From Porticoccus sp. W117 (GTDB taxonomy: Bacteria; Pseudomonadota; Gammaproteobacteria; Pseudomonadales; Porticoccaceae): DNA of 64,000 nt. The position numbers and the translations under genes were made by a program. The first letter of the stretch is position 1; each line of letters opens with the position of its first letter. Shown here piece after piece: positions 1 through 64,000 of the stretch. The DNA is taken from contig NZ_JATAAF010000007.1 of assembly GCF_030341905.1 (NCBI RefSeq), positions 62,001 to 126,000 on the forward strand, written 5' to 3'. Under the pieces are notes generated by a model. The model searched no databases. It was not told the origin of the DNA and saw only the letters and a list, made by a program, of their open reading frames with translations.

Positions 1-1
1 G

Positions 2-1651
2 TCTCGGGAAGAGATCATCGATAACCTGGGCACCATCGCCAAGTCAGGTACCGCGCAGTTTTTGTCTTCCCTGAGCGGTGACCAGAAATCCGATTCCCAG
101 TTGATTGGCCAGTTTGGTGTGGGTTTTTACTCCGCTTTTATCGTTGCCGACAAAGTGGTTGTTGAATCTCGCCGTGCCGGTGACAGCGCCGATGCCGGTG
201 TGCGCTGGACTTGTGAAGGCGAAGCGGAATTCCAGGTGGAAAGCATTGAACGCGCCGAACGCGGCTCTGCCATTACCCTGCACCTGAAAAGCGATGAAAG
301 CGAATTCTCCAATGACTGGCGCCTGCGCAGCATCGTGAAAAAATACTCTGACCACATCGCCGTGCCGGTAGAGATGGTCAAGCCAAACTATTCAAACCCC
401 GAAGAATCTGAAGACGATAAAAAAGAAGACAAGCCTGTCGAATTTGAAGTGGTTAACAGCGCCAAAGCCATGTGGACTCGCTCCCGAAGCGAGCTGAAGG
501 ACGAAGACTACAAAGAGTTCTACAAGCACATCGGCCACGACTTTCAGGATCCGCTGGTATGGAGCCACAACCGGGTGGAAGGCAAACTAGATTACACCAG
601 CTTGCTGTACGTACCGGCCCACGCGCCTTTCGATATGTACAACCGTGATGCACCGAAAGGCCTGAAGCTCTACATTCAACGCACTTTTATCATGGACGAC
701 GCCGAGCAGTTCCTGCCTCTGTATTTGCGTTTCGTTAAAGGTGTGGTGGATTCCGCTGATCTGCCTCTCAACGTTTCCCGTGAAATTCTGCAGCAGACTC
801 CGGCGGTGGACAGCATTCGTTCCGCACTGACCAAGCGGGTACTGGATATGCTGGGCAAACTGGCCAAGCAGGAAGGGGACGACTACCAGAACTTCTGGAA
901 CACCTTTGGCCCGGTATTAAAAGAAGGCCCGGCGGAAGACCACGGCAACAAGGAAAAAATTGCCGGCCTGCTGCGCTTTGCCTCTACCCATACCGGCAAC
1001 AGCGACCAGACTGTGGCGCTGGCAGATTATGTTGAGCGCATGAAGGAAGGCCAGGAGAAAATCTACTTTCTCACCGCCGACAGCTACAGCGCTGCCCAGA
1101 ACAGCCCCTACCTGGAAGTGTTCCGCAAGCACGGCATTGAAGTACTGCTGCTCACCGATCGCATCGACGAGTGGCTTATGAGCTACCTCACCGAATTCGA
1201 CGGTAAGTCTTTTCAGGATGTGGCTCGCGGCGAACTGGATCTGGGCAAGATCACCGGTGAAGAGGAAAAGGCCGAAGACGACAAGCCCTCTGAGCAACAA
1301 TCCGCATTGGTAGATCGTGTTAAAGAACTGTTGGGCGATACCGTGGAAGATGTACGCACCAGTAATCGCCTGACCGATTCACCTGCGGTACTGGTGGTGG
1401 GCGATCAAGACGTTGGTATGCAAATGCGCCGTATCCTCGAAGCCGCCGGTCAGGATGTGCCTGAGAGCAAGCCGACTCTGGAAATCAACGCCGATCACGA
1501 TCTGTTGAAACAACTGGATGTGGAACAGGATGAAGATCGCGCGGCGGATCTGGCCCAATTGATGTTCGAACAGGCGCAACTGGCCGCTGGTGAGCAGTTG
1601 GAAGATCCTTCTGCCTTTGTGCAGCGTTTGAACAAGTTGTTGTTTAAGTAA
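2..1651 (+). CDS. htpG: Chaperone protein HtpG (Hsp90), 5' end outside window
   Basis: HtpG is the bacterial Hsp90, an ATP-dependent cytosolic chaperone dimer that remodels client proteins. The frame is open from base 2, so roughly the first 80 residues are missing; about 549 residues are present against a usual length near 620-640. Visible family features are the start-of-window stretch with GTIAKSGT, the ATP-lid motif [11 protein letters not shown], the middle-domain motif [11 protein letters not shown] and the C-terminal dimerisation region ending in NKLLFK. The gene faces ppk2 convergently across a palindromic repeat that may end both transcripts. An internal TTG at 62 is not a real start, since homology continues upstream of it. 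Identification is very secure. Confidence 0.97.
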
Positions 1652-1658
1652 CTTATTC

Positions 1659-1743
1659 GTCATTGCGAGGAGCGCAGCGACGCGGCAACCTAGTGACTTT
1701 TATCAACAAAGACACTGGATCGCCGCGCTGCGCTCGCGATGAC
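1659..1743. repeat. CATTGCGAG-type palindromic repeat, copy 1
   Basis: Inverted repeat with arms beginning GTCATTGCGAG (1659) and ending CTCGCGATGAC (1743), with a loop of about 20 nt. The arms are imperfect but long. It lies between the convergent htpG and ppk2 genes, where a transcribed hairpin could act as a terminator or 3'-end stabiliser. Related copies are at 3686, 4040 and 63120. Confidence 0.85.
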
Positions 1744-1752
1744 AATATTGCT

Positions 1753-2751
1753 TTACCTCCGCTGTTTCGGATGCAACGATTTCCCCAGAATATGCTCGCT
1801 GTTGCCAATCACATGGGCGCTGTGACCGACAATTAGTGGATCCGGACCTTTCTCTATTTCTCTGTCTTTTCCCGTGTAGGGCAAACTGGCGAGAAAATGC
1901 GCCATGGTGTTGAGTCGCGCGCGTTTTTTGTCGTTGGATTTAATCACCGTCCAGGGCGCATCAGCGGTATCGGTGTAAAAAAACATGGCTTCCTTGGCCT
2001 CGGTGTAATCGTCCCATTTATTCAGTGACGCTTTATCAATCGGTGACAGCTTCCATTGTTTCAATGGATCATTTTTACGGGCGGCAAAACGCTTGGCCTG
2101 TTCTTCTTGGGTCACTGAAAACCAGTATTTAAACAAGCGAATACCAGAGCGGGTCAGCATACGTTCAAACTCTGGACACTGGCGCATAAATTCCAGGTAT
2201 TGGCTGGGGCTGCAGAAATCCATCACCCGTTCCACACCGGCGCGGTTGTACCAGGAACGGTCGAATAAAACAATTTCGCCAGCAGAGGGCAGGTGTTGTA
2301 CGTAGCGCTGGAAATACCATTGGGTACTCTCAGCCTCTGTGGGCTTTTCCAGTGCCACCACGTGAGCACCCCGTGGGTTGAGGTGCTCCATAAAGCGCTT
2401 GATGGTGCCACCCTTGCCGGCGGCATCGCGGCCCTCAAAAATAACGACGATCTTCTCGCCACTTTCCTTGGCCCAGCGCTGGGCCTTGAGTAATTCGGTT
2501 TGCAAAAACGCTTTGTGTTTTTCGTAGCGGCTGCGACTCAATTTGTTTTTGTATGGGTATTCCCCGGTCTCAAAAGAGCGGCGAATGGCCTCACTGTCGT
2601 GGCGCAATTCAGACAGGCGATGGCGACCGTCGGTATTGCGATCAGAGGCCGGTGGCAGCTGTGCATCTTTTAGTGCAGCGTCGTAATCGCTGGAATTGTT
2701 GCCGGCATTCTCAGAGTTGGCTGAGGTGTTGTGAGGGCGGGTTGCGTCCAT
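1753..2751 (-). CDS. ppk2: Polyphosphate kinase 2 family protein
   Basis: A cytosolic PPK2 enzyme, which transfers phosphate between polyphosphate and nucleotides; the exact direction and nucleotide preference cannot be read from sequence. The 332-residue protein has a long polar N-terminal extension (about 1-60), a Walker A motif GRDAAGKGG at residues 107-115 and the Walker B-like segment LFDRSWYNRAGVERV, both diagnostic of the family. The ATG at 2751 follows a purine-rich stretch (AAGGAG about 2756-2761). The gene stands alone between htpG (convergent) and the PHP gene (same strand, 80 bp upstream). The family call is secure; the subclass is uncertain. Confidence 0.93.
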   Translation of the reverse strand: MDATRPHNTSANSENAGNNSSDYDAALKDAQLPPASDRNTDGRHRLSELRHDSEAIRRSFETGEYPYKNKLSRSRYEKHKAFLQTELLKAQRWAKESGEKIVVIFEGRDAAGKGGTIKRFMEHLNPRGAHVVALEKPTEAESTQWYFQRYVQHLPSAGEIVLFDRSWYNRAGVERVMDFCSPSQYLEFMRQCPEFERMLTRSGIRLFKYWFSVTQEEQAKRFAARKNDPLKQWKLSPIDKASLNKWDDYTEAKEAMFFYTDTADAPWTVIKSNDKKRARLNTMAHFLASLPYTGKDREIEKGPDPLIVGHSAHVIGNSEHILGKSLHPKQRR

Positions 2752-2831
2752 CGCAGTCTCCTTGTTGTAGGGTTTATCCTTTAATTATAGAAGCCGCCAA
2801 ATGTTGGTGATGATTTTGGGGTTGATGCAAA

Positions 2832-3692
2832 TCAATCAAGTTGTGCTTTGTTTTGGTGGGAAAAGTCTAAGTGCGAAAATACCGTGTCAACCGTACTCGG
2901 CAGAGTAGAGTACATCCCCAGCTCTGCCCAGCGGGTATCCGGGTGATGAAAGTCGGAACCGCAGGAGGCCAACAGGCCACTCTGTTGGCAGATGTCTGCC
3001 ATTTTGCGGCTTTCCTGGGGCGTCTGTTTGCCAGACACCACTTCCATGGCTTGCCCGCCAAGTGCTTTAAAATCTTGCACCAGAGCCAGCAGTTTGGTTC
3101 GTGTTAATTTGTACTTTAGCGGGTGCGCCAATACGGCTACACCGCCAGCGTCCAGAATCCACTGAACGGTCTGTTCCAGGCTGGCCCAATGTTGTTTTAC
3201 ATCGCCGGGTTTGCCGTCGCCCAGGTATTTTTTAAAAGCTTGTTGGCTGTCCTTTACTTGACCGCTGGCCACCAGATAACGGGCGAAGTGAGGGCGCCCC
3301 AATTGCCCCCCAGCAGCCAGTTGTTCAACTTCTTCCAGCGGGCAACGGAGACCGCTTTTGGTTAATCGTTCGGCAATTTTCTCAGCCCGCAACTGGCGAG
3401 CCAGGCTTTGTTGTTGCACGGCTTCTGCAATGGCGGCGGATTTCAGGTCGATACCCAGGCCGACAATATGTACCCCTCGTTTGCTCCAGGTGGACGATAT
3501 TTCAATGCCGGGTATCAGTGTTAGCGGGCATGCTTTCCAGTCAATCTGCTTGTAGGCCGCTACCGTATCGTGATCGGTAATCGACAAGTGGGTCACACCG
3601 TTTTCATGGGCGCGCTGCACCAATTCATCAGGCGTCAATGAGCCGTCCGATGCGGTGCTGTGGCAATGGAGGTCGAATTTTATTGCAGACAC
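2832..3692 (-). CDS. rnm: PHP-domain phosphoesterase, RNase AM (YciV/TrpH) family
   Basis: PHP metallophosphoesterase resembling E. coli RNase AM (YciV), a 5'-3' exoribonuclease that matures rRNA 5' ends and also hydrolyses pAp. Metal-ligand motifs are visible: HCHSTASDG near the N-terminus, DHDT about 30 residues later, AHPLKY mid-protein and SDFHHPDTRW near the C-terminus. Length is about 286 residues, normal for the family. The start is uncertain: no ATG precedes the conserved HCHS motif. I chose GTG at 3692; an in-frame TTG at 3716 would add eight residues entirely encoded by a palindromic repeat. Neither has a clear Shine-Dalgarno. Cytosolic; probably monocistronic. Confidence 0.85.
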   Translation of the reverse strand: MSAIKFDLHCHSTASDGSLTPDELVQRAHENGVTHLSITDHDTVAAYKQIDWKACPLTLIPGIEISSTWSKRGVHIVGLGIDLKSAAIAEAVQQQSLARQLRAEKIAERLTKSGLRCPLEEVEQLAAGGQLGRPHFARYLVASGQVKDSQQAFKKYLGDGKPGDVKQHWASLEQTVQWILDAGGVAVLAHPLKYKLTRTKLLALVQDFKALGGQAMEVVSGKQTPQESRKMADICQQSGLLASCGSDFHHPDTRWAELGMYSTLPSTVDTVFSHLDFSHQNKAQLD

Positions 3693-3720
3693 TGGATTGC
3701 TTCGCTGCGCTCGCAATGAC
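3686..3720. repeat. CATTGCGAG-type repeat, single arm (copy 2)
   Basis: One arm of the same palindromic family, AGACACTGGATTGC at 3686-3699 continuing to CTCGCAATGAC at 3720. It overlaps the first two codons of the RNase AM-like gene and lies 5 bp from the GIY-YIG gene stop. No matching opposite arm is adjacent; copy 3 on the other side of the GIY-YIG gene supplies the complementary sequence. Confidence 0.85.
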
Positions 3721-3725
3721 GAGTG

Positions 3726-4016
3726 TTAAAGTAATGTCTCATATAGGTCATTCCAGTAGGGGTTTTTGCTCTCAACCAATTTAACCTTTTTTGATCTTGA
3801 ACCAGCTTTGATTTGTTTTTCTCGAGTGATGGCATCGTACATTGAGTGGTGTAATTCGTAATACACCAGAATATTAATACTGTGCTGTTTGGTAAAACCT
3901 TCCACTAAATGCTGCTTGTGTTGCCATATTCTCTGAACAAGGTCGCTCGTTACGCCTGTGTATAAAGTGCCGTTTCGCTTGTTCGCCAGAATATAAATAG
4001 CTGGCTGTTTATCCAT
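3726..4016 (-). CDS. Small GIY-YIG nuclease-domain protein
   Basis: Stand-alone GIY-YIG domain protein of 96 residues (YhbQ/UPF0213-like size). The domain hallmarks are AIYILANKRNGTLYTGVTSD at the N-terminus (YIL...LYTG replacing GIY...YIG), the conserved Arg in VQRIWQH and the Glu region ITREKQIK. Family members are predicted DNA endonucleases related to the UvrC N-terminal domain; cellular roles are mostly unknown. The ATG at 4016 has a strong ribosome site (AGGAGAGG about 4024-4031). The gene is flanked at 5 bp and 23 bp by copies of the CATTGCGAG palindrome, so gene and repeats may have moved or spread together. That is inference. Confidence 0.88.
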   Translation of the reverse strand: MDKQPAIYILANKRNGTLYTGVTSDLVQRIWQHKQHLVEGFTKQHSINILVYYELHHSMYDAITREKQIKAGSRSKKVKLVESKNPYWNDLYETLL

Positions 4017-4039
4017 AATCTATTACCTCTCCTTACTCC

Positions 4040-4117
4040 GTCATTGCGAGCGTAGCGAAGCAATCCAGTGTCTATTGTTTCAAAGCCGCTGGATTGCTTC
4101 GCTACGCTCGCAATGAC
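4040..4117. repeat. CATTGCGAG-type palindromic repeat, copy 3 (perfect 29-bp arms)
   Basis: Arms at 4040-4068 and 4089-4117 are exact reverse complements over 29 bp, with a 20-nt loop. It is the most intact copy in the window, lying between the GIY-YIG gene and the arfB stop codon on the minus strand. Perfect arms suggest recent insertion or gene conversion. Confidence 0.95.
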
Positions 4118-4126
4118 GTATTCTAT

Positions 4127-4540
4127 TTACTCATTGACCTTTCCCCGTAAGGCTTTTACTTGGCCTCGTTTGGTTTTGTTGTCGAGGCGGCGCTTTTTGG
4201 CAGCTTTGGTTGGTTTTGTAGGGCGGCGTTTTTTCTGTACAGCGGTGGCAGCGAGGATCAGTTCCTTGAGGCGAGCGAGGGCGGCGTCGCGGTTTTTTTC
4301 CTGGGTGCGAAATTCCTGTGCTTTGATCACAACAACGCCTTCTTTTGAGATGCGCTGATCCCGGTAGGCCAACAATCGTTCTTTGTAAAATTCCGGCAGC
4401 GACGAGGCACGAATATCAAAACGCAGGTGGATGGCACTGGATACTTTATTGACGTTCTGGCCGCCAGCGCCTTGAGCGCGAATGGCACTGAACTGCAATT
4501 CGTGTTCTGGAATCGTAACGTTGTTGGATAAGTTCAACAC
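4127..4540 (-). CDS. arfB: Alternative ribosome-rescue factor ArfB (YaeJ)
   Basis: ArfB is a release-factor-like peptidyl-tRNA hydrolase that frees ribosomes stalled on mRNAs without a stop codon. The catalytic motif is seen in [20 protein letters not shown], including GGQ, and the basic C-terminal tail (KKRRPTKP...[12 protein letters not shown]) that senses the empty mRNA channel is intact. Length is 137 residues, as expected. I chose GTG at 4540, overlapping the last 7 bases of recQ, because it gives the family-length N-terminus and has GGGAG about 9 nt upstream; the upstream extension of the frame lies inside recQ and is not homologous. Translationally coupled to recQ. Confidence 0.93.
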
Positions 4541-6369
4541 GGCGCGTGCTCCCGCAGCACTTCCAGAAACTCGGCGCCAAATCTGTCCAGTTTGGATTGG
4601 CCCACACCGCTGATATTCAGTAACTCCGCTTCGCTGGTGGGCTGGTACTCCATCATTTCCATCAACGTGGCGTCGTGGAAAACCACATAGGGTGGCACAC
4701 CCTGTTCGTCCGCCAGTTGTTTGCGCCGTGCTCGCAGTGCTTCCCATAATTGGCGATCACCTTCACTAACGGCGCTATTAGATTGTTTGCGAGCGGGTTT
4801 GCGCAGGGCTTTTTCCGCCGTATCTTGGCGTAAAGTCAAATTCATTTCGCCACGCAATAGCGGGCGGCTGCGCTCGGTGAGTCGCAGAGCGTTGTAACGT
4901 TCCGCGTCGGCAATTAAAAACCCTTGCACCACCAGTTGACGGACTACGGAACGCCACTGGTTGTCGGTTAAATCACTGCCGATGCCAAATGTGCTTAGCT
5001 GTTGGTGATTCCACTGGTTGATTTTGTCGTTTTGTTTGCCGCGCAGAATATCAATCACATGGCCGGCGCCAAAGCGCTGGCCGCTGCGGTATACCGCCGA
5101 GAGCAGCTTTTGCGCCGCCTCAGTGCCGTCCCAGATTTGCGGCGGTGTCAGGCAGATATCGCAATTACCGCAGTTGCCATCGCTGTTCGGGCCATGGCTC
5201 TTCTCACCAGGATACGCCTCCCCAAAGTAGGCCAAAAGGGAACGGCGGCGGCACTCGGTGACTTCGCACCAGCCCAGCAAGGCATCCAGTTTGCTGCGCT
5301 CAATGCGCTTTTGCTGATCCGGGGCGGTGGAGCTGTCCATCATTTGCACCAGACGCACCACGTCTTGCAGACCGTACACCATCCAGGCGTCGGCGGGCTC
5401 ACCATCGCGGCCGGCGCGGCCGGTTTCCTGATAGTAGGCCTCCATGCTTTTGGGTAAATCCAGGTGGGCCACAAAACGCACATCCGGTTTGTCGATGCCC
5501 ATGCCAAAGGCAATGGTGGCCACCATAACCACCGCATCTTCTCGAAGGAAGCGCTGCAGGTGCTCGGCACGGGTATCGGCAGGCAGGCCAGCGTGGTAGG
5601 GAAGGGCGGTAAGGCCGCGGGTGCACAGCCATTCGGCGGTCGCCTCGACTTTCTTGCGAGACATGCAGTAGATGATGCCAGCGTTGTCTTTATGGCCGAT
5701 CAGAAAACGCAACAGCTGCTTTTTGGCATCGCTTTTTGGCTGCACGGTGTAGCGGATATTGCTGCGGTCAAAGCCGCTGACAAAATGTTTGGGCTCATCC
5801 AGTTGCAGGCGTTGAGGGATTTCCTGTTGGGTGCGTGGATCGGCGGTGGCGGTAAGTGCCATACGTGGAACACCGGGGAAGTGTTCCCGCAGCACATGTA
5901 GTGACAGATAGTCCTGGCGAAAATCATGGCCCCATTGGGATACGCAGTGGGCCTCGTCGATGGCAATCAGGGAAATGGTTAGTGATTCAAGCAGGTTGAG
6001 GGTGCGCGTTTGCAGCAACCTCTCCGGGGCGATGTAGAGAATATCTAACTCTCTCCGGTGCATTTTTTCGACGATCTGTTGTTGTTCGGCAGGGTTTTGT
6101 GTGGAGTTGAGAAATGCCGCTTCAATGCCCAGCTGTACCAGCGCCGATACCTGATCCTGCATCAGGGCAATCAACGGCGACACGACAATGCCCAGGCCAT
6201 CGCGCACCAGGGCGGGGATCTGATAGCACAGGGACTTGCCACCGCCGGTAGGCATCAGCACCAGGGTGTCGCTGCCGTCCAGGGCGGCTTCTATGACTTC
6301 CCGTTGGGTGCCGCGAAAAGCCTCGTAGCCGTAGGTTTCCCGGAGTATTTCATGGGCCTGTTCAATCAT
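4534..6369 (-). CDS. recQ: ATP-dependent DNA helicase RecQ
   Basis: RecQ unwinds DNA 3'-5' and acts in RecF-pathway recombination and replication restart. The 611-residue length matches E. coli RecQ. Motifs include Walker A MPTGGGKS (residues 39-46), the DEAH box in [15 protein letters not shown], motif [14 protein letters not shown], the zinc-binding cysteines (CEVTECRRR...CGNCDIC), an RQC region and a C-terminal HRDC domain ending near [14 protein letters not shown] at 6369 (MIEQAHEIL) is preferred over an upstream ATG-less extension reaching 6480 because homology starts there. It is divergent from kynA and overlaps arfB downstream. Confidence 0.97.
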
Positions 6370-6420
6370 GGCGGCATTATAGCGGCAGTGGCGCAAATGA
6401 TTTTCTTTTTCTCGGTGATC

Positions 6421-6440
6421 CACGTAAAATGCTTTACGTG
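6421..6440. promoter_or_regulatory. Perfect palindrome in recQ-kynA divergent region
   Basis: CACGTAAA and TTTACGTG are exact reverse complements separated by four bases, 26 bp before the kynA start and 51 bp before recQ. There is no T-run, so a terminator is unlikely; a dimeric repressor or activator operator is the simplest reading. The cognate regulator is unknown. Confidence 0.5.
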
Positions 6441-6466
6441 TCAAGCTTTCTAGCGGAGAAGCCAAC

Positions 6467-7312
6467 GTGAAATGCCCCATGTCTGAAAATGCCGTCGATC
6501 TCAGCGGCGAGGATATCCACTGGAATCAGGACATCAGCTACGGTCAGTACCTGGACCTTGAAAAAATACTCGATGGCCAGAACTGCTTGTCGGACAGCCA
6601 TGACGAGATGATGTTTATTGTTATCCATCAGGCGTCTGAACTGTGGATGAAGTTGATGATTCACGAACTCACCGCCGCCATGGAATGCGTCAAGCAGGAT
6701 AACCTGGGGCCGGCGATGAAAATGGTGGCCCGCATCGCCCGTTGTCAGGAGCAGCTGATCAGTGCCTGGAGTGTGCTTTCCACCATGACGCCGAAAGACT
6801 ATTTGAGCTTTCGCGATTCCCTGGGGCAAAGCTCTGGTTTTCAGTCCTACCAGTACCGCATTATTGAATTCTCCCTGGGCAACAAAAATCCTAGCATGGT
6901 AGCGGCGCATCAGGCGTTCCCTGAAATACACAAAAAAGTGGATGATGCCCTGCGCACCCCCAGCATCTACGACTTGACCATCCAGCTGCTGGCTAAACGG
7001 GGTTTTGATGTGCCTGCAGACTACCTGGACCGGGATTGGAGCGAGCCCTACAACGCCAGCCCGGCCATTGAAGCCATCTGGTCTGAAATCTACCGCAACG
7101 GCGACAAGTACTGGGAACTGTACGACTGGGCGGAGAAACTGGTGGATATTGAACACCGCTTTCAGACCTGGCGTTTCTCCCACATGAAAACTGTGGAACG
7201 TATTATCGGTCACCGTCGCGGCAGTGGTGGCACTGGCGGAGTTAGCTACCTCGTGAAGGCGCTGGATCTGAGTTTTTATCCAGAGTTGTGGTCCGTGCGC
7301 ACCGCGCTTTAA
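6467..7312 (+). CDS. kynA: Tryptophan 2,3-dioxygenase
   Basis: Heme enzyme that opens the indole ring of L-tryptophan to N-formylkynurenine, the first step of kynurenine-pathway degradation. The 281 residues match bacterial TDO length. Visible family segments are YGQYLDLEKIL, HQASELWMKL (distal-pocket His), YQYRIIEFSLGNKN (substrate-binding Arg) and the proximal heme-ligand region WRFSHMKTVERIIGHRRGSG followed by GTGG. GTG at 6467 has GGAG at 6454-6457; the alternative ATG at 6479 has no ribosome site. No kynB or kynU is adjacent, so the rest of the pathway lies elsewhere or is absent. Confidence 0.96.
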   Translation: MKCPMSENAVDLSGEDIHWNQDISYGQYLDLEKILDGQNCLSDSHDEMMFIVIHQASELWMKLMIHELTAAMECVKQDNLGPAMKMVARIARCQEQLISAWSVLSTMTPKDYLSFRDSLGQSSGFQSYQYRIIEFSLGNKNPSMVAAHQAFPEIHKKVDDALRTPSIYDLTIQLLAKRGFDVPADYLDRDWSEPYNASPAIEAIWSEIYRNGDKYWELYDWAEKLVDIEHRFQTWRFSHMKTVERIIGHRRGSGGTGGVSYLVKALDLSFYPELWSVRTAL

Positions 7313-7354
7313 GCAGCTATAGTTACCCATATCCAGCGCAATGAGGAATGGACA

Positions 7355-7918
7355 ATGAAAATTGCAATCACAGCCGCCTTTATTGGCTTTGCACTGTTGG
7401 CTACCGGCTGCTCCACCATCAAAGGCGATTCCGTGCAGGAGCGCCGCGGTTACGTGGAAAATATGCGCAGCGAAACCCTGCGTGATCTCTACAAGGAACA
7501 CCCCAAGGCCCGCAAGCAAATTGCCGATGCTGCCGGTTACGCGGTATTCAGTAACATCAACACCAACCTGATTTTTGTCACCACCAGCGGCGGTTACGGC
7601 GTAGTGACTCGCAAAGGCGGCGGCAAAACCTATATGAAAATGGCCGGTGGCGGCCTGGGCATTGGTGCTGGCCTGCGGGATATGCGCCTGGTACTGATTT
7701 TCAAAAAATCCCACGACCTGGAAAACTTCGCCGATAACGGCTGGGATGTTTCCGGCCAAGCCGGCGCTACGGCCCAATCCGACGATCAAGGTGGCTCAGT
7801 GAATGTAGTGAAGTCAGTGGACTTCGATATCATCAGTTATGAACTGACCAAAGCCGGTGTGGCACTTGAGGCGACGGTGGATGGAATGAAGTTTTGGCAG
7901 GATGATGAGTTGAATTAA
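7355..7918 (+). CDS. SYLF/YSC84-domain lipoprotein
   Basis: Predicted lipoprotein of 187 residues with a lipobox LLATGC (Cys19), then a SYLF (YSC84) domain, known in other members to bind phospholipid. Domain features include the segment AAGYAVFSNI, glycine-rich GGGYGVV-type turns (SGGYGVVTRKGGG) and GGGLGIGAGLRDMRLVLIF. Gly at +2 is absent (Ser follows Cys), so outer-membrane sorting is likely under the usual rule. ATG at 7355 has GAGGAA upstream. It follows kynA by 42 bp and might be co-transcribed, but no functional link is apparent. Its stop overlaps the convergent rlmG by 4 bp. Cellular role unknown. Confidence 0.88.
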   Translation: MKIAITAAFIGFALLATGCSTIKGDSVQERRGYVENMRSETLRDLYKEHPKARKQIADAAGYAVFSNINTNLIFVTTSGGYGVVTRKGGGKTYMKMAGGGLGIGAGLRDMRLVLIFKKSHDLENFADNGWDVSGQAGATAQSDDQGGSVNVVKSVDFDIISYELTKAGVALEATVDGMKFWQDDELN

Positions 7919-9069
7919 TTTTTCGAAACCACAGACTGCAAAATTACAAACTTGTTGTTACTGGCGGCTGTTTGGCAATTACCAAACAGCCGCTTTAGTT
8001 TTACGTGATAGCCGAGATGGCGGTTGCCAATTACCCACAACTCTCCACCTGTTTTTAATACCTGTTTTGATTCTCGAAACATCTGCTCGGCAATATGGGT
8101 GGTGATGGTGTTTTGCTGGTGAAAGGGTGGGTTACAAAGGATTAAATCGGCGCTGTTTTTTTCGATACCTTGCAGGCAGTCGGTCACTTGAAAGCTGGCC
8201 ACTCTGTTCGGGCAGTTAATCGAAAAGTTGTGTTTTGCCGATGCCACCGCCATAAAAGATTCATCGGTAAAAATAATCTCTGCAGCGGGGTTTTTCTGCG
8301 CGGCAACAATACCCAATAAACCGTTGCCACTGCCCAGATCGATGATGGTTCGATAGCGCTCATTGCGGGGCAAGTTCTGCAGAAAAAACCGACTGCCTAT
8401 ATCCAGCCCATCCCGAGAAAATACATTGGCGTGGTTTTGTAACTGCAAATTCAACTCTCTCAGCTCCAAAGATTTGGGGTAGGGGTTATCTGAGTTCTCC
8501 GCTTTACTATCTGCACTGATGAACGCTAGGCGCGCTTTCTTTTTTGCCTGGGATGTTTTGGTGGTGCCAATCAGCTTTTCGAAAAGTTGTAGATGGGAGT
8601 TGTGCAAATGCTTGGCCATGGTAGCGGCCACAATGGTGGTGCTGTCGGTTATATAGGGCTGCAGACGGTGCAACTGATCCTCCAGTAGCGAAAGGCTTTT
8701 TGGGATTTTTATGATAACCAGCTTGAACGTTTGCCCCCGCTCAGGCCACTCAAGAGAGTGACACAGGTTAACCGCATTGGTTGTAAGGTGATTTGCTGCC
8801 ATATTGGCCTCGGCTCCCCGTTGGGATAGCCAGGAATCGCCAGTGGATAGCAGCTGCAGCTCTGGGAAACCTGTGCACAGGGTCACAGCCAAGGCGCCAA
8901 AGCTGTCGTTCAATATCAATAGACGATTATCAGAGCTGATTAATTGCTGTTCGACGATATGGTTTATCAGATACTCGTCGGCGGCATCCCAGGCGCGTAG
9001 AGTCTCACTCCTACGCTTTGGGTAGCGAGCGAGTGCCACTGGGCCGAAAGGGGACTGATAAATTTCCAT
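7915..9069 (-). CDS. rlmG: 23S rRNA (guanine-1835-N2)-methyltransferase RlmG
   Basis: SAM-dependent methyltransferase modifying 23S rRNA G1835 in E. coli. The protein (384 residues) shows the duplicated RsmC/RlmG architecture: a degenerate N-terminal domain (LILNDSFGALAVTL, KIPKSLSLLEDQL) and a catalytic C-terminal domain with motif I IIDLGSGNGLLGIVA and the target-base motif LCNPPFHQQ. RlmG-specific stretches such as NHANVFSRDGLDIGSRFF and FGNCQTAASNNKFVIL favour RlmG over RsmC. ATG at 9069. It is divergent from moxR; the intergenic region holds nested repeat copy A. Confidence 0.93.
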   Translation of the reverse strand: MEIYQSPFGPVALARYPKRRSETLRAWDAADEYLINHIVEQQLISSDNRLLILNDSFGALAVTLCTGFPELQLLSTGDSWLSQRGAEANMAANHLTTNAVNLCHSLEWPERGQTFKLVIIKIPKSLSLLEDQLHRLQPYITDSTTIVAATMAKHLHNSHLQLFEKLIGTTKTSQAKKKARLAFISADSKAENSDNPYPKSLELRELNLQLQNHANVFSRDGLDIGSRFFLQNLPRNERYRTIIDLGSGNGLLGIVAAQKNPAAEIIFTDESFMAVASAKHNFSINCPNRVASFQVTDCLQGIEKNSADLILCNPPFHQQNTITTHIAEQMFRESKQVLKTGGELWVIGNRHLGYHVKLKRLFGNCQTAASNNKFVILQSVVSKN

Positions 9070-9125
9070 AAAACAGCAGTTTTGCTTTTATTGTGGTCAA
9101 AGGTGCGCAGTATAGTAATTGGCAA

Positions 9126-9231
9126 CAGAGAAGGATATGTGACTTTTCTGACTGTTGTCAGCAGGGATGCTGACAACAAGCCTACAGGGATGTATTAACG
9201 GCGTGTCAGCAAAGTCACATATCCTTCTCTG
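9126..9231 (+). repeat. Nested inverted-repeat element, copy A
   Basis: Outer arms 9126-9152 and 9205-9231 pair over 27 bp with one mismatch (T9147). Inside are a perfect 10-bp hairpin (TGTTGTCAGC, loop AGGGAT, GCTGACAACA; 9153-9178) and a small hairpin TACAGGGATGTA (9183-9194), then the conserved tail ending CGGCGTGTC (9207). It sits between the divergent rlmG and moxR genes. The strand given is the one reading GAGCCTACAGGGATG-type linker sequence. Confidence 0.95.
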
Positions 9232-9262
9232 CAAGACTAAATAAGAATAAGGAAAAACCTCA

Positions 9263-10180
9263 ATGAAACCCGTTACCGATAAAATCGTCGATGCCGTAGG
9301 ACAGGTGCTGATGGGCAAAGAGCCCCAGATTCGTCTGGCGTTGGCTTGTCTGCTGGCTCGCGGTCATTTGCTGATTGAGGATTTGCCCGGTATGGGTAAA
9401 ACCACCCTGGCTCATACCCTGGCGGCTGTGCTGGGACTGGATTTCAGCCGCGTTCAATTTACCAGCGATTTACTGCCAGCGGATATTCTCGGTGTATCGG
9501 TGTACAACCGCGACAGCGAACAGTTCCGCTTCCACCCAGGCCCTGTTTTTAATCAACTGCTTCTGGCGGACGAAATCAACCGCACCACCCCAAAAACTCA
9601 GAGTGCACTGCTGGAAGCCATGGCCGAGCAGCAGGTAACAATTGAGGGGGAAACCCGCGAACTGCCAACGCCATTCTTTGTGATTGCCACCCAGAATCCG
9701 ACTCATCAATCCGGAACATTCCCACTGCCGGAATCCCAGCTGGATCGGTTCTTGATGCGCCTGTCGCTGGGCTACCCGGATCAGGCGGCGGAGCGCAAGT
9801 TGCTCAGTGGTCTGAACCCACGGTCACTGCTAAAAGACTTGCAGCCGGTGATCGAGCTGTCGGAGCTGCTGCAATTGCAACAGCAAGTAGAACAAGTAAA
9901 AGCCTCTGCCAGCTTGCTGGACTACCTGCAGCGGCTCACCGGCCAGTCCCGCAGTGAACCGGGGTTTGAGTTTGGTGTGTCTCCCCGTGGCTCTCTGGCC
10001 TGGTTGCACAGTGCCCGCGCCTGGGCGCTATTGGAAGGGCGCGACTATGTGATTCCCGAAGACCTTCAGCAGGTTGCAGAAGCGGTGCTGGGCCATCGCC
10101 TGCGAGGCAGCAACGAGCTGGCGGGAATACCCGGTAGCCAATTGGTAGAAAAGCTGCTCGACAGTGTGGATATTGTCTAA
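9263..10180 (+). CDS. MoxR-family AAA+ ATPase
   Basis: MoxR AAA+ ATPases are thought to act as chaperone-like partners for neighbouring DUF58/VWA proteins. The 305-residue protein has Walker A GMGKTT (residues 43-48), Walker B LLLADEINR with adjacent TTPKTQSALLEAM, sensor 1 ATQNP and the arginine-finger/sensor region LPESQLDRFLMRL. Start ATG 9263 has AAGGAAAAA upstream. It heads a three-gene cluster moxR-DUF58-TgpA with gaps of 12 bp and a 4-bp overlap, typical of pseudomonads and relatives. The specific substrate is unknown. Cytosolic. Confidence 0.94.
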   Translation: MKPVTDKIVDAVGQVLMGKEPQIRLALACLLARGHLLIEDLPGMGKTTLAHTLAAVLGLDFSRVQFTSDLLPADILGVSVYNRDSEQFRFHPGPVFNQLLLADEINRTTPKTQSALLEAMAEQQVTIEGETRELPTPFFVIATQNPTHQSGTFPLPESQLDRFLMRLSLGYPDQAAERKLLSGLNPRSLLKDLQPVIELSELLQLQQQVEQVKASASLLDYLQRLTGQSRSEPGFEFGVSPRGSLAWLHSARAWALLEGRDYVIPEDLQQVAEAVLGHRLRGSNELAGIPGSQLVEKLLDSVDIV

Positions 10181-10192
10181 GAGTTCACAGCT

Positions 10193-11167
10193 ATGACAGC
10201 ACCGGGTTTTATCCGCCGTCACTTCGCCCACTGGTTAAACCAGCGCTTACCTGCGGCACGGCGTATCCGCCTTAATCAGCAACGGCTGTTTATTTTGCCC
10301 ACCAAGGCCGGTTGGGGCTTTCTGGGCTTAATCGCAATACTTTGGCTTCTGGCTACAAATTATGAAAACAGTCCGATTTTTGCCATTGCCTGCTTGCTGA
10401 GTTCTCTGTTTATCACCGCCATTCTGCACAGTTACGCCAACCTGGCGGGGCTGGAAATTTCCTTTGTCGCCGCCGAGCCGGTATTTGCCGGTCAACGCAT
10501 GTTGTTTCGAATAGCGGCCTGTTGCGCCGACAAACGTCAACGTCAGGACATAGCCTTTCACTTTGGTCGCGGTGATCACCAGGTGCTGAACCTGTTGGAC
10601 AGTAAGCGTCAGGACGTACTGGTGCCGCTGGATACTCGCGACAGGGGCTGGCTGCGGCCAGGGAGGGTGACGGTAGAAAGTCGTTATCCGGTCGGCCTGC
10701 TGCGAGTGTGGACCTACCTGGATCTCAACTGCTGCGGTTTGGTGTACCCGCAACCACTATCAGGAAGCGCGGTAGCCTCTGCTCCGGCAACTGGCGCGGC
10801 GGGGCAAAAGCAGGCCACCGTGGGCAGTGATGATTTTGCTGGCTTCAAAAAGTATCAACAGGGAATGCCATTACAACACCTGTCCTGGAAACACTACGCC
10901 CGTGAGCGCGGGCTGTTGGGTAAGGAGTATGCCGACGCCATTGATGAGCGCCTGTGGTTGCGCTGGCAGGATTACCCAGGCTTGGATCGTGAGGCGCGCC
11001 TGTCACGTTTGTGCGCGCGGGTAGTGGAGCTCGCTCCCCAACAAGTTGAATACGGCCTGCAATTGCCCGGCGTTGAAGTGCCTCTGGGGCGGGGTGATAG
11101 CCAACGTCAGGAAGTGTTGCGCCAGCTGGCTCTGTTTGAGATTGACAGCCACGAGGGGATGATATGA
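10193..11167 (+). CDS. DUF58 domain-containing membrane protein
   Basis: Second gene of the MoxR cluster, 324 residues. Two hydrophobic segments lie at about residues 40-75 (GFLGLIAILWLLATNY, then FAIACLLSSLFITAIL), followed by a soluble part with the DUF58 core: FAGFKKYQQGMPLQHLSWKH then ARERGLLGKEY. DUF58 proteins resemble VWA-like domains and typically pair with a MoxR ATPase; biochemical role is not established. ATG at 10193 follows the moxR stop by 12 bp. The 3' end overlaps the transglutaminase gene by 4 bp (ATGA), indicating translational coupling. Confidence 0.9.
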   Translation: MTAPGFIRRHFAHWLNQRLPAARRIRLNQQRLFILPTKAGWGFLGLIAILWLLATNYENSPIFAIACLLSSLFITAILHSYANLAGLEISFVAAEPVFAGQRMLFRIAACCADKRQRQDIAFHFGRGDHQVLNLLDSKRQDVLVPLDTRDRGWLRPGRVTVESRYPVGLLRVWTYLDLNCCGLVYPQPLSGSAVASAPATGAAGQKQATVGSDDFAGFKKYQQGMPLQHLSWKHYARERGLLGKEYADAIDERLWLRWQDYPGLDREARLSRLCARVVELAPQQVEYGLQLPGVEVPLGRGDSQRQEVLRQLALFEIDSHEGMI

Positions 11168-13191
11168 CTCCCCAGTGGCAAATGCCCCGCTCTGGACTGG
11201 TGTGGTTGCTGTGCGCGCAGGCTGCCATTGCCGTGGGCCTATCTGCCGCTTTGCCGGTGTGGATTTTGCTGTTGCTGACGGTCAACTTCCTGTGGCGACT
11301 ACAGGTGCACAGGGGACTGTGGCGCTACCCTGGCCGCTGGGCCAAAGTGTTTTTGCTGCTGGCCACCATGGCAGGGATGGTGGTTTCCTTTCAGCGCTTT
11401 ACCGGCCTGGAGCCCCTCACCACTCTGCTGGTGAGTGCTGCCGGCTTTAAGTTGTTGGAGATGCACCATCGCCGAGATGGCATCAAGCTGGTATTCGTAT
11501 GTTATTTCACCGCGGTATTGCAGCTGCTCTACGAACAAACCATCGCCGTTGCTGTTTACACTTTGTTTTGTGTGTTGTTGGTAACCGCCGCACTGACTGG
11601 AATCTACCAGCGGGCTGAAGGGCGGGGCAGTAGCTGGTCGCCGTTACAGCGCAGTGGGGCAATGCTGTTGCAATCTCTGCCGCTGATGTTGGTGTTGTTT
11701 TTGGTGCTGCCCCGTTTGCCGGCATTCTGGGGCGTGCCCGGCCAGCAACAGGCGTCTACCGGGGTGAGTGGCGAAATGTCCCCTGGGGACTTCTCCCGGT
11801 TAGGTAAAAATGGCGATCTGGCGTTTCGGGTGGCTTTTGATGATGGCACTCCGCCACCGGCCCAACTGCTCTACTGGCGCGGGCCGATACTGACTCACTT
11901 TGATGGCCGCCGCTGGAGTCAGATGGATCCGGTGAACTTTCGTGATGGCGCCCATGTCATCTGGGGCGGAAACACCTCTACTCAGCGAGGCCAACATTGG
12001 CAAGAGCGTATCGAAAAGAGCGGCCAGCGACGTGGTTACACACTGATTATGGAACCCACACAAAGGCCCTGGTTATTTGCTTTGCCAGCCCCGGAATCCA
12101 CTGATTTGGATGTGGGGCTTACACGGGAAATGCGACTGGTAAGTGAGCAGCCGATAAGTACCAAAAAGCACTATTCGGTCAGCTGGTGGCCCCAATACCG
12201 CTACTTTGCCGATACATTGGTACCATGGCAGCGCCGTAAAGTTCTGGAAATTCCCGTTGGTTATAACCCCAAGACAAGGCAGCGGGCCCGCCAGTGGCGC
12301 ACGGAAACGGTGACCGAAGAAGCCTATATCCAGAGAGTGCTGCAGTGGTTTAACCAGGATTTCAGCTACACCCTGGAGCCGCCACTCTTGGGCACCCACA
12401 GCGTGGATGAGTTTTTGTGGCAGAGCCAGCGGGGGTTTTGCGAGCACTTTGCCAGCAGCTTTGTATTCCTGATGCGCGCTGGTGGTGTGCCAGCACGGGT
12501 GGTTACCGGTTATCAGGGGGCGGAGCGGCATCCAGATGGTTACTTGCTGGTACACCAATACAATGCCCACGCCTGGGCAGAGGTATGGATGCCGGCCAAA
12601 GGCTGGGTGCGGGTAGACCCGACTGCCGCCGTGGCGCCGGAGCGGATAGAGCAGGGGGCAGAGAGCTTTTTCAGCAACAGCCAGAGTGCATTGACTGAAG
12701 GTGGCTTTTCCCTGTCGCGGTTTCGTCATATTGACCTGTTAAACCAACTGCGGCTGCAACTGGATGCCTTGGACTACTATTGGAGTACCTGGGTTTTGGG
12801 CTACCAGAGTCAACAAAAGTCGCTGTTGCAACGTTGGTTGGGGGAAGTTAGCTGGCGCAGTATAGGCCTGCTGTTACTGGCCACCGGTGCGCTGGTGATT
12901 GGCGCCGTGTTGCTTTGGTTGCTGCGCGGCAGCTTACAGGCCCGCCGTCGCACACCGTTGCAGCGTTTGTTTGAAAGCCTGTGCAGCAAATTGGCCAAGG
13001 CGGGTTGGCCAAGACACCACGGTGAGGGGCCAAGGGCTTACCGGCAACGGCTGCAAGCCGAGCGCTTGACCGAGAAAGTGGCCAATGGCAACAATGCCTT
13101 GATGGCGCTGACATTGTACGAACAGGTTTGCTATGGGGAACAACCCCAATACACCGAGGCGTTTTATCGGGAGGCAAAACGCTTTCGGTAA
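11164..13191 (+). CDS. tgpA: DUF3488/transglutaminase-like membrane protein (TgpA type)
   Basis: Inner-membrane protein of 675 residues: about five to six transmembrane helices in the first ~190 residues, a periplasmic transglutaminase-like domain, another transmembrane helix near residues 560-585 (LLLLATGALVIGAVLLWLL) and a cytosolic DUF4129-like tail. The papain-like triad is intact: Cys426 in RGFCEHF, His469 in NAHAWAEVW and Asp485 in VRVDPTAA. P. aeruginosa TgpA is an essential periplasmic transglutaminase with the same architecture; its natural substrate is unclear. Start overlaps the DUF58 stop. Function of this copy is inferred from architecture and neighbourhood. Confidence 0.92.
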   Translation: MTPQWQMPRSGLVWLLCAQAAIAVGLSAALPVWILLLLTVNFLWRLQVHRGLWRYPGRWAKVFLLLATMAGMVVSFQRFTGLEPLTTLLVSAAGFKLLEMHHRRDGIKLVFVCYFTAVLQLLYEQTIAVAVYTLFCVLLVTAALTGIYQRAEGRGSSWSPLQRSGAMLLQSLPLMLVLFLVLPRLPAFWGVPGQQQASTGVSGEMSPGDFSRLGKNGDLAFRVAFDDGTPPPAQLLYWRGPILTHFDGRRWSQMDPVNFRDGAHVIWGGNTSTQRGQHWQERIEKSGQRRGYTLIMEPTQRPWLFALPAPESTDLDVGLTREMRLVSEQPISTKKHYSVSWWPQYRYFADTLVPWQRRKVLEIPVGYNPKTRQRARQWRTETVTEEAYIQRVLQWFNQDFSYTLEPPLLGTHSVDEFLWQSQRGFCEHFASSFVFLMRAGGVPARVVTGYQGAERHPDGYLLVHQYNAHAWAEVWMPAKGWVRVDPTAAVAPERIEQGAESFFSNSQSALTEGGFSLSRFRHIDLLNQLRLQLDALDYYWSTWVLGYQSQQKSLLQRWLGEVSWRSIGLLLLATGALVIGAVLLWLLRGSLQARRRTPLQRLFESLCSKLAKAGWPRHHGEGPRAYRQRLQAERLTEKVANGNNALMALTLYEQVCYGEQPQYTEAFYREAKRFR

Positions 13192-13204
13192 GGAGTGCTA
13201 AACG

Positions 13205-13843
13205 ATGGAAAATGATCGCCACAAACAGCAGATGGTCAGTGCCAGTTCGGCGCTGCCGGGGCGAACTACAGCGGTGGCCGTGCCCGATGAGCACTATGTG
13301 ACCGGCAATGATATGCAGACCCCGTTCCCCCTGGGTATTGAACAGGCCATGTTCGCCATGGGCCCTTTCTGGTTGCCGGAATTTCTCTACTGGCAACAGG
13401 ATGGCATCTACGCCACTGCCGTAGGCTATGCCGGTGGTTATACTCCCAATCCCAATGCCGAAGAAGTCGCCAGCTCGCAAACCGGCCATACGGAAGTGGT
13501 GTTGGTGGCCTTCGATTCTTCCGAGATCAGCTATCGGCGCCTGCTGAAAATTTTTTGGGAATGCCACAACCCCACTCAAGGAATGCGCCAGGGGGAGCAT
13601 GTGGGAACCCAGTACCGCTCGGCGATTTTTTGCTTTGATAACGACCAACTGCAACAGGCTGAGGAAAGCCTGGCACACTATCAAAAGCGACTGGCTGAGA
13701 AAGGCTTTGGCGATATCACCACTGCGGTGGAAATGGCTCCTGAGTTCTACTACGCCGAGGCAGAGCAGCAGCAATATCTGGCGAAAAACCCCGATTGTGA
13801 TATTGAGCTGGATGGTACCGGGGTGAAGATTCAGTGGGGTTGA
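13205..13843 (+). CDS. MsrA-like protein lacking the catalytic cysteine
   Basis: Homologue of peptide methionine-S-sulfoxide reductase, 212 residues, aligned along its whole length with E. coli-type MsrA: VGYAGGYTPNPNAEEV, QTGHTEVV, FWECHNPTQGMRQGEH and GTQYRSAIF. The catalytic motif GCFWxxE reads GPFWLPE: Pro54 (codon CCT, 13364-13366) replaces the nucleophilic Cys. The two C-terminal recycling cysteines are also gone (tail PDCDIELDGTGVKIQWG). The frame is intact, so this looks like a maintained, non-canonical protein. It may bind methionine sulfoxide or substrate proteins without reducing them, or be degenerating. The gene follows TgpA by 13 bp and may belong to its transcript. Confidence 0.85.
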   Translation: MENDRHKQQMVSASSALPGRTTAVAVPDEHYVTGNDMQTPFPLGIEQAMFAMGPFWLPEFLYWQQDGIYATAVGYAGGYTPNPNAEEVASSQTGHTEVVLVAFDSSEISYRRLLKIFWECHNPTQGMRQGEHVGTQYRSAIFCFDNDQLQQAEESLAHYQKRLAEKGFGDITTAVEMAPEFYYAEAEQQQYLAKNPDCDIELDGTGVKIQWG

Positions 13844-13907
13844 TATAGGCCGCGAGCTGCTGGCTCCGGGCTGCGAGCAGATCGAGCGTAATTCATCGAA
13901 TGTATCC

Positions 13908-13980
13908 TGTAGGTCGGTCTTCAGACCGACAAATTGGGGCGCTGATGCGTTTTACTTGACGCCCTAAAGGGCGACCTACA
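13908..13980. repeat. TGTAGGTCG nested palindromic repeat
   Basis: Outer arms TGTAGGTCG (about 13908) and CGACCTACA (ending 13980) enclose two hairpins: GTCGGTCT/AGACCGAC around 13913-13930 and GCCC-TAAA-GGGC around 13961-13972. The 170-bp gap between the MsrA-like and sulfurtransferase genes (convergent) also carries short GCTGCGAGC repeats at 13849-13885. The TGTAGGTCGG..CCGACCTACA type is a commonly seen dispersed bacterial repeat; only one copy was seen here. Confidence 0.8.
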
Positions 13981-14013
13981 TCCACCGCGTAGCCCGTAGC
14001 GCGCCGTTCGAAG

Positions 14014-14832
14014 CTATGTTTCGTACGAACACCAATCACTCCAACTCCCCGGGTAGAGTTTGGCGTCATGGATGCCCGCCATTTCCATTGCCAGCAGGTT
14101 GACGCAGGCGGTGACTCCGGAGCCGCAGTACACCACAATTTCCTTATCTTCTTTTAGCAACGACAAGCGTTGCTTCTGATGGCTGGGGCAGCGGGCAAAG
14201 CCGTGCTCGTCGGTGACTTCCTGCCAGGGAAAGTTGGCGGCGCCGGGTATATGCCCGGCAATGGGGTCGATGGGTTCTTGTAATCCTTGATAGCGAGGCG
14301 TTTCCCGGGAGTCGATCAATAGTCGCCGTGGGTTTTCGAGCTGCTCACAAATATTCTTGTAGTCCACTGTCCAGCCCGTTTGCGGCTGGGCTTTAAAATT
14401 TCCTTCCCCCTGAACTACCGAGGCTTCTTTCGATATAGGTAAGCCCTGTTTGCGCCAACCGCTATACCCGCCGTCGAGAACATAAACCTCAGTGTGGCCA
14501 AAATAGCGTAATAGCCACCAGAGCCGCGAGGCGTAAGCGAATCTGTTGTCGTCGTAAGCGATTACGGTGGTATCTCGGTTGACGCCAAAGCCGGTCATGG
14601 TGGTGGCAAATTGTTCTGGGCTTGGCAGGGGGTGACGGCCACCGTGCTTTGCTTTGGCGCCAGAGAGGTGATTGTCCAGATGAAGATAGTGGCTGCTGGG
14701 TATATGGCCGTCATTGTAAGCCAACTGACCTTCTTCGGTGTCTGCCAGATTAAAACGGCAATCAAAAACTATCCAGTTGCTATCGGAATGGCGTTGAAAT
14801 TCTTCTATGGAAATTACAGGTGCAGCGGTCAT
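14014..14832 (-). CDS. sseA: Sulfurtransferase, rhodanese / 3-mercaptopyruvate family
   Basis: Two-domain rhodanese-fold sulfurtransferase of 272 residues. The N-terminal domain (about 1-145) is the inactive one, ending with YVLDGGYSGWRKQGLP; the C-terminal domain carries the active loop CGSGVTAC with Cys236 as sulfur acceptor. CGSGVTA favours 3-mercaptopyruvate sulfurtransferase (SseA) over thiosulfate-specific rhodanese, whose loop is usually CRKGVTA-like. ATG at 14832. It is convergent with the MsrA-like gene and divergent from pldA. Cytosolic; specificity is inferred from the loop only. Confidence 0.88.
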   Translation of the reverse strand: MTAAPVISIEEFQRHSDSNWIVFDCRFNLADTEEGQLAYNDGHIPSSHYLHLDNHLSGAKAKHGGRHPLPSPEQFATTMTGFGVNRDTTVIAYDDNRFAYASRLWWLLRYFGHTEVYVLDGGYSGWRKQGLPISKEASVVQGEGNFKAQPQTGWTVDYKNICEQLENPRRLLIDSRETPRYQGLQEPIDPIAGHIPGAANFPWQEVTDEHGFARCPSHQKQRLSLLKEDKEIVVYCGSGVTACVNLLAMEMAGIHDAKLYPGSWSDWCSYET

Positions 14833-14886
14833 TGCTTGGCCTCAGTGGTACACTTCGCCAGTTTACACTTCGCGGATAGAGAGTCC

Positions 14887-15936
14887 ATGGAAAAGCATTT
14901 AAAAATCTGGTTGTTACTACTGGCTACTTCTTTTGTTCAGCAGAGTTACGGGGGGGAACTCACTGATTCTGACCAGCAATTGCAGGAATGTATGGCCAGA
15001 GCATTGGTAACTGCCAGCGACGACACCACTGTTGGCCAATTACGAGAACAATGCCAGCGTACCTTTCTTATCGAGGAGCAATTTCAGCTCTCTGAAACAC
15101 AGGCAAACACGGCCTTGAAACGCCGTATTGCCCATGAAATATCCGCTTCCGATAACCCCTTCGCCTTGATTGCCCATCGCCCCACCTATTTCCTCACCGG
15201 TGTTTACAACGGCGGCATTGATGAATCGGTCAATGTTCAGGAGGGAGAGCTGGACGATGTAGAAGCCCAGTTCCAGATGAGCTTCAAGATTCCCCTGTAT
15301 CGCGGTTTGTTTCGCGAGGTACCACTGCTAAAAGAGGTGTTTGGGGAAAACGGCAACCTCAGTTTTGCTTATACAAATCGCTCTTTCTGGCAGGTGTACA
15401 ACAGCGAGCTGTCGGCGCCATTCCGGGAGACCAACCATGAGCCGGAAATGATTGTGTCGTTCTACAACGATTGGCAATGGGGCAAGCTGCGCAATGTTTC
15501 CAACCAGTTTATTTTCAATCACCAGTCCAATGGCCGCAATGTGCCGTTTTCCCGCAGCTGGAACCGTTTGATGATGGATTTTATTTTCGAATACGGTGAC
15601 AACTTTGCGTTCTCCGTTAAGCCCTGGTACCGCCTGCCGGAAGCCTTGAAAACAGACCCGTTGGAAACAACCGGTGACGACAACCCGGATATCACTGATT
15701 TTCTCGGCCATTTCGAGTGGCAGGGGGTTTACGACCGCGGCGGCCATAGCATCAGCTTGATGATACGCGATCCGATTACCGCTGAAGGAGCCTATGAACT
15801 GGGCTGGAGTTTCCCCATCAACGACCGCCTGCAGGGCTACATGAAGTACTTTAACGGCTATGGGGAAAGCCTGATTGACTATAATGTGAAGCACGAAACC
15901 ATCGGCATTGGTTTCCAATTGACCGATTGGTTATAA
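14887..15936 (+). CDS. pldA: Outer-membrane phospholipase A (OMPLA)
   Basis: PldA is a calcium-dependent outer-membrane beta-barrel that hydrolyses surface-exposed phospholipids as dimers. The 349-residue protein starts at ATG 14887 with a signal peptide (KHLKIWLLLLATSFVQQSYG) and has the catalytic His-x-Ser in FNHQSNGR and the supporting Asn in SRSWNRLM, plus alternating amphipathic strands to the C-terminal DWL. The open frame extends upstream to 14611, but that part overlaps sseA and is not homologous. An extra ~90-residue region between signal and barrel is longer than in E. coli. A DUF4286 gene follows. Confidence 0.93.
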   Translation: MEKHLKIWLLLLATSFVQQSYGGELTDSDQQLQECMARALVTASDDTTVGQLREQCQRTFLIEEQFQLSETQANTALKRRIAHEISASDNPFALIAHRPTYFLTGVYNGGIDESVNVQEGELDDVEAQFQMSFKIPLYRGLFREVPLLKEVFGENGNLSFAYTNRSFWQVYNSELSAPFRETNHEPEMIVSFYNDWQWGKLRNVSNQFIFNHQSNGRNVPFSRSWNRLMMDFIFEYGDNFAFSVKPWYRLPEALKTDPLETTGDDNPDITDFLGHFEWQGVYDRGGHSISLMIRDPITAEGAYELGWSFPINDRLQGYMKYFNGYGESLIDYNVKHETIGIGFQLTDWL

Positions 15937-15953
15937 CAAATGAGAGTCGCGCT

Positions 15954-16280
15954 ATGCTGATCTATGAAGTAAATCTCACCGTGAGTCGGGACATTGCCTC
16001 AGAATACCGAATCTGGCTGCAATCCCATATTGAAGAAATGCTAAAGAATTCCGGTTTTCAGGCCGCTAAATTCTATCAGCGGGATGCCGATGAAGCAGGA
16101 GGCGACGGTGAGTGTTGGACAGTGCATTACTTTGTCGATAGCCGTGCCGCCCTTAACGATTATTTTGATGGCCCGGCCAATGGGATGCGCGAAGAGGGTA
16201 TTAAGCGTTTTGGTGGTAAATTCAGTGCCAATCGCCGGGTGCTGGAGCCTCTGGAGAAGTTTGTCGATGAGAATGGCTGA
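15954..16280 (+). CDS. DUF4286 family protein
   Basis: Short cytosolic protein, 108 residues from ATG 15954 (MLIYEVNLTVS), with the ferredoxin-like dimeric alpha/beta-barrel look of DUF4286 (LIYEVNL, AEYRIWLQSHIEEML-like helix, TVHYFVDSRAALNDYF). An upstream in-frame start at 15927 overlaps pldA and is less likely. There is no catalytic motif visible and no known function. It lies 17 bp after pldA and 34 bp before the cytochrome gene, suggesting one transcript. Confidence 0.8.
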   Translation: MLIYEVNLTVSRDIASEYRIWLQSHIEEMLKNSGFQAAKFYQRDADEAGGDGECWTVHYFVDSRAALNDYFDGPANGMREEGIKRFGGKFSANRRVLEPLEKFVDENG

Positions 16281-16314
16281 ATAGCGGCCACAGCTCATTG
16301 CAGAAGGAAGAATA

Positions 16315-17325
16315 ATGATAAAAAACCAATTCTGTGCCCGCGCTTTTGTTGTCATGCTGGCAATCTGTCTGACGCCGCTGACAAGTGGTTTGTGCCTTGC
16401 CCAAGAAGCCGATCCTGGTGCGGGTTCTGAAGGCGCTCTTTACCTCAATTACATCAAGCCCCTGCCGCAATCGCTCCCCGTAGACCGGGAAAAAGCCCTG
16501 CTGGGGCAAGCCCTGTTTCACGACACGGGTCTGGCTGCAGGACGTGCTGCCTGCGGTACCTGCCATGTGCTGGAACAATGGGGTGCCGATGGAATGGCGA
16601 AGTCCATCGATATTCGCGGTGGCTTCGACGATATGAACACCCTGACGGTATTTAACGCTGTGTTCAATTTTCGGCTGCTGTGGAATGGCGCTGCGGCCAC
16701 CCCTAAAGACCAAATCGATATGGTTATGGATAACGAGCGCCACATGGGGGCTGGCTGGTCTGTAGCCTTGCAATACGTGCGCAGCCGCCAGGATTACCAG
16801 CAACAATTTAAAGCGCTTTACGGTGGCGTTATTGATGAGCACACAGTCAGTGACGCCATTGTGGAATACGAACGCACCCTGATTACTCCGGACGCGCCCA
16901 TCGATCATTACCTGCGCGGCGACAATAACGCCATCAGTGAACGCCAGAAGCAGGGGTTAAAACTGTTTGTGGATTACGGCTGTATTGCCTGCCATCAGGG
17001 CATCAATGTAGGTGGCAATATGTTCGCTCGCTTTGGCGTGTTCGTGAAGCCTTATCAGTCTGTGGTGCCGGCCAATGAGTTTGATCTGGGGCGTTTTAAC
17101 GTTACCGGCGTGGAATCTGATCGCTATGTGATGCGGGTACCTAGCTTGCGAAATGTAGAAAAGACCGCCCCCTATTTTCATAACGGCGGTACCCAAAGCC
17201 TGAAAAAAGCAGTTACCGCCATGGGCTACTACCAACTGGGGCGAGACATCCCCGATGATGAGGCAGAACTGATCGTCGAATTTCTCAAATCCCTCACCGG
17301 TAAAAAACCGGAGCCTGTGCAGTGA
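16315..17325 (+). CDS. Di-heme cytochrome c peroxidase / MauG-like protein
   Basis: Periplasmic di-heme protein of 336 residues: signal peptide (AFVVMLAICLTPLTSGLCLA), first heme site CGTCH (Cys80) and second CIACH (Cys223), both within the bacterial CCP/MauG fold. Conserved elements include the segment LGQALFHDTGL, TLTVFNAVFNFR.LWNG, and the C-terminal RVPSLRNVEKTAPYFHNGG. Family members reduce hydrogen peroxide with cytochrome c electrons or oxidise protein residues; which applies is unknown. ATG 16315 has AGAAGGAAG upstream. Its stop overlaps the GTG start of the next gene (c-di-GMP protein), a rare coupling that suggests redox-linked signalling. Confidence 0.93.
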   Translation: MIKNQFCARAFVVMLAICLTPLTSGLCLAQEADPGAGSEGALYLNYIKPLPQSLPVDREKALLGQALFHDTGLAAGRAACGTCHVLEQWGADGMAKSIDIRGGFDDMNTLTVFNAVFNFRLLWNGAAATPKDQIDMVMDNERHMGAGWSVALQYVRSRQDYQQQFKALYGGVIDEHTVSDAIVEYERTLITPDAPIDHYLRGDNNAISERQKQGLKLFVDYGCIACHQGINVGGNMFARFGVFVKPYQSVVPANEFDLGRFNVTGVESDRYVMRVPSLRNVEKTAPYFHNGGTQSLKKAVTAMGYYQLGRDIPDDEAELIVEFLKSLTGKKPEPVQ

Positions 17326-20171
17326 TTGTTAATCGCGGATTGTTTGCACTCTCGCTGTGTGCGATTTTTGTACTGATCTGGGTGGCACTGGCGGCCAATG
17401 TGGATGAGGACGACCGCCTTTTGGCCAGCTTGGCGGAGCTGCGCACCATGAATGGTCAGCTCAACGAAGAAGTAGGGCGCAACTACATCGGCATCTCTGC
17501 CAACTACGATCCGCTGATTAGTTACCTCAATAACCTGCAGGGAAAAGCCACGGAGTTTGCCAGGCAGGTTGAAACGATAGAGAACAGTGCTGGTCGCCTG
17601 CAAAATTTCAGGGCGGCTTTGTCAGGAAAAGAGCAGCGTATTGAAGATTTTAAATTTCACAATTCGGTGATGCGATTAACCTGGCACCACTATCCAACGC
17701 TGACTCTGGGCACATTGCAAAACCTGGAAGAGCACGCGAATTCCGGTGATGCGACGAGTGTTGAACTGTTACTGCTGGCTAAAAAATTGGCGATGTCCAC
17801 CTCGTTGTTTGTAAACAGTGATCAAAGTGCAGATAGTGTGCGGGGCGACCTGAAAGCACTCAATAGCTTGCGGGAACGCTTCGGTAGCCACGAAGAAGAC
17901 CTTAATTTGCTGGCTGCTTATTCGGAAAAAATAATTGATTCTCAGGGCGTCCTTGACGATTTGACGGTCGAGATTTATGAGCATCGTCTGGAAGCAGCAT
18001 TTGATCAGATAGAGCGCTTTTTATTGCAAAAGCGCCAGGCTTCAGAGCAACGCATCGGGCTGCTGCGTATTGCGGCTCTGTTGGGGGCAATTTTCCTCAG
18101 TGGAGTAGTTATCTATCTGCTAAAAGGTATATATCGCACTTCGCGCAAACTCGACGCATCCCAGGAACAAGCGGACTTCCAGCAGTACGTGCTCAATGAA
18201 CACGCCATGGTGAGTATTATAGATACCGATGGTGTTATTCGGCAGGTATCGGATCGGTTCTGTGAGGTGCTCGGTTACCAGCGTGATGAGCTTGTTGGTA
18301 AACCCCGTTCAGTACTTTTTTCCGCGGAACACGACAGAGACGCCTACGCAAAAGTATGGCAATTGATAAACAGCGGCGAAACCTGGAAAGGAGAAGTCTG
18401 CCTGGACTGCAAAAATGGTGAAAAGTTTTGGTCCATCACCACTATTATCCCCAAGCAAAACCGCCACGGGGAAATTGTCGAGTTCATTTTTATCCGTACC
18501 GATATCAGCGAATTAAAACGTGCCGAAGCGGAGATATCGGTACTGGCGCGCCTGCCTGAAGAAAACCCGGAAGCAGTACTGCGTATCGACGAACAACACC
18601 GTGTGGTCTACGCCAATAAACCGGCCACCTACTTGTTAAATCACTGGGATATCGCTCAGGGAGACAGGGTGCCGGAAACCTGGCAGCTGTTGTTCGAAGA
18701 CCTGCGCCGTACTGGCCGCAACCAGGAAGTGGAAGTAGAGTCGGCAGGCCGCTGCTTTCTGTTATTGATTATTCCGGTTGCCGGTTCTCCCTATATCAAT
18801 ATTTACAGCCGCGACATTACTGCACGCAAAAAAGCGGAGAAAGAACTCGCTTATATGGCCTACCACGACGACCTGACCGGGCTGATCAATCGTGGAGCTT
18901 TTGAACAGGAACTGAACGCCGCTGTGCTCAGTGCCGCCAACGGAATTCTGGTTCATACCCTGATGTACATCGATCTCAACCAGTTCAAAATTGTCAACGA
19001 CACCTGCGGTCATGTGGCCGGAGATGAGCTGTTAAAACAGGTCACCCGTATTCTTAACGAAGCCGTGCGCAGCAGTGACATTGTTGGTCGTCTTGGCGGT
19101 GATGAATTTGGTGTAATTCTCTGGGGTTGCGATGTGGACGCTGCCATGAAAGTGGCTGAAAAAATTACCGCCATCATGCAGGGCTTCCGTTTTACCTGGA
19201 ATGAGTTGTTTTTTGATGTGGGGGCAAGTATCGGCGTAGTGAGAGTCGATGATGGTGGCAGTGGTGTGGAAGACTTGATGGGCAAGGCAGATGTGGCCTG
19301 TTATTCCGCCAAAGAAGAGGCCAGCAAGCATATTCACCTTTATCAGGAGCAGGCTTCAGAGGCCTCCACCCGACACAATGAAATGCATTGGGTGTCGAGA
19401 ATCACCAGAGCGCTGGAAAAAGACAGGTTTTGCCTGTTTGTGCAACCCATCGTGGCACTCAAGCCATCGGACGACAGACCCCGCTATGAAGTGTTGGTGC
19501 GTTTGAAAGATGACAATGGTGAACTCATCCCGCCGGGTGCTTTTTTGCCCGCGGCGGAACGCTTTAAGCAGATCACATTGATTGACAGTTGTGTGGTCAA
19601 TAAGATTTTCCAGTTTATGGCACAGCACACCGATTATATTGCCGAACATAATCCGGTGTTTTGTATCAACCTGTCGGGCACGTCATTGGGTGATACAGAG
19701 ATTCTGGAATTGGTGACCAAAAATTGCGAACAGTATCCAGATTATATGCAACACCTGCACTTTGAAGTGACAGAAACTTCAGCGGTCAAAGATTTTGCTG
19801 TGACCAGCAGTTTTATTGAGAAGTTTTTAATACTGGGTTGTGAAGGGATATCTCTGGATGACTTCGGCAGCGGTATGTCGTCTTTTGCCTATTTACAGCA
19901 GCTGCCTGTAGACGCCGTAAAAATCGATGGCTCCTTTGTGAAGGATATGGTTGGAAACGAGGTAAATTATTCCATCGTGAAATCTGTGCACGATATTGGT
20001 CACGCTCTGGGTATGGAAACGGTCGCCGAGTGGGTGGAAGATGCAGAAACTGTAGAACTTCTAAAAGAAGTAGGTGTGGATTACATTCAAGGCTATGTTA
20101 TATCAGCGCCGTTCCCCATCGAAGAGTTGTTGGCGGTGGAAAGCTGGCAGCGTTTTTCCCAAGTGGTTTAA
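17322..20171 (+). CDS. DAHL-PAS-GGDEF-EAL cyclic-di-GMP signalling protein
   Basis: Inner-membrane c-di-GMP enzyme, 949 residues. Order: N-terminal helix (5-25), helical periplasmic domain resembling DAHL (ELRTMNGQLNEEVG, NYDPLISYL; about 30-245), transmembrane helix (about 248-268), a PAS domain with PAC (about 285-400), a second weaker PAS (about 405-505), GGDEF (motif GGDEF near 592 preceded by an RSSD inhibitory I-site) and EAL (EVLVR near 723, LDDFGSGMSSFAYL, VKIDGSF, ETVAEWVE, YIQGY). Both catalytic motifs look intact, so synthase and phosphodiesterase activities are possible. GTG start overlaps the di-heme peroxidase stop by 4 bp. Confidence 0.92.
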   Translation: MIVNRGLFALSLCAIFVLIWVALAANVDEDDRLLASLAELRTMNGQLNEEVGRNYIGISANYDPLISYLNNLQGKATEFARQVETIENSAGRLQNFRAALSGKEQRIEDFKFHNSVMRLTWHHYPTLTLGTLQNLEEHANSGDATSVELLLLAKKLAMSTSLFVNSDQSADSVRGDLKALNSLRERFGSHEEDLNLLAAYSEKIIDSQGVLDDLTVEIYEHRLEAAFDQIERFLLQKRQASEQRIGLLRIAALLGAIFLSGVVIYLLKGIYRTSRKLDASQEQADFQQYVLNEHAMVSIIDTDGVIRQVSDRFCEVLGYQRDELVGKPRSVLFSAEHDRDAYAKVWQLINSGETWKGEVCLDCKNGEKFWSITTIIPKQNRHGEIVEFIFIRTDISELKRAEAEISVLARLPEENPEAVLRIDEQHRVVYANKPATYLLNHWDIAQGDRVPETWQLLFEDLRRTGRNQEVEVESAGRCFLLLIIPVAGSPYINIYSRDITARKKAEKELAYMAYHDDLTGLINRGAFEQELNAAVLSAANGILVHTLMYIDLNQFKIVNDTCGHVAGDELLKQVTRILNEAVRSSDIVGRLGGDEFGVILWGCDVDAAMKVAEKITAIMQGFRFTWNELFFDVGASIGVVRVDDGGSGVEDLMGKADVACYSAKEEASKHIHLYQEQASEASTRHNEMHWVSRITRALEKDRFCLFVQPIVALKPSDDRPRYEVLVRLKDDNGELIPPGAFLPAAERFKQITLIDSCVVNKIFQFMAQHTDYIAEHNPVFCINLSGTSLGDTEILELVTKNCEQYPDYMQHLHFEVTETSAVKDFAVTSSFIEKFLILGCEGISLDDFGSGMSSFAYLQQLPVDAVKIDGSFVKDMVGNEVNYSIVKSVHDIGHALGMETVAEWVEDAETVELLKEVGVDYIQGYVISAPFPIEELLAVESWQRFSQVV

Positions 20172-20190
20172 GCCTGTTCACTCTTTTTGC

Positions 20191-21795
20191 TCATTCATTG
20201 GTTACCAGAGCACTTGGCACTGCCGCCAATAACCGTCGGCAATAATCGGTTTTCGGTTGGTTAAACAGCTGTTCGGTTTTTCCGCTTTCAATAATTTCCC
20301 CCTGGTACATTACCGCCACCCGGTCGCAGAGCACTCGCACCACTGACAGGTCGTGAGAAATAAATAGCATGGTCAATTGCCTGTCTCGACTGAGCTGTAA
20401 AATCAATTCCAGAATCTGCGCCTGTATGGTCACATCCAAAGCGGAGACAGGTTCGTCTGCGACAATAAATTCCGGGTCGGTAGCGATGGCACGGCCAATG
20501 GCAATGCGCTGGCGCTGGCCGCCGGAAAATTCGTGAGGGTACTTGCGCACAAAGGCTCTGGCCAGCCCCACATCGTCCATCAGTGCAAGCACTTTTTCCG
20601 TAACGTTTTTGCGAGTTGCCAAACTGTGGTAGAGCAGGGGTTCTGCTAACGTGTCAAATACCGTCATACGTGGGTTCAGGGACGCGTAAGGATCCTGAAA
20701 GATCATTTGCATACGCCGCCGCAAAGGCAGCATTTGACGATTGTCGTGCCCCTGGATTTCCTCACCCTGATAGCTGATCTGGCCGCCAATTTTGGTGTTA
20801 CTGGCAGAAATCAGTTTCAGCAGTGCACGCCCAGTGGTGGACTTTCCTGAACCGGATTCTCCCACTAATCCCAATATTTCACCGCGATGAATATCCAGGC
20901 TGACGCCGTTTACTGCGGTCGTCCATTGTTGCTTTGCACCGGCAAACGCCACCTGCAAATTTCGGCCGCTAACCAGCGGAACATTATCGATAGATGGCGC
21001 ATTTTGTTTGCCCCCATGGGGAATGGCCGCCAGTAGTTGTTTGGTATAAGGGTGTTGAGGTTGTTCAAAAATATCTTGTTTCGACCCCTGTTCGACCACT
21101 TTTCCTTTCTGCATAACTGCCACGTTGTCGGCAATATCTGACACCACCGCCAAATCGTGGCTGATAAACAACACGGCTATGTTGTGGCGTTGTTGCAGCT
21201 GGTGAATCAACTGTAACACTTGCGCCTGTACGGTAACGTCCAGCGCCGTGGTAGGTTCGTCGCATATCAACAGTTTGGGTTCGGTAATCAATGCCATCGC
21301 AATCATTACCCGCTGGCGCATACCGCCAGAAAACTGATGGGGATAGTCATGGTAGCGTTGTTCCGGATTGGTAATACCCACTTCATCGAGCATGGCGATA
21401 GCTCGCTGGCGAGCTTCGCTGCGGGTGATGTCGCGGTGTTCCAGTAGAGGCTCAATCAGCTGTTCGCCCACAGTCAGGTGCGGCGTCAGGCTGGTCATGG
21501 GGTCTTGAAAAATAATGGCGATTTCGTTGCCGCGCACCTGACGCAATTCTTTTGCAGTCATTTGCAATAAATCGCGGCCATCAAACAGGGCGCTGCCACT
21601 TTCAATTTTCCCCGGCGGTTGTGGAATTAAATTGAGCAGGCTATAGCAGCTGACGGATTTTCCGGAACCGGATTCACCGACAATGGCGAGTGTTTCGCCA
21701 CGATCGATGGAAAAACTGACATCGTCCACCGACTTCACCACACCGTTGCGGGTGTGGAAGTAGGTGCGGAGATTTTTTACATCCAATAAAGACAT
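20191..21795 (-). CDS. Peptide ABC transporter, fused dual ATP-binding protein
   Basis: Cytosolic ATPase of an oligopeptide importer, with two complete ABC domains in one chain (534 residues), like YejF or a fused OppD-OppF. Each half has Walker A GESGSGKS, signature FSGGM or [14 protein letters not shown], and Walker [13 protein letters not shown] or [12 protein letters not shown], so both sites should hydrolyse ATP. ATG at 21795 (MSLLDVKNL) fits the family; the frame extends to 21858 but that part is repeat-derived. It is the last gene of the opp-like operon, separated from oppC by 280 bp filled with two nested repeats. Confidence 0.94.
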
Positions 21796-21827
21796 AGTGG
21801 CTCTATATAGTTTTTGCGTGGATATCC

Positions 21828-21938
21828 GGGCCTTAGGCTGGTAAAGCTTTTCAGACACGCTGTGAATACCTCCCTGTAAGCTCCTTGGCCGCTATCCCTG
21901 CGGCCAAAGGTCTGAAAAGCTTCACCAGCCCAAGACCC
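21828..21938 (-). repeat. Nested inverted-repeat element, copy C
   Basis: Outer arms 21828-21856 and 21910-21938 pair over 29 bp with three mismatches, all G-U wobbles when read on the minus strand. Inside is an 8-bp hairpin TTGGCCGC/GCGGCCAA with loop TATCCCT (21885-21907) and the variant linker whose minus strand reads GAGCTTACAGGGAGGTATT then CACAGCGTGTC. It lies 33 bp upstream of the dual-ATPase start codon, inside the opp-like operon. Shares 34 identical bases with copy G. Confidence 0.95.
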
Positions 21939-21954
21939 TATTGCGGAGCTCGAA

Positions 21955-22064
21955 GGTATGAATAGAGGGTTGTCTGCTATGACCGCCGCCAGCATGGATG
22001 CTGGCGACGAGCCTACAGGGATGTATTTACGGCGTGTCATAGCAGACAACCCTCTGTTCATGCC
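21955..22064 (+). repeat. Nested inverted-repeat element, copy D
   Basis: Outer arms 21955-21983 and 22036-22064 pair over 29 bp with two mismatches, both U-G wobbles on the plus strand. Inner hairpin CGCCAGC-ATGGAT-GCTGGCG (21987-22006) and TACAGGGATGTA (22014-22025) are followed by ACGGCGTGTC. It lies 16 bp from copy C in opposite orientation and 11 bp past the oppC stop codon. Confidence 0.95.
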
Positions 22065-22075
22065 GGATGGAGAAA

Positions 22076-22957
22076 TCAATCCTTACTTGCCTTCGGGTCC
22101 AGCGCATCACGTAAACCATCACCCAGAAAATTCAAGGCAAATAACGTGATGGAAAGTGCCAACCCCGGGAAGATCAACAACCAGGGATATTCTTCCATGG
22201 TTTCCACGCCGTAGTTAATCAACAGACCCCACGAACTCTCTGGTGGCTGGATGCCGAGGCCCAGGAAACTCAAAAATGCTTCCAGCAACATCACATTGGG
22301 GATGGTAAGAGTGGTGTAAACAATCACCGGCCCCAGGGTGTTGGGAATGATATGGCGATGAAGGATCGCCCAGCGGGACAGGCCGATGGCAGTGGCCGCT
22401 TCCACAAATTCCTGATGACGGAGATTCTGTACCTGGCCTCGCACAATGCGGGCCATGGTCAGCCACTCCACCGCGCCGATAGCGAGAAACAGCAGCAGAA
22501 TATTTTTGCCGAATATCACCATCAGCAAAATAATAAAAATCATAAAGGGCAGTGCGTAGAGAATATCCACAAAGCGCATCATGGCAGCGTCAATGCGGCC
22601 CCCCGCATAGCCAGCAATAGCGCCGTACAGCACGCCGATAAGCAGCGCCACGCCGGTAGCCACAAACCCCACGGCCAACGATACACGGCCGCCGTACAGA
22701 ATACGGGTGAGCAGGTCACGGCCAAAGGTGTCGGTACCCAACCAGTGATCCCATGAAGGTGGGGTGGCGCCCAGTTCCAGATTCTGCAGGTCGTAAGGGT
22801 AAGGGGCAAGCCAGGGCGTCAGCAGAGATACCACGACCAGCAGGGAAAGCACCCCGAGGCCAAACAGTGCCAGACGGTTTTTGCCCAATCGTACCCAGGC
22901 GTCTTGCCACAGGCTGGTGCCTTTTTCAGCGGGCAGTGTGGATGTGGTGGTACTCAT
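22076..22957 (-). CDS. oppC: Peptide ABC transporter permease, OppC type
   Basis: Inner-membrane permease of 293 residues with an N-terminal OppC_N-type helix (LALFGLGVLSLLVVVSLL), the LGTDTFGRDLLTR signature, about six transmembrane helices and the EAA loop EFVEAATAIGLSRWAILHRH that contacts the ATPase. It ends in NFLGDGLRDALDPKASKD, typical of OppC/DppC. ATG at 22957 overlaps the oppB stop (ATGA) and has GGGGAGCAG upstream; an in-frame ATG at 23002 inside oppB is less likely. Peptide specificity cannot be predicted. Confidence 0.94.
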   Translation of the reverse strand: MSTTTSTLPAEKGTSLWQDAWVRLGKNRLALFGLGVLSLLVVVSLLTPWLAPYPYDLQNLELGATPPSWDHWLGTDTFGRDLLTRILYGGRVSLAVGFVATGVALLIGVLYGAIAGYAGGRIDAAMMRFVDILYALPFMIFIILLMVIFGKNILLLFLAIGAVEWLTMARIVRGQVQNLRHQEFVEAATAIGLSRWAILHRHIIPNTLGPVIVYTTLTIPNVMLLEAFLSFLGLGIQPPESSWGLLINYGVETMEEYPWLLIFPGLALSITLFALNFLGDGLRDALDPKASKD

Positions 22958-23892
22958 TGGCTGCTCCCCTGATATTGCTGGCGCAGTTTGGGGTTGAGCC
23001 ATACCGAGAGAATGTCTGACAGCAAGTTAAAAACAATAATCAAGGTGGCGAACAGTACGGTTGTGCCCATAATCAAGGTGTAGTCACGATTAAACGCGCC
23101 CTGAACGTAGAGACGCCCCATGCCGGGTATCTGGAAGACGGTTTCCACAACGAAGGAGCCGGACAGCAACCCGGCGAAAGCGGGCCCCAGAAACGCAACT
23201 ACCGGGATCAGGCCGCCTCGCAGTCCGTGCTTGAAGACAATGCGCCATTCCGGCAAGCCTTTGGCGCGGGCGGTGCGAATGTAATCCTGAGACATCACCT
23301 CCAGCATGCCGCCGCGGGACAGGCGTGCTACATAGGCGGCGTAGGCGGCACCCAGAGTGATTGCGGGTAGAATTTTATCGCCGGGTATCACCCCCCAGCC
23401 GGAAATCGGTAGCCAGTCCAGCCACAGCCCGAATACCAAAACTAACAGCGGCCCCAACAGAAAGGACGGCATGCAAATGCCCATCATGGCCACTGACATG
23501 GGCACATAGTCCTGGGCGCTGTTGGGGCGCAGCGCTGCAAATACCCCAGCGCTCACACCAATCAGTACCGCCACCAACATGGCGTAAATACCCAACTCGG
23601 CGGTGGCAGGCAAACCGGCAGCGATCAGTTCATTCACCGTGCGACCCACGTATTTGAAAGAAGGGCCAAACTCCCCTTGCAGCAGGTTGCCAAGGTAACT
23701 GACATACTGCTGCCATACAGGTTTGTCCAGCCCGTAGAGGGCTGTTAGCTCGGCGTACACTTCCGGAGGCATAGCCTTGTCGGAGGCTAGCGGGTCACCG
23801 GGGGCGGCGCGCACCAGGAAGAACGTTAAAGTCACCACTGCAAACAACACCGGTATGGCCTGGAGCAGTCGTATCAAGGTAAATCGCAACAT
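22954..23892 (-). CDS. oppB: Peptide ABC transporter permease, OppB type
   Basis: Inner-membrane permease, 312 residues, six predicted transmembrane helices beginning with TLIRLLQAIPVLFAVVTLTF. Family marks are APGDPL, the periplasmic loop LDKPVWQQYVSYLGNLLQGE, the EAA loop DYIRTARAKGLPEWRIVFKH and the C-terminal SDILSVWLNPKLR. ATG at 23892 follows the oppA stop by 3 bp, and the stop overlaps oppC, so oppA-B-C are tightly coupled. Confidence 0.94.
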   Translation of the reverse strand: MLRFTLIRLLQAIPVLFAVVTLTFFLVRAAPGDPLASDKAMPPEVYAELTALYGLDKPVWQQYVSYLGNLLQGEFGPSFKYVGRTVNELIAAGLPATAELGIYAMLVAVLIGVSAGVFAALRPNSAQDYVPMSVAMMGICMPSFLLGPLLVLVFGLWLDWLPISGWGVIPGDKILPAITLGAAYAAYVARLSRGGMLEVMSQDYIRTARAKGLPEWRIVFKHGLRGGLIPVVAFLGPAFAGLLSGSFVVETVFQIPGMGRLYVQGAFNRDYTLIMGTTVLFATLIIVFNLLSDILSVWLNPKLRQQYQGSSQ

Positions 23893-23895
23893 TAA

Positions 23896-25551
23896 TTACT
23901 GCTCGCTGTCAGGGTTTGGTTCGGGTTCAAGGTAAAAGTGGCTGAAGAATGGGCGATCCAGTAGGTTCGAGCTAAACCCCTTCAAAGAAGGATCTACCAG
24001 GTGACGAGTGGCGTAGGTGTAAATGGGAATGGCTGGCACTTCATCGAGAAGAATTTTTTCTGCTTTCATTAACAGATTGTGGCGCTCCTCGCGGCTGGTG
24101 GCCTGGGGTGCCTGTTCCAGCACCAGGCGATCGTATTCCGGGTTGTGCCAGCCGGTACGGTTGTTGCCACCGTCTTTGATCCACATATCCAGAAAGGTAT
24201 TGGGATCCAAATAGTCACCGATCCAGGAGGCGCGGGATATTTGAAATTTCCCACGTTTTTCCGAATCCAGATATACCTTCCAGTCTTCGTTGCGCAGGAT
24301 GATGTTGATATTCAGCTCCTTTTTCCACATTTGCTGAACAGCCACGGCAATTTTACGGTGAGTTTCTTTGGTGTTGTAAAGCACTTCCAGAGAATCGATA
24401 CCTTCGCCGTTGGGGTATCCCGCTTCTGCCAGCAGCTCCCGAGCCCGTTCAGGGTCGTAAATGAGGCTGGACTCGGCACTGTAACCGGCGGTGTTTGGTG
24501 GCGTAATGGTGTACGCGGGCAATTGCCCCTGTTTGGTAATGCGTTCAACAATTTTCTGGCGGTCTATAGCCAGCGCTAGCGCCCGTCGTACTTTTGGATC
24601 ATTCAAGGGCTTTATGCGGGTATTAAGGCGATAAAAATAGGTGCCGAGGTAGGGCTGGTTGCGCAATTGCTGCGGTGCATTTGTGCGGTAGAACTCGGTT
24701 TTATCGGCGGGTAATTCGTAGGTGTAGTGCAGCTGGTTGGCGCGAAACATTCGCTCCTCGGTGGTGACGTTTTCCGTGGGCAGAAAGCGAATACCGTTAA
24801 GGGCAACCTCATCTGCCTTGTGGTAGTGAGGATTTTTATCCACCGCAATATAGTTAAACAGCTTCCATTCCGATAACTGAAAGGCACCGTTACTGACCAT
24901 ATTGCCGGGTCGCGTCCAATGGCTGCCGCGCTTCCATGGGTCGCCGTGAGCTTCGATAGCGTTGCGAGGTACCGGGTAATAACTGTGGTGGCTGAGCAGG
25001 CCAAGAAAGTAGGGCGTGGGGTTTTCCAACTGAATTTGCAAAGTGTGGGAGTCAATAACGCGAATACCGACTTCATCAAAATTGCTGATGTCACCGCGCA
25101 GATAGGGCGTGGCGTTTTTGATGGGGTAATACATATAGCTGTACTGGTTGCCCAGCTTGGGGTGCATGGCGCGCCACAGGCTCCAGCGAAAATCTTCGGC
25201 GGTCACCGGCTCGCCATCAGACCAACGCGCCTTGGGGTTTAAATAAAATGTGTAGGTGGTGCCGTCATCACTGACCTGCCAACGCTGCGCGACACCGGGC
25301 GCTGGCTCCAGAGTTTCCGGGTGACTGTTTACCAAGGGCTCGAACAGCGCTTCCTGAATATAGGACTCCGGTACGCCGGTGGTTATATGGGGGTCAAGTT
25401 CCTGGGGTTCGGTGCCATTACCCCAATAGAGAATTCCCTCTCGGTTACCCCGCTCCACATTGGTTTCGCCAGCGCTGCAGGCAGTGAGTAACACCAATAG
25501 GGCAACGGCAACAGCAGGCACAAGGCGTTGTGCCGATAGAGATAGATTCAC
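23896..25551 (-). CDS. oppA: Periplasmic peptide-binding lipoprotein, OppA type
   Basis: Family 5 solute-binding protein of 551 residues that captures peptides for the OppBC importer. It has a lipoprotein signal with lipobox LLTAC (Cys25) and Ser at +2, implying lipid anchoring rather than a free periplasmic protein as in E. coli. OppA-like features: GTEPQELDPHITTGVPESYI, WSDGEPVTAEDFRWSL, GNQYSYMYYPIKNA and YLDPNTFLDMW. ATG at 25551. First gene of the operon oppA-oppB-oppC-dual ATPase. The ligand is probably short peptides; murein peptides are an alternative. Confidence 0.93.
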   Translation of the reverse strand: MNLSLSAQRLVPAVAVALLVLLTACSAGETNVERGNREGILYWGNGTEPQELDPHITTGVPESYIQEALFEPLVNSHPETLEPAPGVAQRWQVSDDGTTYTFYLNPKARWSDGEPVTAEDFRWSLWRAMHPKLGNQYSYMYYPIKNATPYLRGDISNFDEVGIRVIDSHTLQIQLENPTPYFLGLLSHHSYYPVPRNAIEAHGDPWKRGSHWTRPGNMVSNGAFQLSEWKLFNYIAVDKNPHYHKADEVALNGIRFLPTENVTTEERMFRANQLHYTYELPADKTEFYRTNAPQQLRNQPYLGTYFYRLNTRIKPLNDPKVRRALALAIDRQKIVERITKQGQLPAYTITPPNTAGYSAESSLIYDPERARELLAEAGYPNGEGIDSLEVLYNTKETHRKIAVAVQQMWKKELNINIILRNEDWKVYLDSEKRGKFQISRASWIGDYLDPNTFLDMWIKDGGNNRTGWHNPEYDRLVLEQAPQATSREERHNLLMKAEKILLDEVPAIPIYTYATRHLVDPSLKGFSSNLLDRPFFSHFYLEPEPNPDSEQ

Positions 25552-25666
25552 GCACCCTCCAAGGAATAATCAGAATAAATATTTGTGCTTATAACGGGTG
25601 ATCCTAACAAAGGTAGACAGGTTTGTGGCCGTTCTGGTTTGTTTTTTTAGTGCTTTCAGTGCAGAT

Positions 25667-25700
25667 ATAAAAACGGCGACCACAGGGCCGCCGTTTTTAT
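25667..25700 (-). terminator. Intrinsic terminator after the S9 peptidase gene
   Basis: Perfect 12-bp arms ATAAAAACGGCG (25667-25678) and CGCCGTTTTTAT (25689-25700) with a 10-nt loop, 26 bp past the peptidase stop. The A/T ends make it functional in either direction, but the upstream side is the oppA promoter region. The remaining 25552-25666 probably holds the oppA promoter; no clear hexamers were assigned. Confidence 0.85.
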
Positions 25701-25725
25701 TAACACTACTGCAAACCTTCAATCA

Positions 25726-27816
25726 TCAGTGATGGCCGCAGCAGCTTTCATGGGAATCGCCAACTTCTCGGGTGCTGGCCAGTGGCGTCGGTTTGGGTTT
25801 TTCCAGCCTTTCCTCATGCTTCAAATCCTGCTCCGGGGGTTTGCCGCCGGGGCCGGTGAGGTAATGATCCATCCAGCGCAGCAGGCGCAGGGAATAGTCG
25901 TACTTGCCACCTACTTTGCGGTTGCCGTGACCTTCGCCGGGATACAACACCAGGCGTACCGGGGCGTTGTTCAGGGTTTTCAGGTAGCGATACATTTCCA
26001 GGGATTGCGCCGGGTGCACTCGTGGGTCTGCTTCGCCGTGCATGATCAGCAGGGGAGTGCGGTGTTTTTGGGCGTGGTAGATGGGGCTGCGTTCCAGCAT
26101 CCACTGGAAGTCGTCCCAGGGCCAGGCGCGGGCGTGTACCAGGTGCATCTCGTTAGGAATATCTGTGGTGCCAAACTTGGACAGTTGATTGGAAATGCCC
26201 ACAAACATCACTGCCGCCTGATAGTGCTCGCTGAGCGCAGTGGAGCTCCAGGCGGTAGCGAAACCGCCGTAGGAACCGCCGGTAATGCCCACCTTGGTGG
26301 GGTCTACCATGCCTTTGTCTACCAGGTAATCTTTACCAGCGACAATGTCGAGGAATTCCGGATCGGCGTAGGCGTGCTGACCTTCTTTGGAAAAATCCAC
26401 GCCACGGCCGGTGCTGCCCCGGTAGTTGGGCCACAGGCTGAAATAGCCCTTGCCAGCGAACACGTGGACGGGCTCGGAATAGCGGCTGTGCCAACCGTTG
26501 GAGATATGAGCTTCCGGGCCGCCGTGAACAAAGTTAATCAGCGGGTATTTTTGCCCTTTTTTGTAATCCAGCGGGTATACCAGGACACCTTGAATTTCAG
26601 TGCCGTCTTCCGCTTTCCAGGTAATGCTCTCCTGCTTGCCGAGAGCAACGTCATCCAACCAGGGGTTGCTGTTGCTGAGGCGGGTCACCTTGCCGCCCTG
26701 ATACCAGAAAGCTTCGCGGGGGTGGTTGGGTGCGTCGGCAACAAAGGCAAAACCACGACCTTTTTTCGGGGTCGACAGAGAGCGCACGATGCGCTTGCCG
26801 GTATTGAGTTTTTTACCCTTGCCCGGTTTGCCGGGGTTGAGGATTACCACTTCGCTGCCGGTACCAATATGGTTGAGGGCGAGCAGGTCGCCGCCGGGCA
26901 GGAATTCAATATCCTGGGTGTGAGCCAATAACCCCGGTTGCAGTTCTGTGGTTTTGCCACTCTTGTAATATTTGACAATGCCTTCGCGAGGGTCGTGGGT
27001 GTCCTGTGAACCGATGTAGGCCACATCATTGCCATTGGGTGCCCAGTGCCCGTTGCCTACTTTGCCGTCGCCATTGAGGGTGGCCTGCACTTTGCCATCG
27101 CTGCCGAGGATAACCACTTTGGGCTTCATCAAGGTGTCGTCTACCAGCGGAGTGGGGGACACATTAGCGATGATGCTGTCGCCTTTGGGGTTCCAGGCGA
27201 TACGCATCAGATGGCCTTCCACTGAGATTTGTTCGGCTTTGGCACCTTCGTTGTTGAGGTTCAGGCGGTACAACTGGTTGTACTTCAGTTGTTCCTCATA
27301 CACTTTCGGCTGGAAACCCTTGGCGATCAGTTTTTCCTGATCTTTTGGCGCTGTGGCGGTGGTCAGCAGCAGTGCGACCCCAGAACCGTTGATGTCGTAG
27401 CCAATAATGTCCGATGTGTGGGTATACACAGGAACAGACTCGCCGCCCCCCAGAGGGATGCGGTAGAGGCTAATAAACTTGTCGTTATAGCGCTTTGCCA
27501 GATAGTAGAGATGCTGGCTGTCTGCAGACCATTTAATGCCGGCTACGTTGACGCTGCCGGAAACAAACGGACGCGAGTTGCCCTGGGTATCACTGATGTG
27601 CAGTTCGCCCCAGTCGGGGCCGTCATCGTCTTTGTAAGGGGTACGCTGTACGCCTTTGGTATAAGCCACCCACTGCCCATCCGGGGAACTGGCGACGGAA
27701 GTCACCTGGGACACTCTGGCAATATCATCCAGAGTCATGGGGCGTTTTTCCGCCAGCGTCCAGGGCGAGGTGAGAAGTGCGCCGACCATGATCAGCGTCG
27801 AGAGTAATTTGGGCAC
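25726..27816 (-). CDS. S9-family prolyl oligopeptidase-like peptidase
   Basis: Exported serine peptidase, 696 residues: signal peptide (LLSTLIMVGALLTSPWTLA), beta-propeller of about 350 residues with WD40-like repeats (SSPDGQWVAYTKG, WSADSQHLYYLAKR, WAPNGNDVAYIGS) and an alpha/beta-hydrolase domain. The triad is visible as Ser in GGSYGGFAT, Asp in HGEADPRVHPAQS and His in GEGHGNRK. It resembles dipeptidyl/acylaminoacyl peptidases. The C-terminus ends unusually in HESCCGHH, a possible metal-binding tail. It lies next to the peptide importer operon (same strand), consistent with a joint role in using external peptides. Confidence 0.92.
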   Translation of the reverse strand: MPKLLSTLIMVGALLTSPWTLAEKRPMTLDDIARVSQVTSVASSPDGQWVAYTKGVQRTPYKDDDGPDWGELHISDTQGNSRPFVSGSVNVAGIKWSADSQHLYYLAKRYNDKFISLYRIPLGGGESVPVYTHTSDIIGYDINGSGVALLLTTATAPKDQEKLIAKGFQPKVYEEQLKYNQLYRLNLNNEGAKAEQISVEGHLMRIAWNPKGDSIIANVSPTPLVDDTLMKPKVVILGSDGKVQATLNGDGKVGNGHWAPNGNDVAYIGSQDTHDPREGIVKYYKSGKTTELQPGLLAHTQDIEFLPGGDLLALNHIGTGSEVVILNPGKPGKGKKLNTGKRIVRSLSTPKKGRGFAFVADAPNHPREAFWYQGGKVTRLSNSNPWLDDVALGKQESITWKAEDGTEIQGVLVYPLDYKKGQKYPLINFVHGGPEAHISNGWHSRYSEPVHVFAGKGYFSLWPNYRGSTGRGVDFSKEGQHAYADPEFLDIVAGKDYLVDKGMVDPTKVGITGGSYGGFATAWSSTALSEHYQAAVMFVGISNQLSKFGTTDIPNEMHLVHARAWPWDDFQWMLERSPIYHAQKHRTPLLIMHGEADPRVHPAQSLEMYRYLKTLNNAPVRLVLYPGEGHGNRKVGGKYDYSLRLLRWMDHYLTGPGGKPPEQDLKHEERLEKPKPTPLASTREVGDSHESCCGHH

Positions 27817-27974
27817 CTGAGTCTCCTTGAAATTACTTTTGGTTATGGTGTTATTTGTTTTTGGAAGGGAGGGTGAGTATACCTCTATTGGCGGTTACAT
27901 GTGGATGGGCTGGTGGTTAAGAAAACATCGCCGTAGCTGTACGGTTTGGTTTGCATAATGCACGTTGCTGGTTC

Positions 27975-28003
27975 TTGATTTGCCCCTTTAAAGCACCCAT
28001 AAT
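27975..28003 (+). promoter_or_regulatory. Sigma-70 promoter of the 4.5S RNA gene
   Basis: TTGATT (27975-27980), 17-nt spacer, CATAAT (27998-28003), followed by a GC-rich discriminator (GCCGCGC), as expected for a growth-regulated stable-RNA promoter. Initiation is predicted about 28010-28018. Confidence 0.75.
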
Positions 28004-28018
28004 GCCGCGCTCTCAATG

Positions 28019-28130
<112 letters not shown>

Positions 28131-28156
28131 CCATTTCCTTGTATAGAATGCCTTTT

Positions 28157-28251
28157 GTGAGATGTGAGACGGAAGATGAGAGACGTAAAGTCCTTATTCA
28201 TTGCCGTTGATTTTGCTCTTCATCTCACGTCTCTCGTCTCCCATCTCTCGC
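28157..28251. repeat. GAGAYG heptad inverted repeat, copy 1
   Basis: Left arm about 28157-28190 and right arm about 28216-28251 are each built of 7-bp units (GAGACG or GAGATG plus one base) repeated about four times and are near reverse complements. It lies between ffs and the dnaX promoter. A second copy is at 30400-30476. Confidence 0.85.
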
Positions 28252-28260
28252 TAATATCCA

Positions 28261-28289
28261 CTGGCAAGTGCCACCTGAACTCTTATAAT
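28261..28289 (+). promoter_or_regulatory. Sigma-70 promoter of dnaX
   Basis: CTGGCA (28261-28266), 17-nt spacer, consensus TATAAT (28284-28289), 35 bp before the dnaX start. The dnaX ribosome site GAAGAGCATGAA lies directly before ATG 28325. Confidence 0.75.
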
Positions 28290-28324
28290 GCTCGCTTCAT
28301 TTATCGAAGACAGAAGAGCATGAA

Positions 28325-30049
28325 ATGAGCTATCAGGTTCTCGCCCGCAAATGGCGCCCGCGTATTTTTCGTGAAATGGCGGGGCAGGAGCATGTGCTGC
28401 AGGCGCTGATTAATGCTCTCGATAACGAGCGGCTACACCACGCCTACCTGTTTACCGGTACCCGTGGGGTGGGTAAAACTACCATTGCACGGATTCTGGC
28501 TAAATGCCTTAACTGCGAACAGGGTGTCAGCTCTACCCCTTGTGGCGAATGCGGCGCCTGTGTGGAAATCGCTGAAGGCCGCTTTGTCGATTTGATTGAG
28601 GTGGATGCGGCGTCACGAACCAAGGTGGAAGACACTCGCGAATTGCTGGAAAACGTTCAGTACGCCCCTACCCGCGGGCGTTTTAAGGTGTACCTGATTG
28701 ACGAAGTGCATATGCTCTCCACGCACTCGTTCAACGCCTTGCTGAAAACTCTGGAAGAGCCGCCCCCCCATGTGAAGTTCCTGCTGGCCACCACCGACCC
28801 GCAAAAGCTGCCGGTAACGATTCTCTCCCGCTGCCTGCAGTTCAATCTGAAAAACCTCAGCCCGGAGCGTATCAGCGAGCACTTGAAGTTTGTGCTTGGC
28901 GAAGAATCCGTACCCTTTGAAGACGCAGCCCTGTGGCAGCTGGCGCGCTCTGCCGATGGCAGTATGCGCGACGCCCTCAGCCTTACCGATCAGGCCATAG
29001 CCCACGGCGGTGGCACCGTGGCAGAGGCGGAAGTCAACGCCATGCTGGGCACCATCGACCGCAGTTGGGTGATGGAGTTGTGCAATGCCATTGCCGACGA
29101 TGATGGCGATCAGGCACTGGCAGTGGTGGCGCGGATGGCGGAGCAGGGGCCGGATTACAATGCGGTACTGGCGGATATGCTGGGCTTTTGGCACCGTGTT
29201 GCCATCGCCCAGACTGTTCCGGAGGCGCTGGATAATCGCCACGGTGACTACCAGCAGGTGACCGAAGTGGCCCAGCGTATGGAGCGGGAAACCGTGCAGC
29301 TGCTTTACCAGATTGCCTTGCTGGGGCGTCGCGATCTGACACTGTCGCCAGACCCGCGCAGTGGTTTTGAAATGGCTCTGTTGCGGCAGCTGGCCTTTAA
29401 GCCCGGTAGCAGCGAAATGCGCCCACCCGCTCAGCAGCAAACCGGGGAGGAACCCCCGGTAAAAAAGCCCCTTAGCCCAACTCCTGACATTGAGCCTGAG
29501 CCCGTTGAGCTCCCAGCTGAGCCTGTGGAGCAGCTTGCTCAGGAGCAGAGCCCAGGCAGCAGTATTCCAGCTGAACCAATTCCACACTCGCAGGAAGTGG
29601 AAAGTGTTCAAGAGAGCAGCCAGCTGACGACTGTTGAATCAGAACCTGAGCCCGCTGCCGGTGGCGAGTTGACTGGAGAGTGGATTGATATCTGCCAGCG
29701 GCTGAAGCTGGGTGGTGTGCTTGGCAATACGGCGGCCAATTTGGTGGTGACCGCAAGGGAAGGCAATAACTTTCAGTTCATCCTCGATGAGGAGTACAGC
29801 TCGCTCTACGAAGAAGGGCAACAACAGCGTTTGGCGGATGCTCTGCAGCAACATTGCGGTAGCCCTTGCCGTGTTGTCATTAAAGTGGGGGCGGTCACTG
29901 GTGATACGCCGCGTAAACACAGCGAACGTCTGCGGGCCGAGCGCATGGCCGCTGCTGTACAGACCATGCGTGACGACCCTTTGGTAAAAGATTTAACTGA
30001 ACAATTGAATGGTCGGCTGCTGGAAGATACCGTGCAGCCGCTGGACTAA
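28325..30049 (+). CDS. dnaX: DNA polymerase III subunits tau and gamma
   Basis: DnaX is the clamp-loader motor; full-length tau also joins polymerase cores and the replicative helicase. The 574-residue product has Walker A GTRGVGKT (about 45-52), a zinc module (CLNCEQ...CGECGAC), Walker B YLIDEVHMLS, sensor SRCLQF and a variable proline/glutamate-rich linker (about 380-450) before the tau-specific C-terminal domain. At 29461-29467 it carries the same A-AAA-AAG slippery heptamer as E. coli, with an upstream GGGGAGG; a -1 slip would give a 383-residue gamma-like product (separate entry). It heads the dnaX-ybaB-recR group. Confidence 0.97.
   Translation: MSYQVLARKWRPRIFREMAGQEHVLQALINALDNERLHHAYLFTGTRGVGKTTIARILAKCLNCEQGVSSTPCGECGACVEIAEGRFVDLIEVDAASRTKVEDTRELLENVQYAPTRGRFKVYLIDEVHMLSTHSFNALLKTLEEPPPHVKFLLATTDPQKLPVTILSRCLQFNLKNLSPERISEHLKFVLGEESVPFEDAALWQLARSADGSMRDALSLTDQAIAHGGGTVAEAEVNAMLGTIDRSWVMELCNAIADDDGDQALAVVARMAEQGPDYNAVLADMLGFWHRVAIAQTVPEALDNRHGDYQQVTEVAQRMERETVQLLYQIALLGRRDLTLSPDPRSGFEMALLRQLAFKPGSSEMRPPAQQQTGEEPPVKKPLSPTPDIEPEPVELPAEPVEQLAQEQSPGSSIPAEPIPHSQEVESVQESSQLTTVESEPEPAAGGELTGEWIDICQRLKLGGVLGNTAANLVVTAREGNNFQFILDEEYSSLYEEGQQQRLADALQQHCGSPCRVVIKVGAVTGDTPRKHSERLRAERMAAAVQTMRDDPLVKDLTEQLNGRLLEDTVQPLD
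29444..29475 (+). promoter_or_regulatory. Predicted programmed -1 frameshift site in dnaX
   Basis: GGGGAGG (29444-29450) acts as a Shine-Dalgarno-like stimulator exactly 10 nt before A-AAA-AAG (29461-29467). In the -1 frame two codons (GCC, CCT) lead to TAG at 29473-29475. The resulting protein would stop after residue 383, just past clamp-loader domain III. E. coli dnaX uses the same heptamer and the same 10-nt spacing. No strong downstream hairpin is obvious; CCTGAGC (29495) could pair with GCTCAGG (29537). Confidence 0.8.
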
Positions 30050-30076
30050 TTACCAAGAAAGGCAGAGGTAGACAGT

Positions 30077-30397
30077 ATGAAAGGCCTGAACGATTTAATG
30101 AAACAAGCCCAGCAGATGCAGGAGCGCATGCAGCAAATGCAGGAAGAAGCGGCTAATGCGGAAGTGGAAGGGCAGTCCGGTGCCGGTATGGTTAAGGTCA
30201 CCATGACTGGTCGCCACGATGTGCGCAAAGTGCAGATCGACCCGGATTTATTAACTGAAGACAAAGAAATGCTGGAAGATCTGTTGGCCGCAGCCATCAA
30301 CGATGCTGTGCGCAAAGTTGAAGCTGCCAGCAAAGACAAAATGTCAGAGCTGACCGCCGGCATGCAAATGCCGCCGGGTTTTAAAATGCCGTTTTAA
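30077..30397 (+). CDS. ybaB: Nucleoid-associated protein YbaB/EbfC
   Basis: Small dimeric DNA-binding protein (106 residues) with the family's tweezer-like fold. It shows the N-terminal coiled helix [20 protein letters not shown], the core [20 protein letters not shown] and the C-terminal helix with [11 protein letters not shown]. The tail [12 protein letters not shown] is family-typical. It lies 27 bp after dnaX and before recR, the universal arrangement, and is likely co-transcribed with dnaX. Confidence 0.96.
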
Positions 30398-30399
30398 AA

Positions 30400-30476
30400 T
30401 GGGAGACGAAAGATGAGAGACGGGAGATGGGTTCAGCACAGTCCCACGTCTCTCGTTTCCCATCTCTCATCTCCCA
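30400..30476. repeat. GAGAYG heptad inverted repeat, copy 2
   Basis: Left arm about 30400-30430 (GGGAGACGAAAGATGAGAG onward) and right arm about 30443-30476 are near reverse complements made of 7-bp GAGAYG units. It sits in the 95-bp gap between ybaB and recR, just before the recR ribosome site, so a transcribed hairpin could modulate recR expression. Confidence 0.88.
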
Positions 30477-30492
30477 AAACCGGAGGTTTTAA

Positions 30493-31086
30493 TTGTTCGG
30501 AAGCCTGATTGACGAACTCATCGACGCCCTGAGACAGCTCCCTGGCGTCGGTCCCAAATCCGCCCAGCGTATGGCGCTGCAGTTGCTGGAACGCAATCGC
30601 TCCGGTGGCGCGCGCCTGGCAAAAGCCCTGGATGCTGCCATGGAAGGAGTGGGGCGCTGTCGTCAGTGTCGTACCTTTGCAGAGAGTGAGCTTTGCACCA
30701 TTTGCGATAGCCCGCGACGTGACCCCAGCCAACTGTGCGTACTGGAAACTCCCGTCGATCTGTTTGCCATTGAACAGGCGGGCACTTACCGAGGGCGTTA
30801 TTTTGTGTTGATGGGCCACCTGTCACCCATCGATGGTGTTGGCCCGGAGCAACTGGGAATCAATCAATTGATGGAACAACTGCAAGGCGGTGAAGTAAAA
30901 GAGTTGATTCTTGCCACCAATCTCACCGTTGAAGGGGAGGCCACCGCCCACTTTATCAGTGAGCGGGCCAAGCCCCACGGCGTCACCGTCAGTCGCATCG
31001 CCCACGGTGTGCCCCTTGGAGGCGAGCTGGAATACGTGGATGGCGGCACCCTGGCCCACGCTTTTACCTCTCGCAAGCCTCTGTAA
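30493..31086 (+). CDS. recR: Recombination protein RecR
   Basis: RecR works with RecF and RecO to load RecA on gapped DNA. The 197-residue protein has the helix-hairpin-helix [20 protein letters not shown], a four-cysteine zinc finger (CRQC...CTIC), a Toprim domain ([15 protein letters not shown], then [16 protein letters not shown]) and the C-terminal [19 protein letters not shown] at 30493 is the start: GGAGG at 30482-30486 is well spaced and no ATG lies near the conserved N-terminus. Confidence 0.96.
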
Positions 31087-31110
31087 GTTGGTAGTGGGTA
31101 GCGGGTTGTT

Positions 31111-32253
31111 ATGACTGATATTTTGCAGAAAGAACGGATTGAGTGGGTCGATAGTGAGGCCCGCCTGGCAGAACTCTGTGACCAGTGGAGCCAATTGGAC
31201 CACCTGGCGGTGGATACGGAATTTATTCGCACCGACACCTTTTATCCCATCCTCGGTTTGTTGCAAGTGTCCGACGGCGAGCAGTGCTGGCTGGTGGATC
31301 CGTTAGCCATTGAGGATATGCTGCCGTTCGCCGAATTGCTGGTAGATCGACGGGTGGTGAAAATCTTCCATGCCTGTTCCGAAGACCTGGAAGTTCTGCG
31401 CCACAGCATGGGCGTGGTTCCCAAGCCCATTATCGATACTCAAGTGGCCGCCGCTTTTGTTGGTTACGGCTTCTCCCTTGGTTATGCCGCTCTGGTGGGT
31501 GACGTGCTAGACATCCAGCTGGACAAGCATGAGACCCGTTCTGACTGGCTGCAGCGCCCACTAACCGAGGCGCAGTGTCGCTATGGCGCGGAAGATGTGT
31601 ATTACCTGGTTGAGGTTTACCGCCGCCTTTTGGCCCAATTGCAACAGCGTTTGCCCTGGGTACAGAGCGATATGGCGGAATTGCTGACCAAAGCCGGCAG
31701 TGAGGGCGATAACGGTGAGTATTACCGCCGTATCAAAGGTGCCTGGCAGCTGAACGCTCAGCAGTTAACGTTGCTGCAAGCACTGGCCGAATGGCGTGAA
31801 GACATGGCGCGAGAGCAAAATCGCCCTCGCAACCGGGTTGTCAGTGACAAGCAGCTGCTAGAAGTTGCCCGCAGGCAGCCCAAGGATATGGCCGGGCTGG
31901 CGGCCTGTGGGGTCAAGCATCCTGGCTCACAGCGACGCTACGGTGACGCCATTTTGCTGTTGGTCGATGACATCAGCACTCTGGACCGCCAGTATTGGCT
32001 CAAACCGCTGCCGCAGCCACTCCCTCGTGAAGCGGGCGTATGGGTCAAACAATTGCGCGCCATCCAGAACGAGCTGGCAGAGGAGCTGCAGCTGGCGCCA
32101 GAAATACTCGCCCGCAAGGCCGATCTGGAAGCCATTATTGCTTCCGCCTACAAAGGTGCCGCTCAGCTGCCAGAGCATTGGCTTGGCAGTTGGCGTGAAG
32201 AGTTACTGGCGGAGAAAATGCTCAGTGCGCTGCCCCAGCTGTCACTGTCGTGA
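31111..32253 (+). CDS. rnd: Ribonuclease D
   Basis: 3'-5' exoribonuclease that trims tRNA and other stable RNA 3' ends; 380 residues. The DEDD exonuclease motifs are visible: LAVDTEF (Exo I), HACSEDLEVL (Exo II) and YGAEDVYYLVEVY (Exo III, DEDDy type). Two HRDC-like domains follow (LTLLQALAEWREDMAREQNR and the C-terminal region). ATG at 31111 lies 24 bp after recR. The stop TGA falls inside the first unit of a 15-bp tandem repeat leading into ycgL. Confidence 0.95.
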   Translation: MTDILQKERIEWVDSEARLAELCDQWSQLDHLAVDTEFIRTDTFYPILGLLQVSDGEQCWLVDPLAIEDMLPFAELLVDRRVVKIFHACSEDLEVLRHSMGVVPKPIIDTQVAAAFVGYGFSLGYAALVGDVLDIQLDKHETRSDWLQRPLTEAQCRYGAEDVYYLVEVYRRLLAQLQQRLPWVQSDMAELLTKAGSEGDNGEYYRRIKGAWQLNAQQLTLLQALAEWREDMAREQNRPRNRVVSDKQLLEVARRQPKDMAGLAACGVKHPGSQRRYGDAILLLVDDISTLDRQYWLKPLPQPLPREAGVWVKQLRAIQNELAEELQLAPEILARKADLEAIIASAYKGAAQLPEHWLGSWREELLAEKMLSALPQLSLS

Positions 32254-32308
32254 AATTCCTATTCGTGAAAGTCCTATCCGTGAAATTGCTCTCCGTGAGA
32301 TTCATATG
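32249..32308 (+). repeat. Four 15-bp tandem repeats spanning rnd stop and ycgL start
   Basis: Units at 32249, 32264, 32279 and 32294, each beginning CGTGARA and diverged at a few positions, e.g. CGTGAAATTCCTATT and CGTGAAAGTCCTATC. The first contains the rnd stop codon and the last contains the ycgL ATG (32306). Read in the ycgL frame they encode RE(I/S)(P/A)(I/L) repeats, although no start codon precedes them in that frame. Confidence 0.85.
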
Positions 32309-32596
32309 AAAACCCTCTGCACCATTTACAAAAGCCCCCACGAGGATGAGCTTTACCTGTATGTGGATCACCGCGACCAACTGAGTCGGGTGCCCGAGGC
32401 GCTGCTGGAAAAATTCGGCACCCCACAACGGGTAACCACACTACCGCTGACGCCAGAGCGAAAACTGGCCAGAGCGGACACGGCAAAAGTGTTGGCGTCC
32501 ATCGGTGAAAATGGCTATTACTTGCAATTGCCGCCTGCCAAAGAGGACTATATGCAGGAGGTCAACCAGCACAACCACAAACTGGCGGGCAGATAA
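32306..32596 (+). CDS. ycgL: YcgL domain-containing protein
   Basis: Small cytosolic protein (96 residues) of the YcgL family, unknown function, often next to rnd and ycgN in gammaproteobacteria as here. Matches include the N-terminal TLCTIYKSPHEDELYLYVDH, FGTPQRVTTLPLTPERKLAR and GYYLQLPP with a C-terminal helix. The frame stays open upstream to 31865, but that segment overlaps rnd and the tandem repeats; ATG 32306 is the family start. GTGAG about 8 nt upstream is a weak ribosome site. Confidence 0.92.
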   Translation: MKTLCTIYKSPHEDELYLYVDHRDQLSRVPEALLEKFGTPQRVTTLPLTPERKLARADTAKVLASIGENGYYLQLPPAKEDYMQEVNQHNHKLAGR

Positions 32597-32607
32597 GAGG
32601 GCGAGCG

Positions 32608-33057
32608 TTGTCTCAACAAGCGTTTTGGCGGCACAAAACCCTGGCGCAAATGACTCATCAGGAGTGGGAGTCCCTCTGTGATGGTTGTGGCAAATGCTGC
32701 TTGGTGAAGCTGGAAGATGCAGACGACGGCGCGGTGTATTACACCGACGTGGCCTGCAAGCAACTGGATTTGTCCAGCTGCCGCTGTCGGGACTACCCCA
32801 GGCGCAAACAACTGGTGCCGGAGTGTCTCTGCCTGACCCCGGCAGATATAGACCAGTTTCACTGGTTGCCTGCCACTTGCAGCTACCGGCTGCTGCATGA
32901 GGGCCGAGACTTGCCTCGATGGCATCCACTGGTCAGTGGTGATCCTGAGTCTGTACACCGCAGTGGCGTATCGGTGAAAGGCAGGGTTGTGTCGGAACTG
33001 CATATTCACCCAGATGAGCTGGAAGAACGGGTGGTTTACTGGGTAGATAACCAATAA
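32608..33057 (+). CDS. ycgN: YcgN family cysteine-cluster protein
   Basis: UPF0260/YcgN protein of 149 residues with the cysteine cluster CDGCGKCCLVKLED near the N-terminus and further cysteines (ACKQLDLSSCRCRDYP, ECLCLTP, TCSYRLL) suggesting a metal or Fe-S site; function unproven. Start is TTG at 32608, 12 bp after ycgL, with AAGAGGGCGAG upstream. Part of the rnd-ycgL-ycgN run. Confidence 0.92.
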   Translation: MSQQAFWRHKTLAQMTHQEWESLCDGCGKCCLVKLEDADDGAVYYTDVACKQLDLSSCRCRDYPRRKQLVPECLCLTPADIDQFHWLPATCSYRLLHEGRDLPRWHPLVSGDPESVHRSGVSVKGRVVSELHIHPDELEERVVYWVDNQ

Positions 33058-33067
33058 GAGCATACAT

Positions 33068-33454
33068 ATGTACACAGAAAGTAATTATTTTTGGGGGCTT
33101 GTGGCCTATTACGTGGGCGCGCTGGTGGTGCTTTGGTACGCCTATTGGCTGTTGTCCAAACTGGCTTACCGCCATGTGCGCAATGTATTGCTGCTGTTTT
33201 GCGCGGCGCTGCTATTGACGCCAGTGCAGGCCTATTCGGACCACAATCTGCACCACCTGGCGCCAGCGTTTCTGGTGTACCTGTTTGAAGGGTTGATAAT
33301 CGGCACAGAGCAAGACGCCAGCAGAGCCCTGGTACCCATGCTATTCGTGTTTGTGTTGCTACTGGTGGGCTATGGAGGCTGGCTATGGTGGCTTAACAAA
33401 AAGACTGCAACCGAGCAGCCCGAACCCGAGGATAGTGAAGCGGAGCAAGTTTAA
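33068..33454 (+). CDS. Hypothetical inner-membrane protein
   Basis: Unrecognised membrane protein of 128 residues with about three transmembrane helices: 10-28 (GLVAYYVGALVVLWYAYWLL), 38-55 (NVLLLFCAALLLTPV) and 88-106 (LVPMLFVFVLLLVGYGGWLW), ending in an acidic tail (EQPEPEDSEAEQ). It starts 11 bp after ycgN with an ATG at 33068 and is probably in the same transcript. No function is proposed. Confidence 0.8.
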   Translation: MYTESNYFWGLVAYYVGALVVLWYAYWLLSKLAYRHVRNVLLLFCAALLLTPVQAYSDHNLHHLAPAFLVYLFEGLIIGTEQDASRALVPMLFVFVLLLVGYGGWLWWLNKKTATEQPEPEDSEAEQV

Positions 33455-33585
33455 ACGGTCGATTTAAGCTATTATGCGGCTTGTGACTGAGTAGATTAAA
33501 CGCATGCGGGCCAATCGTTATCATTCCGCACTGCCATTTGACTGACCTAGCTTGAAAGAGCACCTGTGTGGGGGCACGGTGATAC

Positions 33586-34290
33586 ATGGATGCTAACAAC
33601 AACAGTTTTTCTTTATTAACCGTTGCCGCGCTCACGGTGTTGCTGGCAGGCTGCCCAACGGCCAGTAATCCGCAAAAGCCGGCGGTTGGCAGTGAGCCTG
33701 AGAATGACCAATCATCAGCCGCCAGCCAGCCGTTAAAAGACGATGGCCAGCAGGTTGCCGCTGCGCCTGCAGTCGCTGTAGTGGTACCGAAGCCGCAACC
33801 AGAACCGGTCATCAAGCCTCAGCCAAAACCTGATCCCAAGCCTGTCAAACCACCAAAACCCAAGTACATGGGCGAGAAGAAGTTGCTTGTGGTTGGCAGT
33901 GTAGAACGCCTTACCATCAGCCCCCCCGGCTTGAAATTGCGGGCACGCATTGACACCGGCGCCGAAACTACTTCACTGCACGCTGACCCTATCGTGCGCT
34001 TTGAGCGGGATGGCAAGCGTTGGGTGCGTTTTACCCTGCAGGCCAATCCGGATGCCGAGCCGGTAGTGCTGGAGCGCCCGGTGGAGCGTCGGGTGCGCAT
34101 CAAACGCCACGACGCCGATTCCCAGCGTCGCTATGTGGTCAAATTGTGGCTGCAATTAGGTGAGATCAAGGAGCACGTGGAAGTCACCTTGACTGATCGC
34201 TCTGAGTTCACGTATCCGTTGCTGGTTGGCCGCAACTGGCTTACAGATACCGCGGTTGTTGACGTTAGCCGTCGCTACATCATTAAGTAA
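33586..34290 (+). CDS. RimB-like ATP-dependent zinc protease family protein (retropepsin fold)
   Basis: Predicted exported or lipid-anchored protease-like protein, 234 residues: hydrophobic N-terminus with lipobox-like LLAGC (Cys24), a proline-rich linker (PKPQPEPVIKPQPKPDPKPV) and a C-terminal retropepsin-like domain with the catalytic-type motif RIDTGAETTSLHA and the later LLVGRNWL. Family relatives accompany RimK-like ATP-grasp ligases, and this one precedes a 7TM inactive-transglutaminase gene and an ATP-grasp ligase gene. It plausibly trims peptide tags added by the ligase, which is inference. The 131-bp gap before it probably contains its promoter. Confidence 0.87.
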   Translation: MDANNNSFSLLTVAALTVLLAGCPTASNPQKPAVGSEPENDQSSAASQPLKDDGQQVAAAPAVAVVVPKPQPEPVIKPQPKPDPKPVKPPKPKYMGEKKLLVVGSVERLTISPPGLKLRARIDTGAETTSLHADPIVRFERDGKRWVRFTLQANPDAEPVVLERPVERRVRIKRHDADSQRRYVVKLWLQLGEIKEHVEVTLTDRSEFTYPLLVGRNWLTDTAVVDVSRRYIIK

Positions 34291-34332
34291 CATCCCAATT
34301 AAGTAATCTAAACTCACAATAAGGACAGGCCC

Positions 34333-35874
34333 ATGCACTCGTCGCGAATACAGTTGATTGTGGTGGCGGGTTTGCTGATTGCCGTCGGTGTGGGCCTTAC
34401 TCTCTACAAGGCGGTAGAGCTCGGGTTTCCATTGTGGCCGGGTGAGGACCGTCAGGTCTGGACGCTGGAGTCCAAGATCACTTTTACACCCGGTGATGGC
34501 CCGGTGGAGGTGTCTCTGGCACTGCCTCACCCGATGGCGGGTTGGAAACTGCTGGATGAAAATTTTGCTTCTGCAGGATTTGGTTTTGCCGTGCAGGGGC
34601 AGGACGGTGAGCGCCGTGCGGTATGGAGCCGTCGCTCCATGGACGAAAAAACCACGCTCTACTACAAAATTCAGCTCTATCGCGAGCAATCCCAGCCGCT
34701 ACCAGCCATGGCGCCAAAAGTCGTTCAGCCACCAAGCCTGCCGGCGCGTCGTCAGCAGGTAGTGGATCGTTTGGTGGCGTCATTGACGGAAAAGTCAGTG
34801 GACGATGCCAGTTTTACCCGCCTGCTCATTGCCGAATTTGTGCGTTCCCAACCCAGCCAGGAGGTGACGTTCCTGCTCTCCGAACACGACCGCAAGGCGC
34901 TTCCAGCCATGGAGGAAGTGTTCGCCGTGGCGGGCATTGCCAGCCAGCGGATCAAGGGTGTGTATCTGGAAAATGGCCGCCGTCGCCAGCAAGTGAGTGA
35001 TTTGCTGGAAGTGTATTTAGGCGATAAGAAACAGGGAGATGAATGGCTGCTGTTCGACCCGGAAACCGGCGAAATTGGTCTGGCAGAGAACTTTTTTATC
35101 TGGCAACGGGGCGGGGGTTCCACTCTGGATGTGATTGGCGGCAATCGCTCACGTCTTGAATTTGCCATGGTATCCAACTCTCTGCCAGCAAAAACTGTAT
35201 TGCTGATGGAACCTGAGGTGGCCAGTGCGCCCCTGTTGGACTTTTCGATTTACGCGCTGCCGGTAGAGCAGCAGGGCGTATTCAAAAACATCCTGTTGGT
35301 ACCCATCGGTGCGTTTCTGGTGGTATTGCTGAGGGTGTTTGTGGGCTTGCGCACAGCGGGCACTTTTATGCCCATCCTGATTGCATTGGCGTTTATTCAA
35401 ACTACCCTGGTTACCGGTTTGTGGGTTTTTCTGGTGGTGGTCAGTATTGGTTTGTGGATACGTTCTTATCTGAGCCATCTCAATCTATTGCTGGTGGCAA
35501 GGGTGTCAGCGGTGGTGGTGGTCGTAGTGCTTTTGATGGCGGCGTTCAGTATTGTCAGCTACAAACTGGGCATCGATCAGGCACTGACGGTGACTTTTTT
35601 CCCCACCATTATTCTTTCCTGGACCATCGAGCGCATGTCGGTGCTGTGGGAAGAAGAGGGTGGCAAAGAGGTGTTTATTCAGGGTTCTGGTAGCCTGGTG
35701 GTTGCAGTGGCCACTTATCTGTTGGTGAGCAATCATCTCATAGAGCACCTGACGTTTAATTTCCCGGAATTAATGCTGAGTCTGCTTGGGGTGATTCTGG
35801 TTCTTGGTCAGTACAGTGGCTATCGTTTGAGTGAGCTTTACCGGTTCCGTTACTTGAAGGAGCAGGTGAAGTGA
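34333..35874 (+). CDS. Inactive transglutaminase fused to 7 transmembrane helices
   Basis: Membrane protein of 513 residues: an N-terminal anchor (QLIVVAGLLIAVGVGLTLY), an extracytoplasmic region of about 270 residues resembling an inactive transglutaminase (about 30-300; no Cys-His-Asp triad visible) and seven predicted transmembrane helices from about 316 (ILLVPIGAFLVVLLRVFVGL onward). This family occurs with ATP-grasp ligases and retropepsin-like proteases, both flanking it here, 42 bp after the former. Function is unknown; peptide binding or transport linked to the ligase has been suggested from genome context. ATG 34333 has AAGGACAGG upstream. Confidence 0.88.
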   Translation: MHSSRIQLIVVAGLLIAVGVGLTLYKAVELGFPLWPGEDRQVWTLESKITFTPGDGPVEVSLALPHPMAGWKLLDENFASAGFGFAVQGQDGERRAVWSRRSMDEKTTLYYKIQLYREQSQPLPAMAPKVVQPPSLPARRQQVVDRLVASLTEKSVDDASFTRLLIAEFVRSQPSQEVTFLLSEHDRKALPAMEEVFAVAGIASQRIKGVYLENGRRRQQVSDLLEVYLGDKKQGDEWLLFDPETGEIGLAENFFIWQRGGGSTLDVIGGNRSRLEFAMVSNSLPAKTVLLMEPEVASAPLLDFSIYALPVEQQGVFKNILLVPIGAFLVVLLRVFVGLRTAGTFMPILIALAFIQTTLVTGLWVFLVVVSIGLWIRSYLSHLNLLLVARVSAVVVVVVLLMAAFSIVSYKLGIDQALTVTFFPTIILSWTIERMSVLWEEEGGKEVFIQGSGSLVVAVATYLLVSNHLIEHLTFNFPELMLSLLGVILVLGQYSGYRLSELYRFRYLKEQVK

Positions 35875-35893
35875 TGTTTTGTATTGGTGCTTG

Positions 35894-35999
35894 GATAGGG
35901 CTGGGTAGTTACTTCAGAAAACGCTGCGAGTACATCCATGTAAGCTCGTCGACAGCATCCATGCTGTCGGCGTTTCTGAAGCAACTACCCAGCCTTATC
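35894..35999 (-). repeat. Nested inverted-repeat element, copy E
   Basis: Outer arms 35894-35920 and 35973-35999 pair over 27 bp with two mismatches and continue for 3 bp across a bulged A. Minus-strand reading gives hairpin CGACAGC-ATGGAT-GCTGTCG, then GAGCTTACATGGATGTACT and CGCAGCGT. It begins 19 bp after the 7TM gene stop. Confidence 0.93.
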
Positions 36000-36022
36000 T
36001 TTCAGAGTCAGGCATGCTGCGA

Positions 36023-36128
36023 AGGTGTGTCAGGTGCTCTTTCCCAGACCGTCTGCGGCATGGATGCCGCAGAAGAGCCTACATGGATGTATTCACGGCG
36101 TGTCTGGGAAAGAGTGCCTGGCGCGCCT
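36023..36128 (+). repeat. Nested inverted-repeat element, copy F
   Basis: Outer arms 36023-36049 and 36102-36128 pair over 27 bp with five mismatches, every one a G-U or U-G wobble on the plus strand. Inner hairpin TCTGCGGC-ATGGAT-GCCGCAGA and TACATGGATGTA (36080-36091) precede ACGGCGTGTC. It ends 7 bp before the GGAGG ribosome site of the ATP-grasp gene. Confidence 0.95.
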
Positions 36129-36145
36129 GTACCTCCGGAGGTTTC

Positions 36146-37093
36146 ATGCCCCTGATCTGGCCCTCCGAACTTCGCCAATTAGGCATTGTGGGTATGAATC
36201 GCCGCAATGTGGAATACATCGCCCGCAATAACGAACGTCGTTGTTACCCCATGGTGGATAACAAACTGAAAACCAAGCTGGCGGCGACGGAGTGGGGCAT
36301 TGATGTGCCGGAGCTGTACGGCGAGGTGCGATATCAATATCAGGCCCGTCGTTTGGAAAACCTGATTGCTGACAGAGAGACTTTTGTCATCAAACCCGCT
36401 CAAGGCTGTGGCGGTAAAGGTATTTTGGTGATCGTTGGCCGTCGCGGTAATCGCTTTATCAAGCCCAATGGCTGTGAGCTTTCTCTGCGGGAATTGAAAG
36501 GGCATGTCTCCAATATTCTCAGCGGATTGTTTAGCCTCGGTGGTCGTTTGGATGTGGCGATGGTAGAGGAGCTGGTGAACTTTGACGACCGCTTTGCCAA
36601 TTACAGCTACGAAGGTGTGCCGGATGTGCGGGTAGTGGTGTACAAAGGCTACCCGGTAATGGCCATGTTGCGCTGTTCCACCCGTGAGTCAGACGGTAAA
36701 GCCAACCTGCACCAGGGGGCTGTGGGTATCGGTATTGATATTGTTTCCGGCACCAGCATTTGCGCTGTGCAACACAATCGGAATGTGGATCGCCACCCGG
36801 ACACCGGGCACTCGTTTGAGAATCTGAAAATCCCCCAATGGCCGAAAATTCTCAAGTTGGCCGCCGGTTGCCAGGAAATGACTGGGTTGGGTTATCTGGG
36901 AGCCGATGTGGTGCTGGACGCGGATCGCGGCCCGCTCATTCTGGAAATTAATGCGCGTCCCGGACTGGCCATTCAAATTGCCAATCGTATTGGTTTGCGC
37001 AAACGTCTGGCGGAAATTGACCAGCTGAAAGCGGGCCCACGGGATGTGGATTCTCGTATCGCTGACAGCTGTCGATTGTTTGTCAGCCGCTGA
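36146..37093 (+). CDS. Alpha-L-glutamate ligase-like ATP-grasp protein
   Basis: RimK-related ATP-grasp enzyme, 315 residues, predicted to form amide bonds between an amino acid or peptide and a carboxylate using ATP. Features: N-terminal NRRNVEYIARNNERRCYPMV, glycine-rich ATP loop FVIKPAQGCGGKGILVIVGR, central DVRVVVYKGYPVMAMLR and the metal-binding end LILEINARPGLAIQIANR. ATG 36146 has GGAGG at 36136-36140; the frame upstream to 36014 is repeat DNA. It completes the protease/7TM/ligase set, separated from the 7TM gene by repeats E and F. Substrate unknown. Confidence 0.9.
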   Translation: MPLIWPSELRQLGIVGMNRRNVEYIARNNERRCYPMVDNKLKTKLAATEWGIDVPELYGEVRYQYQARRLENLIADRETFVIKPAQGCGGKGILVIVGRRGNRFIKPNGCELSLRELKGHVSNILSGLFSLGGRLDVAMVEELVNFDDRFANYSYEGVPDVRVVVYKGYPVMAMLRCSTRESDGKANLHQGAVGIGIDIVSGTSICAVQHNRNVDRHPDTGHSFENLKIPQWPKILKLAAGCQEMTGLGYLGADVVLDADRGPLILEINARPGLAIQIANRIGLRKRLAEIDQLKAGPRDVDSRIADSCRLFVSR

Positions 37094-37514
37094 GCTGCAG
37101 TACCTGTTTCAGGCGACGAGGAGAGCTGACCAGGTCGGCCAGGGTGTAGTTATCCAGCTCCCCCAGAAATGCTTCACGTGCACTGTTGAGCGCTGACTTC
37201 AGGCGGCAGCAGGTGATAATCGGGCAGCTGTCGCCCTCGCAATCAACGATTTCCAAACTTTCCTCAAGTGTGCGCACCACTGCGCCAACACCTATCTTCT
37301 CTGTGTGCTGCCCCAGCTGAAAGCCACCACCTTTGCCCCGGCTGGTGGCCAGCCAGCCTTCATTGGCCAGGCGGTTGACAATTTTCATCACATGGTTGCG
37401 TGAAATTCCGAACACTTGCGACACCTCGGCAATGCGCGCTTTTTCACCTTGTGGTTGCAATGCAGCGTACATCAACACACGCAGCCCATAGTCGGTAAAC
37501 CGGGTCAGGTGCAT
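37083..37514 (-). CDS. nsrR: Rrf2-family nitric-oxide-sensing repressor NsrR
   Basis: NsrR binds an NO-sensitive Fe-S cluster and represses nitrosative-stress genes. The 143-residue protein shows the N-terminal winged helix (MHLTRFTDYGLRVLMYAAL; recognition helix ISRNHVMKIVNRLANEGW), RGKGGGFQLG wing, three cluster cysteines in CEGDSCPIITCC and the NsrR-specific LDNYTLADLV. ATG at 37514. Two NsrR-like operators lie immediately upstream, serving this gene and the divergent nnrS set. The 3' end overlaps the convergent ATP-grasp gene by 11 bp. Confidence 0.95.
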   Translation of the reverse strand: MHLTRFTDYGLRVLMYAALQPQGEKARIAEVSQVFGISRNHVMKIVNRLANEGWLATSRGKGGGFQLGQHTEKIGVGAVVRTLEESLEIVDCEGDSCPIITCCRLKSALNSAREAFLGELDNYTLADLVSSPRRLKQVLQLSG

Positions 37515-37539
37515 AAATCACTCCAGTAGACTTTCTTAA

Positions 37540-37562
37540 AAGATGCGCATATTATGCATCTT
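37540..37562. promoter_or_regulatory. NsrR operator-like site 1
   Basis: Inverted repeat AAGATGC-N9-GCATCTT spanning 23 bp, matching the length and half-sites of the E. coli NsrR site (AAGATGCAT-type arms). It lies 25 bp from the nsrR start codon and upstream of the divergent small membrane gene, consistent with autoregulation. Confidence 0.85.
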
Positions 37563-37566
37563 ATTA

Positions 37567-37589
37567 AAGATGCTTGTAAGGTGCATGTT
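37567..37589. promoter_or_regulatory. NsrR operator-like site 2
   Basis: AAGATGC-N9-GCATGTT, 23 bp, one half-site mismatch from the consensus and 27 bp centre-to-centre from site 1. It ends directly at the ATG (37590) chosen for the divergent gene, so bound repressor would block that promoter or the ribosome site region. Confidence 0.75.
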
Positions 37590-37838
37590 ATGTGTGGTCA
37601 AACTCGAATGAAGCAGTTGAACGGAATGGACAGAATAGGGCGCTGGATGATGGCAGGCAGTGTTGGCCTTACGGCGCTTGGCGTGTGGCTCGCCTATGGC
37701 CTTGGGCAAAGCCTTGGTTTGGTGCAGCAAATATTCGCCCACTTGATGACGATCATCTTTCCGGTCGGTTTGAAAATCGGCTACGTGGTTATGCTGTATG
37801 CTCAGCAGCAAATTCGTAAATGTTCAAATTCTCACTAG
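37590..37838 (+). CDS. Small membrane protein of the NsrR-NnrS locus
   Basis: Unrecognised 82-residue protein with two predicted transmembrane helices (WMMAGSVGLTALGVWLAYGL and HLMTIIFPVGLKIGYVVML). I chose ATG 37590 because AAGGTG lies 6 nt upstream; ATGs at 37608 and 37626 are alternatives and would shorten only the polar N-terminus. It is 15 bp before nnrS and directly follows two NsrR-like sites, so it is probably induced by nitric oxide. Small proteins of this kind near nnrS are seen in denitrifiers, without known function. Confidence 0.78.
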   Translation: MCGQTRMKQLNGMDRIGRWMMAGSVGLTALGVWLAYGLGQSLGLVQQIFAHLMTIIFPVGLKIGYVVMLYAQQQIRKCSNSH

Positions 37839-37853
37839 CGGAAGATACAACAA

Positions 37854-39047
37854 ATGGCGGTACTCAATATCTCCGAGTCGGTTAAAGGGCCGGCGATTTG
37901 GCAATTGGCTTTTCGTCCGTTTTTTCTTTCAGGCGCGCTATTTGGTGTTTTTGCGTTGATGGTGTGGGGGCTATTTCTCAATGGGGTTAACCTGGTGCCC
38001 GGTGGCAGTCTAAGCCCGGCCCAATGGCACGGTCATGAAATGTTGTTTGGTTTTGGCCTGGCCATTGTTTACGGCTTTTTATTGACCGCTGTGCAAACCT
38101 GGACTGGTGTGCCTGCAGTGAAAGGCACCCAACTCATATTGTTGTGGAGCCTGTGGTTGCTGGCACGCCTGCTTTGGTTGTTGCCTGGTGAAGGCGTTCT
38201 TGTATGGGTGGCTGCAGTGGATTTGGCGTTTCAGCTGCTGGGCTTATTTTGGCTACTGCGCCCGGTGATACTGGTAAAGCAGTGGCGCAATATTGCGGTG
38301 GCGGTGGTGCCGTTGTTAATGATGATTGCCAATGGCCGCTATTATCTGGCCGCTGCGGATGATGACTACCTTCAGCAACAACACAGTTTGCAGGCCATGA
38401 TCTGGTTGTTCGCAGTTATGATGAGTGTTATCGGTGGTCGGGTGATTCCGTTTTTTACCGCTAACAAACTTGGTGTGCAGCAGGCCAAAAAACATCTGTG
38501 GCTGGAACTGGGTTGCCATCTTTCATTGTTGTTACTTGCCTTGCAGACATTGCTTGGTTTCGGTCTGCCACAAGTGGCTCTGCTGGCGTTGGCGGTGACT
38601 TCGTTTTTATTTCACGTTATTCGCTGGTGCAGTTGGCAGGCGACAGGTCTGTGGCGGGTGCCGTTACTGTGGTCGCTGCATATTGCTTATCTGTTTGTTC
38701 CTCTGTTTACCTTGGCCTGGGGATTGTCAGAACCGCTGAGCTGGTGGACGTCGGACGTGCTTCACCTGCTGGCCATTGGTGCTATCTCCGGCATGATTCT
38801 GGCCATGATTTCGCGGGTGTCATTAGGGCACACAGGTCGAGAGCTGCGCAGTTCACTGGCGATCAATACAGCTTTTGTATTGGTAACGTTATCGGCGCTG
38901 GCACGCTTTGCTCCGGCGTTGCTGCCTGCTTGGCGGTTGCCTTTTTATAACCTGTCGGCACTGACTTGGACGCTGGCGTTTGTTATCTTTCTGATCGGCT
39001 ACTGGCGTATTCTTACCAGTAAACGGGTAGATGGGCGTCCGGGATAA
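37854..39047 (+). CDS. nnrS: NnrS family protein (heme-copper membrane protein)
   Basis: Polytopic inner-membrane protein, 397 residues with about twelve transmembrane helices. NnrS homologues bind heme and copper and protect iron-containing enzymes under nitrosative stress. Conserved parts include WQLAFRPFFLSGALFGV, QWHGHEMLFGFGLAIVYGFL, TWTGVPAVKG and GGRVIPFFTAN, plus the late segment ISRVSLGHTGREL. ATG 37854. Position behind two NsrR-like sites and before fpr implies NO-responsive expression. Confidence 0.95.
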   Translation: MAVLNISESVKGPAIWQLAFRPFFLSGALFGVFALMVWGLFLNGVNLVPGGSLSPAQWHGHEMLFGFGLAIVYGFLLTAVQTWTGVPAVKGTQLILLWSLWLLARLLWLLPGEGVLVWVAAVDLAFQLLGLFWLLRPVILVKQWRNIAVAVVPLLMMIANGRYYLAAADDDYLQQQHSLQAMIWLFAVMMSVIGGRVIPFFTANKLGVQQAKKHLWLELGCHLSLLLLALQTLLGFGLPQVALLALAVTSFLFHVIRWCSWQATGLWRVPLLWSLHIAYLFVPLFTLAWGLSEPLSWWTSDVLHLLAIGAISGMILAMISRVSLGHTGRELRSSLAINTAFVLVTLSALARFAPALLPAWRLPFYNLSALTWTLAFVIFLIGYWRILTSKRVDGRPG

Positions 39048-39061
39048 TAGCGAGGCTATTT

Positions 39062-39808
39062 ATGGAAGGTTGGGTAGAAGCAACTGTCGTTGAAAATAAA
39101 CGTTGGAATCAACGGCTGTGTTCACTGAGAGTAACAGCGGATGAATTGCCTGAGTTTCGCGCCGGGCAGTTCTTACGCTTAGGCCTGGAAGTCGATGGCG
39201 AGTTGGTGGCGCGCCCTTATTCCTTGGTAAATGCTCCCCATGAAGCGGAGGGGGAGTTTTACTTCAATAAAGTGGACGAAGGGCCACTGTCGCCACGTCT
39301 GCACAGCCTGGAACAAGGGGGTAAGGTGTGGCTGTCAAAAATGGTGGCCGGATTTTTAACTCTGGACGACATTCCACCCGGTAAGCGTTTGTGGATGCTG
39401 GCTACTGGCACCGCCTTGGGGCCATTTCTTTCCATACTAAAAACCGAACAGGTGTGGCAGCAATATCAGCAAGTGATGTTGGTGCATGGAGTGCGCAGTG
39501 CTGATGAGTTGGCTTATAGTGATTTGATTAGCGAGATTCAGAAGCAGCAAGGCGAAAACTTTGTGTTTCTGAAATCTGTTACCCGGGAAATTGTTGTCGA
39601 TGCATTGCCTCAACGAATTCCCGATGCCATTGCCGCAGGTCATTTAGAGGCGTTATTGGGTGTGACAATAAACCCAGACGAAGATCGGGTGATGCTGTGT
39701 GGTAATCCTGGGATGGTGGAAGGCTGTGTGACGCAGCTGGAAATAAAGGGTTTAAAACGCCATCGTCGCCGGAACCCGGGGCAGGTTGTGATGGAGATTT
39801 ATAAATAG
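39062..39808 (+). CDS. fpr: Ferredoxin/flavodoxin-NADP reductase
   Basis: FAD-dependent reductase (248 residues) moving electrons between NADPH and ferredoxin or flavodoxin. FAD-binding motif RPYSLVNAP, NADP-binding region LATGTALGPFLSIL and CGNPGMVEG are visible, and the chain ends VMEIYK as in bacterial subclass II Fpr. ATG 39062 is 14 bp after nnrS, probably the same NsrR-controlled transcript. It could supply electrons for Fe-S repair or NO detoxification here, which is an inference. Confidence 0.93.
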   Translation: MEGWVEATVVENKRWNQRLCSLRVTADELPEFRAGQFLRLGLEVDGELVARPYSLVNAPHEAEGEFYFNKVDEGPLSPRLHSLEQGGKVWLSKMVAGFLTLDDIPPGKRLWMLATGTALGPFLSILKTEQVWQQYQQVMLVHGVRSADELAYSDLISEIQKQQGENFVFLKSVTREIVVDALPQRIPDAIAAGHLEALLGVTINPDEDRVMLCGNPGMVEGCVTQLEIKGLKRHRRRNPGQVVMEIYK

Positions 39809-39855
39809 TCACGCCCATGACAATTAATAATAGAATTACTTTTTAGGGAAACAGT

Positions 39856-40815
39856 ATGGATTCTGTTGAGTATAGATACGAAGACTCAGGCGTTGGGTTT
39901 GACGAAGACAATCCGCCTCCTATGGTTGTTTCTTTAAATGACGTGACGTTGAAGTCTATAGAAGACATTTGTCACTTTCTGTGCGAATCAATCGAATTAA
40001 GGTTTGATTTGACCGGCATTGATACACATCTGGAATCTCGGCCAATAGTATTTGAGATTTCTGAAAACCTTCGCATCAGCGAGTACACGTTTTGGTCGTT
40101 GGTTTATGATTCACAAAACGGTAATTTTGAACTTGGCAAAAAATACTTGAATACTGTTATTAATTGGCAGAAAGGCGGAGAGCTACCCCACTGCAAAGCT
40201 CAGGAGGTGGTTGGCCAGCATCCGGTTTATGCGTACATAGAGAGATTTGTTCTCTGTTCTGATATTGCCGAAAATATAAAAACCAGCCAGTTGCAATCCA
40301 TAAGCTCATTTATTGACTATTTGGCAGTCTGCGATCTGGATCATGAAGTTTGGCATCATGAGTACATCGAGCGTGTCCTGGATTTTCTTCAAAATCTTGA
40401 TAGGAAAAACTTTACAAGACTTATGCTGCTGTACCTCGATTCCCAGTTTGGGGAGTATGTGCTTAACTTTTCTCGTGTCTCTGAGTCGGGTTTTTTAAAG
40501 GTGGCGGTTGACCACATCGTGGCCAGGGATTCAGGGTGGCTTTTAAAGGTAAGGTGCTTGAGGCTGTGTGCCAATGTTTACGGCATGGATCATGAACCTG
40601 TGCTTGATATCCTACAATATTGCAGGATGAGAAAAGATGTTGGCGATGAGAACGACTTGAAGAATTTTTCCAAGGAACTGGATGTTGCTCGTCGCAATGG
40701 TGAGGTCGGGCGGAGAAATGTTGGTTCAACGCGGATTCTTGATACCGGTTTTCACACGTACAAAGACGGGCGTTGGGTAAGAAATGAAAATGTTAGTTTT
40801 TCGGGTTCGTCTTGA
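39856..40815 (+). CDS. Hypothetical protein in AT-rich patch
   Basis: Unrecognised soluble protein of 319 residues. It is acidic at the N-terminus (EYRYEDSGVGFDEDNPP), then has helical segments with several cysteines (DICHFLCESI, VRCLRLCANVYG, LQYCRMRK), with no signal peptide or transmembrane helix. Base use is visibly more AT-rich than in neighbouring genes and it adjoins a BrnT/BrnA toxin-antitoxin pair, both hinting at horizontal acquisition. ATG 39856 has AGGGAA upstream. I cannot assign a function; an orphan immunity or accessory protein is only a guess. Confidence 0.75.
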   Translation: MDSVEYRYEDSGVGFDEDNPPPMVVSLNDVTLKSIEDICHFLCESIELRFDLTGIDTHLESRPIVFEISENLRISEYTFWSLVYDSQNGNFELGKKYLNTVINWQKGGELPHCKAQEVVGQHPVYAYIERFVLCSDIAENIKTSQLQSISSFIDYLAVCDLDHEVWHHEYIERVLDFLQNLDRKNFTRLMLLYLDSQFGEYVLNFSRVSESGFLKVAVDHIVARDSGWLLKVRCLRLCANVYGMDHEPVLDILQYCRMRKDVGDENDLKNFSKELDVARRNGEVGRRNVGSTRILDTGFHTYKDGRWVRNENVSFSGSS

Positions 40816-40820
40816 AAGTT

Positions 40821-41021
40821 TTATTTTACTCCTTCAATCAAAGCAATATCTTTTTTTAACAGGTCATTAACCATAACGCTAAGGTCAACACCCTTGGCTT
40901 TAGCTTTGGCTTTAAAGTAATTCAATACGTCGCTGTCAAGATATACAGGCAAATTCATAACCGCTTCGGGGTTATAAAACTTGCCCCGTTCGCCATTGGA
41001 AAAGTCATACTCTCTAGACAT
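40821..41021 (-). CDS. brnA: BrnA-type antitoxin (CopG/ribbon-helix-helix like)
   Basis: Antitoxin of 66 residues paired with BrnT just upstream (5 bp gap). The C-terminal part fits a ribbon-helix-helix DNA-binding dimer: NLPVYLDSDVLNYFKAKAKA followed by GVDLSVMVNDLLKKDIAL. Antitoxins of this type neutralise the toxin and repress their own operon. The polar N-terminus (SREYDFSNGERGKFYNP) is typical of BrnA-like partners. Convergent with the AT-rich hypothetical gene, stops 5 bp apart. Confidence 0.85.
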   Translation of the reverse strand: MSREYDFSNGERGKFYNPEAVMNLPVYLDSDVLNYFKAKAKAKGVDLSVMVNDLLKKDIALIEGVK

Positions 41022-41026
41022 TGCTT

Positions 41027-41320
41027 TTAACCTTCATACTGCTTTATTTCATGTTTGGTCGCGGGTCTGGCTGAAATAATTCGTATGGTTACAGTGTTGT
41101 CTTTCTGGTCTTGGTAAGTATGCACAACTACCAAGTAAACCTGCCCATTGCTTTGACCCAGAGTAATCCAACGCTGTTCATGCTCGTTGGAATGACTTTC
41201 ATCGAAAATGGTTAATGCCATGGAGTCAGCAAATACGCTTGTCGCTTGCTCGAAAGTGACCCCGTGTTTCACCGCATTCGATCTGGCTTTAGCCGGATCC
41301 CACTCAAAATTATACTGCAC
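41027..41320 (-). CDS. brnT: BrnT family ribonuclease toxin
   Basis: Toxin of 97 residues with the RelE-like BrnT fold. Family marks: FEWDPAKARSNAVKHGVTFE at the start, AxxVFAD (TSVFADSMALTIFD), ERWxxxG-like EQRWITLGQSNGQVYLVVV and IRIISARPATKHEIKQYE. Such toxins cleave mRNA and slow growth under stress. It precedes brnA as usual for this system. ATG 41320; 18 bp upstream lies the stop of the sigma-operon's last gene. Confidence 0.92.
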   Translation of the reverse strand: MQYNFEWDPAKARSNAVKHGVTFEQATSVFADSMALTIFDESHSNEHEQRWITLGQSNGQVYLVVVHTYQDQKDNTVTIRIISARPATKHEIKQYEG

Positions 41321-41338
41321 CGGTCATCCTTGTATGTT

Positions 41339-41710
41339 TCAAATCCACTCCCGATAATTCGCCCAAATTACCGTTCCTGCTGCCACCAACAACCCAGCTG
41401 CAATTGCCGCCAGTGCAGGCAGTCCAATAGTAATGCTCGATATTTGTGCCAGCCATTGATTGGCCGGAGCCGCAAAGGAGGGCAGCAGGGCGGCGGCACA
41501 ACCAGTTCCTAACACCGCAGAACCCAGAATAATTCCGTTCTTTTTACCAGCGCTGAGGCGGCTGCCCGGTTGCGCGGGAAGGTCGGCGATCACGTTGTCG
41601 CTAAAGCCATCATCCCTTAAATAGGGTTCAGTGGTTCGGGCTGAACTGAACAGGGCGTCCAGTGCGTCTGGCTGCGAGTTGCTGTGATTGTCTGAAATAG
41701 GTGTGTTCAT
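41339..41710 (-). CDS. Hypothetical membrane protein downstream of ECF sigma factor
   Basis: Unrecognised protein of 123 residues: polar N-terminal half (about 1-60, PDALDALFSSARTTEPYLRD) and two hydrophobic helices near residues 63-82 (IILGSAVLGTGCAAALLPSF) and 95-118 (ITIGLPALAAIAAGLLVAAG). ATG 41710 overlaps the sigma-factor stop (ATGA), a coupling and membrane topology typical of anti-sigma factors, though no known anti-sigma domain is recognisable. A possible anti-sigma role is inferred from context only. Confidence 0.75.
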   Translation of the reverse strand: MNTPISDNHSNSQPDALDALFSSARTTEPYLRDDGFSDNVIADLPAQPGSRLSAGKKNGIILGSAVLGTGCAAALLPSFAAPANQWLAQISSITIGLPALAAIAAGLLVAAGTVIWANYREWI

Positions 41711-42252
41711 GGTGTCACCGTTGTCTGCCATGCAGAGAGTAGCACTTTTAGTTTTTCCCGACCACGCTGGATATGGCTTTTCACCGTGCCTAGCGGGCTG
41801 TCCATAATTTGCGATATTTCCTGATGGGTGTGTTCCCGCTGTAAATGCAGGTGCAGGGCCATGGCCTGTTCCGGTGGTAGTTGTGCCAGGGCTCTGGAAA
41901 TATCCCGGTGAAGATCCGTTTCTCCGGCTGGGGTGTGACCTTCATGGTCGTCTTCATTTTCCGACAGCGGCTCCGTGGGTTTGCGGGAGCGGTAGTAGCT
42001 GGCGAACTGCCGGTAGGCAATGCGGTAAAGCCAGGTGTAGAAATTGGCGTCACCGCGAAAGCTGCTCAGGTTGGCAAAGGCCTTGATAAAGGTCTCCTGT
42101 GCCAGGTCATCCGCCAGTGCTTCGTCCCAACCGGTTAGCTGGCGCAGACTGTAGCGCAGCTGTGACTGGTAGCGGTTGACCAGCTCGCGGTAGGCGCGCT
42201 GGTCGTTGGCGGTGAGAACCCTGGCAATCAGGGTTCTGTCGTCGTTGGTCAT
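41707..42252 (-). CDS. ECF-type RNA polymerase sigma factor
   Basis: Sigma-70 family group 4 factor, 181 residues. Region 2 is AYRELVNRYQSQLRYSLRQL through DDLAQETFIKAFANLSSF (−10 recognition and core binding); region 4 is LPPEQAMALHLHLQREHTHQ, then EISQIMDSPLGTVKSHIQRG for −35 recognition. The linker (PLSENEDDHEGHTPAGE) is acidic. It is flanked by two membrane-protein genes, with a 3-bp gap before and a 4-bp overlap after, consistent with a self-regulated envelope-sensing unit. Target genes unknown. Confidence 0.92.
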   Translation of the reverse strand: MTNDDRTLIARVLTANDQRAYRELVNRYQSQLRYSLRQLTGWDEALADDLAQETFIKAFANLSSFRGDANFYTWLYRIAYRQFASYYRSRKPTEPLSENEDDHEGHTPAGETDLHRDISRALAQLPPEQAMALHLHLQREHTHQEISQIMDSPLGTVKSHIQRGREKLKVLLSAWQTTVTP

Positions 42253-42255
42253 GGA

Positions 42256-42948
42256 TTATTTGCCCAGACCGTCGCTGTTTTTACTTTCCAGTTTCCAGAC
42301 AAGCAGTTGCGCCAAGCCTATACAGAGAGGGATCAATCCCAGGCCCATTCCAGGTGTGGCACCGACGATGGTAAAGAAGCCGATAATGCCCAGGCCGACA
42401 CCGATCATTACCAGGCCTTTGTGCAGGTTGCTTTTGGGGTCTTGCTGCCGTTGCAGACCTTGCAAGACTTCGCCGGGAATATCTTTGCCCGAAGCCACGT
42501 AATTGTTGATAGTTTCATGGGTCAGGCGGCGCTTTTTAAATGAGCTGTAAAGCGCTATGGCGACGATAATCACTGGGGCACCCAAGCTGAGTATCACAGC
42601 CACCAGGCCAATTAACATGCCCATGAATGGGGTGTCACCTTCGCTGCCAATCTTGATATTAACTTCGCCCAGCTCTTTCAGCGCCTCTTTGGCGTCGTAA
42701 AGGCCTTCTCGCAGTTCTTCTTTCTCTTCGTCCGAGAGTTCGGATTGTTCTTCTTCAATCTTCTTGCTGATGCGGTCAAACAAGCGATCGATTTTTTCAT
42801 CCTTGCTGCGCTTTTTGCTTTCCTGCTCTTGCAGCGCTAATTCCGTCTGTTCTTCGACAGGTGCTTGCTCCTGTTCTGCCCATGAGGGCGGAACGCAGAT
42901 AACTAACACCAGTAGCAGGGTCAGCAGGGGGGCGGTCAAGGTTTTCAT
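42256..42948 (-). CDS. DUF6249-like membrane protein of the sigma-factor operon
   Basis: Predicted envelope protein, 230 residues: signal peptide (LLTLLLVLVICVPPSWA), a highly charged helical segment (about 25-85, rich in E/K/Q such as SKKRSKDEKIDRLFDRISKK) and three to four transmembrane helices (MGMLIGLVAVILSLGAPVII, LVMIGVGLGIIGFFTIVGAT, GLGLIPLCIGLAQLLVWKL). DUF6249 proteins often sit beside ECF sigma factors as here. ATG 42948 has GAGGAAT upstream. Role unknown; sensing or anti-sigma support is conceivable. Confidence 0.82.
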   Translation of the reverse strand: MKTLTAPLLTLLLVLVICVPPSWAEQEQAPVEEQTELALQEQESKKRSKDEKIDRLFDRISKKIEEEQSELSDEEKEELREGLYDAKEALKELGEVNIKIGSEGDTPFMGMLIGLVAVILSLGAPVIIVAIALYSSFKKRRLTHETINNYVASGKDIPGEVLQGLQRQQDPKSNLHKGLVMIGVGLGIIGFFTIVGATPGMGLGLIPLCIGLAQLLVWKLESKNSDGLGK

Positions 42949-42986
42949 GGTATTCCTCGCAGTCTTTCGGGGTGTTTGCAGGTTGT

Positions 42987-43019
42987 GGGCGATTGTAGCC
43001 GATAAAGCCGCAATCGCCC
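42987..43019. other. Hairpin upstream of the DUF6249-like gene
   Basis: GGGCGATTG (42987-42995) and CAATCGCCC (43011-43019) form perfect 9-bp arms with a 15-nt loop, in the presumed 5' leader of the sigma operon. There is no T-run on the minus strand. Role unknown. Confidence 0.6.
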
Positions 43020-43090
43020 CTTCGAACACTTAGACGCGGGGAAGGTGGGGTTTGGATGCAGGGAAATAAAAATTTTGTTGCGTGTTACGG

Positions 43091-43123
43091 GTTGTGGGTT
43101 TCGCGAAACTCGAAACCCGCAAC
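43091..43123 (-). terminator. Hairpin after tex
   Basis: Arms of 13 bp, GTTGTGGGTTTCG (43091) and CGAAACCCGCAAC (43111), with one wobble and a 7-nt loop, 10 bp past the tex stop on the minus strand. A T-rich run follows about 15 nt later rather than immediately, so it is a weak or atypical terminator. Confidence 0.6.
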
Positions 43124-43132
43124 TCGAAACGT

Positions 43133-45472
43133 TTAAAGACGCTTGCCCTTGTTGTTTTGCGCTTTAGCAAACAGCGCCGCCATTGTGCCGGAGGCCTGTG
43201 GTTGCTGGCGATTCTGGGGCTTGTTCTGGCGCGGTTTGCCAGCATTGCGACTTTGTGGTTGGCGTTTGTTGTTTTCCCCCGGTTGGTCATCCAGACGCAT
43301 AGACAGGCCAATGCGTTTGCGGGGGATATCCACTTCCATCACTTTCACTTTGACGATGTCGCCGGTTTTTACCACTTTGCGGGGGTCTTCCACAAAGCTG
43401 TGGGAGAGGGCGGAGATATGCACCAGACCGTCCTGGTGAACACCGATATCCACAAAGGCGCCAAAGTTGGCCACATTGGTGACAGTGCCTTCTAACACCA
43501 TACCCGGTTCCAGGTCTTTCAGGGTTTCCACTCCTTCCATAAAGGTGGCGGCCTTGAATTCCGGGCGTGGGTCGCGGCCGGGTTTGTCCAGCTCTTTGAT
43601 AATGTCGGTGACGGTGGGAATGCCGAATTGATCGTCGGTGTAATCCACCGCTTTGAGGCTGCGCAGTGTGGCGCTGTCGCCCAACAGTAGCTTGACGTCT
43701 TTGCCTTGCTTGTTGGCAATGCGTTCAACCACCTGATAGGACTCCGGGTGAACCGCTGAACTGTCCAGTGGGTTGTCGCCGTTGGCAATGCGCAGGAAGC
43801 CGGCGGCCTGCTCAAAGGTTTTGTCCCCCAGGCGGGGCACCTTTTTCAGTTCTTTGCGGCTTTTGAATACGCCGTTGGCGTCCCGGTAGGTGACGATATT
43901 GTCGGCGATGGTCTGGTTAAGGCCGGAGACACGACGTAGCAAGGCGGCGGAGGCGGTGTTTACTTCCACACCCACGGCGTTTACGCAGTCTTCCACCACA
44001 GCGTCCAGGCTTTGCGCCAGTTGGCTCTGGCTAACATCGTGTTGGTATTGGCCGACACCGATGGATTTGGGTTCGATTTTTACCAGCTCCGCCAGTGGGT
44101 CTTGCAGGCGGCGGCCGATAGATACCGCACCGCGAATGGTGACGTCCAGGTCGGGAAATTCTTTGGCGGCAAATTCGGAGGCAGAGTAAACAGAAGCACC
44201 GGCTTCGCTCACCATAATTTTTTGCAGCTTCAGCTCTGGGTGGCGTTTGATCAGATCGCCAGCGAGCTTGTCTGTTTCACGGGAAGCGGTGCCGTTGCCG
44301 ATAGCCACCAGCTCAATACTGTGGGCTGCTGCCAACTTGGCCAATACGGCAATGGATTGATCCCACTGGTTTTTCGGCGCGTGGGGGAAGATGGCGCCGT
44401 GATCCACCAGTTTGCCGGTGGCATCGATCACCGCCACCTTTACGCCGGTACGCAGACCAGGGTCGAGGGCAATTGTGGCTTTCAGTCCAGCAGGGGCGGC
44501 CAGCAGCAGGTCTTTCAGGTTTTCGGCAAAAACAGTAATGGCTTCAGTTTCCGCTTGCTGGCGCAAGTCGCCCAGCAAGTCAGTTTCGATATGGGAATGC
44601 AGCTTGACTCGCCAGGTCCAGCGCACCACTTCGCTCAGCCACTTATCAGCCGGGCGGCTCTGGTCAGCAATATTAAAATGGCTGGCGATGCGAGTTTCGC
44701 AGGGGTGCTTAACCAGCGGACTGGCGTTTTCCGGCTGCGGTAAGTCCACCTTGATATGTAAAAAGCCTTCGCGACGGCCGCGGAACATGGCCAGCGCTCG
44801 GTGAGACGGTGTCTTTTTCAGAGGTTCACTGTGCTCAAAGTAGTCAGAGTACTTGCTGCCTTCCTGCTCCTTCCCCGGCGCAACCGTGCTGTTTAAAACA
44901 CCTTGATCCAGAATTTGCTGGCGCAACTGACCCAGCAGCTCGGCATCTTCGCTGAAGCGTTCCATCAAAATAAATTTGGCACCATCCAGAGCGGCCTTGG
45001 TATCGTCAATTTTGTGGTCGGGGTTCAGGTAGCTCGTCGCTTCGGTTTCTGGTTCCAGGCTGGGGTCGTTAAACAGCGCATCTGCCAACGGTTCCAGGCC
45101 CGCCTCGATGGCAATCTGACCCTTAGTGCGACGCTTGGGCTTGTAGGGTAAATAAAGGTCTTCCAGACGGGTTTTGGTGTCTGCAGAGAGAATGCTGGTT
45201 TTCAGCTCCGGGGTCAGTTTGCCCTGTTCTTCGATGCTGTTAAGGATGGTGCCTCGGCGCTCTTCCATTTCACGCAGGTAAACAAGGCGATCCTGCAAGG
45301 TGCGCAACTGGCTGTCGTCCAGGCCGCCGGTGACCTCTTTGCGGTAGCGAGAAATAAAAGGCACGGTGGCGCCTTCGTCCAGCAGTTCTACCGCAGCGTC
45401 TACCTGGCGGGTGGTGACGCTGAGTTCGTTGGCAATGGTGTCGACAATGGATTTCAGGGTTGCTGCAGACAT
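43133..45472 (-). CDS. tex: Tex family RNA-binding protein (YhgF)
   Basis: Tex is a nucleic-acid-binding transcription accessory protein, 779 residues here. Order: N-terminal helix-turn-helix region ([30 protein letters not shown]), YqgF-like RNase H fold ([20 protein letters not shown]), helix-hairpin-helix repeats ([20 protein letters not shown]) and a C-terminal S1 domain ([20 protein letters not shown], then [15 protein letters not shown]), ending in a basic QN-rich tail. ATG 45472 (MSAATLKSI) matches the family start; the frame runs to 45520 without support. Ribosome site is weak. Divergent from the methyltransferase gene. Confidence 0.95.
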
Positions 45473-45578
45473 AGGTAAAGCGGGCCGTTTGGAAATAGAA
45501 AGGCGGCGATTATTAACCAAACCGGTGGCATCAGGTAGTCTTGTATTTGCCCGGTAACTGTGTTTTTACTGCACAACC

Positions 45579-46229
45579 ATGAGTCCTACCTATTGCCCAC
45601 TTTGTCATAGCCCTGATATTCAGTCCTACAGCCGGGATAAAAGCCGCCACTACCTGAATTGCCAACAGTGCCAGCTGGTGTTTGTGCCCACTGAACAACA
45701 CCTGAGTGCCGAGCAAGAGAAAGCGGTATACGACCTCCATCAAAACGAGATCCACGATGCTGGCTATCGCCGTTTTTTAAGTCGCCTTTACACACCATTG
45801 ATAGAGCGTTTGCCTGCGGGCGCTCAGGGGCTGGATTTTGGCTGTGGCCCCGGCCCGGCGCTGGCGGAAATGTTTCGTGAAGTGTGCTATCCAGTCAATC
45901 TGTATGATTGTTTTTACCATCCCAACCGAAACGCTCTGGAAAAACAGTACGATTTTATTGTCGCTACCGAGGTGGTGGAGCACTTGTCACAGCCGGGGTT
46001 GGAGCTTCAGCGCCTGTGGCAACTGCTAAAACCGAATGGTTGGCTGGGGCTGATGACCAAACTGGTTATCGACCTAGAGGCTTTTAACAGTTGGCACTAC
46101 AAAAACGATTTAACCCATATCTGCTTCTTCAGTCGTGCCACATTCGTCTGGCTGGCGGGGCAGTGGGGCGCTACGGTGGAATTTGCCGGTAGTGATGTCA
46201 TTTTGTTGCACAAACCAGCGGCTGAATAA
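45579..46229 (+). CDS. Zinc-ribbon class I SAM methyltransferase
   Basis: Predicted methyltransferase of 216 residues. An N-terminal four-cysteine zinc ribbon (YCPLCHSPDI...LNCQQCQLVF) precedes the SAM-binding motif I LDFGCGPGPALAEMF and post-motif region IVATEVVEHLSQPGLELQRL. Family members methylate varied small molecules or proteins; the substrate is not evident. ATG 45579. Adjacent to tex (divergent) and fadB (same strand, 121 bp later), with no functional link seen. Confidence 0.85.
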   Translation: MSPTYCPLCHSPDIQSYSRDKSRHYLNCQQCQLVFVPTEQHLSAEQEKAVYDLHQNEIHDAGYRRFLSRLYTPLIERLPAGAQGLDFGCGPGPALAEMFREVCYPVNLYDCFYHPNRNALEKQYDFIVATEVVEHLSQPGLELQRLWQLLKPNGWLGLMTKLVIDLEAFNSWHYKNDLTHICFFSRATFVWLAGQWGATVEFAGSDVILLHKPAAE

Positions 46230-46350
46230 AACCACTGAGTCACAAACAAGGTAGCCAATATTTACGAAACCGTGGTCGTATTTCTGGTCACGGAAGGGAA
46301 ATTCCCCTTACACTCAACCCGTTATAACAGAAACCCGATGGAAACCAGTT

Positions 46351-49697
<3,347 letters not shown>

Positions 49698-49734
49698 TTT
49701 GAACCATTGGCGTGAAAACCATCTACTACTTGGG

Positions 49735-49805
49735 TTTCCAGACACGCTGTAAACGCTTCCCAGTGCGCTCCTTGGCCGCTATCCCTGCGGCCAAAGGTCT
49801 GGAAA
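49735..49805 (-). repeat. Nested inverted-repeat element, copy G (short or degenerate)
   Basis: Outer arms of only 9 bp (TTTCCAGAC at 49735-49743, GTCTGGAAA ending 49805) enclose the hairpin TTGGCCGC/GCGGCCAA and a changed linker. It shares 34 identical bases (49768-49801) with copy C (21881-21914). It lies 38 bp after fadA. Confidence 0.88.
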
Positions 49806-49855
49806 GGCACCGCCGGCTCCTGATTGCCACACAACCCAACAAACCGAACTCAAAC

Positions 49856-49886
49856 AAAAACGCCCCACCAATTGGCGGGGCGTTTT
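49856..49886. terminator. Bidirectional terminator between fadA and the small lipoprotein gene
   Basis: AAAACGCCCC (from 49857) and GGGGCGTTTT (ending 49886) form a strong stem, with a palindromic CCAATTGG centre, T-run on both strands. It serves fadBA on plus and the lipoprotein gene on minus, which ends 18 bp away. Confidence 0.92.
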
Positions 49887-49903
49887 AAGGTCAGTATGTT
49901 ATT

Positions 49904-50224
49904 TTACTGCGGGTGACCCAGCTCATTGAGCTTATCGCCAAGCTCGTCGGCTTTCTCTTCGGCAGCGTCTTTCATTTCTTCTATCTTATCTTCTGCGGCT
50001 TCTTGGACTTCCTCTACTTTCTCTTTGGCTGCGTCCATGGCTTCCTCACCGGCGGCCTTACCTTGCTCAACCAGATCGTTGGCGGTGTTGGCCGCATCCT
50101 GAGCGCTGCTTTCAATGCTGCTGGCTGCTTCATTGGATGATGTATTGGTGGTGCTGTCGCCGCTGCATGCGGTGAGCAGGGCTGCCAAACCAATAAAAGT
50201 CATAAAAGTGATTAAGTTTTTCAT
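49904..50224 (-). CDS. Small helical lipoprotein
   Basis: Lipoprotein of 106 residues with lipobox LLTAC (Cys20, Ser at +2) and then a low-complexity helical segment rich in A, E, D and K (QDAANTANDLVEQGKAAGEE, MDAAKEKVEEVQEAAEDKIE) that should form a coiled coil. This resembles small periplasmic or outer-membrane lipoproteins of the YtxH/apolipophorin-like sort; function unknown. ATG 50224 has GGGGATAACC upstream and is preferred over the in-frame ATG at 50236. Separated from fadA by a shared terminator. Confidence 0.85.
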   Translation of the reverse strand: MKNLITFMTFIGLAALLTACSGDSTTNTSSNEAASSIESSAQDAANTANDLVEQGKAAGEEAMDAAKEKVEEVQEAAEDKIEEMKDAAEEKADELGDKLNELGHPQ

Positions 50225-50317
50225 GGTTATCCCCATTGTAATCAGTTTGTTACATTTAAAACCTCGCCTGTCTTCGCAGGCCTGTTTGCACCTGAATCCT
50301 AGCTGAAAATTGAGCGG

Positions 50318-50346
50318 TTGCCCAGTGGCAGTGCCTGTGGCAAAAT
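50318..50346 (+). promoter_or_regulatory. Promoter of tRNA-Leu
   Basis: TTGCCC (50318-50323), 17-nt spacer, CAAAAT (50341-50346). The transcript would start about 50353. A GCCCCC/GGGGGC hairpin with T6 in its loop (50349-50368) overlaps the start region; significance unknown. Confidence 0.55.
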
Positions 50347-50392
50347 CTGCCCCCTTTTTTGCGGGGGCCTAACCGCCAGGCTGCCGTAAAGC

Positions 50393-50477
<85 letters not shown>

Positions 50478-50531
50478 TTTTATCGGGCCTCCACGGCCTT
50501 ACATGAGAAAGCAATACGCTAGAGGAACAAC

Positions 50532-51875
50532 ATGCAGGTTTCCATTGAAACAACTTCCGGCCTTGAACGTCGCCTGACCGTAGAGGTTCCCGCCGAGCGC
50601 ATCGACAGTGCCGTAGACGCCCGTCTGCAAAAAGAGGCCAAGACCATCAAAATGAATGGCTTCCGCAAGGGCAAGGTGCCTTTCAAGGTGGTTAAGCAGC
50701 GTTACGGCAAGTACGTGCGTCAGGAAGTTATGGGCGAAGTAGTGAGCCAGTCTTTCTACGAAGCGGTTTCACAGGAAAAACTGCGCCCGGCGGGCCAGCC
50801 GTCTTTTGAACCCCTGAAAGGTGAAGAAGGCGAAAACCTGGAGTATGTAGCTACTTTTGAGGTTTATCCTGAGGTGGCGCTGGGAGATCTGTCCAAAATT
50901 GAGGTGTCGAAGCCGGTGGCGGAAGTCAACGATGAAGACATCGATAAAATGATTTCTGTATTGCGTGAACAACAGTCCAGCTGGAGTGCCGTTGAGCGCG
51001 CCGCGGAAGACGGCGATCAGGCCAATATCGATTTCACCGGCACCAAAGACGGTGAAGAGTTCGCCGGTGGTAAAGGTGAAGGTTACAACATCGTTCTGGG
51101 CTCCAAGCAGATGATCCCGGGTTTTGAAGACGCCATCGTTGGCATGTCTGTCGGTGACGAGAAAACCGTACCGTTGACCTTTCCGGAGGACTACCACGCG
51201 GAAGAGCTGAAAGGCGCCGACGTTGAGTTTGCTATCAAACTGAACGAAGTGTCTGAGCGTCAGCTGGCTGAGCTAAATGACGAGTTCTTCGTCGCCTATG
51301 GTGTTAGTGAAGGCGGTGAGGAGAAATTCCGTGAGGAAGTGCGCAACAATATGGAGCGCGAGCTGAAAAACGCCGTCAACAACAAAGTGAAAAACCGGGT
51401 GATGGAAGAACTGGCCAAGCTGCACGAAGTGGAGCTGCCAAAATCACTGGTGAGCGGAGAGATTCAAGGCCTCAAACAGCAGATGTTGCAACAGTACGGC
51501 GGTGGCCAGCAGCAGAATATTGACCTGTCTGTATTGCCGGACGACATGTTCCAGGCTCAGGCAGAGCGTCGCGTTACCCTGGGGCTGATTGTTGCCGAAG
51601 TAGTAAAAGCCAACGAAATCAGCGCCGATGCTGATCGCGTACGTGCCCAGGTGGACGAAATCGCCAGCACTTACGAGCAGCCGGAGCAAGTGGTTGAGTA
51701 CTACTACGCCAATCCACAACTGCTGGATGGCATTCAGTCTGCGGTACTGGAAGAGCAGGTAGTGGAGCACATTCTGGAAGGTGCCAACGTGAAGGAAGAG
51801 GCGGTTTCCTATGAAGATGCGCTGAAGCCAGATGCTCAACCGCAGGCAGAAGCGTCGGAACAAGCCGACGACTGA
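50532..51875 (+). CDS. tig: Trigger factor
   Basis: Ribosome-associated chaperone with peptidyl-prolyl isomerase activity, 447 residues. Domains: N-terminal ribosome-binding domain with signature GFRKGKVPFKVVKQRYG (about 37-53), FKBP-type PPIase (about 150-240; NIDFTGTKDGEEFAGGKGEG) and C-terminal chaperone cradle, ending in an acidic tail (ASEQADD). ATG 50532 has AGAGGAACAAC upstream. First of tig-clpP-clpX-lon; a strong terminator follows, so clpP has its own promoter. Confidence 0.97.
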   Translation: MQVSIETTSGLERRLTVEVPAERIDSAVDARLQKEAKTIKMNGFRKGKVPFKVVKQRYGKYVRQEVMGEVVSQSFYEAVSQEKLRPAGQPSFEPLKGEEGENLEYVATFEVYPEVALGDLSKIEVSKPVAEVNDEDIDKMISVLREQQSSWSAVERAAEDGDQANIDFTGTKDGEEFAGGKGEGYNIVLGSKQMIPGFEDAIVGMSVGDEKTVPLTFPEDYHAEELKGADVEFAIKLNEVSERQLAELNDEFFVAYGVSEGGEEKFREEVRNNMERELKNAVNNKVKNRVMEELAKLHEVELPKSLVSGEIQGLKQQMLQQYGGGQQQNIDLSVLPDDMFQAQAERRVTLGLIVAEVVKANEISADADRVRAQVDEIASTYEQPEQVVEYYYANPQLLDGIQSAVLEEQVVEHILEGANVKEEAVSYEDALKPDAQPQAEASEQADD

Positions 51876-51893
51876 TAGCTGGTGGATGTATGG

Positions 51894-51927
51894 AAAGGCG
51901 AGCTGGTAATACCAGCTCGCCTTTTTT
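51894..51927 (+). terminator. Rho-independent terminator after tig
   Basis: AAAGGCGAGCTGG (51894-51906) and CCAGCTCGCCTTTTTT (51912-51927) form a perfect stem with a short TAATA loop and six T, 19 bp past the tig stop. Confidence 0.95.
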
Positions 51928-52029
51928 GTAATCTGTAGATTCTGTGCGTTCCCTTTGCCCGGCAACAGGGCTAAAATGCCTCAACTTCCATGCCCTGCGC
52001 CTTCCAAGTTCTTACCAGGATATTAAAGA

Positions 52030-52665
52030 ATGATAAATAAAGTTCCTCCTTTTGCTAATAATCCACTAGATGTACAAAATGTCGGCCTGGTGCCCATGGT
52101 GGTGGAGCAAACTTCCCGCGGCGAGCGCTCCTACGATATTTACTCCCGCCTGCTGAAAGAGCGGGTAATCTTCCTGGTGGGCCCGGTGGAAGACCACATG
52201 GCCAACCTGATTGTGGCGCAAATGTTGTTCCTGGAATCTGAGAACCCGGACAAAGACATCCACCTTTACATCAACTCACCCGGCGGCTCGGTAACTGCTG
52301 GCCTGTCCATCTACGACACCATGCAGTTTATCAAGCCGGATGTGAGCACCATGTGCATTGGTCAGGCGGCCAGTATGGGTGCCTTCCTGTTGTCGGCGGG
52401 TGCTGAAGGTAAGCGCTATGGACTGCCCAATTGCCGTACCATGATTCACCAGCCCAGCGGTGGTGCCCAGGGGCAGGCTACAGATATTCAGATTCAGGCC
52501 GAAGAAATACTAAAGCTGAAGCAACGCCTTAATGAAATCATGGCCAAACATACTGGTCAGGAGCTTGATAAAATCGTTGCTGATACCGAGCGAGACAACT
52601 TTATGAGCGCTCAGGAGTCCATGGAATATGGTCTGATTGATCAGGTTCTGGACAAGCGCCCTTAG
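52030..52665 (+). CDS. clpP: ATP-dependent Clp protease proteolytic subunit ClpP
   Basis: Serine protease subunit forming a tetradecamer capped by ClpX (next gene) or ClpA. 211 residues with propeptide-like N-terminus and catalytic Ser115 in GQAASMGAF, His140 in RTMIHQPSG and Asp189 in ADTERDNF, all intact. [16 protein letters not shown] is the hydrophobic dimer region. ATG 52030. A 93-bp gap separates it from clpX. Confidence 0.97.
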
Positions 52666-52758
52666 AATCGCTAGTCTGGTTCCAATTGTCTTGATAATGT
52701 TTTTGTAACATTTTGTTTTATAAAGATTTTTCTACAGCTTGAATGCGGGAAATACAGT

Positions 52759-54048
52759 ATGACCAAAGAAACCACAGGCGACGACGACAACGGCAAGCTG
52801 CTGTATTGTTCGTTCTGCGGTAAAAGTCAGCACGAAGTGCGCAAACTGATCGCCGGTCCTTCGGTGTTCATTTGCGACGAGTGTGTCGACCTTTGTAACG
52901 ACATCATCTCCGAGGAAGTTCAGGAGACAGAAGGGGAACCGGTTCGCGACGAGCTGCCCACTCCAGCGGAAATCAATGGCTCTCTGGACCAGTACGTTAT
53001 CGGCCAGAAGCGCGCCAAGAAGATTCTCTCCGTAGCGGTCTACAACCACTACAAGCGCTTGCAGAGCGACGGCAAAGGTTTTAACGGCGACGTTGAGCTG
53101 GGCAAGAGTAATATCCTGCTGGTGGGCCCAACCGGTAGCGGTAAAACCCTGTTGGCTGACACACTTGCCCGCTTGCTGGATGTGCCCTTTACCATTGCTG
53201 ACGCTACCACCCTGACCGAAGCGGGTTATGTGGGTGAGGATGTTGAGAACATCATCCAGAAGCTGCTGCAACGCTGTGATTACGATGTGGAGAAGGCTCA
53301 GCGAGGCATTGTTTACATCGATGAGATCGACAAGATCTCCCGCAAGTCAGACAACCCATCTATTACCCGTGACGTTTCTGGCGAAGGCGTTCAGCAGGCG
53401 CTGTTGAAACTGATTGAAGGTACCGTTGCTTCGGTTCCTCCTCAGGGCGGCCGCAAGCATCCTCAGCAGGAATTCCTGCAGGTGGACACTTCCAATATCC
53501 TGTTTATTTGTGGTGGCGCTTTTGCCGGCCTGGAAAAGGTAATTCGCGAACGCTCGGAGAAAGGTGGTATCGGCTTTAGTGCTGAAGTGAAGTCGAAAGA
53601 TGAGCAGGCGAGCATCGGAGCAACTCTGGCAGATGTGGAGCCAGACGATCTGGTGCGCTTTGGTTTGATCCCTGAGTTTGTTGGTCGCCTGCCAGTAACT
53701 GCCACTCTGGAAGAGCTGGATAAAGACGCTCTGGTCAGCATTCTGGTGGAACCCAAGAATTCTCTCAGCAAGCAATACGGTGCGCTGTTTGAGATGGAAG
53801 GGGTGGAGCTGGATATTCGTGCCGACGCTCTGGAAGCCATCGCAGAGAAAGCCCTGGAACGCAAAACTGGCGCCCGTGGCCTGCGCTCCATTATGGAAAA
53901 CACCCTGCTGGAAACCATGTACGACATTCCCTCCAAAGAGAATGTGCGCAAAGTGGTCATTGATGCGGCGGTGATTTCTGGTGAGTCTGAACCGTTGTTG
54001 GTTTACGAGACTGTAGAGCAACCCAAGGCGGCAGGTAGCGAAGAATAA
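52759..54048 (+). CDS. clpX: ATP-dependent Clp protease ATP-binding subunit ClpX
   Basis: AAA+ unfoldase for ClpP, 429 residues. N-terminal zinc-binding domain ([25 protein letters not shown]), Walker A GPTGSGKT, Walker [11 protein letters not shown], pore loop AGYVGED and RKH-type loop [19 protein letters not shown] are present, as is the IGF-like ClpP-contact region ([12 protein letters not shown]). ATG 52759. Followed by its own terminator and nested repeat H before lon. Confidence 0.97.
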
Positions 54049-54068
54049 AGCTACTCCGCAAGCAATCG

Positions 54069-54103
54069 AAAATGCCAGTCAGCGAAAGCGGCTGGCATTT
54101 TTT
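54069..54103 (+). terminator. Rho-independent terminator after clpX
   Basis: AAAATGCCAG (54069-54078) and CTGGCATTTTTT (54092-54103) pair around a GAAA-containing loop, 20 bp past clpX. Ends the clpPX transcript before nested repeat H. Confidence 0.93.
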
Positions 54104-54179
54104 ATATCTCTCTGTTTTGGAGCCGAGCATGGGCAGGCTGTGCCGAAATGTATCGATTCTCCTCGATATAAGCTATCGG

Positions 54180-54273
54180 CTCTTAGCCACCTTCTGTGAC
54201 CGTGGCCAGCAGGGATGCTGGCGACGAGCCTCCACGGATGGATTTACGGCGTGTCACAGAAGGTGGCTAAGGG
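54180..54273 (+). repeat. Nested inverted-repeat element, copy H
   Basis: Outer arms 54180-54200 and 54253-54273 pair over 21 bp with a single U-G wobble. Inner hairpin GCCAGC-AGGGAT-GCTGGC (54205-54222), then TCCACGGATGGA (54231-54242), which keeps pairing although both arms differ from TACA/TGTA in other copies. It lies between the clpX terminator and the lon promoter; the 334-bp gap is thereby explained. Confidence 0.95.
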
Positions 54274-54325
54274 GTGGTGGCGACGACTACGGCAAGAATA
54301 CTTCCAAAAAATCTTTAGAAGCCGG

Positions 54326-54353
54326 TTGATATAACCCTGCAAAATCCCCATAT
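54326..54353 (+). promoter_or_regulatory. Heat-shock (sigma-32-like) promoter of lon
   Basis: TTGATA (54326-54331), 14-nt spacer, CCCCATAT (54346-54353). CCCCATNT with 13-14 nt spacing to a TTGAAA-like −35 is the sigma-32 consensus, and lon is a classic heat-shock gene. Confidence 0.8.
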
Positions 54354-54382
54354 TGCATAGCATGTGCAGTAGAGGTTAAGTG

Positions 54383-56821
54383 ATGGGACAGGAAACTTAC
54401 GAATCAGTTGATACGCCAGCGGATAACAACGTACTTCCACTGTTGCCGCTTCGCGATGTGGTGGTGTATCCCCACATGGTTATCCCCCTGTTTGTGGGGC
54501 GTGAAAAGTCCATTGTTGCTCTTGAGCAGGCGATGGCATCTCAGAAACAAATTCTCCTTGTGGCCCAGAAAGAGGCCGCTGATGACGACCCCAGTGCCGA
54601 TGATATTTATCGGGTAGGCACTGTCTCCACTGTACTGCAATTGCTGAAACTGCCGGATGGCACCGTCAAGGTGTTGGTAGAAGGCGGCGAGCGGGTGGCC
54701 GTAGACGATGTTCAGGAACAAGATAACTACTTCCAGGCTCGGGTAACCCCCATGGATACCGGCGCCATGGATGAGCGCGAAGCGGACGTACTGATGCGTT
54801 CGGTGATTAATCAGTTTGAACAGTACGTCAACCAGAGTAAAAAAATTCCCTCGGAAGTGGTGACTACCCTGGCCGGCATCGAGGATGCTGGCCGCCTGGC
54901 TGATACCATTGCCGCCCACATGACCCTGGCGCTGGAGCAAAAGCAGGAAGTGCTGGAAATCGCTGACGAGAAAGCCCGCATAGAACACCTGATGGCGTTG
55001 ATGGAATCGGAAGTGGATCTGTTCCAGATCGAGCAGCGCATCCGTGGTCGGGTGAAGAAGCAGATGGAAAAGAGCCAGCGGGAGTACTACCTCAACGAGC
55101 AGATGAAGGCCATCCAGAAAGAACTGGGCGACATGGACGATGGCAGCAGCGAGCTGGAAGAGCTCGAAGAAAAAATCAAACAGGCGGGCATGCCGAAAGC
55201 GGCGCTGGAAAAAACCGAGGCGGAGCTGAACAAACTGAAGTTGATGTCGCCCATGTCTGCTGAAGCCTCAGTGCTGCGCGGCTACATCGATTGGATGATC
55301 AGTGTGCCCTGGAAAAAGCGCAGCAAGGTGCGCCACGATTTGGCCAGGGCAGAGCGTATTCTCAATGAAGACCACTATGGCCTGGAAGAAGTTAAAGAGC
55401 GTATTCTGGAATTCCTCGCGGTACAGAAACGCGTCAAAAAACTCAAAGGGCCAGTACTTTGCCTGGTGGGGCCGCCGGGGGTGGGCAAGACCTCTCTGGG
55501 TGAATCCATCGCCCGCGCCACCGGCCGCAAATTTGTGCGTATGGCTTTGGGTGGGGTGCGTGACGAAGCGGAAATTCGCGGCCACCGCCGTACCTATATT
55601 GGCTCTATGCCGGGCAAGATGATCCAGAAAATGTCCAAAGCGGAAGTAAAAAACCCGCTATTCCTGTTGGATGAAATCGACAAAATGGGTATGGATCACC
55701 GTGGTGATCCCGCTTCGGCGTTGCTGGAAGTGCTCGACCCGGCCCAGAATCACAACTTTAACGATCACTACCTGGAGGTGGACTACGATCTTTCCGAAGT
55801 GATGTTTATCTGTACCTCCAACTCCATGAATATCCCCGAGCCATTGTTGGATCGTATGGAAGTGATTCGCATACCCGGTTACACCGAGGATGAAAAAATC
55901 AACATCGCCAAGCGCTACCTGGAACCCAAGCAGCGCAAGGCCAATGGCCTCAAAGACAGCGAGCTGGATATTGGCGAAGAGGCCTTACAAGACATCGTGC
56001 GTTACTACACCCGCGAGGCCGGTGTTCGCGGCCTGGAACGGGAACTGGCGAAGGTGTGCCGCAAGGTGGTTACCGAGCATGTAAAAGCCAAGAAAGGTAA
56101 AGAGCTGTCCACCAATGTCGGCCCGGAACAGCTGGAAGAATTGTTGGGTGTGCGCAAGTTCGACTTTGGCCGCGCCGAAGAGGAAAGTCAGGTTGGTCAG
56201 GTCACTGGCCTGGCGTGGACCTCGGTGGGCGGAGAATTGCTGACCATTGAGTCATCTGCGGTTCCCGGAAAAGGCGGTGTAATAAAAACCGGTTCGCTGG
56301 GCGATGTGATGCAGGAATCCATCCAGGCGGCGCTTACCGTAGTGCGTAGTCGCGCCCAGGCGTTGGGCATCAAAAAGGACTTTCACCAGAAGAATGACCT
56401 GCACATTCACGTTCCGGAAGGGGCTACCCCGAAGGACGGTCCCAGTGCTGGTGTTGCCATGTGCACGGCTTTTGTGTCGGTGCTAACGGCGATTCCAGTG
56501 CGCGCTGATGTGGCCATGACCGGGGAAATTACCCTGCGCGGTCAAGTGCTTAGAATCGGTGGCCTTAAAGAGAAGCTGTTGGCAGCTCACCGGGGCGGCA
56601 TCAAGACCGTGATTATTCCCCATGACAATGAGCGGGATTTGAAAGAGATTCCAGACAATATCAAGGCGGATCTCGATATCCATCCGGTGAAGTGGGTAGA
56701 CCAGGTTTTGGAGATTGCCCTGCAGTCGGCACCTACGCCATTGAGTGATGAGGAATTTGCCGCCAGCGATCAGGTAACCAGTAAAAATAAGGGCTCTGAG
56801 GGACGTATTAGCACACATTAA
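54383..56821 (+). CDS. lon: ATP-dependent protease Lon
   Basis: Homohexameric AAA+ serine protease degrading misfolded and regulatory proteins, 812 residues. N-terminal substrate domain ([20 protein letters not shown]), coiled coil, Walker A GPPGVGKT, sensor and arginine finger region and protease domain with catalytic Ser in [11 protein letters not shown] and Lys in [15 protein letters not shown] 54383 has AGAGG well placed; a GTG at 54380 is directly adjacent. Next comes hupB, the usual partner. Confidence 0.97.
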
Positions 56822-56932
56822 ATGCAGCATGTGCTTGACCGACCTACCCACTATTGGTATAAATTTCCGCCTACTGCCGATGGCTGTAAACTCGTATACA
56901 GACCCTCCACAGGATTGTAGAAAATATAACCG

Positions 56933-56955
56933 GGCTCACTCGCTGGTGAGCCTTT
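56933..56955 (+). terminator. Hairpin terminator after lon
   Basis: GGCTCAC (56933-56939) and GTGAGCC (56946-56952) with a 6-nt loop and a short T-run, 112 bp past lon. The 56956-57039 stretch is AT-rich with TTCATAA-like repeats and presumably holds the hupB promoter. Confidence 0.7.
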
Positions 56956-57039
56956 AACCAAGAAGTATGAAGAAATAAAATTTTTCACAAAATTTCATAA
57001 CTTTCATAAAACGTTCCATAAAATATAGGGGTAACTCTT

Positions 57040-57312
57040 GTGAATAAAGCTGAACTGATTGAAGCCATCGCCGCCGAGGCAGACATTTCTAAAGCCTCCG
57101 CCAGCCGCGCGCTGGATGCTGCTACTGGCGCTGTAGCAGGTGCTTTGAAAAAAGGCGACCAGGTTTCCCTGGTAGGTTTTGGCACTTTCTCTGTTAAACA
57201 CCGTGCTGCCCGCACTGGCCGCAACCCGCAAACCGGCGCTGAAATCCAAATCGCCGCTGCCAATGTGCCCAGCTTCAAAGCCGGTAAGGCGCTGAAAGAC
57301 GCCGTTAACTAA
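57040..57312 (+). CDS. hupB: DNA-binding protein HU-beta
   Basis: Histone-like HU subunit, 90 residues, bending and compacting DNA. Conserved parts: [40 protein letters not shown] and [15 protein letters not shown] start at 57040 with AGGGG upstream; no ATG option fits. Located between lon and ppiD as in other gammaproteobacteria and followed by its own terminator. Confidence 0.97.
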
Positions 57313-57375
57313 AAGCAAATAGTACTAAAGGCAGTCACTCGGCTCAGACAACATTGCCGCCGCAACTGCTTTGAC

Positions 57376-57404
57376 AAGGTGTACCCATAGGGTGCACCTT
57401 TTTT
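57376..57404 (+). terminator. Rho-independent terminator after hupB
   Basis: AAGGTGTACCC (57376-57386) and GGGTGCACCTT (57390-57400), one wobble, loop ATA, then T run to 57404. Confidence 0.92.
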
Positions 57405-57478
57405 ACATTACAGAGCCTGGATTTTTCTGTAGACACCAGGGTCCGTAGCCACCAGGAAAAGAGTATTAAGAGCCCGCC

Positions 57479-59353
57479 ATGCTGCAAAATATGCGCGACA
57501 ACCTGAAAAGTTTTGGCCTGATTATTGTGGTCATTATTTCCATCCCCTTCGTGTTTACCGGTGCGGAGCAATTTTTCACCTCCGGCTCCAAAGAGCCCCA
57601 GGTGGCCGAAGTCAATGGCACGGCCATTACCAGTGGCGATGTGGCTCGTGAGCTGCAACGTCTGGGTATCAACCCTCAGCAGTTGGACACTATGGGTGAA
57701 GGAGTACGCCAGCTGTTCCAACAACAAGCGCTGAACTCTATTGTCACCCGTATTGGCATTCAGAATGCCGCTCAGGAAAGCGGCATGGTGGTATCGCGCA
57801 AAACCATTAACGACATTCTGCGTAACGAGCCTGCCTTCCAGCTGGATGGCAAGTTTGATTCCGATCAATATGTTTCCGTATTGCAGCGTGCCGGCTGGAC
57901 ACCGTCGTCTTTCGTGGAAGATCGTGAACGACAGTTGCTGACAGGGCAATTTGTAGAAGGCCTTGTAAACAGCGACTTTGTCAGCCCACTTGAGGTGGAA
58001 GAGGGCGCAGCGGTATCGGAACAAACCCGCGATTTTTACTACCTGACAGTGCCTGTGGCAGCGACTCTGGACAGCATTGAAATTGACCAGGACAGTCTGC
58101 AACAGCGCTATGAAGCATCCAAAGAACAGCTGCAAATACCTGAGCAGCTGGTGGTTGAATACATCGAGTTAAACCTCAGCGATCTGGCTGCCAAACAGTC
58201 TGCTCCAGAAGACGAAGTGCGCCAGCGCTTTGAAGAAGAAGTTGCACAGGCCGGCAATAGCGATGATCAACAGCGTCGACTTTCCCATATTCTGATCAAC
58301 CAGGGCAGTGATGAAGAACAGCAGCAATTGATTGCCGAGCTTAAAGGCAAGCTGGATGCCGGTGAGGCGTTTGAAGAATTGGCCAAGGCTCAATCTCAGG
58401 ATGCCGGTAGCGCCAATCTCGGTGGCGATTTGGGCTTTATTGACCCTGCTGTATTGCCCGCTGAACTGTCCGCTGCGGCGGCAGACCTGGAATTGAATCA
58501 GGTATCTGCACCGGTAAAAACCGATATGGGGTATCATCTGGTAACGGTCACCGATCTGCAACAGGTTGAGCTGCCTACTTTTGAAGCGCAGCAACAGCGC
58601 ATTGCCGATGACATCAAGCGAGAGCAGGCAGAAATTGAATTTGCCAATCTATTGAGTAAATTGAAAGACGGAGCCAGCGAGCTGTGGAAAGAAGACAGCC
58701 TGCAAAAAGTGGCCACCGAATTAGGCCTGGAAATGGAGCTTTCAGAGCCGTTTGCCCGCAGTGGTGGCAACGGTATCGCTGCTGAACCGGCAATAGCCTC
58801 TGCGGCCTTTGCTGACCCTGTCTATAAAGACGGCTTTAGCAGCGACGTACAAGAACTGGTTCCCGGCGAACGCGCTGTGGTCGTAAAACTCAAAGAGAAA
58901 ATATCCGCCCGCACCCAGGATTTGGAAGAAGTGAAAGATCAACTGCTGGCGGAGTTGAAACAGGAGCGTGCCAGTGAACAGGTTAAATCCCGTGGTGACG
59001 CCCTGAAGGCTCGTGTGATCGCTGGTGAAAGTATCGAAGACGTTGCCAAGGCCGAGCAACTGGAATGGCAGGTGGGCCTGAAGACACCGCGCTCCGGTGG
59101 CAATGTGGACGCTACCGCACGCAACCACGTCTTTACCATGGCAGCTCCCGGTGATGGTGACAGCAGAGTGGACAGTGTCACCAGTGGCAATGGCGATTAC
59201 ATTCTGGTGCAGTTGAATGCCATCCATTATGCGGACGTAAGCAAACTGCCCGCGACCCAGCGCCAGTCAGTGAGTAATTCTCTGGAGCAGGCTTCATCCA
59301 ATCGCGGTTTTGCCGCCTATCAGAAATGGATACTGGATCAGCTAAACGACTGA
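57479..59353 (+). CDS. ppiD: Periplasmic folding chaperone PpiD (parvulin-type)
   Basis: Inner-membrane-anchored periplasmic chaperone near the Sec translocon, 624 residues. N-terminal transmembrane anchor (FGLIIVVIISIPFVFTGAEQ), SurA_N-like region and a parvulin domain (RRLSHILINQGSDEEQQQL, LGGDLGFIDPAVLPAEL, VKTDMGYHLVTVTDL). Typical PpiD parvulin domains are catalytically weak; activity here is not predictable. ATG 57479. Ends at a bidirectional terminator shared with mltD. Confidence 0.95.
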   Translation: MLQNMRDNLKSFGLIIVVIISIPFVFTGAEQFFTSGSKEPQVAEVNGTAITSGDVARELQRLGINPQQLDTMGEGVRQLFQQQALNSIVTRIGIQNAAQESGMVVSRKTINDILRNEPAFQLDGKFDSDQYVSVLQRAGWTPSSFVEDRERQLLTGQFVEGLVNSDFVSPLEVEEGAAVSEQTRDFYYLTVPVAATLDSIEIDQDSLQQRYEASKEQLQIPEQLVVEYIELNLSDLAAKQSAPEDEVRQRFEEEVAQAGNSDDQQRRLSHILINQGSDEEQQQLIAELKGKLDAGEAFEELAKAQSQDAGSANLGGDLGFIDPAVLPAELSAAAADLELNQVSAPVKTDMGYHLVTVTDLQQVELPTFEAQQQRIADDIKREQAEIEFANLLSKLKDGASELWKEDSLQKVATELGLEMELSEPFARSGGNGIAAEPAIASAAFADPVYKDGFSSDVQELVPGERAVVVKLKEKISARTQDLEEVKDQLLAELKQERASEQVKSRGDALKARVIAGESIEDVAKAEQLEWQVGLKTPRSGGNVDATARNHVFTMAAPGDGDSRVDSVTSGNGDYILVQLNAIHYADVSKLPATQRQSVSNSLEQASSNRGFAAYQKWILDQLND

Positions 59354-59373
59354 TTCTGATTTGTTATCCGGCA

Positions 59374-59410
59374 ATAAAAAACCCGCTAAGCAGTTAGCGG
59401 GTTTTTTATT
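59374..59410. terminator. Bidirectional terminator between ppiD and mltD
   Basis: AAAAAACCCGCTAA and TTAGCGGGTTTTTT form a strong stem with GCAG loop, with A/T runs both sides, between convergent genes. Confidence 0.95.
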
Positions 59411-59422
59411 GGTTCGGTATTT

Positions 59423-60967
59423 TTAAATACCCCGAATATCCACAAACAATGTGAGCTTCTGTCCGGGCTGTAGGTATTTGCCGGGGTTCAGGTTGTTCCA
59501 GGAAAGAATATCTTTAACACGCACATTAAAGTGGCTGGCAATACGTGACAGGGAATCACCGCGTTTTACCCGATAGTTTAATTTGCGGTTGGTGGTGCGC
59601 ATTACCGGCTTATAGGTGCTGACTTGCAGCTGTTGACCCGGCTTTAAGTACTCGTTCGGGGCCAGGTTATTCCAGGCGCGCAGGTTTTTGACGGTGACCT
59701 TGTGGTTGCGGGCAATTTCCCACAGAGAGTCGCCAGAGGCTACGGTGTAGTAACTGTGGCGAGTCTGGATAGGGGTCACCCCAGCGCCGGGAATCCGCAA
59801 TACCTGGCCGATGCTGAGCAGGTCGGATTTCAGGTTGTTTTCCCGCTTCAGGTCAGCCACGGTCACTTTGTGCTTTTTGGCGATGCGCCCGAGAAAATCC
59901 CCGGATTTTACCCGGTATTCACGGCTGGCCAGCCACTGTTCCTTCGGCACACTGGCGATTGCCTCCTCAAAGCGCTCGACAGCGGCAACGGGCAACAGCA
60001 ACTTCTGTTTATTGCCTGGGGCCGTACTGAGACGGTTAAAGGCCGGGTTGAGGCGGTACAGTTCTTCGCTGTCAATGCCGGCCATCAAAGCGGCCTGTTC
60101 CAAATCCATCTGGGCATCAAAGCTGACTTCACCAAAGTAAGGCTGGTTGGCGATTTCAACCAATGTCAGCTTGTGCGCTTCAGGGTGGGCAATAATTCGC
60201 GACAGGGCCAGCAGCTGAGGCACGTAAGCGCGAGTTTCACGTGGCAGTTTCAGAGACCAGAAGTCGGTACCTTTACCGGCTCTGGCATTGCGTTTGATGG
60301 CCCGTTTTACTGTACCTTCACCACTGTTGTAAGCCGCCAGTGCCAGCAGCCAATCGCCGTCAAACAAACCGTTGAGGTACTCAAGGTACTCAAGGGCAGC
60401 GCGAGTGGATTCGGTGACGTCCCGGCGGCCATCCTGCCACCAGTCCCGCTGCAGGCCAAAGCGCTTGGCGGTGCCGGGAATAAACTGCCACAACCCGGCG
60501 GCGTGGCTGTGGGAGTAGGCGAAGGGGTCAAAGGCGCTTTCCACTGCAGGCAGCAGTGCCAGCTCCATGGGCATATCGCGGGCTTCTACCTCACCGACAA
60601 TGTGGTACAGGTAACGCTTCGAGCGTTTCAGCACGCGGTCAAAATACGAGGGGTGGGAGGCGTACCATTTTTCCTGCTTGTCGATACGCGGGTCATGGTG
60701 CTTTTCTACCATCGTCATACCAGCCCGCAAACGAGCCAGCAAATCAACTTCTGCCACTGGCACTTCGCTTGCCGCTTCTGCTTCCACGATAACGGGTTGT
60801 GGCTGGGTTAAGGTGGGTACCAGTTCAATAAGGGAAATGGCCTGGGGCAGGGTGGGTTCCACAGGCGTTTGCGCCTGTTTATTCGGGTTGAGCTGGCCGC
60901 AGCCGGTGCTGAGTGCCGCGGCGATAACTGTCACTGGAATAAGCAGTGCAATAGGCTTAATGCGCAT
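59423..60967 (-). CDS. mltD: Membrane-bound lytic murein transglycosylase D
   Basis: Lipoprotein (514 residues, lipobox LSTGC) that cleaves peptidoglycan glycan strands to anhydromuropeptides. The SLT domain (about 110-260) contains catalytic Glu in LPAVESAFDPFAYSHS, then AAGLWQFIPGTAKRFGLQ and LALAAYNSGEGTV. Three C-terminal LysM peptidoglycan-binding repeats follow (YRVKSGDFLGRIAKKH, YTVASGDSLWEIARNH, YRVKRGDSLSRIASHF). ATG 60967 gives the signal peptide MRIKPIALLIPVTVIAAALS; the frame runs to 61060 without support. Followed upstream by gloB. Confidence 0.95.
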   Translation of the reverse strand: MRIKPIALLIPVTVIAAALSTGCGQLNPNKQAQTPVEPTLPQAISLIELVPTLTQPQPVIVEAEAASEVPVAEVDLLARLRAGMTMVEKHHDPRIDKQEKWYASHPSYFDRVLKRSKRYLYHIVGEVEARDMPMELALLPAVESAFDPFAYSHSHAAGLWQFIPGTAKRFGLQRDWWQDGRRDVTESTRAALEYLEYLNGLFDGDWLLALAAYNSGEGTVKRAIKRNARAGKGTDFWSLKLPRETRAYVPQLLALSRIIAHPEAHKLTLVEIANQPYFGEVSFDAQMDLEQAALMAGIDSEELYRLNPAFNRLSTAPGNKQKLLLPVAAVERFEEAIASVPKEQWLASREYRVKSGDFLGRIAKKHKVTVADLKRENNLKSDLLSIGQVLRIPGAGVTPIQTRHSYYTVASGDSLWEIARNHKVTVKNLRAWNNLAPNEYLKPGQQLQVSTYKPVMRTTNRKLNYRVKRGDSLSRIASHFNVRVKDILSWNNLNPGKYLQPGQKLTLFVDIRGI

Positions 60968-61035
60968 TATGAGAAAAAATCCGTAAGTTTTTGTTTTTAT
61001 GGCTACTGTGCGGGCTGTTATAGCACATTGAGCCT

Positions 61036-61815
61036 TTAAGTCACGAATCCATCCTTCCATTTGCGAAGTAGCGCAAATGTTTCCACTTCCCCCCTTATTT
61101 CCGTATTGCTGTGCTCCCGAACCCGCTGCTGAAGGGCATTTACATTACAGCGCAAAAACGGGTTGGTAAGCTTTTCCAGACCAATGGTGGTCGGCAGAGT
61201 AGGCCGACCTTGTTGGCGCAGTTGCTGGCAGTCTTTCAGCCGCTTGTGCAACTGACTGTTTTCCGGTTCAGCGGCCAGGGCAAAAGCCAGATTGGCCAGA
61301 GTGTATTCATGGGTGCAATACACCTGAGTTTGTTCAGGCAATGCCAGCAATTTCTGAAGCGAACTGTACATTTGTTGCGGGCTGCCTTCAAACAGGCGAC
61401 CGCAACCGGCGGCAAACAGGGTATCGCCACAAAACAGTAGCGGCCTGGAATCATCGAGAAAGTAGGCGATATGGTCTAGCGTGTGCCCCGGTACTTCAAT
61501 CACTTGAAAACTGCCGCTGCCAAAGTTTACCTGGTCGCCGCTTGTAAGAGGCTGGCTGACTTGAGAGATTTTGGGGTTGTTTGGGCCATAAACCGGAACC
61601 GGGTAGTAGCTGAGCAGGGCGTCGATGCCGCCGGTGTGATCCCAGTGGTGATGGGTGATAAAAATCGCCGCCAGATTTAACTGCCGGGATTGCAGATACT
61701 GCAACACCGGTTGTGCGTCCCCAGGGTCTACCACCGCCACTGCATCGCTGTTTTCGGGCTTGACGGCCCAGATGTAGTTGTCGTCAAAGGCGGAAATGGG
61801 GTGAATATCAAACAT
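61036..61815 (-). CDS. gloB: Hydroxyacylglutathione hydrolase (glyoxalase II)
   Basis: Binuclear metallo-beta-lactamase-fold enzyme hydrolysing S-lactoylglutathione in methylglyoxal detoxification, 259 residues. Metal motif THHHWDHTGG, the later CGDTLFAAGCGRLFEG and YCTHEYTLANL are diagnostic. The C-terminal end NALQQRVREHSNTEIRGEVE matches GloB. ATG 61815. Divergent from yafS; between mltD and yafS as in E. coli. Confidence 0.95.
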   Translation of the reverse strand: MFDIHPISAFDDNYIWAVKPENSDAVAVVDPGDAQPVLQYLQSRQLNLAAIFITHHHWDHTGGIDALLSYYPVPVYGPNNPKISQVSQPLTSGDQVNFGSGSFQVIEVPGHTLDHIAYFLDDSRPLLFCGDTLFAAGCGRLFEGSPQQMYSSLQKLLALPEQTQVYCTHEYTLANLAFALAAEPENSQLHKRLKDCQQLRQQGRPTLPTTIGLEKLTNPFLRCNVNALQQRVREHSNTEIRGEVETFALLRKWKDGFVT

Positions 61816-61881
61816 AAGTTAACAGCTACTGGCAAAAATGGTAGTTTATCAGCCCGTTTCCGCTGAGTCATAGAGAGCTTC

Positions 61882-62679
61882 GTGCAAAGGCAGCTAGCGA
61901 AATATTTCCGCCCCTATCCGTTGGCTGAGGCCCAATCGTCGTTGCAACAATGGCTGGCCACTCCGTCTGGGCAGTACCTTTTGGGAAAGGAGCGGGAAAT
62001 ACTCAGCTGCCTGCCCGGTATGCACGGATACCATCTGATGGAGGTGGGTTTGTCCCCTGAAGGCAGCCTTCTGGAACAATTTGATAACCTGCATCGTTTT
62101 ACTTTGGGGCCGACGGCAAGCGAGGCTAACACGGGTGCTGTAGCAGAGTTGACAGCGTTACCACTGCCCAGCGATACCATTGAAACGGTGATTGCTCACC
62201 ACGTTCTGGAATTTTCCCCCAAACCGCACATGGTACTTAATGAAATCGCCAGGGTAGTAGCGCCCGGTGGCCATATTGTGCTGTTTGTGCTCAACCCATT
62301 CAGCGTGCAGGGGCTGCTGAAGTGGCCAGCGGCGCTGTTCAGAAAATCACCCCATTATCGCCATCACTCCCTGCGACTGGGTAGGGCGATCGACTGGTTG
62401 CGTCTGCTCAGTTTTAAACCGGTTGTGGTAAAGCGAGGTGGTTTTGGGCCGTTGCAGGAACAGAGTGACGATTCCTGGCTGCGCCGTTGGGGCTATGGGC
62501 TGGGGCTTCCCGGGGGCGCTTTTTATACCATCGTGGCCCGAAAACAAGTGGCCAAGGTCATTCCACCAAAAGCGGATTTGTTAAAAAACCTCAAAGTGCC
62601 GAACCTGGCTTGGCAACAGCACACTGTGCCAATGCCAGAGCATCGCACTGCAGTTGTAGAAAGTTATGAAGAAAGTTGA
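61882..62679 (+). CDS. yafS: YafS-like class I SAM methyltransferase
   Basis: Methyltransferase of unknown substrate, 265 residues. Motif-like region [20 protein letters not shown], then [20 protein letters not shown] matches the YafS family, and the gloB-yafS-rnhA-dnaQ order matches E. coli. Motif I is degenerate. GTG start at 61882; 14-bp overlap with rnhA (in a different frame) suggests coupling. Confidence 0.88.
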
Positions 62680-63097
62680 AGTGTTTACCGATGGTGCTTG
62701 TCGCGGCAACCCCGGCCCCGGTGGCTGGGGTGTATTGTTGCGCTATGGCGATGTGGAGAAAGAGCTTTACGGTGGCGAGCCGGATACCACCAACAACCGT
62801 ATGGAGCTGATGGCGGCCATTCGCGGCCTGGAGGCCCTGAGCCGTTCCTGCGATGTGGTGTTGACCACAGACTCCCAGTACGTGCGCCAGGGCATTACCA
62901 GCTGGTTGGAAGGCTGGAAACGCAAGGGCTGGAAAACCGCCAGTAAGCAGCCGGTAAAAAATCAGGATTTGTGGCAACTGCTTGATGATCAGGCGGGGCG
63001 ACACAACGTAGATTGGCGCTGGGTGAAAGGGCACAGTGGCCATCGGGAAAATGAAATAGCCGATCAACTGGCCAATCGCGGCATTGATGAGTTGTAG
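62666..63097 (+). CDS. rnhA: Ribonuclease HI
   Basis: Cleaves RNA in RNA-DNA hybrids. 143 residues with the DEDD active site: [36 protein letters not shown] and [21 protein letters not shown] 62666 with GAAAG upstream within the yafS end. In E. coli rnhA and dnaQ are divergent; here both are on plus, separated by a CATTGCGAG palindrome. Confidence 0.97.
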
Positions 63098-63119
63098 TCA
63101 GTGGTTGTAATTAAGGCTC

Positions 63120-63205
63120 GTCATTGCGAGGGAGCGTAGCGACTGCGGCAATCTCCTGACATCGAAGTGGGCTGCTGGAGATCGCCGCGCTTCGCTCGCG
63201 ATGAC
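63120..63205. repeat. CATTGCGAG-type palindromic repeat, copy 4
   Basis: Left arm 63120-63155 (starting GTCATTGCGAGGGAGCGTAG) and right arm 63177-63205 (ending CTCGCGATGAC) with an imperfect pairing and about 20-nt loop, in the 135-bp rnhA-dnaQ gap. A dnaQ promoter, if present, must lie next to or within it. Confidence 0.88.
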
Positions 63206-63232
63206 TCTATTCTTACCAAAGGAATTTTTTAC

Positions 63233-63955
63233 ATGAGGCAAGTCGTACTGGATACCGAAACCACCGGTATCGAAATTTCCCAGGACCACCGCATTATTGA
63301 AATTGGCTGCGTGGAATTGGTGGACCGCAAACTCACTGGCAAGCATTACCACCAGTACATCAATCCCGAGCGAGAGGTGGATCAGGGGGCATTTGAAGTC
63401 CATGGTATTTCCAATGAATTTCTGGCGGACAAACCGCTGTATGCCCAAGTGGCTCAGGAGTTTCTGGAATTTATCGACGGTGCCGAGCTGATTATTCATA
63501 ACGCGCCCTTTGATGTGGGCTTTATGGACCACGAGTTCGGCAAACTGAGCGGCAAGTACAAGAAAACTCGCGATTACTGCACGGTGGTGGACACCCTGGT
63601 GATGGCGCGCCAGAAGCATCCGGGGCAAAAGAACAATCTGGATGCCCTATGTAAGCGCTACCACATCAACAACGCCCACCGGGAGCTGCACGGCGCACTG
63701 CTGGATGCGGAGATTCTGGCGGAAGTGTATCTGGCCATGACTGGTGGCCAGGTCACACTGGGCTTGGGGGGCAGGGGAGGCAGTGCTGCTCAATCGGAGC
63801 AACAACAAATACGGCGGCTGGACAGCAATCGCCCGGCGTTAAAGGTGATTGCTGCTTCAGATGCAGAACTTGAGGAACACCAACGCAAGCTGCAGGAAAT
63901 TCACAAAGCCAGTGGCGACAATTGCTTGTGGCTTGCACCTGACAGAGTGCAGTAA
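63233..63955 (+). CDS. dnaQ: DNA polymerase III epsilon subunit (proofreading exonuclease)
   Basis: 3'-5' proofreading exonuclease of the replicative polymerase, 240 residues. DEDDh motifs: VVLDTETTGIE (Exo I), NAPFDVGFMDHE (Exo II) and HGALLDAEILAEVY (Exo III with catalytic His in NNAHRELHGALL). C-terminal linker and alpha-binding tail follow. ATG 63233; the frame upstream to 63167 is repeat DNA. The last 45 bases of the window start with AAAAAAGCCCGGAC, probably the left arm of a terminator. Confidence 0.96.
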   Translation: MRQVVLDTETTGIEISQDHRIIEIGCVELVDRKLTGKHYHQYINPEREVDQGAFEVHGISNEFLADKPLYAQVAQEFLEFIDGAELIIHNAPFDVGFMDHEFGKLSGKYKKTRDYCTVVDTLVMARQKHPGQKNNLDALCKRYHINNAHRELHGALLDAEILAEVYLAMTGGQVTLGLGGRGGSAAQSEQQQIRRLDSNRPALKVIAASDAELEEHQRKLQEIHKASGDNCLWLAPDRVQ

Positions 63956-64000
63956 TAAATACAGAAAATTTACCCACAAAAAAGCCCGGACTGTTGGCAG

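Follow-up and report, generated by a model that had tools for sequence, protein, structure and literature searches.

Strand-asymmetric wobble pairing in a family of dispersed intergenic repeats that may be ready-made CsrA-binding elements

The repeats analysed here are one family of dispersed intergenic elements whose outer-stem mismatches lean heavily towards one strand. Pooled over 329 unique copies from many genomes, 371 of the 420 transitions read as G-U on the strand that carries the conserved linker, and 49 read as A-C. This bias is stronger than the window alone could show (the window is the whole stretch of DNA that was analysed, 64,000 nt), and there is strong support for a molecule that folds on one particular strand. 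Moreover, the core carries two hairpins whose loops and spacing, judged from sequence, usually agree with what is published for the CsrA/RsmE site and for the distance between bridged sites, and the genomes concerned may contain preformed CsrA-binding elements in large numbers.

Seven copies of the element were found in the window with cmsearch. They are listed below, together with the two hairpins of copy D.

Copy A, 9126-9231, plus strand: outer stem of 27 bp with one C-T mismatch; core 9150-9207 (cmsearch, stem recount, fold).
Copy C, 21828-21938, minus strand: outer stem of 29 bp with 3 G-U and 0 other mismatches; diverges from copy D (cmsearch, stem recount, fold).
Copy D, 21955-22064, plus strand: outer stem of 29 bp with 2 G-U and 0 other mismatches; core 21981-22038 (cmsearch, stem recount, fold).
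Copy D hairpin 1, 21984-22009, plus strand: loop ATGGAT, closed by C-G, with GGA at 21996-21998; an ANGGAN hexaloop of the CsrA/RsmE type (sequence; loop statistics of 217 distinct cores).
Copy D hairpin 2, 22011-22033, plus strand: CTACAGGGATGTA, with GGA at 22019-22021 (sequence).
Copy E, 35894-35999, minus strand: outer stem of 27 bp with 1 G-U and 1 A-C; diverges from copy F (cmsearch, stem recount).
Copy F, 36023-36128, plus strand: outer stem of 27 bp with 5 G-U and 0 other mismatches (cmsearch, stem recount).
Degraded seventh copy, 49735-49805, minus strand: core retained, outer stem of just 9 bp; it may be the copy G of an earlier, sequence-only reading of this DNA (cmsearch, stem recount, fold).
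Copy H, 54172-54281, plus strand: pairs 1-19 perfect, with four G-U and one G-G up to pair 29 (cmsearch, stem recount, fold).

The outer stem is variable in sequence, mostly 25-29 bp long, and encloses the two hairpins. It covaries: across 30 copies and 37 pairs, 96.7% of the cells were paired, changes on both sides were seen at 29 of the 37 pairs, and double-change cells numbered 305 vs. 82 in shuffles. Between orthologous loci the arms differ rapidly and in register. Most copies are intergenic, and by a crude ORF call the end of an ORF is often only tens of bases away. No Rfam family overlapped any element of the window and 14 loci at the gathering score, three matches lying far below it, and among the open-licence papers listed in literature searches, none describes the element in its title or the start of its abstract.

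The sequence-only reading had claimed that nearly all outer-stem mismatches are G-U on the linker strand. On recomputation this held for 12 of the 13 window transitions; its counts for each copy (C 3, D 2, F 5, E 1 of 2, H 1) were reproduced, as were the single transversion in copy A, a C-T mismatch, and the wobble on the linker strand in both C (minus strand, 3 G-U) and D (plus strand, 2 G-U), although these two are inverted relative to each other. In copy H the first G-U stands at pair 20, followed by three further G-U and one G-G up to pair 29, and with the stem read that far, 15 of 16 window transitions become G-U. The reading had proposed a genome-wide count of wobble direction, and this count proved far from 50:50, with 69 G-U to 10 A-C in 54 copies of the own genome (binomial p 5.5e-12). 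These were the copies with a stem of at least 15 bp among the 60 recovered, 6 being dropped; nhmmer gave 60 distinct copies and cmsearch 62 matches, one of them a weak match on the opposite strand.

The same direction was seen in other genomes under the same limit of 15 bp. Two genomes of the same genus gave 23 G-U to 3 A-C (G001, 30 of 40 fetched copies) and 36 to 6 (G002, 22 of 23), and one of the same family (G010) gave 27 to 1 in 25 of 28 fetched copies, that genome having at least 145. A scan of genome contigs returned at least 119 stretches, 80 of which were made into loci. In the named collection the count was 150 to 14 in 94 copies from 64 loci, 14 of 108 copies having been dropped for short stems; voting by locus, 46 favoured G-U and 3 opposed it, with 15 ties or none. 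When copies were picked by the linker alone, never by the stem, the bias was still present (43 to 7 in 33 copies of the own genome; 92 to 11 in 70 copies from 64 named loci), and the pairing model is therefore not its source.

As the copies are not independent of each other, separate changes were counted by nearest neighbour, which gave 100 changes towards G-U and 12 towards A-C. With neighbours within 6 differences, G-U arose through C>T 59 times and through A>G 41 times, and A-C through G>A and T>C 6 times each; wider limits left this picture unchanged. Moreover, five stems were compared between orthologous loci within the genus. There, 10 single changes linked a Watson-Crick pair with G-U and 1 linked it with A-C, and four more positions involved other mismatches (the mis-registered pair L105/L148 is excluded from this count).

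Other mismatches are asymmetric too, with 199 purine-purine vs. 49 pyrimidine-pyrimidine on the linker strand. Strand-symmetric explanations fail because of this excess and the 371 G-U vs. 49 A-C. This supports the earlier proposal, in which either an RNA or a single strand of DNA folds, over a symmetric DNA hairpin. Among isolated mismatches the ratios were GT/AC 171:26, GG/CC 18:1, AG/CT 32:15 and AA/TT 16:5; the excess of A-G over C-T is closer to what DNA energy parameters predict than to the prediction from RNA parameters, and the AA excess is accounted for by neither set. With a crude ORF caller, 100 of 106 copies lay between two ORFs. Copies sense to both flanking predicted genes gave 41 G-U to 4 A-C and those antisense to both gave 56 to 12, so that the bias tracks the element's own orientation; lone copies were sense to both neighbours in 25 cases and antisense in 39, with no sense bias.

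We further focused on the two hairpins. Among 217 distinct cores, hairpin 1 was called in 201 and hairpin 2 in 204 (none called in 16 and 13, respectively), and their loops are usually ANGGAN closed by C-G. For the 179 six-nt loops of hairpin 1, the leading C was present in 174, the A in 177, the three letters of GGA in 178, 177 and 178, and the closing G in 174, while both N positions show all four bases. An ANGGAN hexanucleotide loop is also described for the RsmE-bound hairpin (CsrA review). In the window, GGA is not enriched in the loops of other hairpins (3 of 66 non-element hairpins). The two GGAs are 20 nt apart in 289 of the 314 copies with exactly two CANGGA, and 19, 21 or 32 nt apart in the others; in copy D the GGA of hairpin 2 likewise lies 20 nt past the first. 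This is within the range of 10-63 nt that one CsrA dimer is described as bridging, with more than 18 nt best (CsrA review). Hairpin 2 of copy D differs by a single base from the CsrA SELEX consensus RUACARGGAUGU. The sequence-only reading did not mention loops of this type.

CsrA was present in all 40 carriers checked, namely 14 of 14 in a set of 29 genomes with 15 non-carriers and 27 of 27 called carriers in a survey of 398 genomes, the own genome being common to both sets and 18 named carriers standing outside the check. It is present in 220 of the 398 genomes overall, and within the class it is widespread (104 genomes, 27 of them called carriers); its presence in carriers is thus weak evidence.

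Our best reading, which we hold at about even chances, is that the folded strand is RNA and docks a CsrA dimer. Each copy would work as a folded single strand, in which an outer stem of about 27 bp, variable yet strictly paired, would bear a three-way junction with two hairpins, usually ending in C-ANGGAN-G, and one CsrA/RsmA homodimer would dock on both loops. The copies would then together make up a CsrA-binding reservoir spread over the genome, or mark places where CsrA holds on to read-through transcripts; transcription of the linker strand, CsrA binding and any effect on the cell are what this proposal predicts. With a simple consensus, sigma-70-like sites showed no clear excess upstream or downstream of the copies, and other promoters are possible. 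In its full form the proposal is tentative and falls somewhat short of probable: Gammaproteobacterial genomes, including Xanthomonas, Stenotrophomonas, Marinobacter and Microbulbifer, would carry tens to at least 150 mobile RNA modules, each built for one CsrA dimer and jointly a copy-number-tunable genome-wide CsrA reservoir, and divergent pairing, where present, would guarantee a sense copy whichever the direction of transcription.

The element occurs in its own genome and in many related species. All carriers in the 398-genome survey, at least 27 as carriers are under-called, belong to one class, and 14 of the 29-genome set are carriers. Within a single bacterial family, copy number ranges between 0 and at least 145; some genomes have at least 100 copies and the highest at least 150. 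These counts are lower bounds, being capped at 150 scored candidates for the named carriers and at 10 in the 398-genome survey. Divergent pairs recur, and in Stenotrophomonas the matches cluster in a dispersed stretch of about 290 bp. At one orthologous locus the element type differs between species, and in a slot examined as an empty site, same-genus G002 carries a different nested palindrome.

These features of spread also suit the main rival, that the linker strand forms the ssDNA hairpin of a non-autonomous mobile element recognised by a transposase or integrase. G-T would be tolerated and A-C not, the loops would be landmarks for the enzyme, and what moves would be the divergent pair. Besides the patchy copy number, the divergent pairs and clusters and the exchanged element type, it gains from an asymmetry that is independent of predicted flanking transcription, and from the purine-purine excess and the A-G over C-T excess that fit DNA energies. 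We nevertheless consider it unlikely, though to be taken seriously. The occurrence of the Y1 transposase family PF01797 does not follow that of the element: the family was found in 9 of the 14 carriers and in 7 of the 15 genomes without the element. It is absent from carriers G001, G002 and G018, which hold 46, 24 and 20 copies, and from G012 and G020 with one each, and a RAYT/Y1 transposase was rejected as the driver. No obvious transposase was seen by eye in two gene-sized intervals between widely spaced divergent copies (L257, L313), the ORFs of the former being, as we take them by eye, dehydrogenase-like and thioredoxin-like, and the latter showing one ORF that was left unassigned. In the searches made the element was rare or absent in mobile DNA: there was no match in the one phage query, of two plasmid queries one gave none and the other a single weak, partial hit in a Halomonas record of 1.8 Mb, and there were 2 stretches in 2.9 million viral contigs by exact pattern. 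Moreover, stem changes between orthologous loci still show filtering, which selection on mobility alone does not call for.

A cis-acting mRNA element of the neighbouring genes (a 3' UTR stabiliser, attenuator or terminator) would agree with the intergenic position near ORF ends, as crudely called, and mRNAs do contain CsrA sites. It is improbable, as a purely cis element does not predict the strong asymmetry of antisense copies or the lack of sense bias; a four-T run within 12 nt past the right arm occurred in 0 of 54 own-genome copies, which are thus not intrinsic terminators. Long DNA palindromes undergo template-switch correction, and replication copying one arm to the other, with no folded product selected, would explain the fast in-register change of arms between orthologous loci. 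However, it is hard to see why such correction would leave G-T in place yet eliminate A-C, always on the element's own strand and in any orientation, and it leaves the conserved ANGGAN loops unexplained; it is disfavoured by the 371:49 asymmetry and appears very improbable. Least credible of all is strand-biased mutation without selection, such as deamination of C where the linker strand is exposed. C>T is indeed the commonest route to G-U, but A>G also exceeds T>C by 41 to 6, as C>T exceeds G>A by 59 to 6, and pair changes on both sides are abundant; with G-U reached by both routes, one-way mutation is not the explanation.

If CsrA binds the repeats, a repeat family of such uneven copy number within one bacterial family would help to determine how many targets and decoys a global regulator has. 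Should the ligand instead be a transposase on ssDNA, wobble direction would still offer a test, from sequence alone, of which repeat strand is functional, and the element is a large family on which to apply it.

Among known systems, REPs are described as short palindromes headed by GT(A/G)G (PMC2817692). Like REPs, BIMEs and REPINs, the element is a dispersed intergenic palindrome with inverted or alternating pairs and patchy copy number; unlike the 20-30 nt of REP/REPIN, it measures 106-111 nt (five window copies), its two loops are conserved while its arms vary, and on reading its consensus the core begins with GACC and lacks the REP head. ERIC and other long imperfect palindromic repeats, as generally described, are also about 100 bp, intergenic and foldable. 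ERIC-type repeats are conserved in sequence throughout, whereas the arms of the element change in pairs and its loops are conserved. Integron attC sites, by a similarly general resemblance, are strand-specific folded ssDNA with a variable stem. With the hairpins of CsrA/RsmA/RsmE and the CsrB/RsmZ sponges the element shares ANGGAN loops, mostly closed by C-G, and its two sites, 20 nt apart, lie inside the published bridging range. Known sponges of the CsrB/RsmZ class are encoded by RNA genes and contain several sites or many, and two proposed sponges are described in the literature; the element differs as a two-site module repeated tens to at least 100 times per genome, with a long variable stem and no clear promoter signal.

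The sequence-only reading held that the mismatches in the outer stem of the dispersed 106–111-nt element become nearly always G-U pairs on the linker strand, that is, the strand reading the conserved linker. Recomputation of the arms bore this out: within the limits used in that reading, 12 of 13 transitions in the window copies give G-U on this strand, including all three in copy C, both in copy D, all five in copy F and one of two in copy E, and copy A has a single transversion. Copy H forms 19 perfect pairs before a G-U at pair 20, and from there to pair 29 it contains three further G-U and one G-G. The window holds seven copies (one degraded) and the whole 3.28-Mb genome has 62 matches, as found by cmsearch. 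Using a stem extension rule with an equal penalty for all mismatch types, we obtained the same direction genome-wide, with 69 G-U versus 10 A-C in 54 copies (p 5.5e-12). The fetched copies of two genomes of the same genus (G001 and G002) gave 23:3 and 36:6, and those of one genome of the same family (G010) 27:1. Moreover, the count was 150:14 for 94 copies at 64 loci of a named collection, with titles that mention Xanthomonas, Stenotrophomonas, Microbulbifer, Marinobacter, Shewanella and Haliea among others, and a per-locus vote favoured G-U at 46 loci, A-C at 3 and neither at 15. Since covariance models favour G-U, the count was redone on copies selected by the linker alone, resulting in 43:7 and 92:11.

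The polarity of each mismatch was assigned from the nearest other copy paired at that position with at most six differences, i.e. by nearest neighbour rather than by a tree. On this basis, G-U arose by C>T in 59 cases and by A>G in 41, and A-C by G>A in 6 and by T>C in 6, with the same picture at limits of 10 and 14 differences. Opposite transitions are thus both in excess, toward keeping the linker strand folded. One-way mutation does not account for the G-U excess, since C>T and A>G are both enriched. In 329 unique copies, the linker strand carries 199 purine-purine versus 49 pyrimidine-pyrimidine mismatches. A-A also exceeds T-T in these copies (40:17), which agrees with neither the RNA nor the DNA energies.

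Thirty copies from this genome were aligned on 37 pairs, where 96.7% of the cells are paired and both sides vary in 29 pairs. Double-change cells number 305, versus 82 expected from shuffles, and pairing falls to 34–43% when the registers are slid. The outer stem is variable in sequence and 25–29 bp long in 47 of 54 copies of the genome. Inside it sit hairpins 1 and 2, called in 201 and 204 of 217 distinct cores, respectively. The six-nt loops of hairpin 1 (n=179) follow the pattern C-A-N-GGA-N-G (C 174, A 177, GGA 178/177/178, G 174), and all four bases occur at both N positions, T being the commonest. In hairpin 2, whose loops were called by a first-match rule that leaves some rows out of frame, the same positions are kept in 179 to 194 of 204. 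In one class of copies of this genome the loop is a base longer, and in a third form hairpin 2 is longer. The GGA-to-GGA spacing is 20 nt in 289 of the 314 copies bearing exactly two CANGGA.

Several loci are syntenic between this genome and G002, with the element still present. Five of their stems could be aligned (a sixth, mis-registered pair was left out, and the outer pairs of the two L030/L175 stems are partly out of register); they show 10 single changes between Watson-Crick and G-U and one between Watson-Crick and A-C, together with double changes that compensate each other. Other mismatches occur at four positions. At L111/L152 the flanks are 95–96% identical and the element types differ between the two genomes. 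In Stenotrophomonas, where query matches cluster within a stretch of roughly 290 bp, both orientations are occupied in 11 of 13 loci with one common flank, and the plus copies fall into two types, found in 5 and 8 of the 13 loci, respectively. The intergenic L022 slot contains a divergent pair in this genome (C54:158055-158315) and a different nested long palindrome in G002 (C1:362310-362565). In G010, a smaller two-hairpin element interrupts hairpin loops of two copies (L180:5370-5600 and L186:1341-1450), and its own loops also contain GGA, both as judged by eye.

These results strongly support that the element acts as a strand-specific folded molecule, which could be RNA or single-stranded DNA. 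The RNA reading is supported because the loop matches the CsrA/RsmE site. According to a review, RsmE contacts a hairpin whose loop is the hexanucleotide ANGGAN, and CsrA bridges two sites at 10–63 nt, best above 18 (PMC7652899); work on P. putida cites RUACARGGAUGU as occurring in the loops of short hairpins (PMC7937890), and a biophysical model places one homodimer on ANGGA sites 10–55 nt apart (PMC6028588). Of 29 genomes (this one and 28 relatives), 27 have CsrA, and all 14 carriers are among them. When 398 genomes of the phylum were surveyed, 27 carriers were called, every one in the same class as this genome; all 27 have CsrA, versus 220 of the 398 overall. At least 104 genomes of this class bear CsrA, and among the genomes listed, none of the 20 class members without CsrA has a called element. 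One carrier, G228, has nine CsrA-family matches. Several results count against RNA: a promoter search at the elements found no clear excess, orientation relative to predicted neighbour genes has no sense bias, the wobble bias persists (56:12) in copies that lie antisense to the predicted genes on both sides, and the preference for A-G over C-T mismatches is fitted better by DNA energies. We infer that the folded strand is RNA docked by CsrA.

Among the 29 genomes, the 14 carriers (this one included) have from 1 to at least 145 copies. Eighteen named carriers, all picked for already having a match, were also surveyed, and among them S. maltophilia has 101 copies in D457 and 122 in SJTL3, Xanthomonas at least 150, the scoring cap, in three genomes and 141 in one, Microbulbifer 136 and 114, Marinobacter 91 and 66, Shewanella carassii 24 and Salinivibrio 3. 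Tandem same-orientation arrays occur at L374 of G299 (six copies, every roughly 227 bp) and at L202 (four copies, every roughly 180 bp). One query of phages found no match, two queries of plasmids found one weak match only, and an exact pattern occurs in 2 stretches among 2.9 million viral contigs. The window also contains two diverged repeats of a stretch that is both G/A-rich and C/T-rich (families D7 and D9), one at 28155-28249, directly after the SRP RNA (28027-28123), and one at 30392-30468.

No Rfam family overlaps the element, and no description of it was found in the open-licence literature searched by title and abstract start. It is dispersed similarly to REP sequences, but its length falls outside the REP definitions, and several carriers have no PF01797 match; a clear RNA-gene promoter was not seen. 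In its manner of working the element would resemble a two-site CsrA docking hairpin, and in its dispersal it is REP-like.
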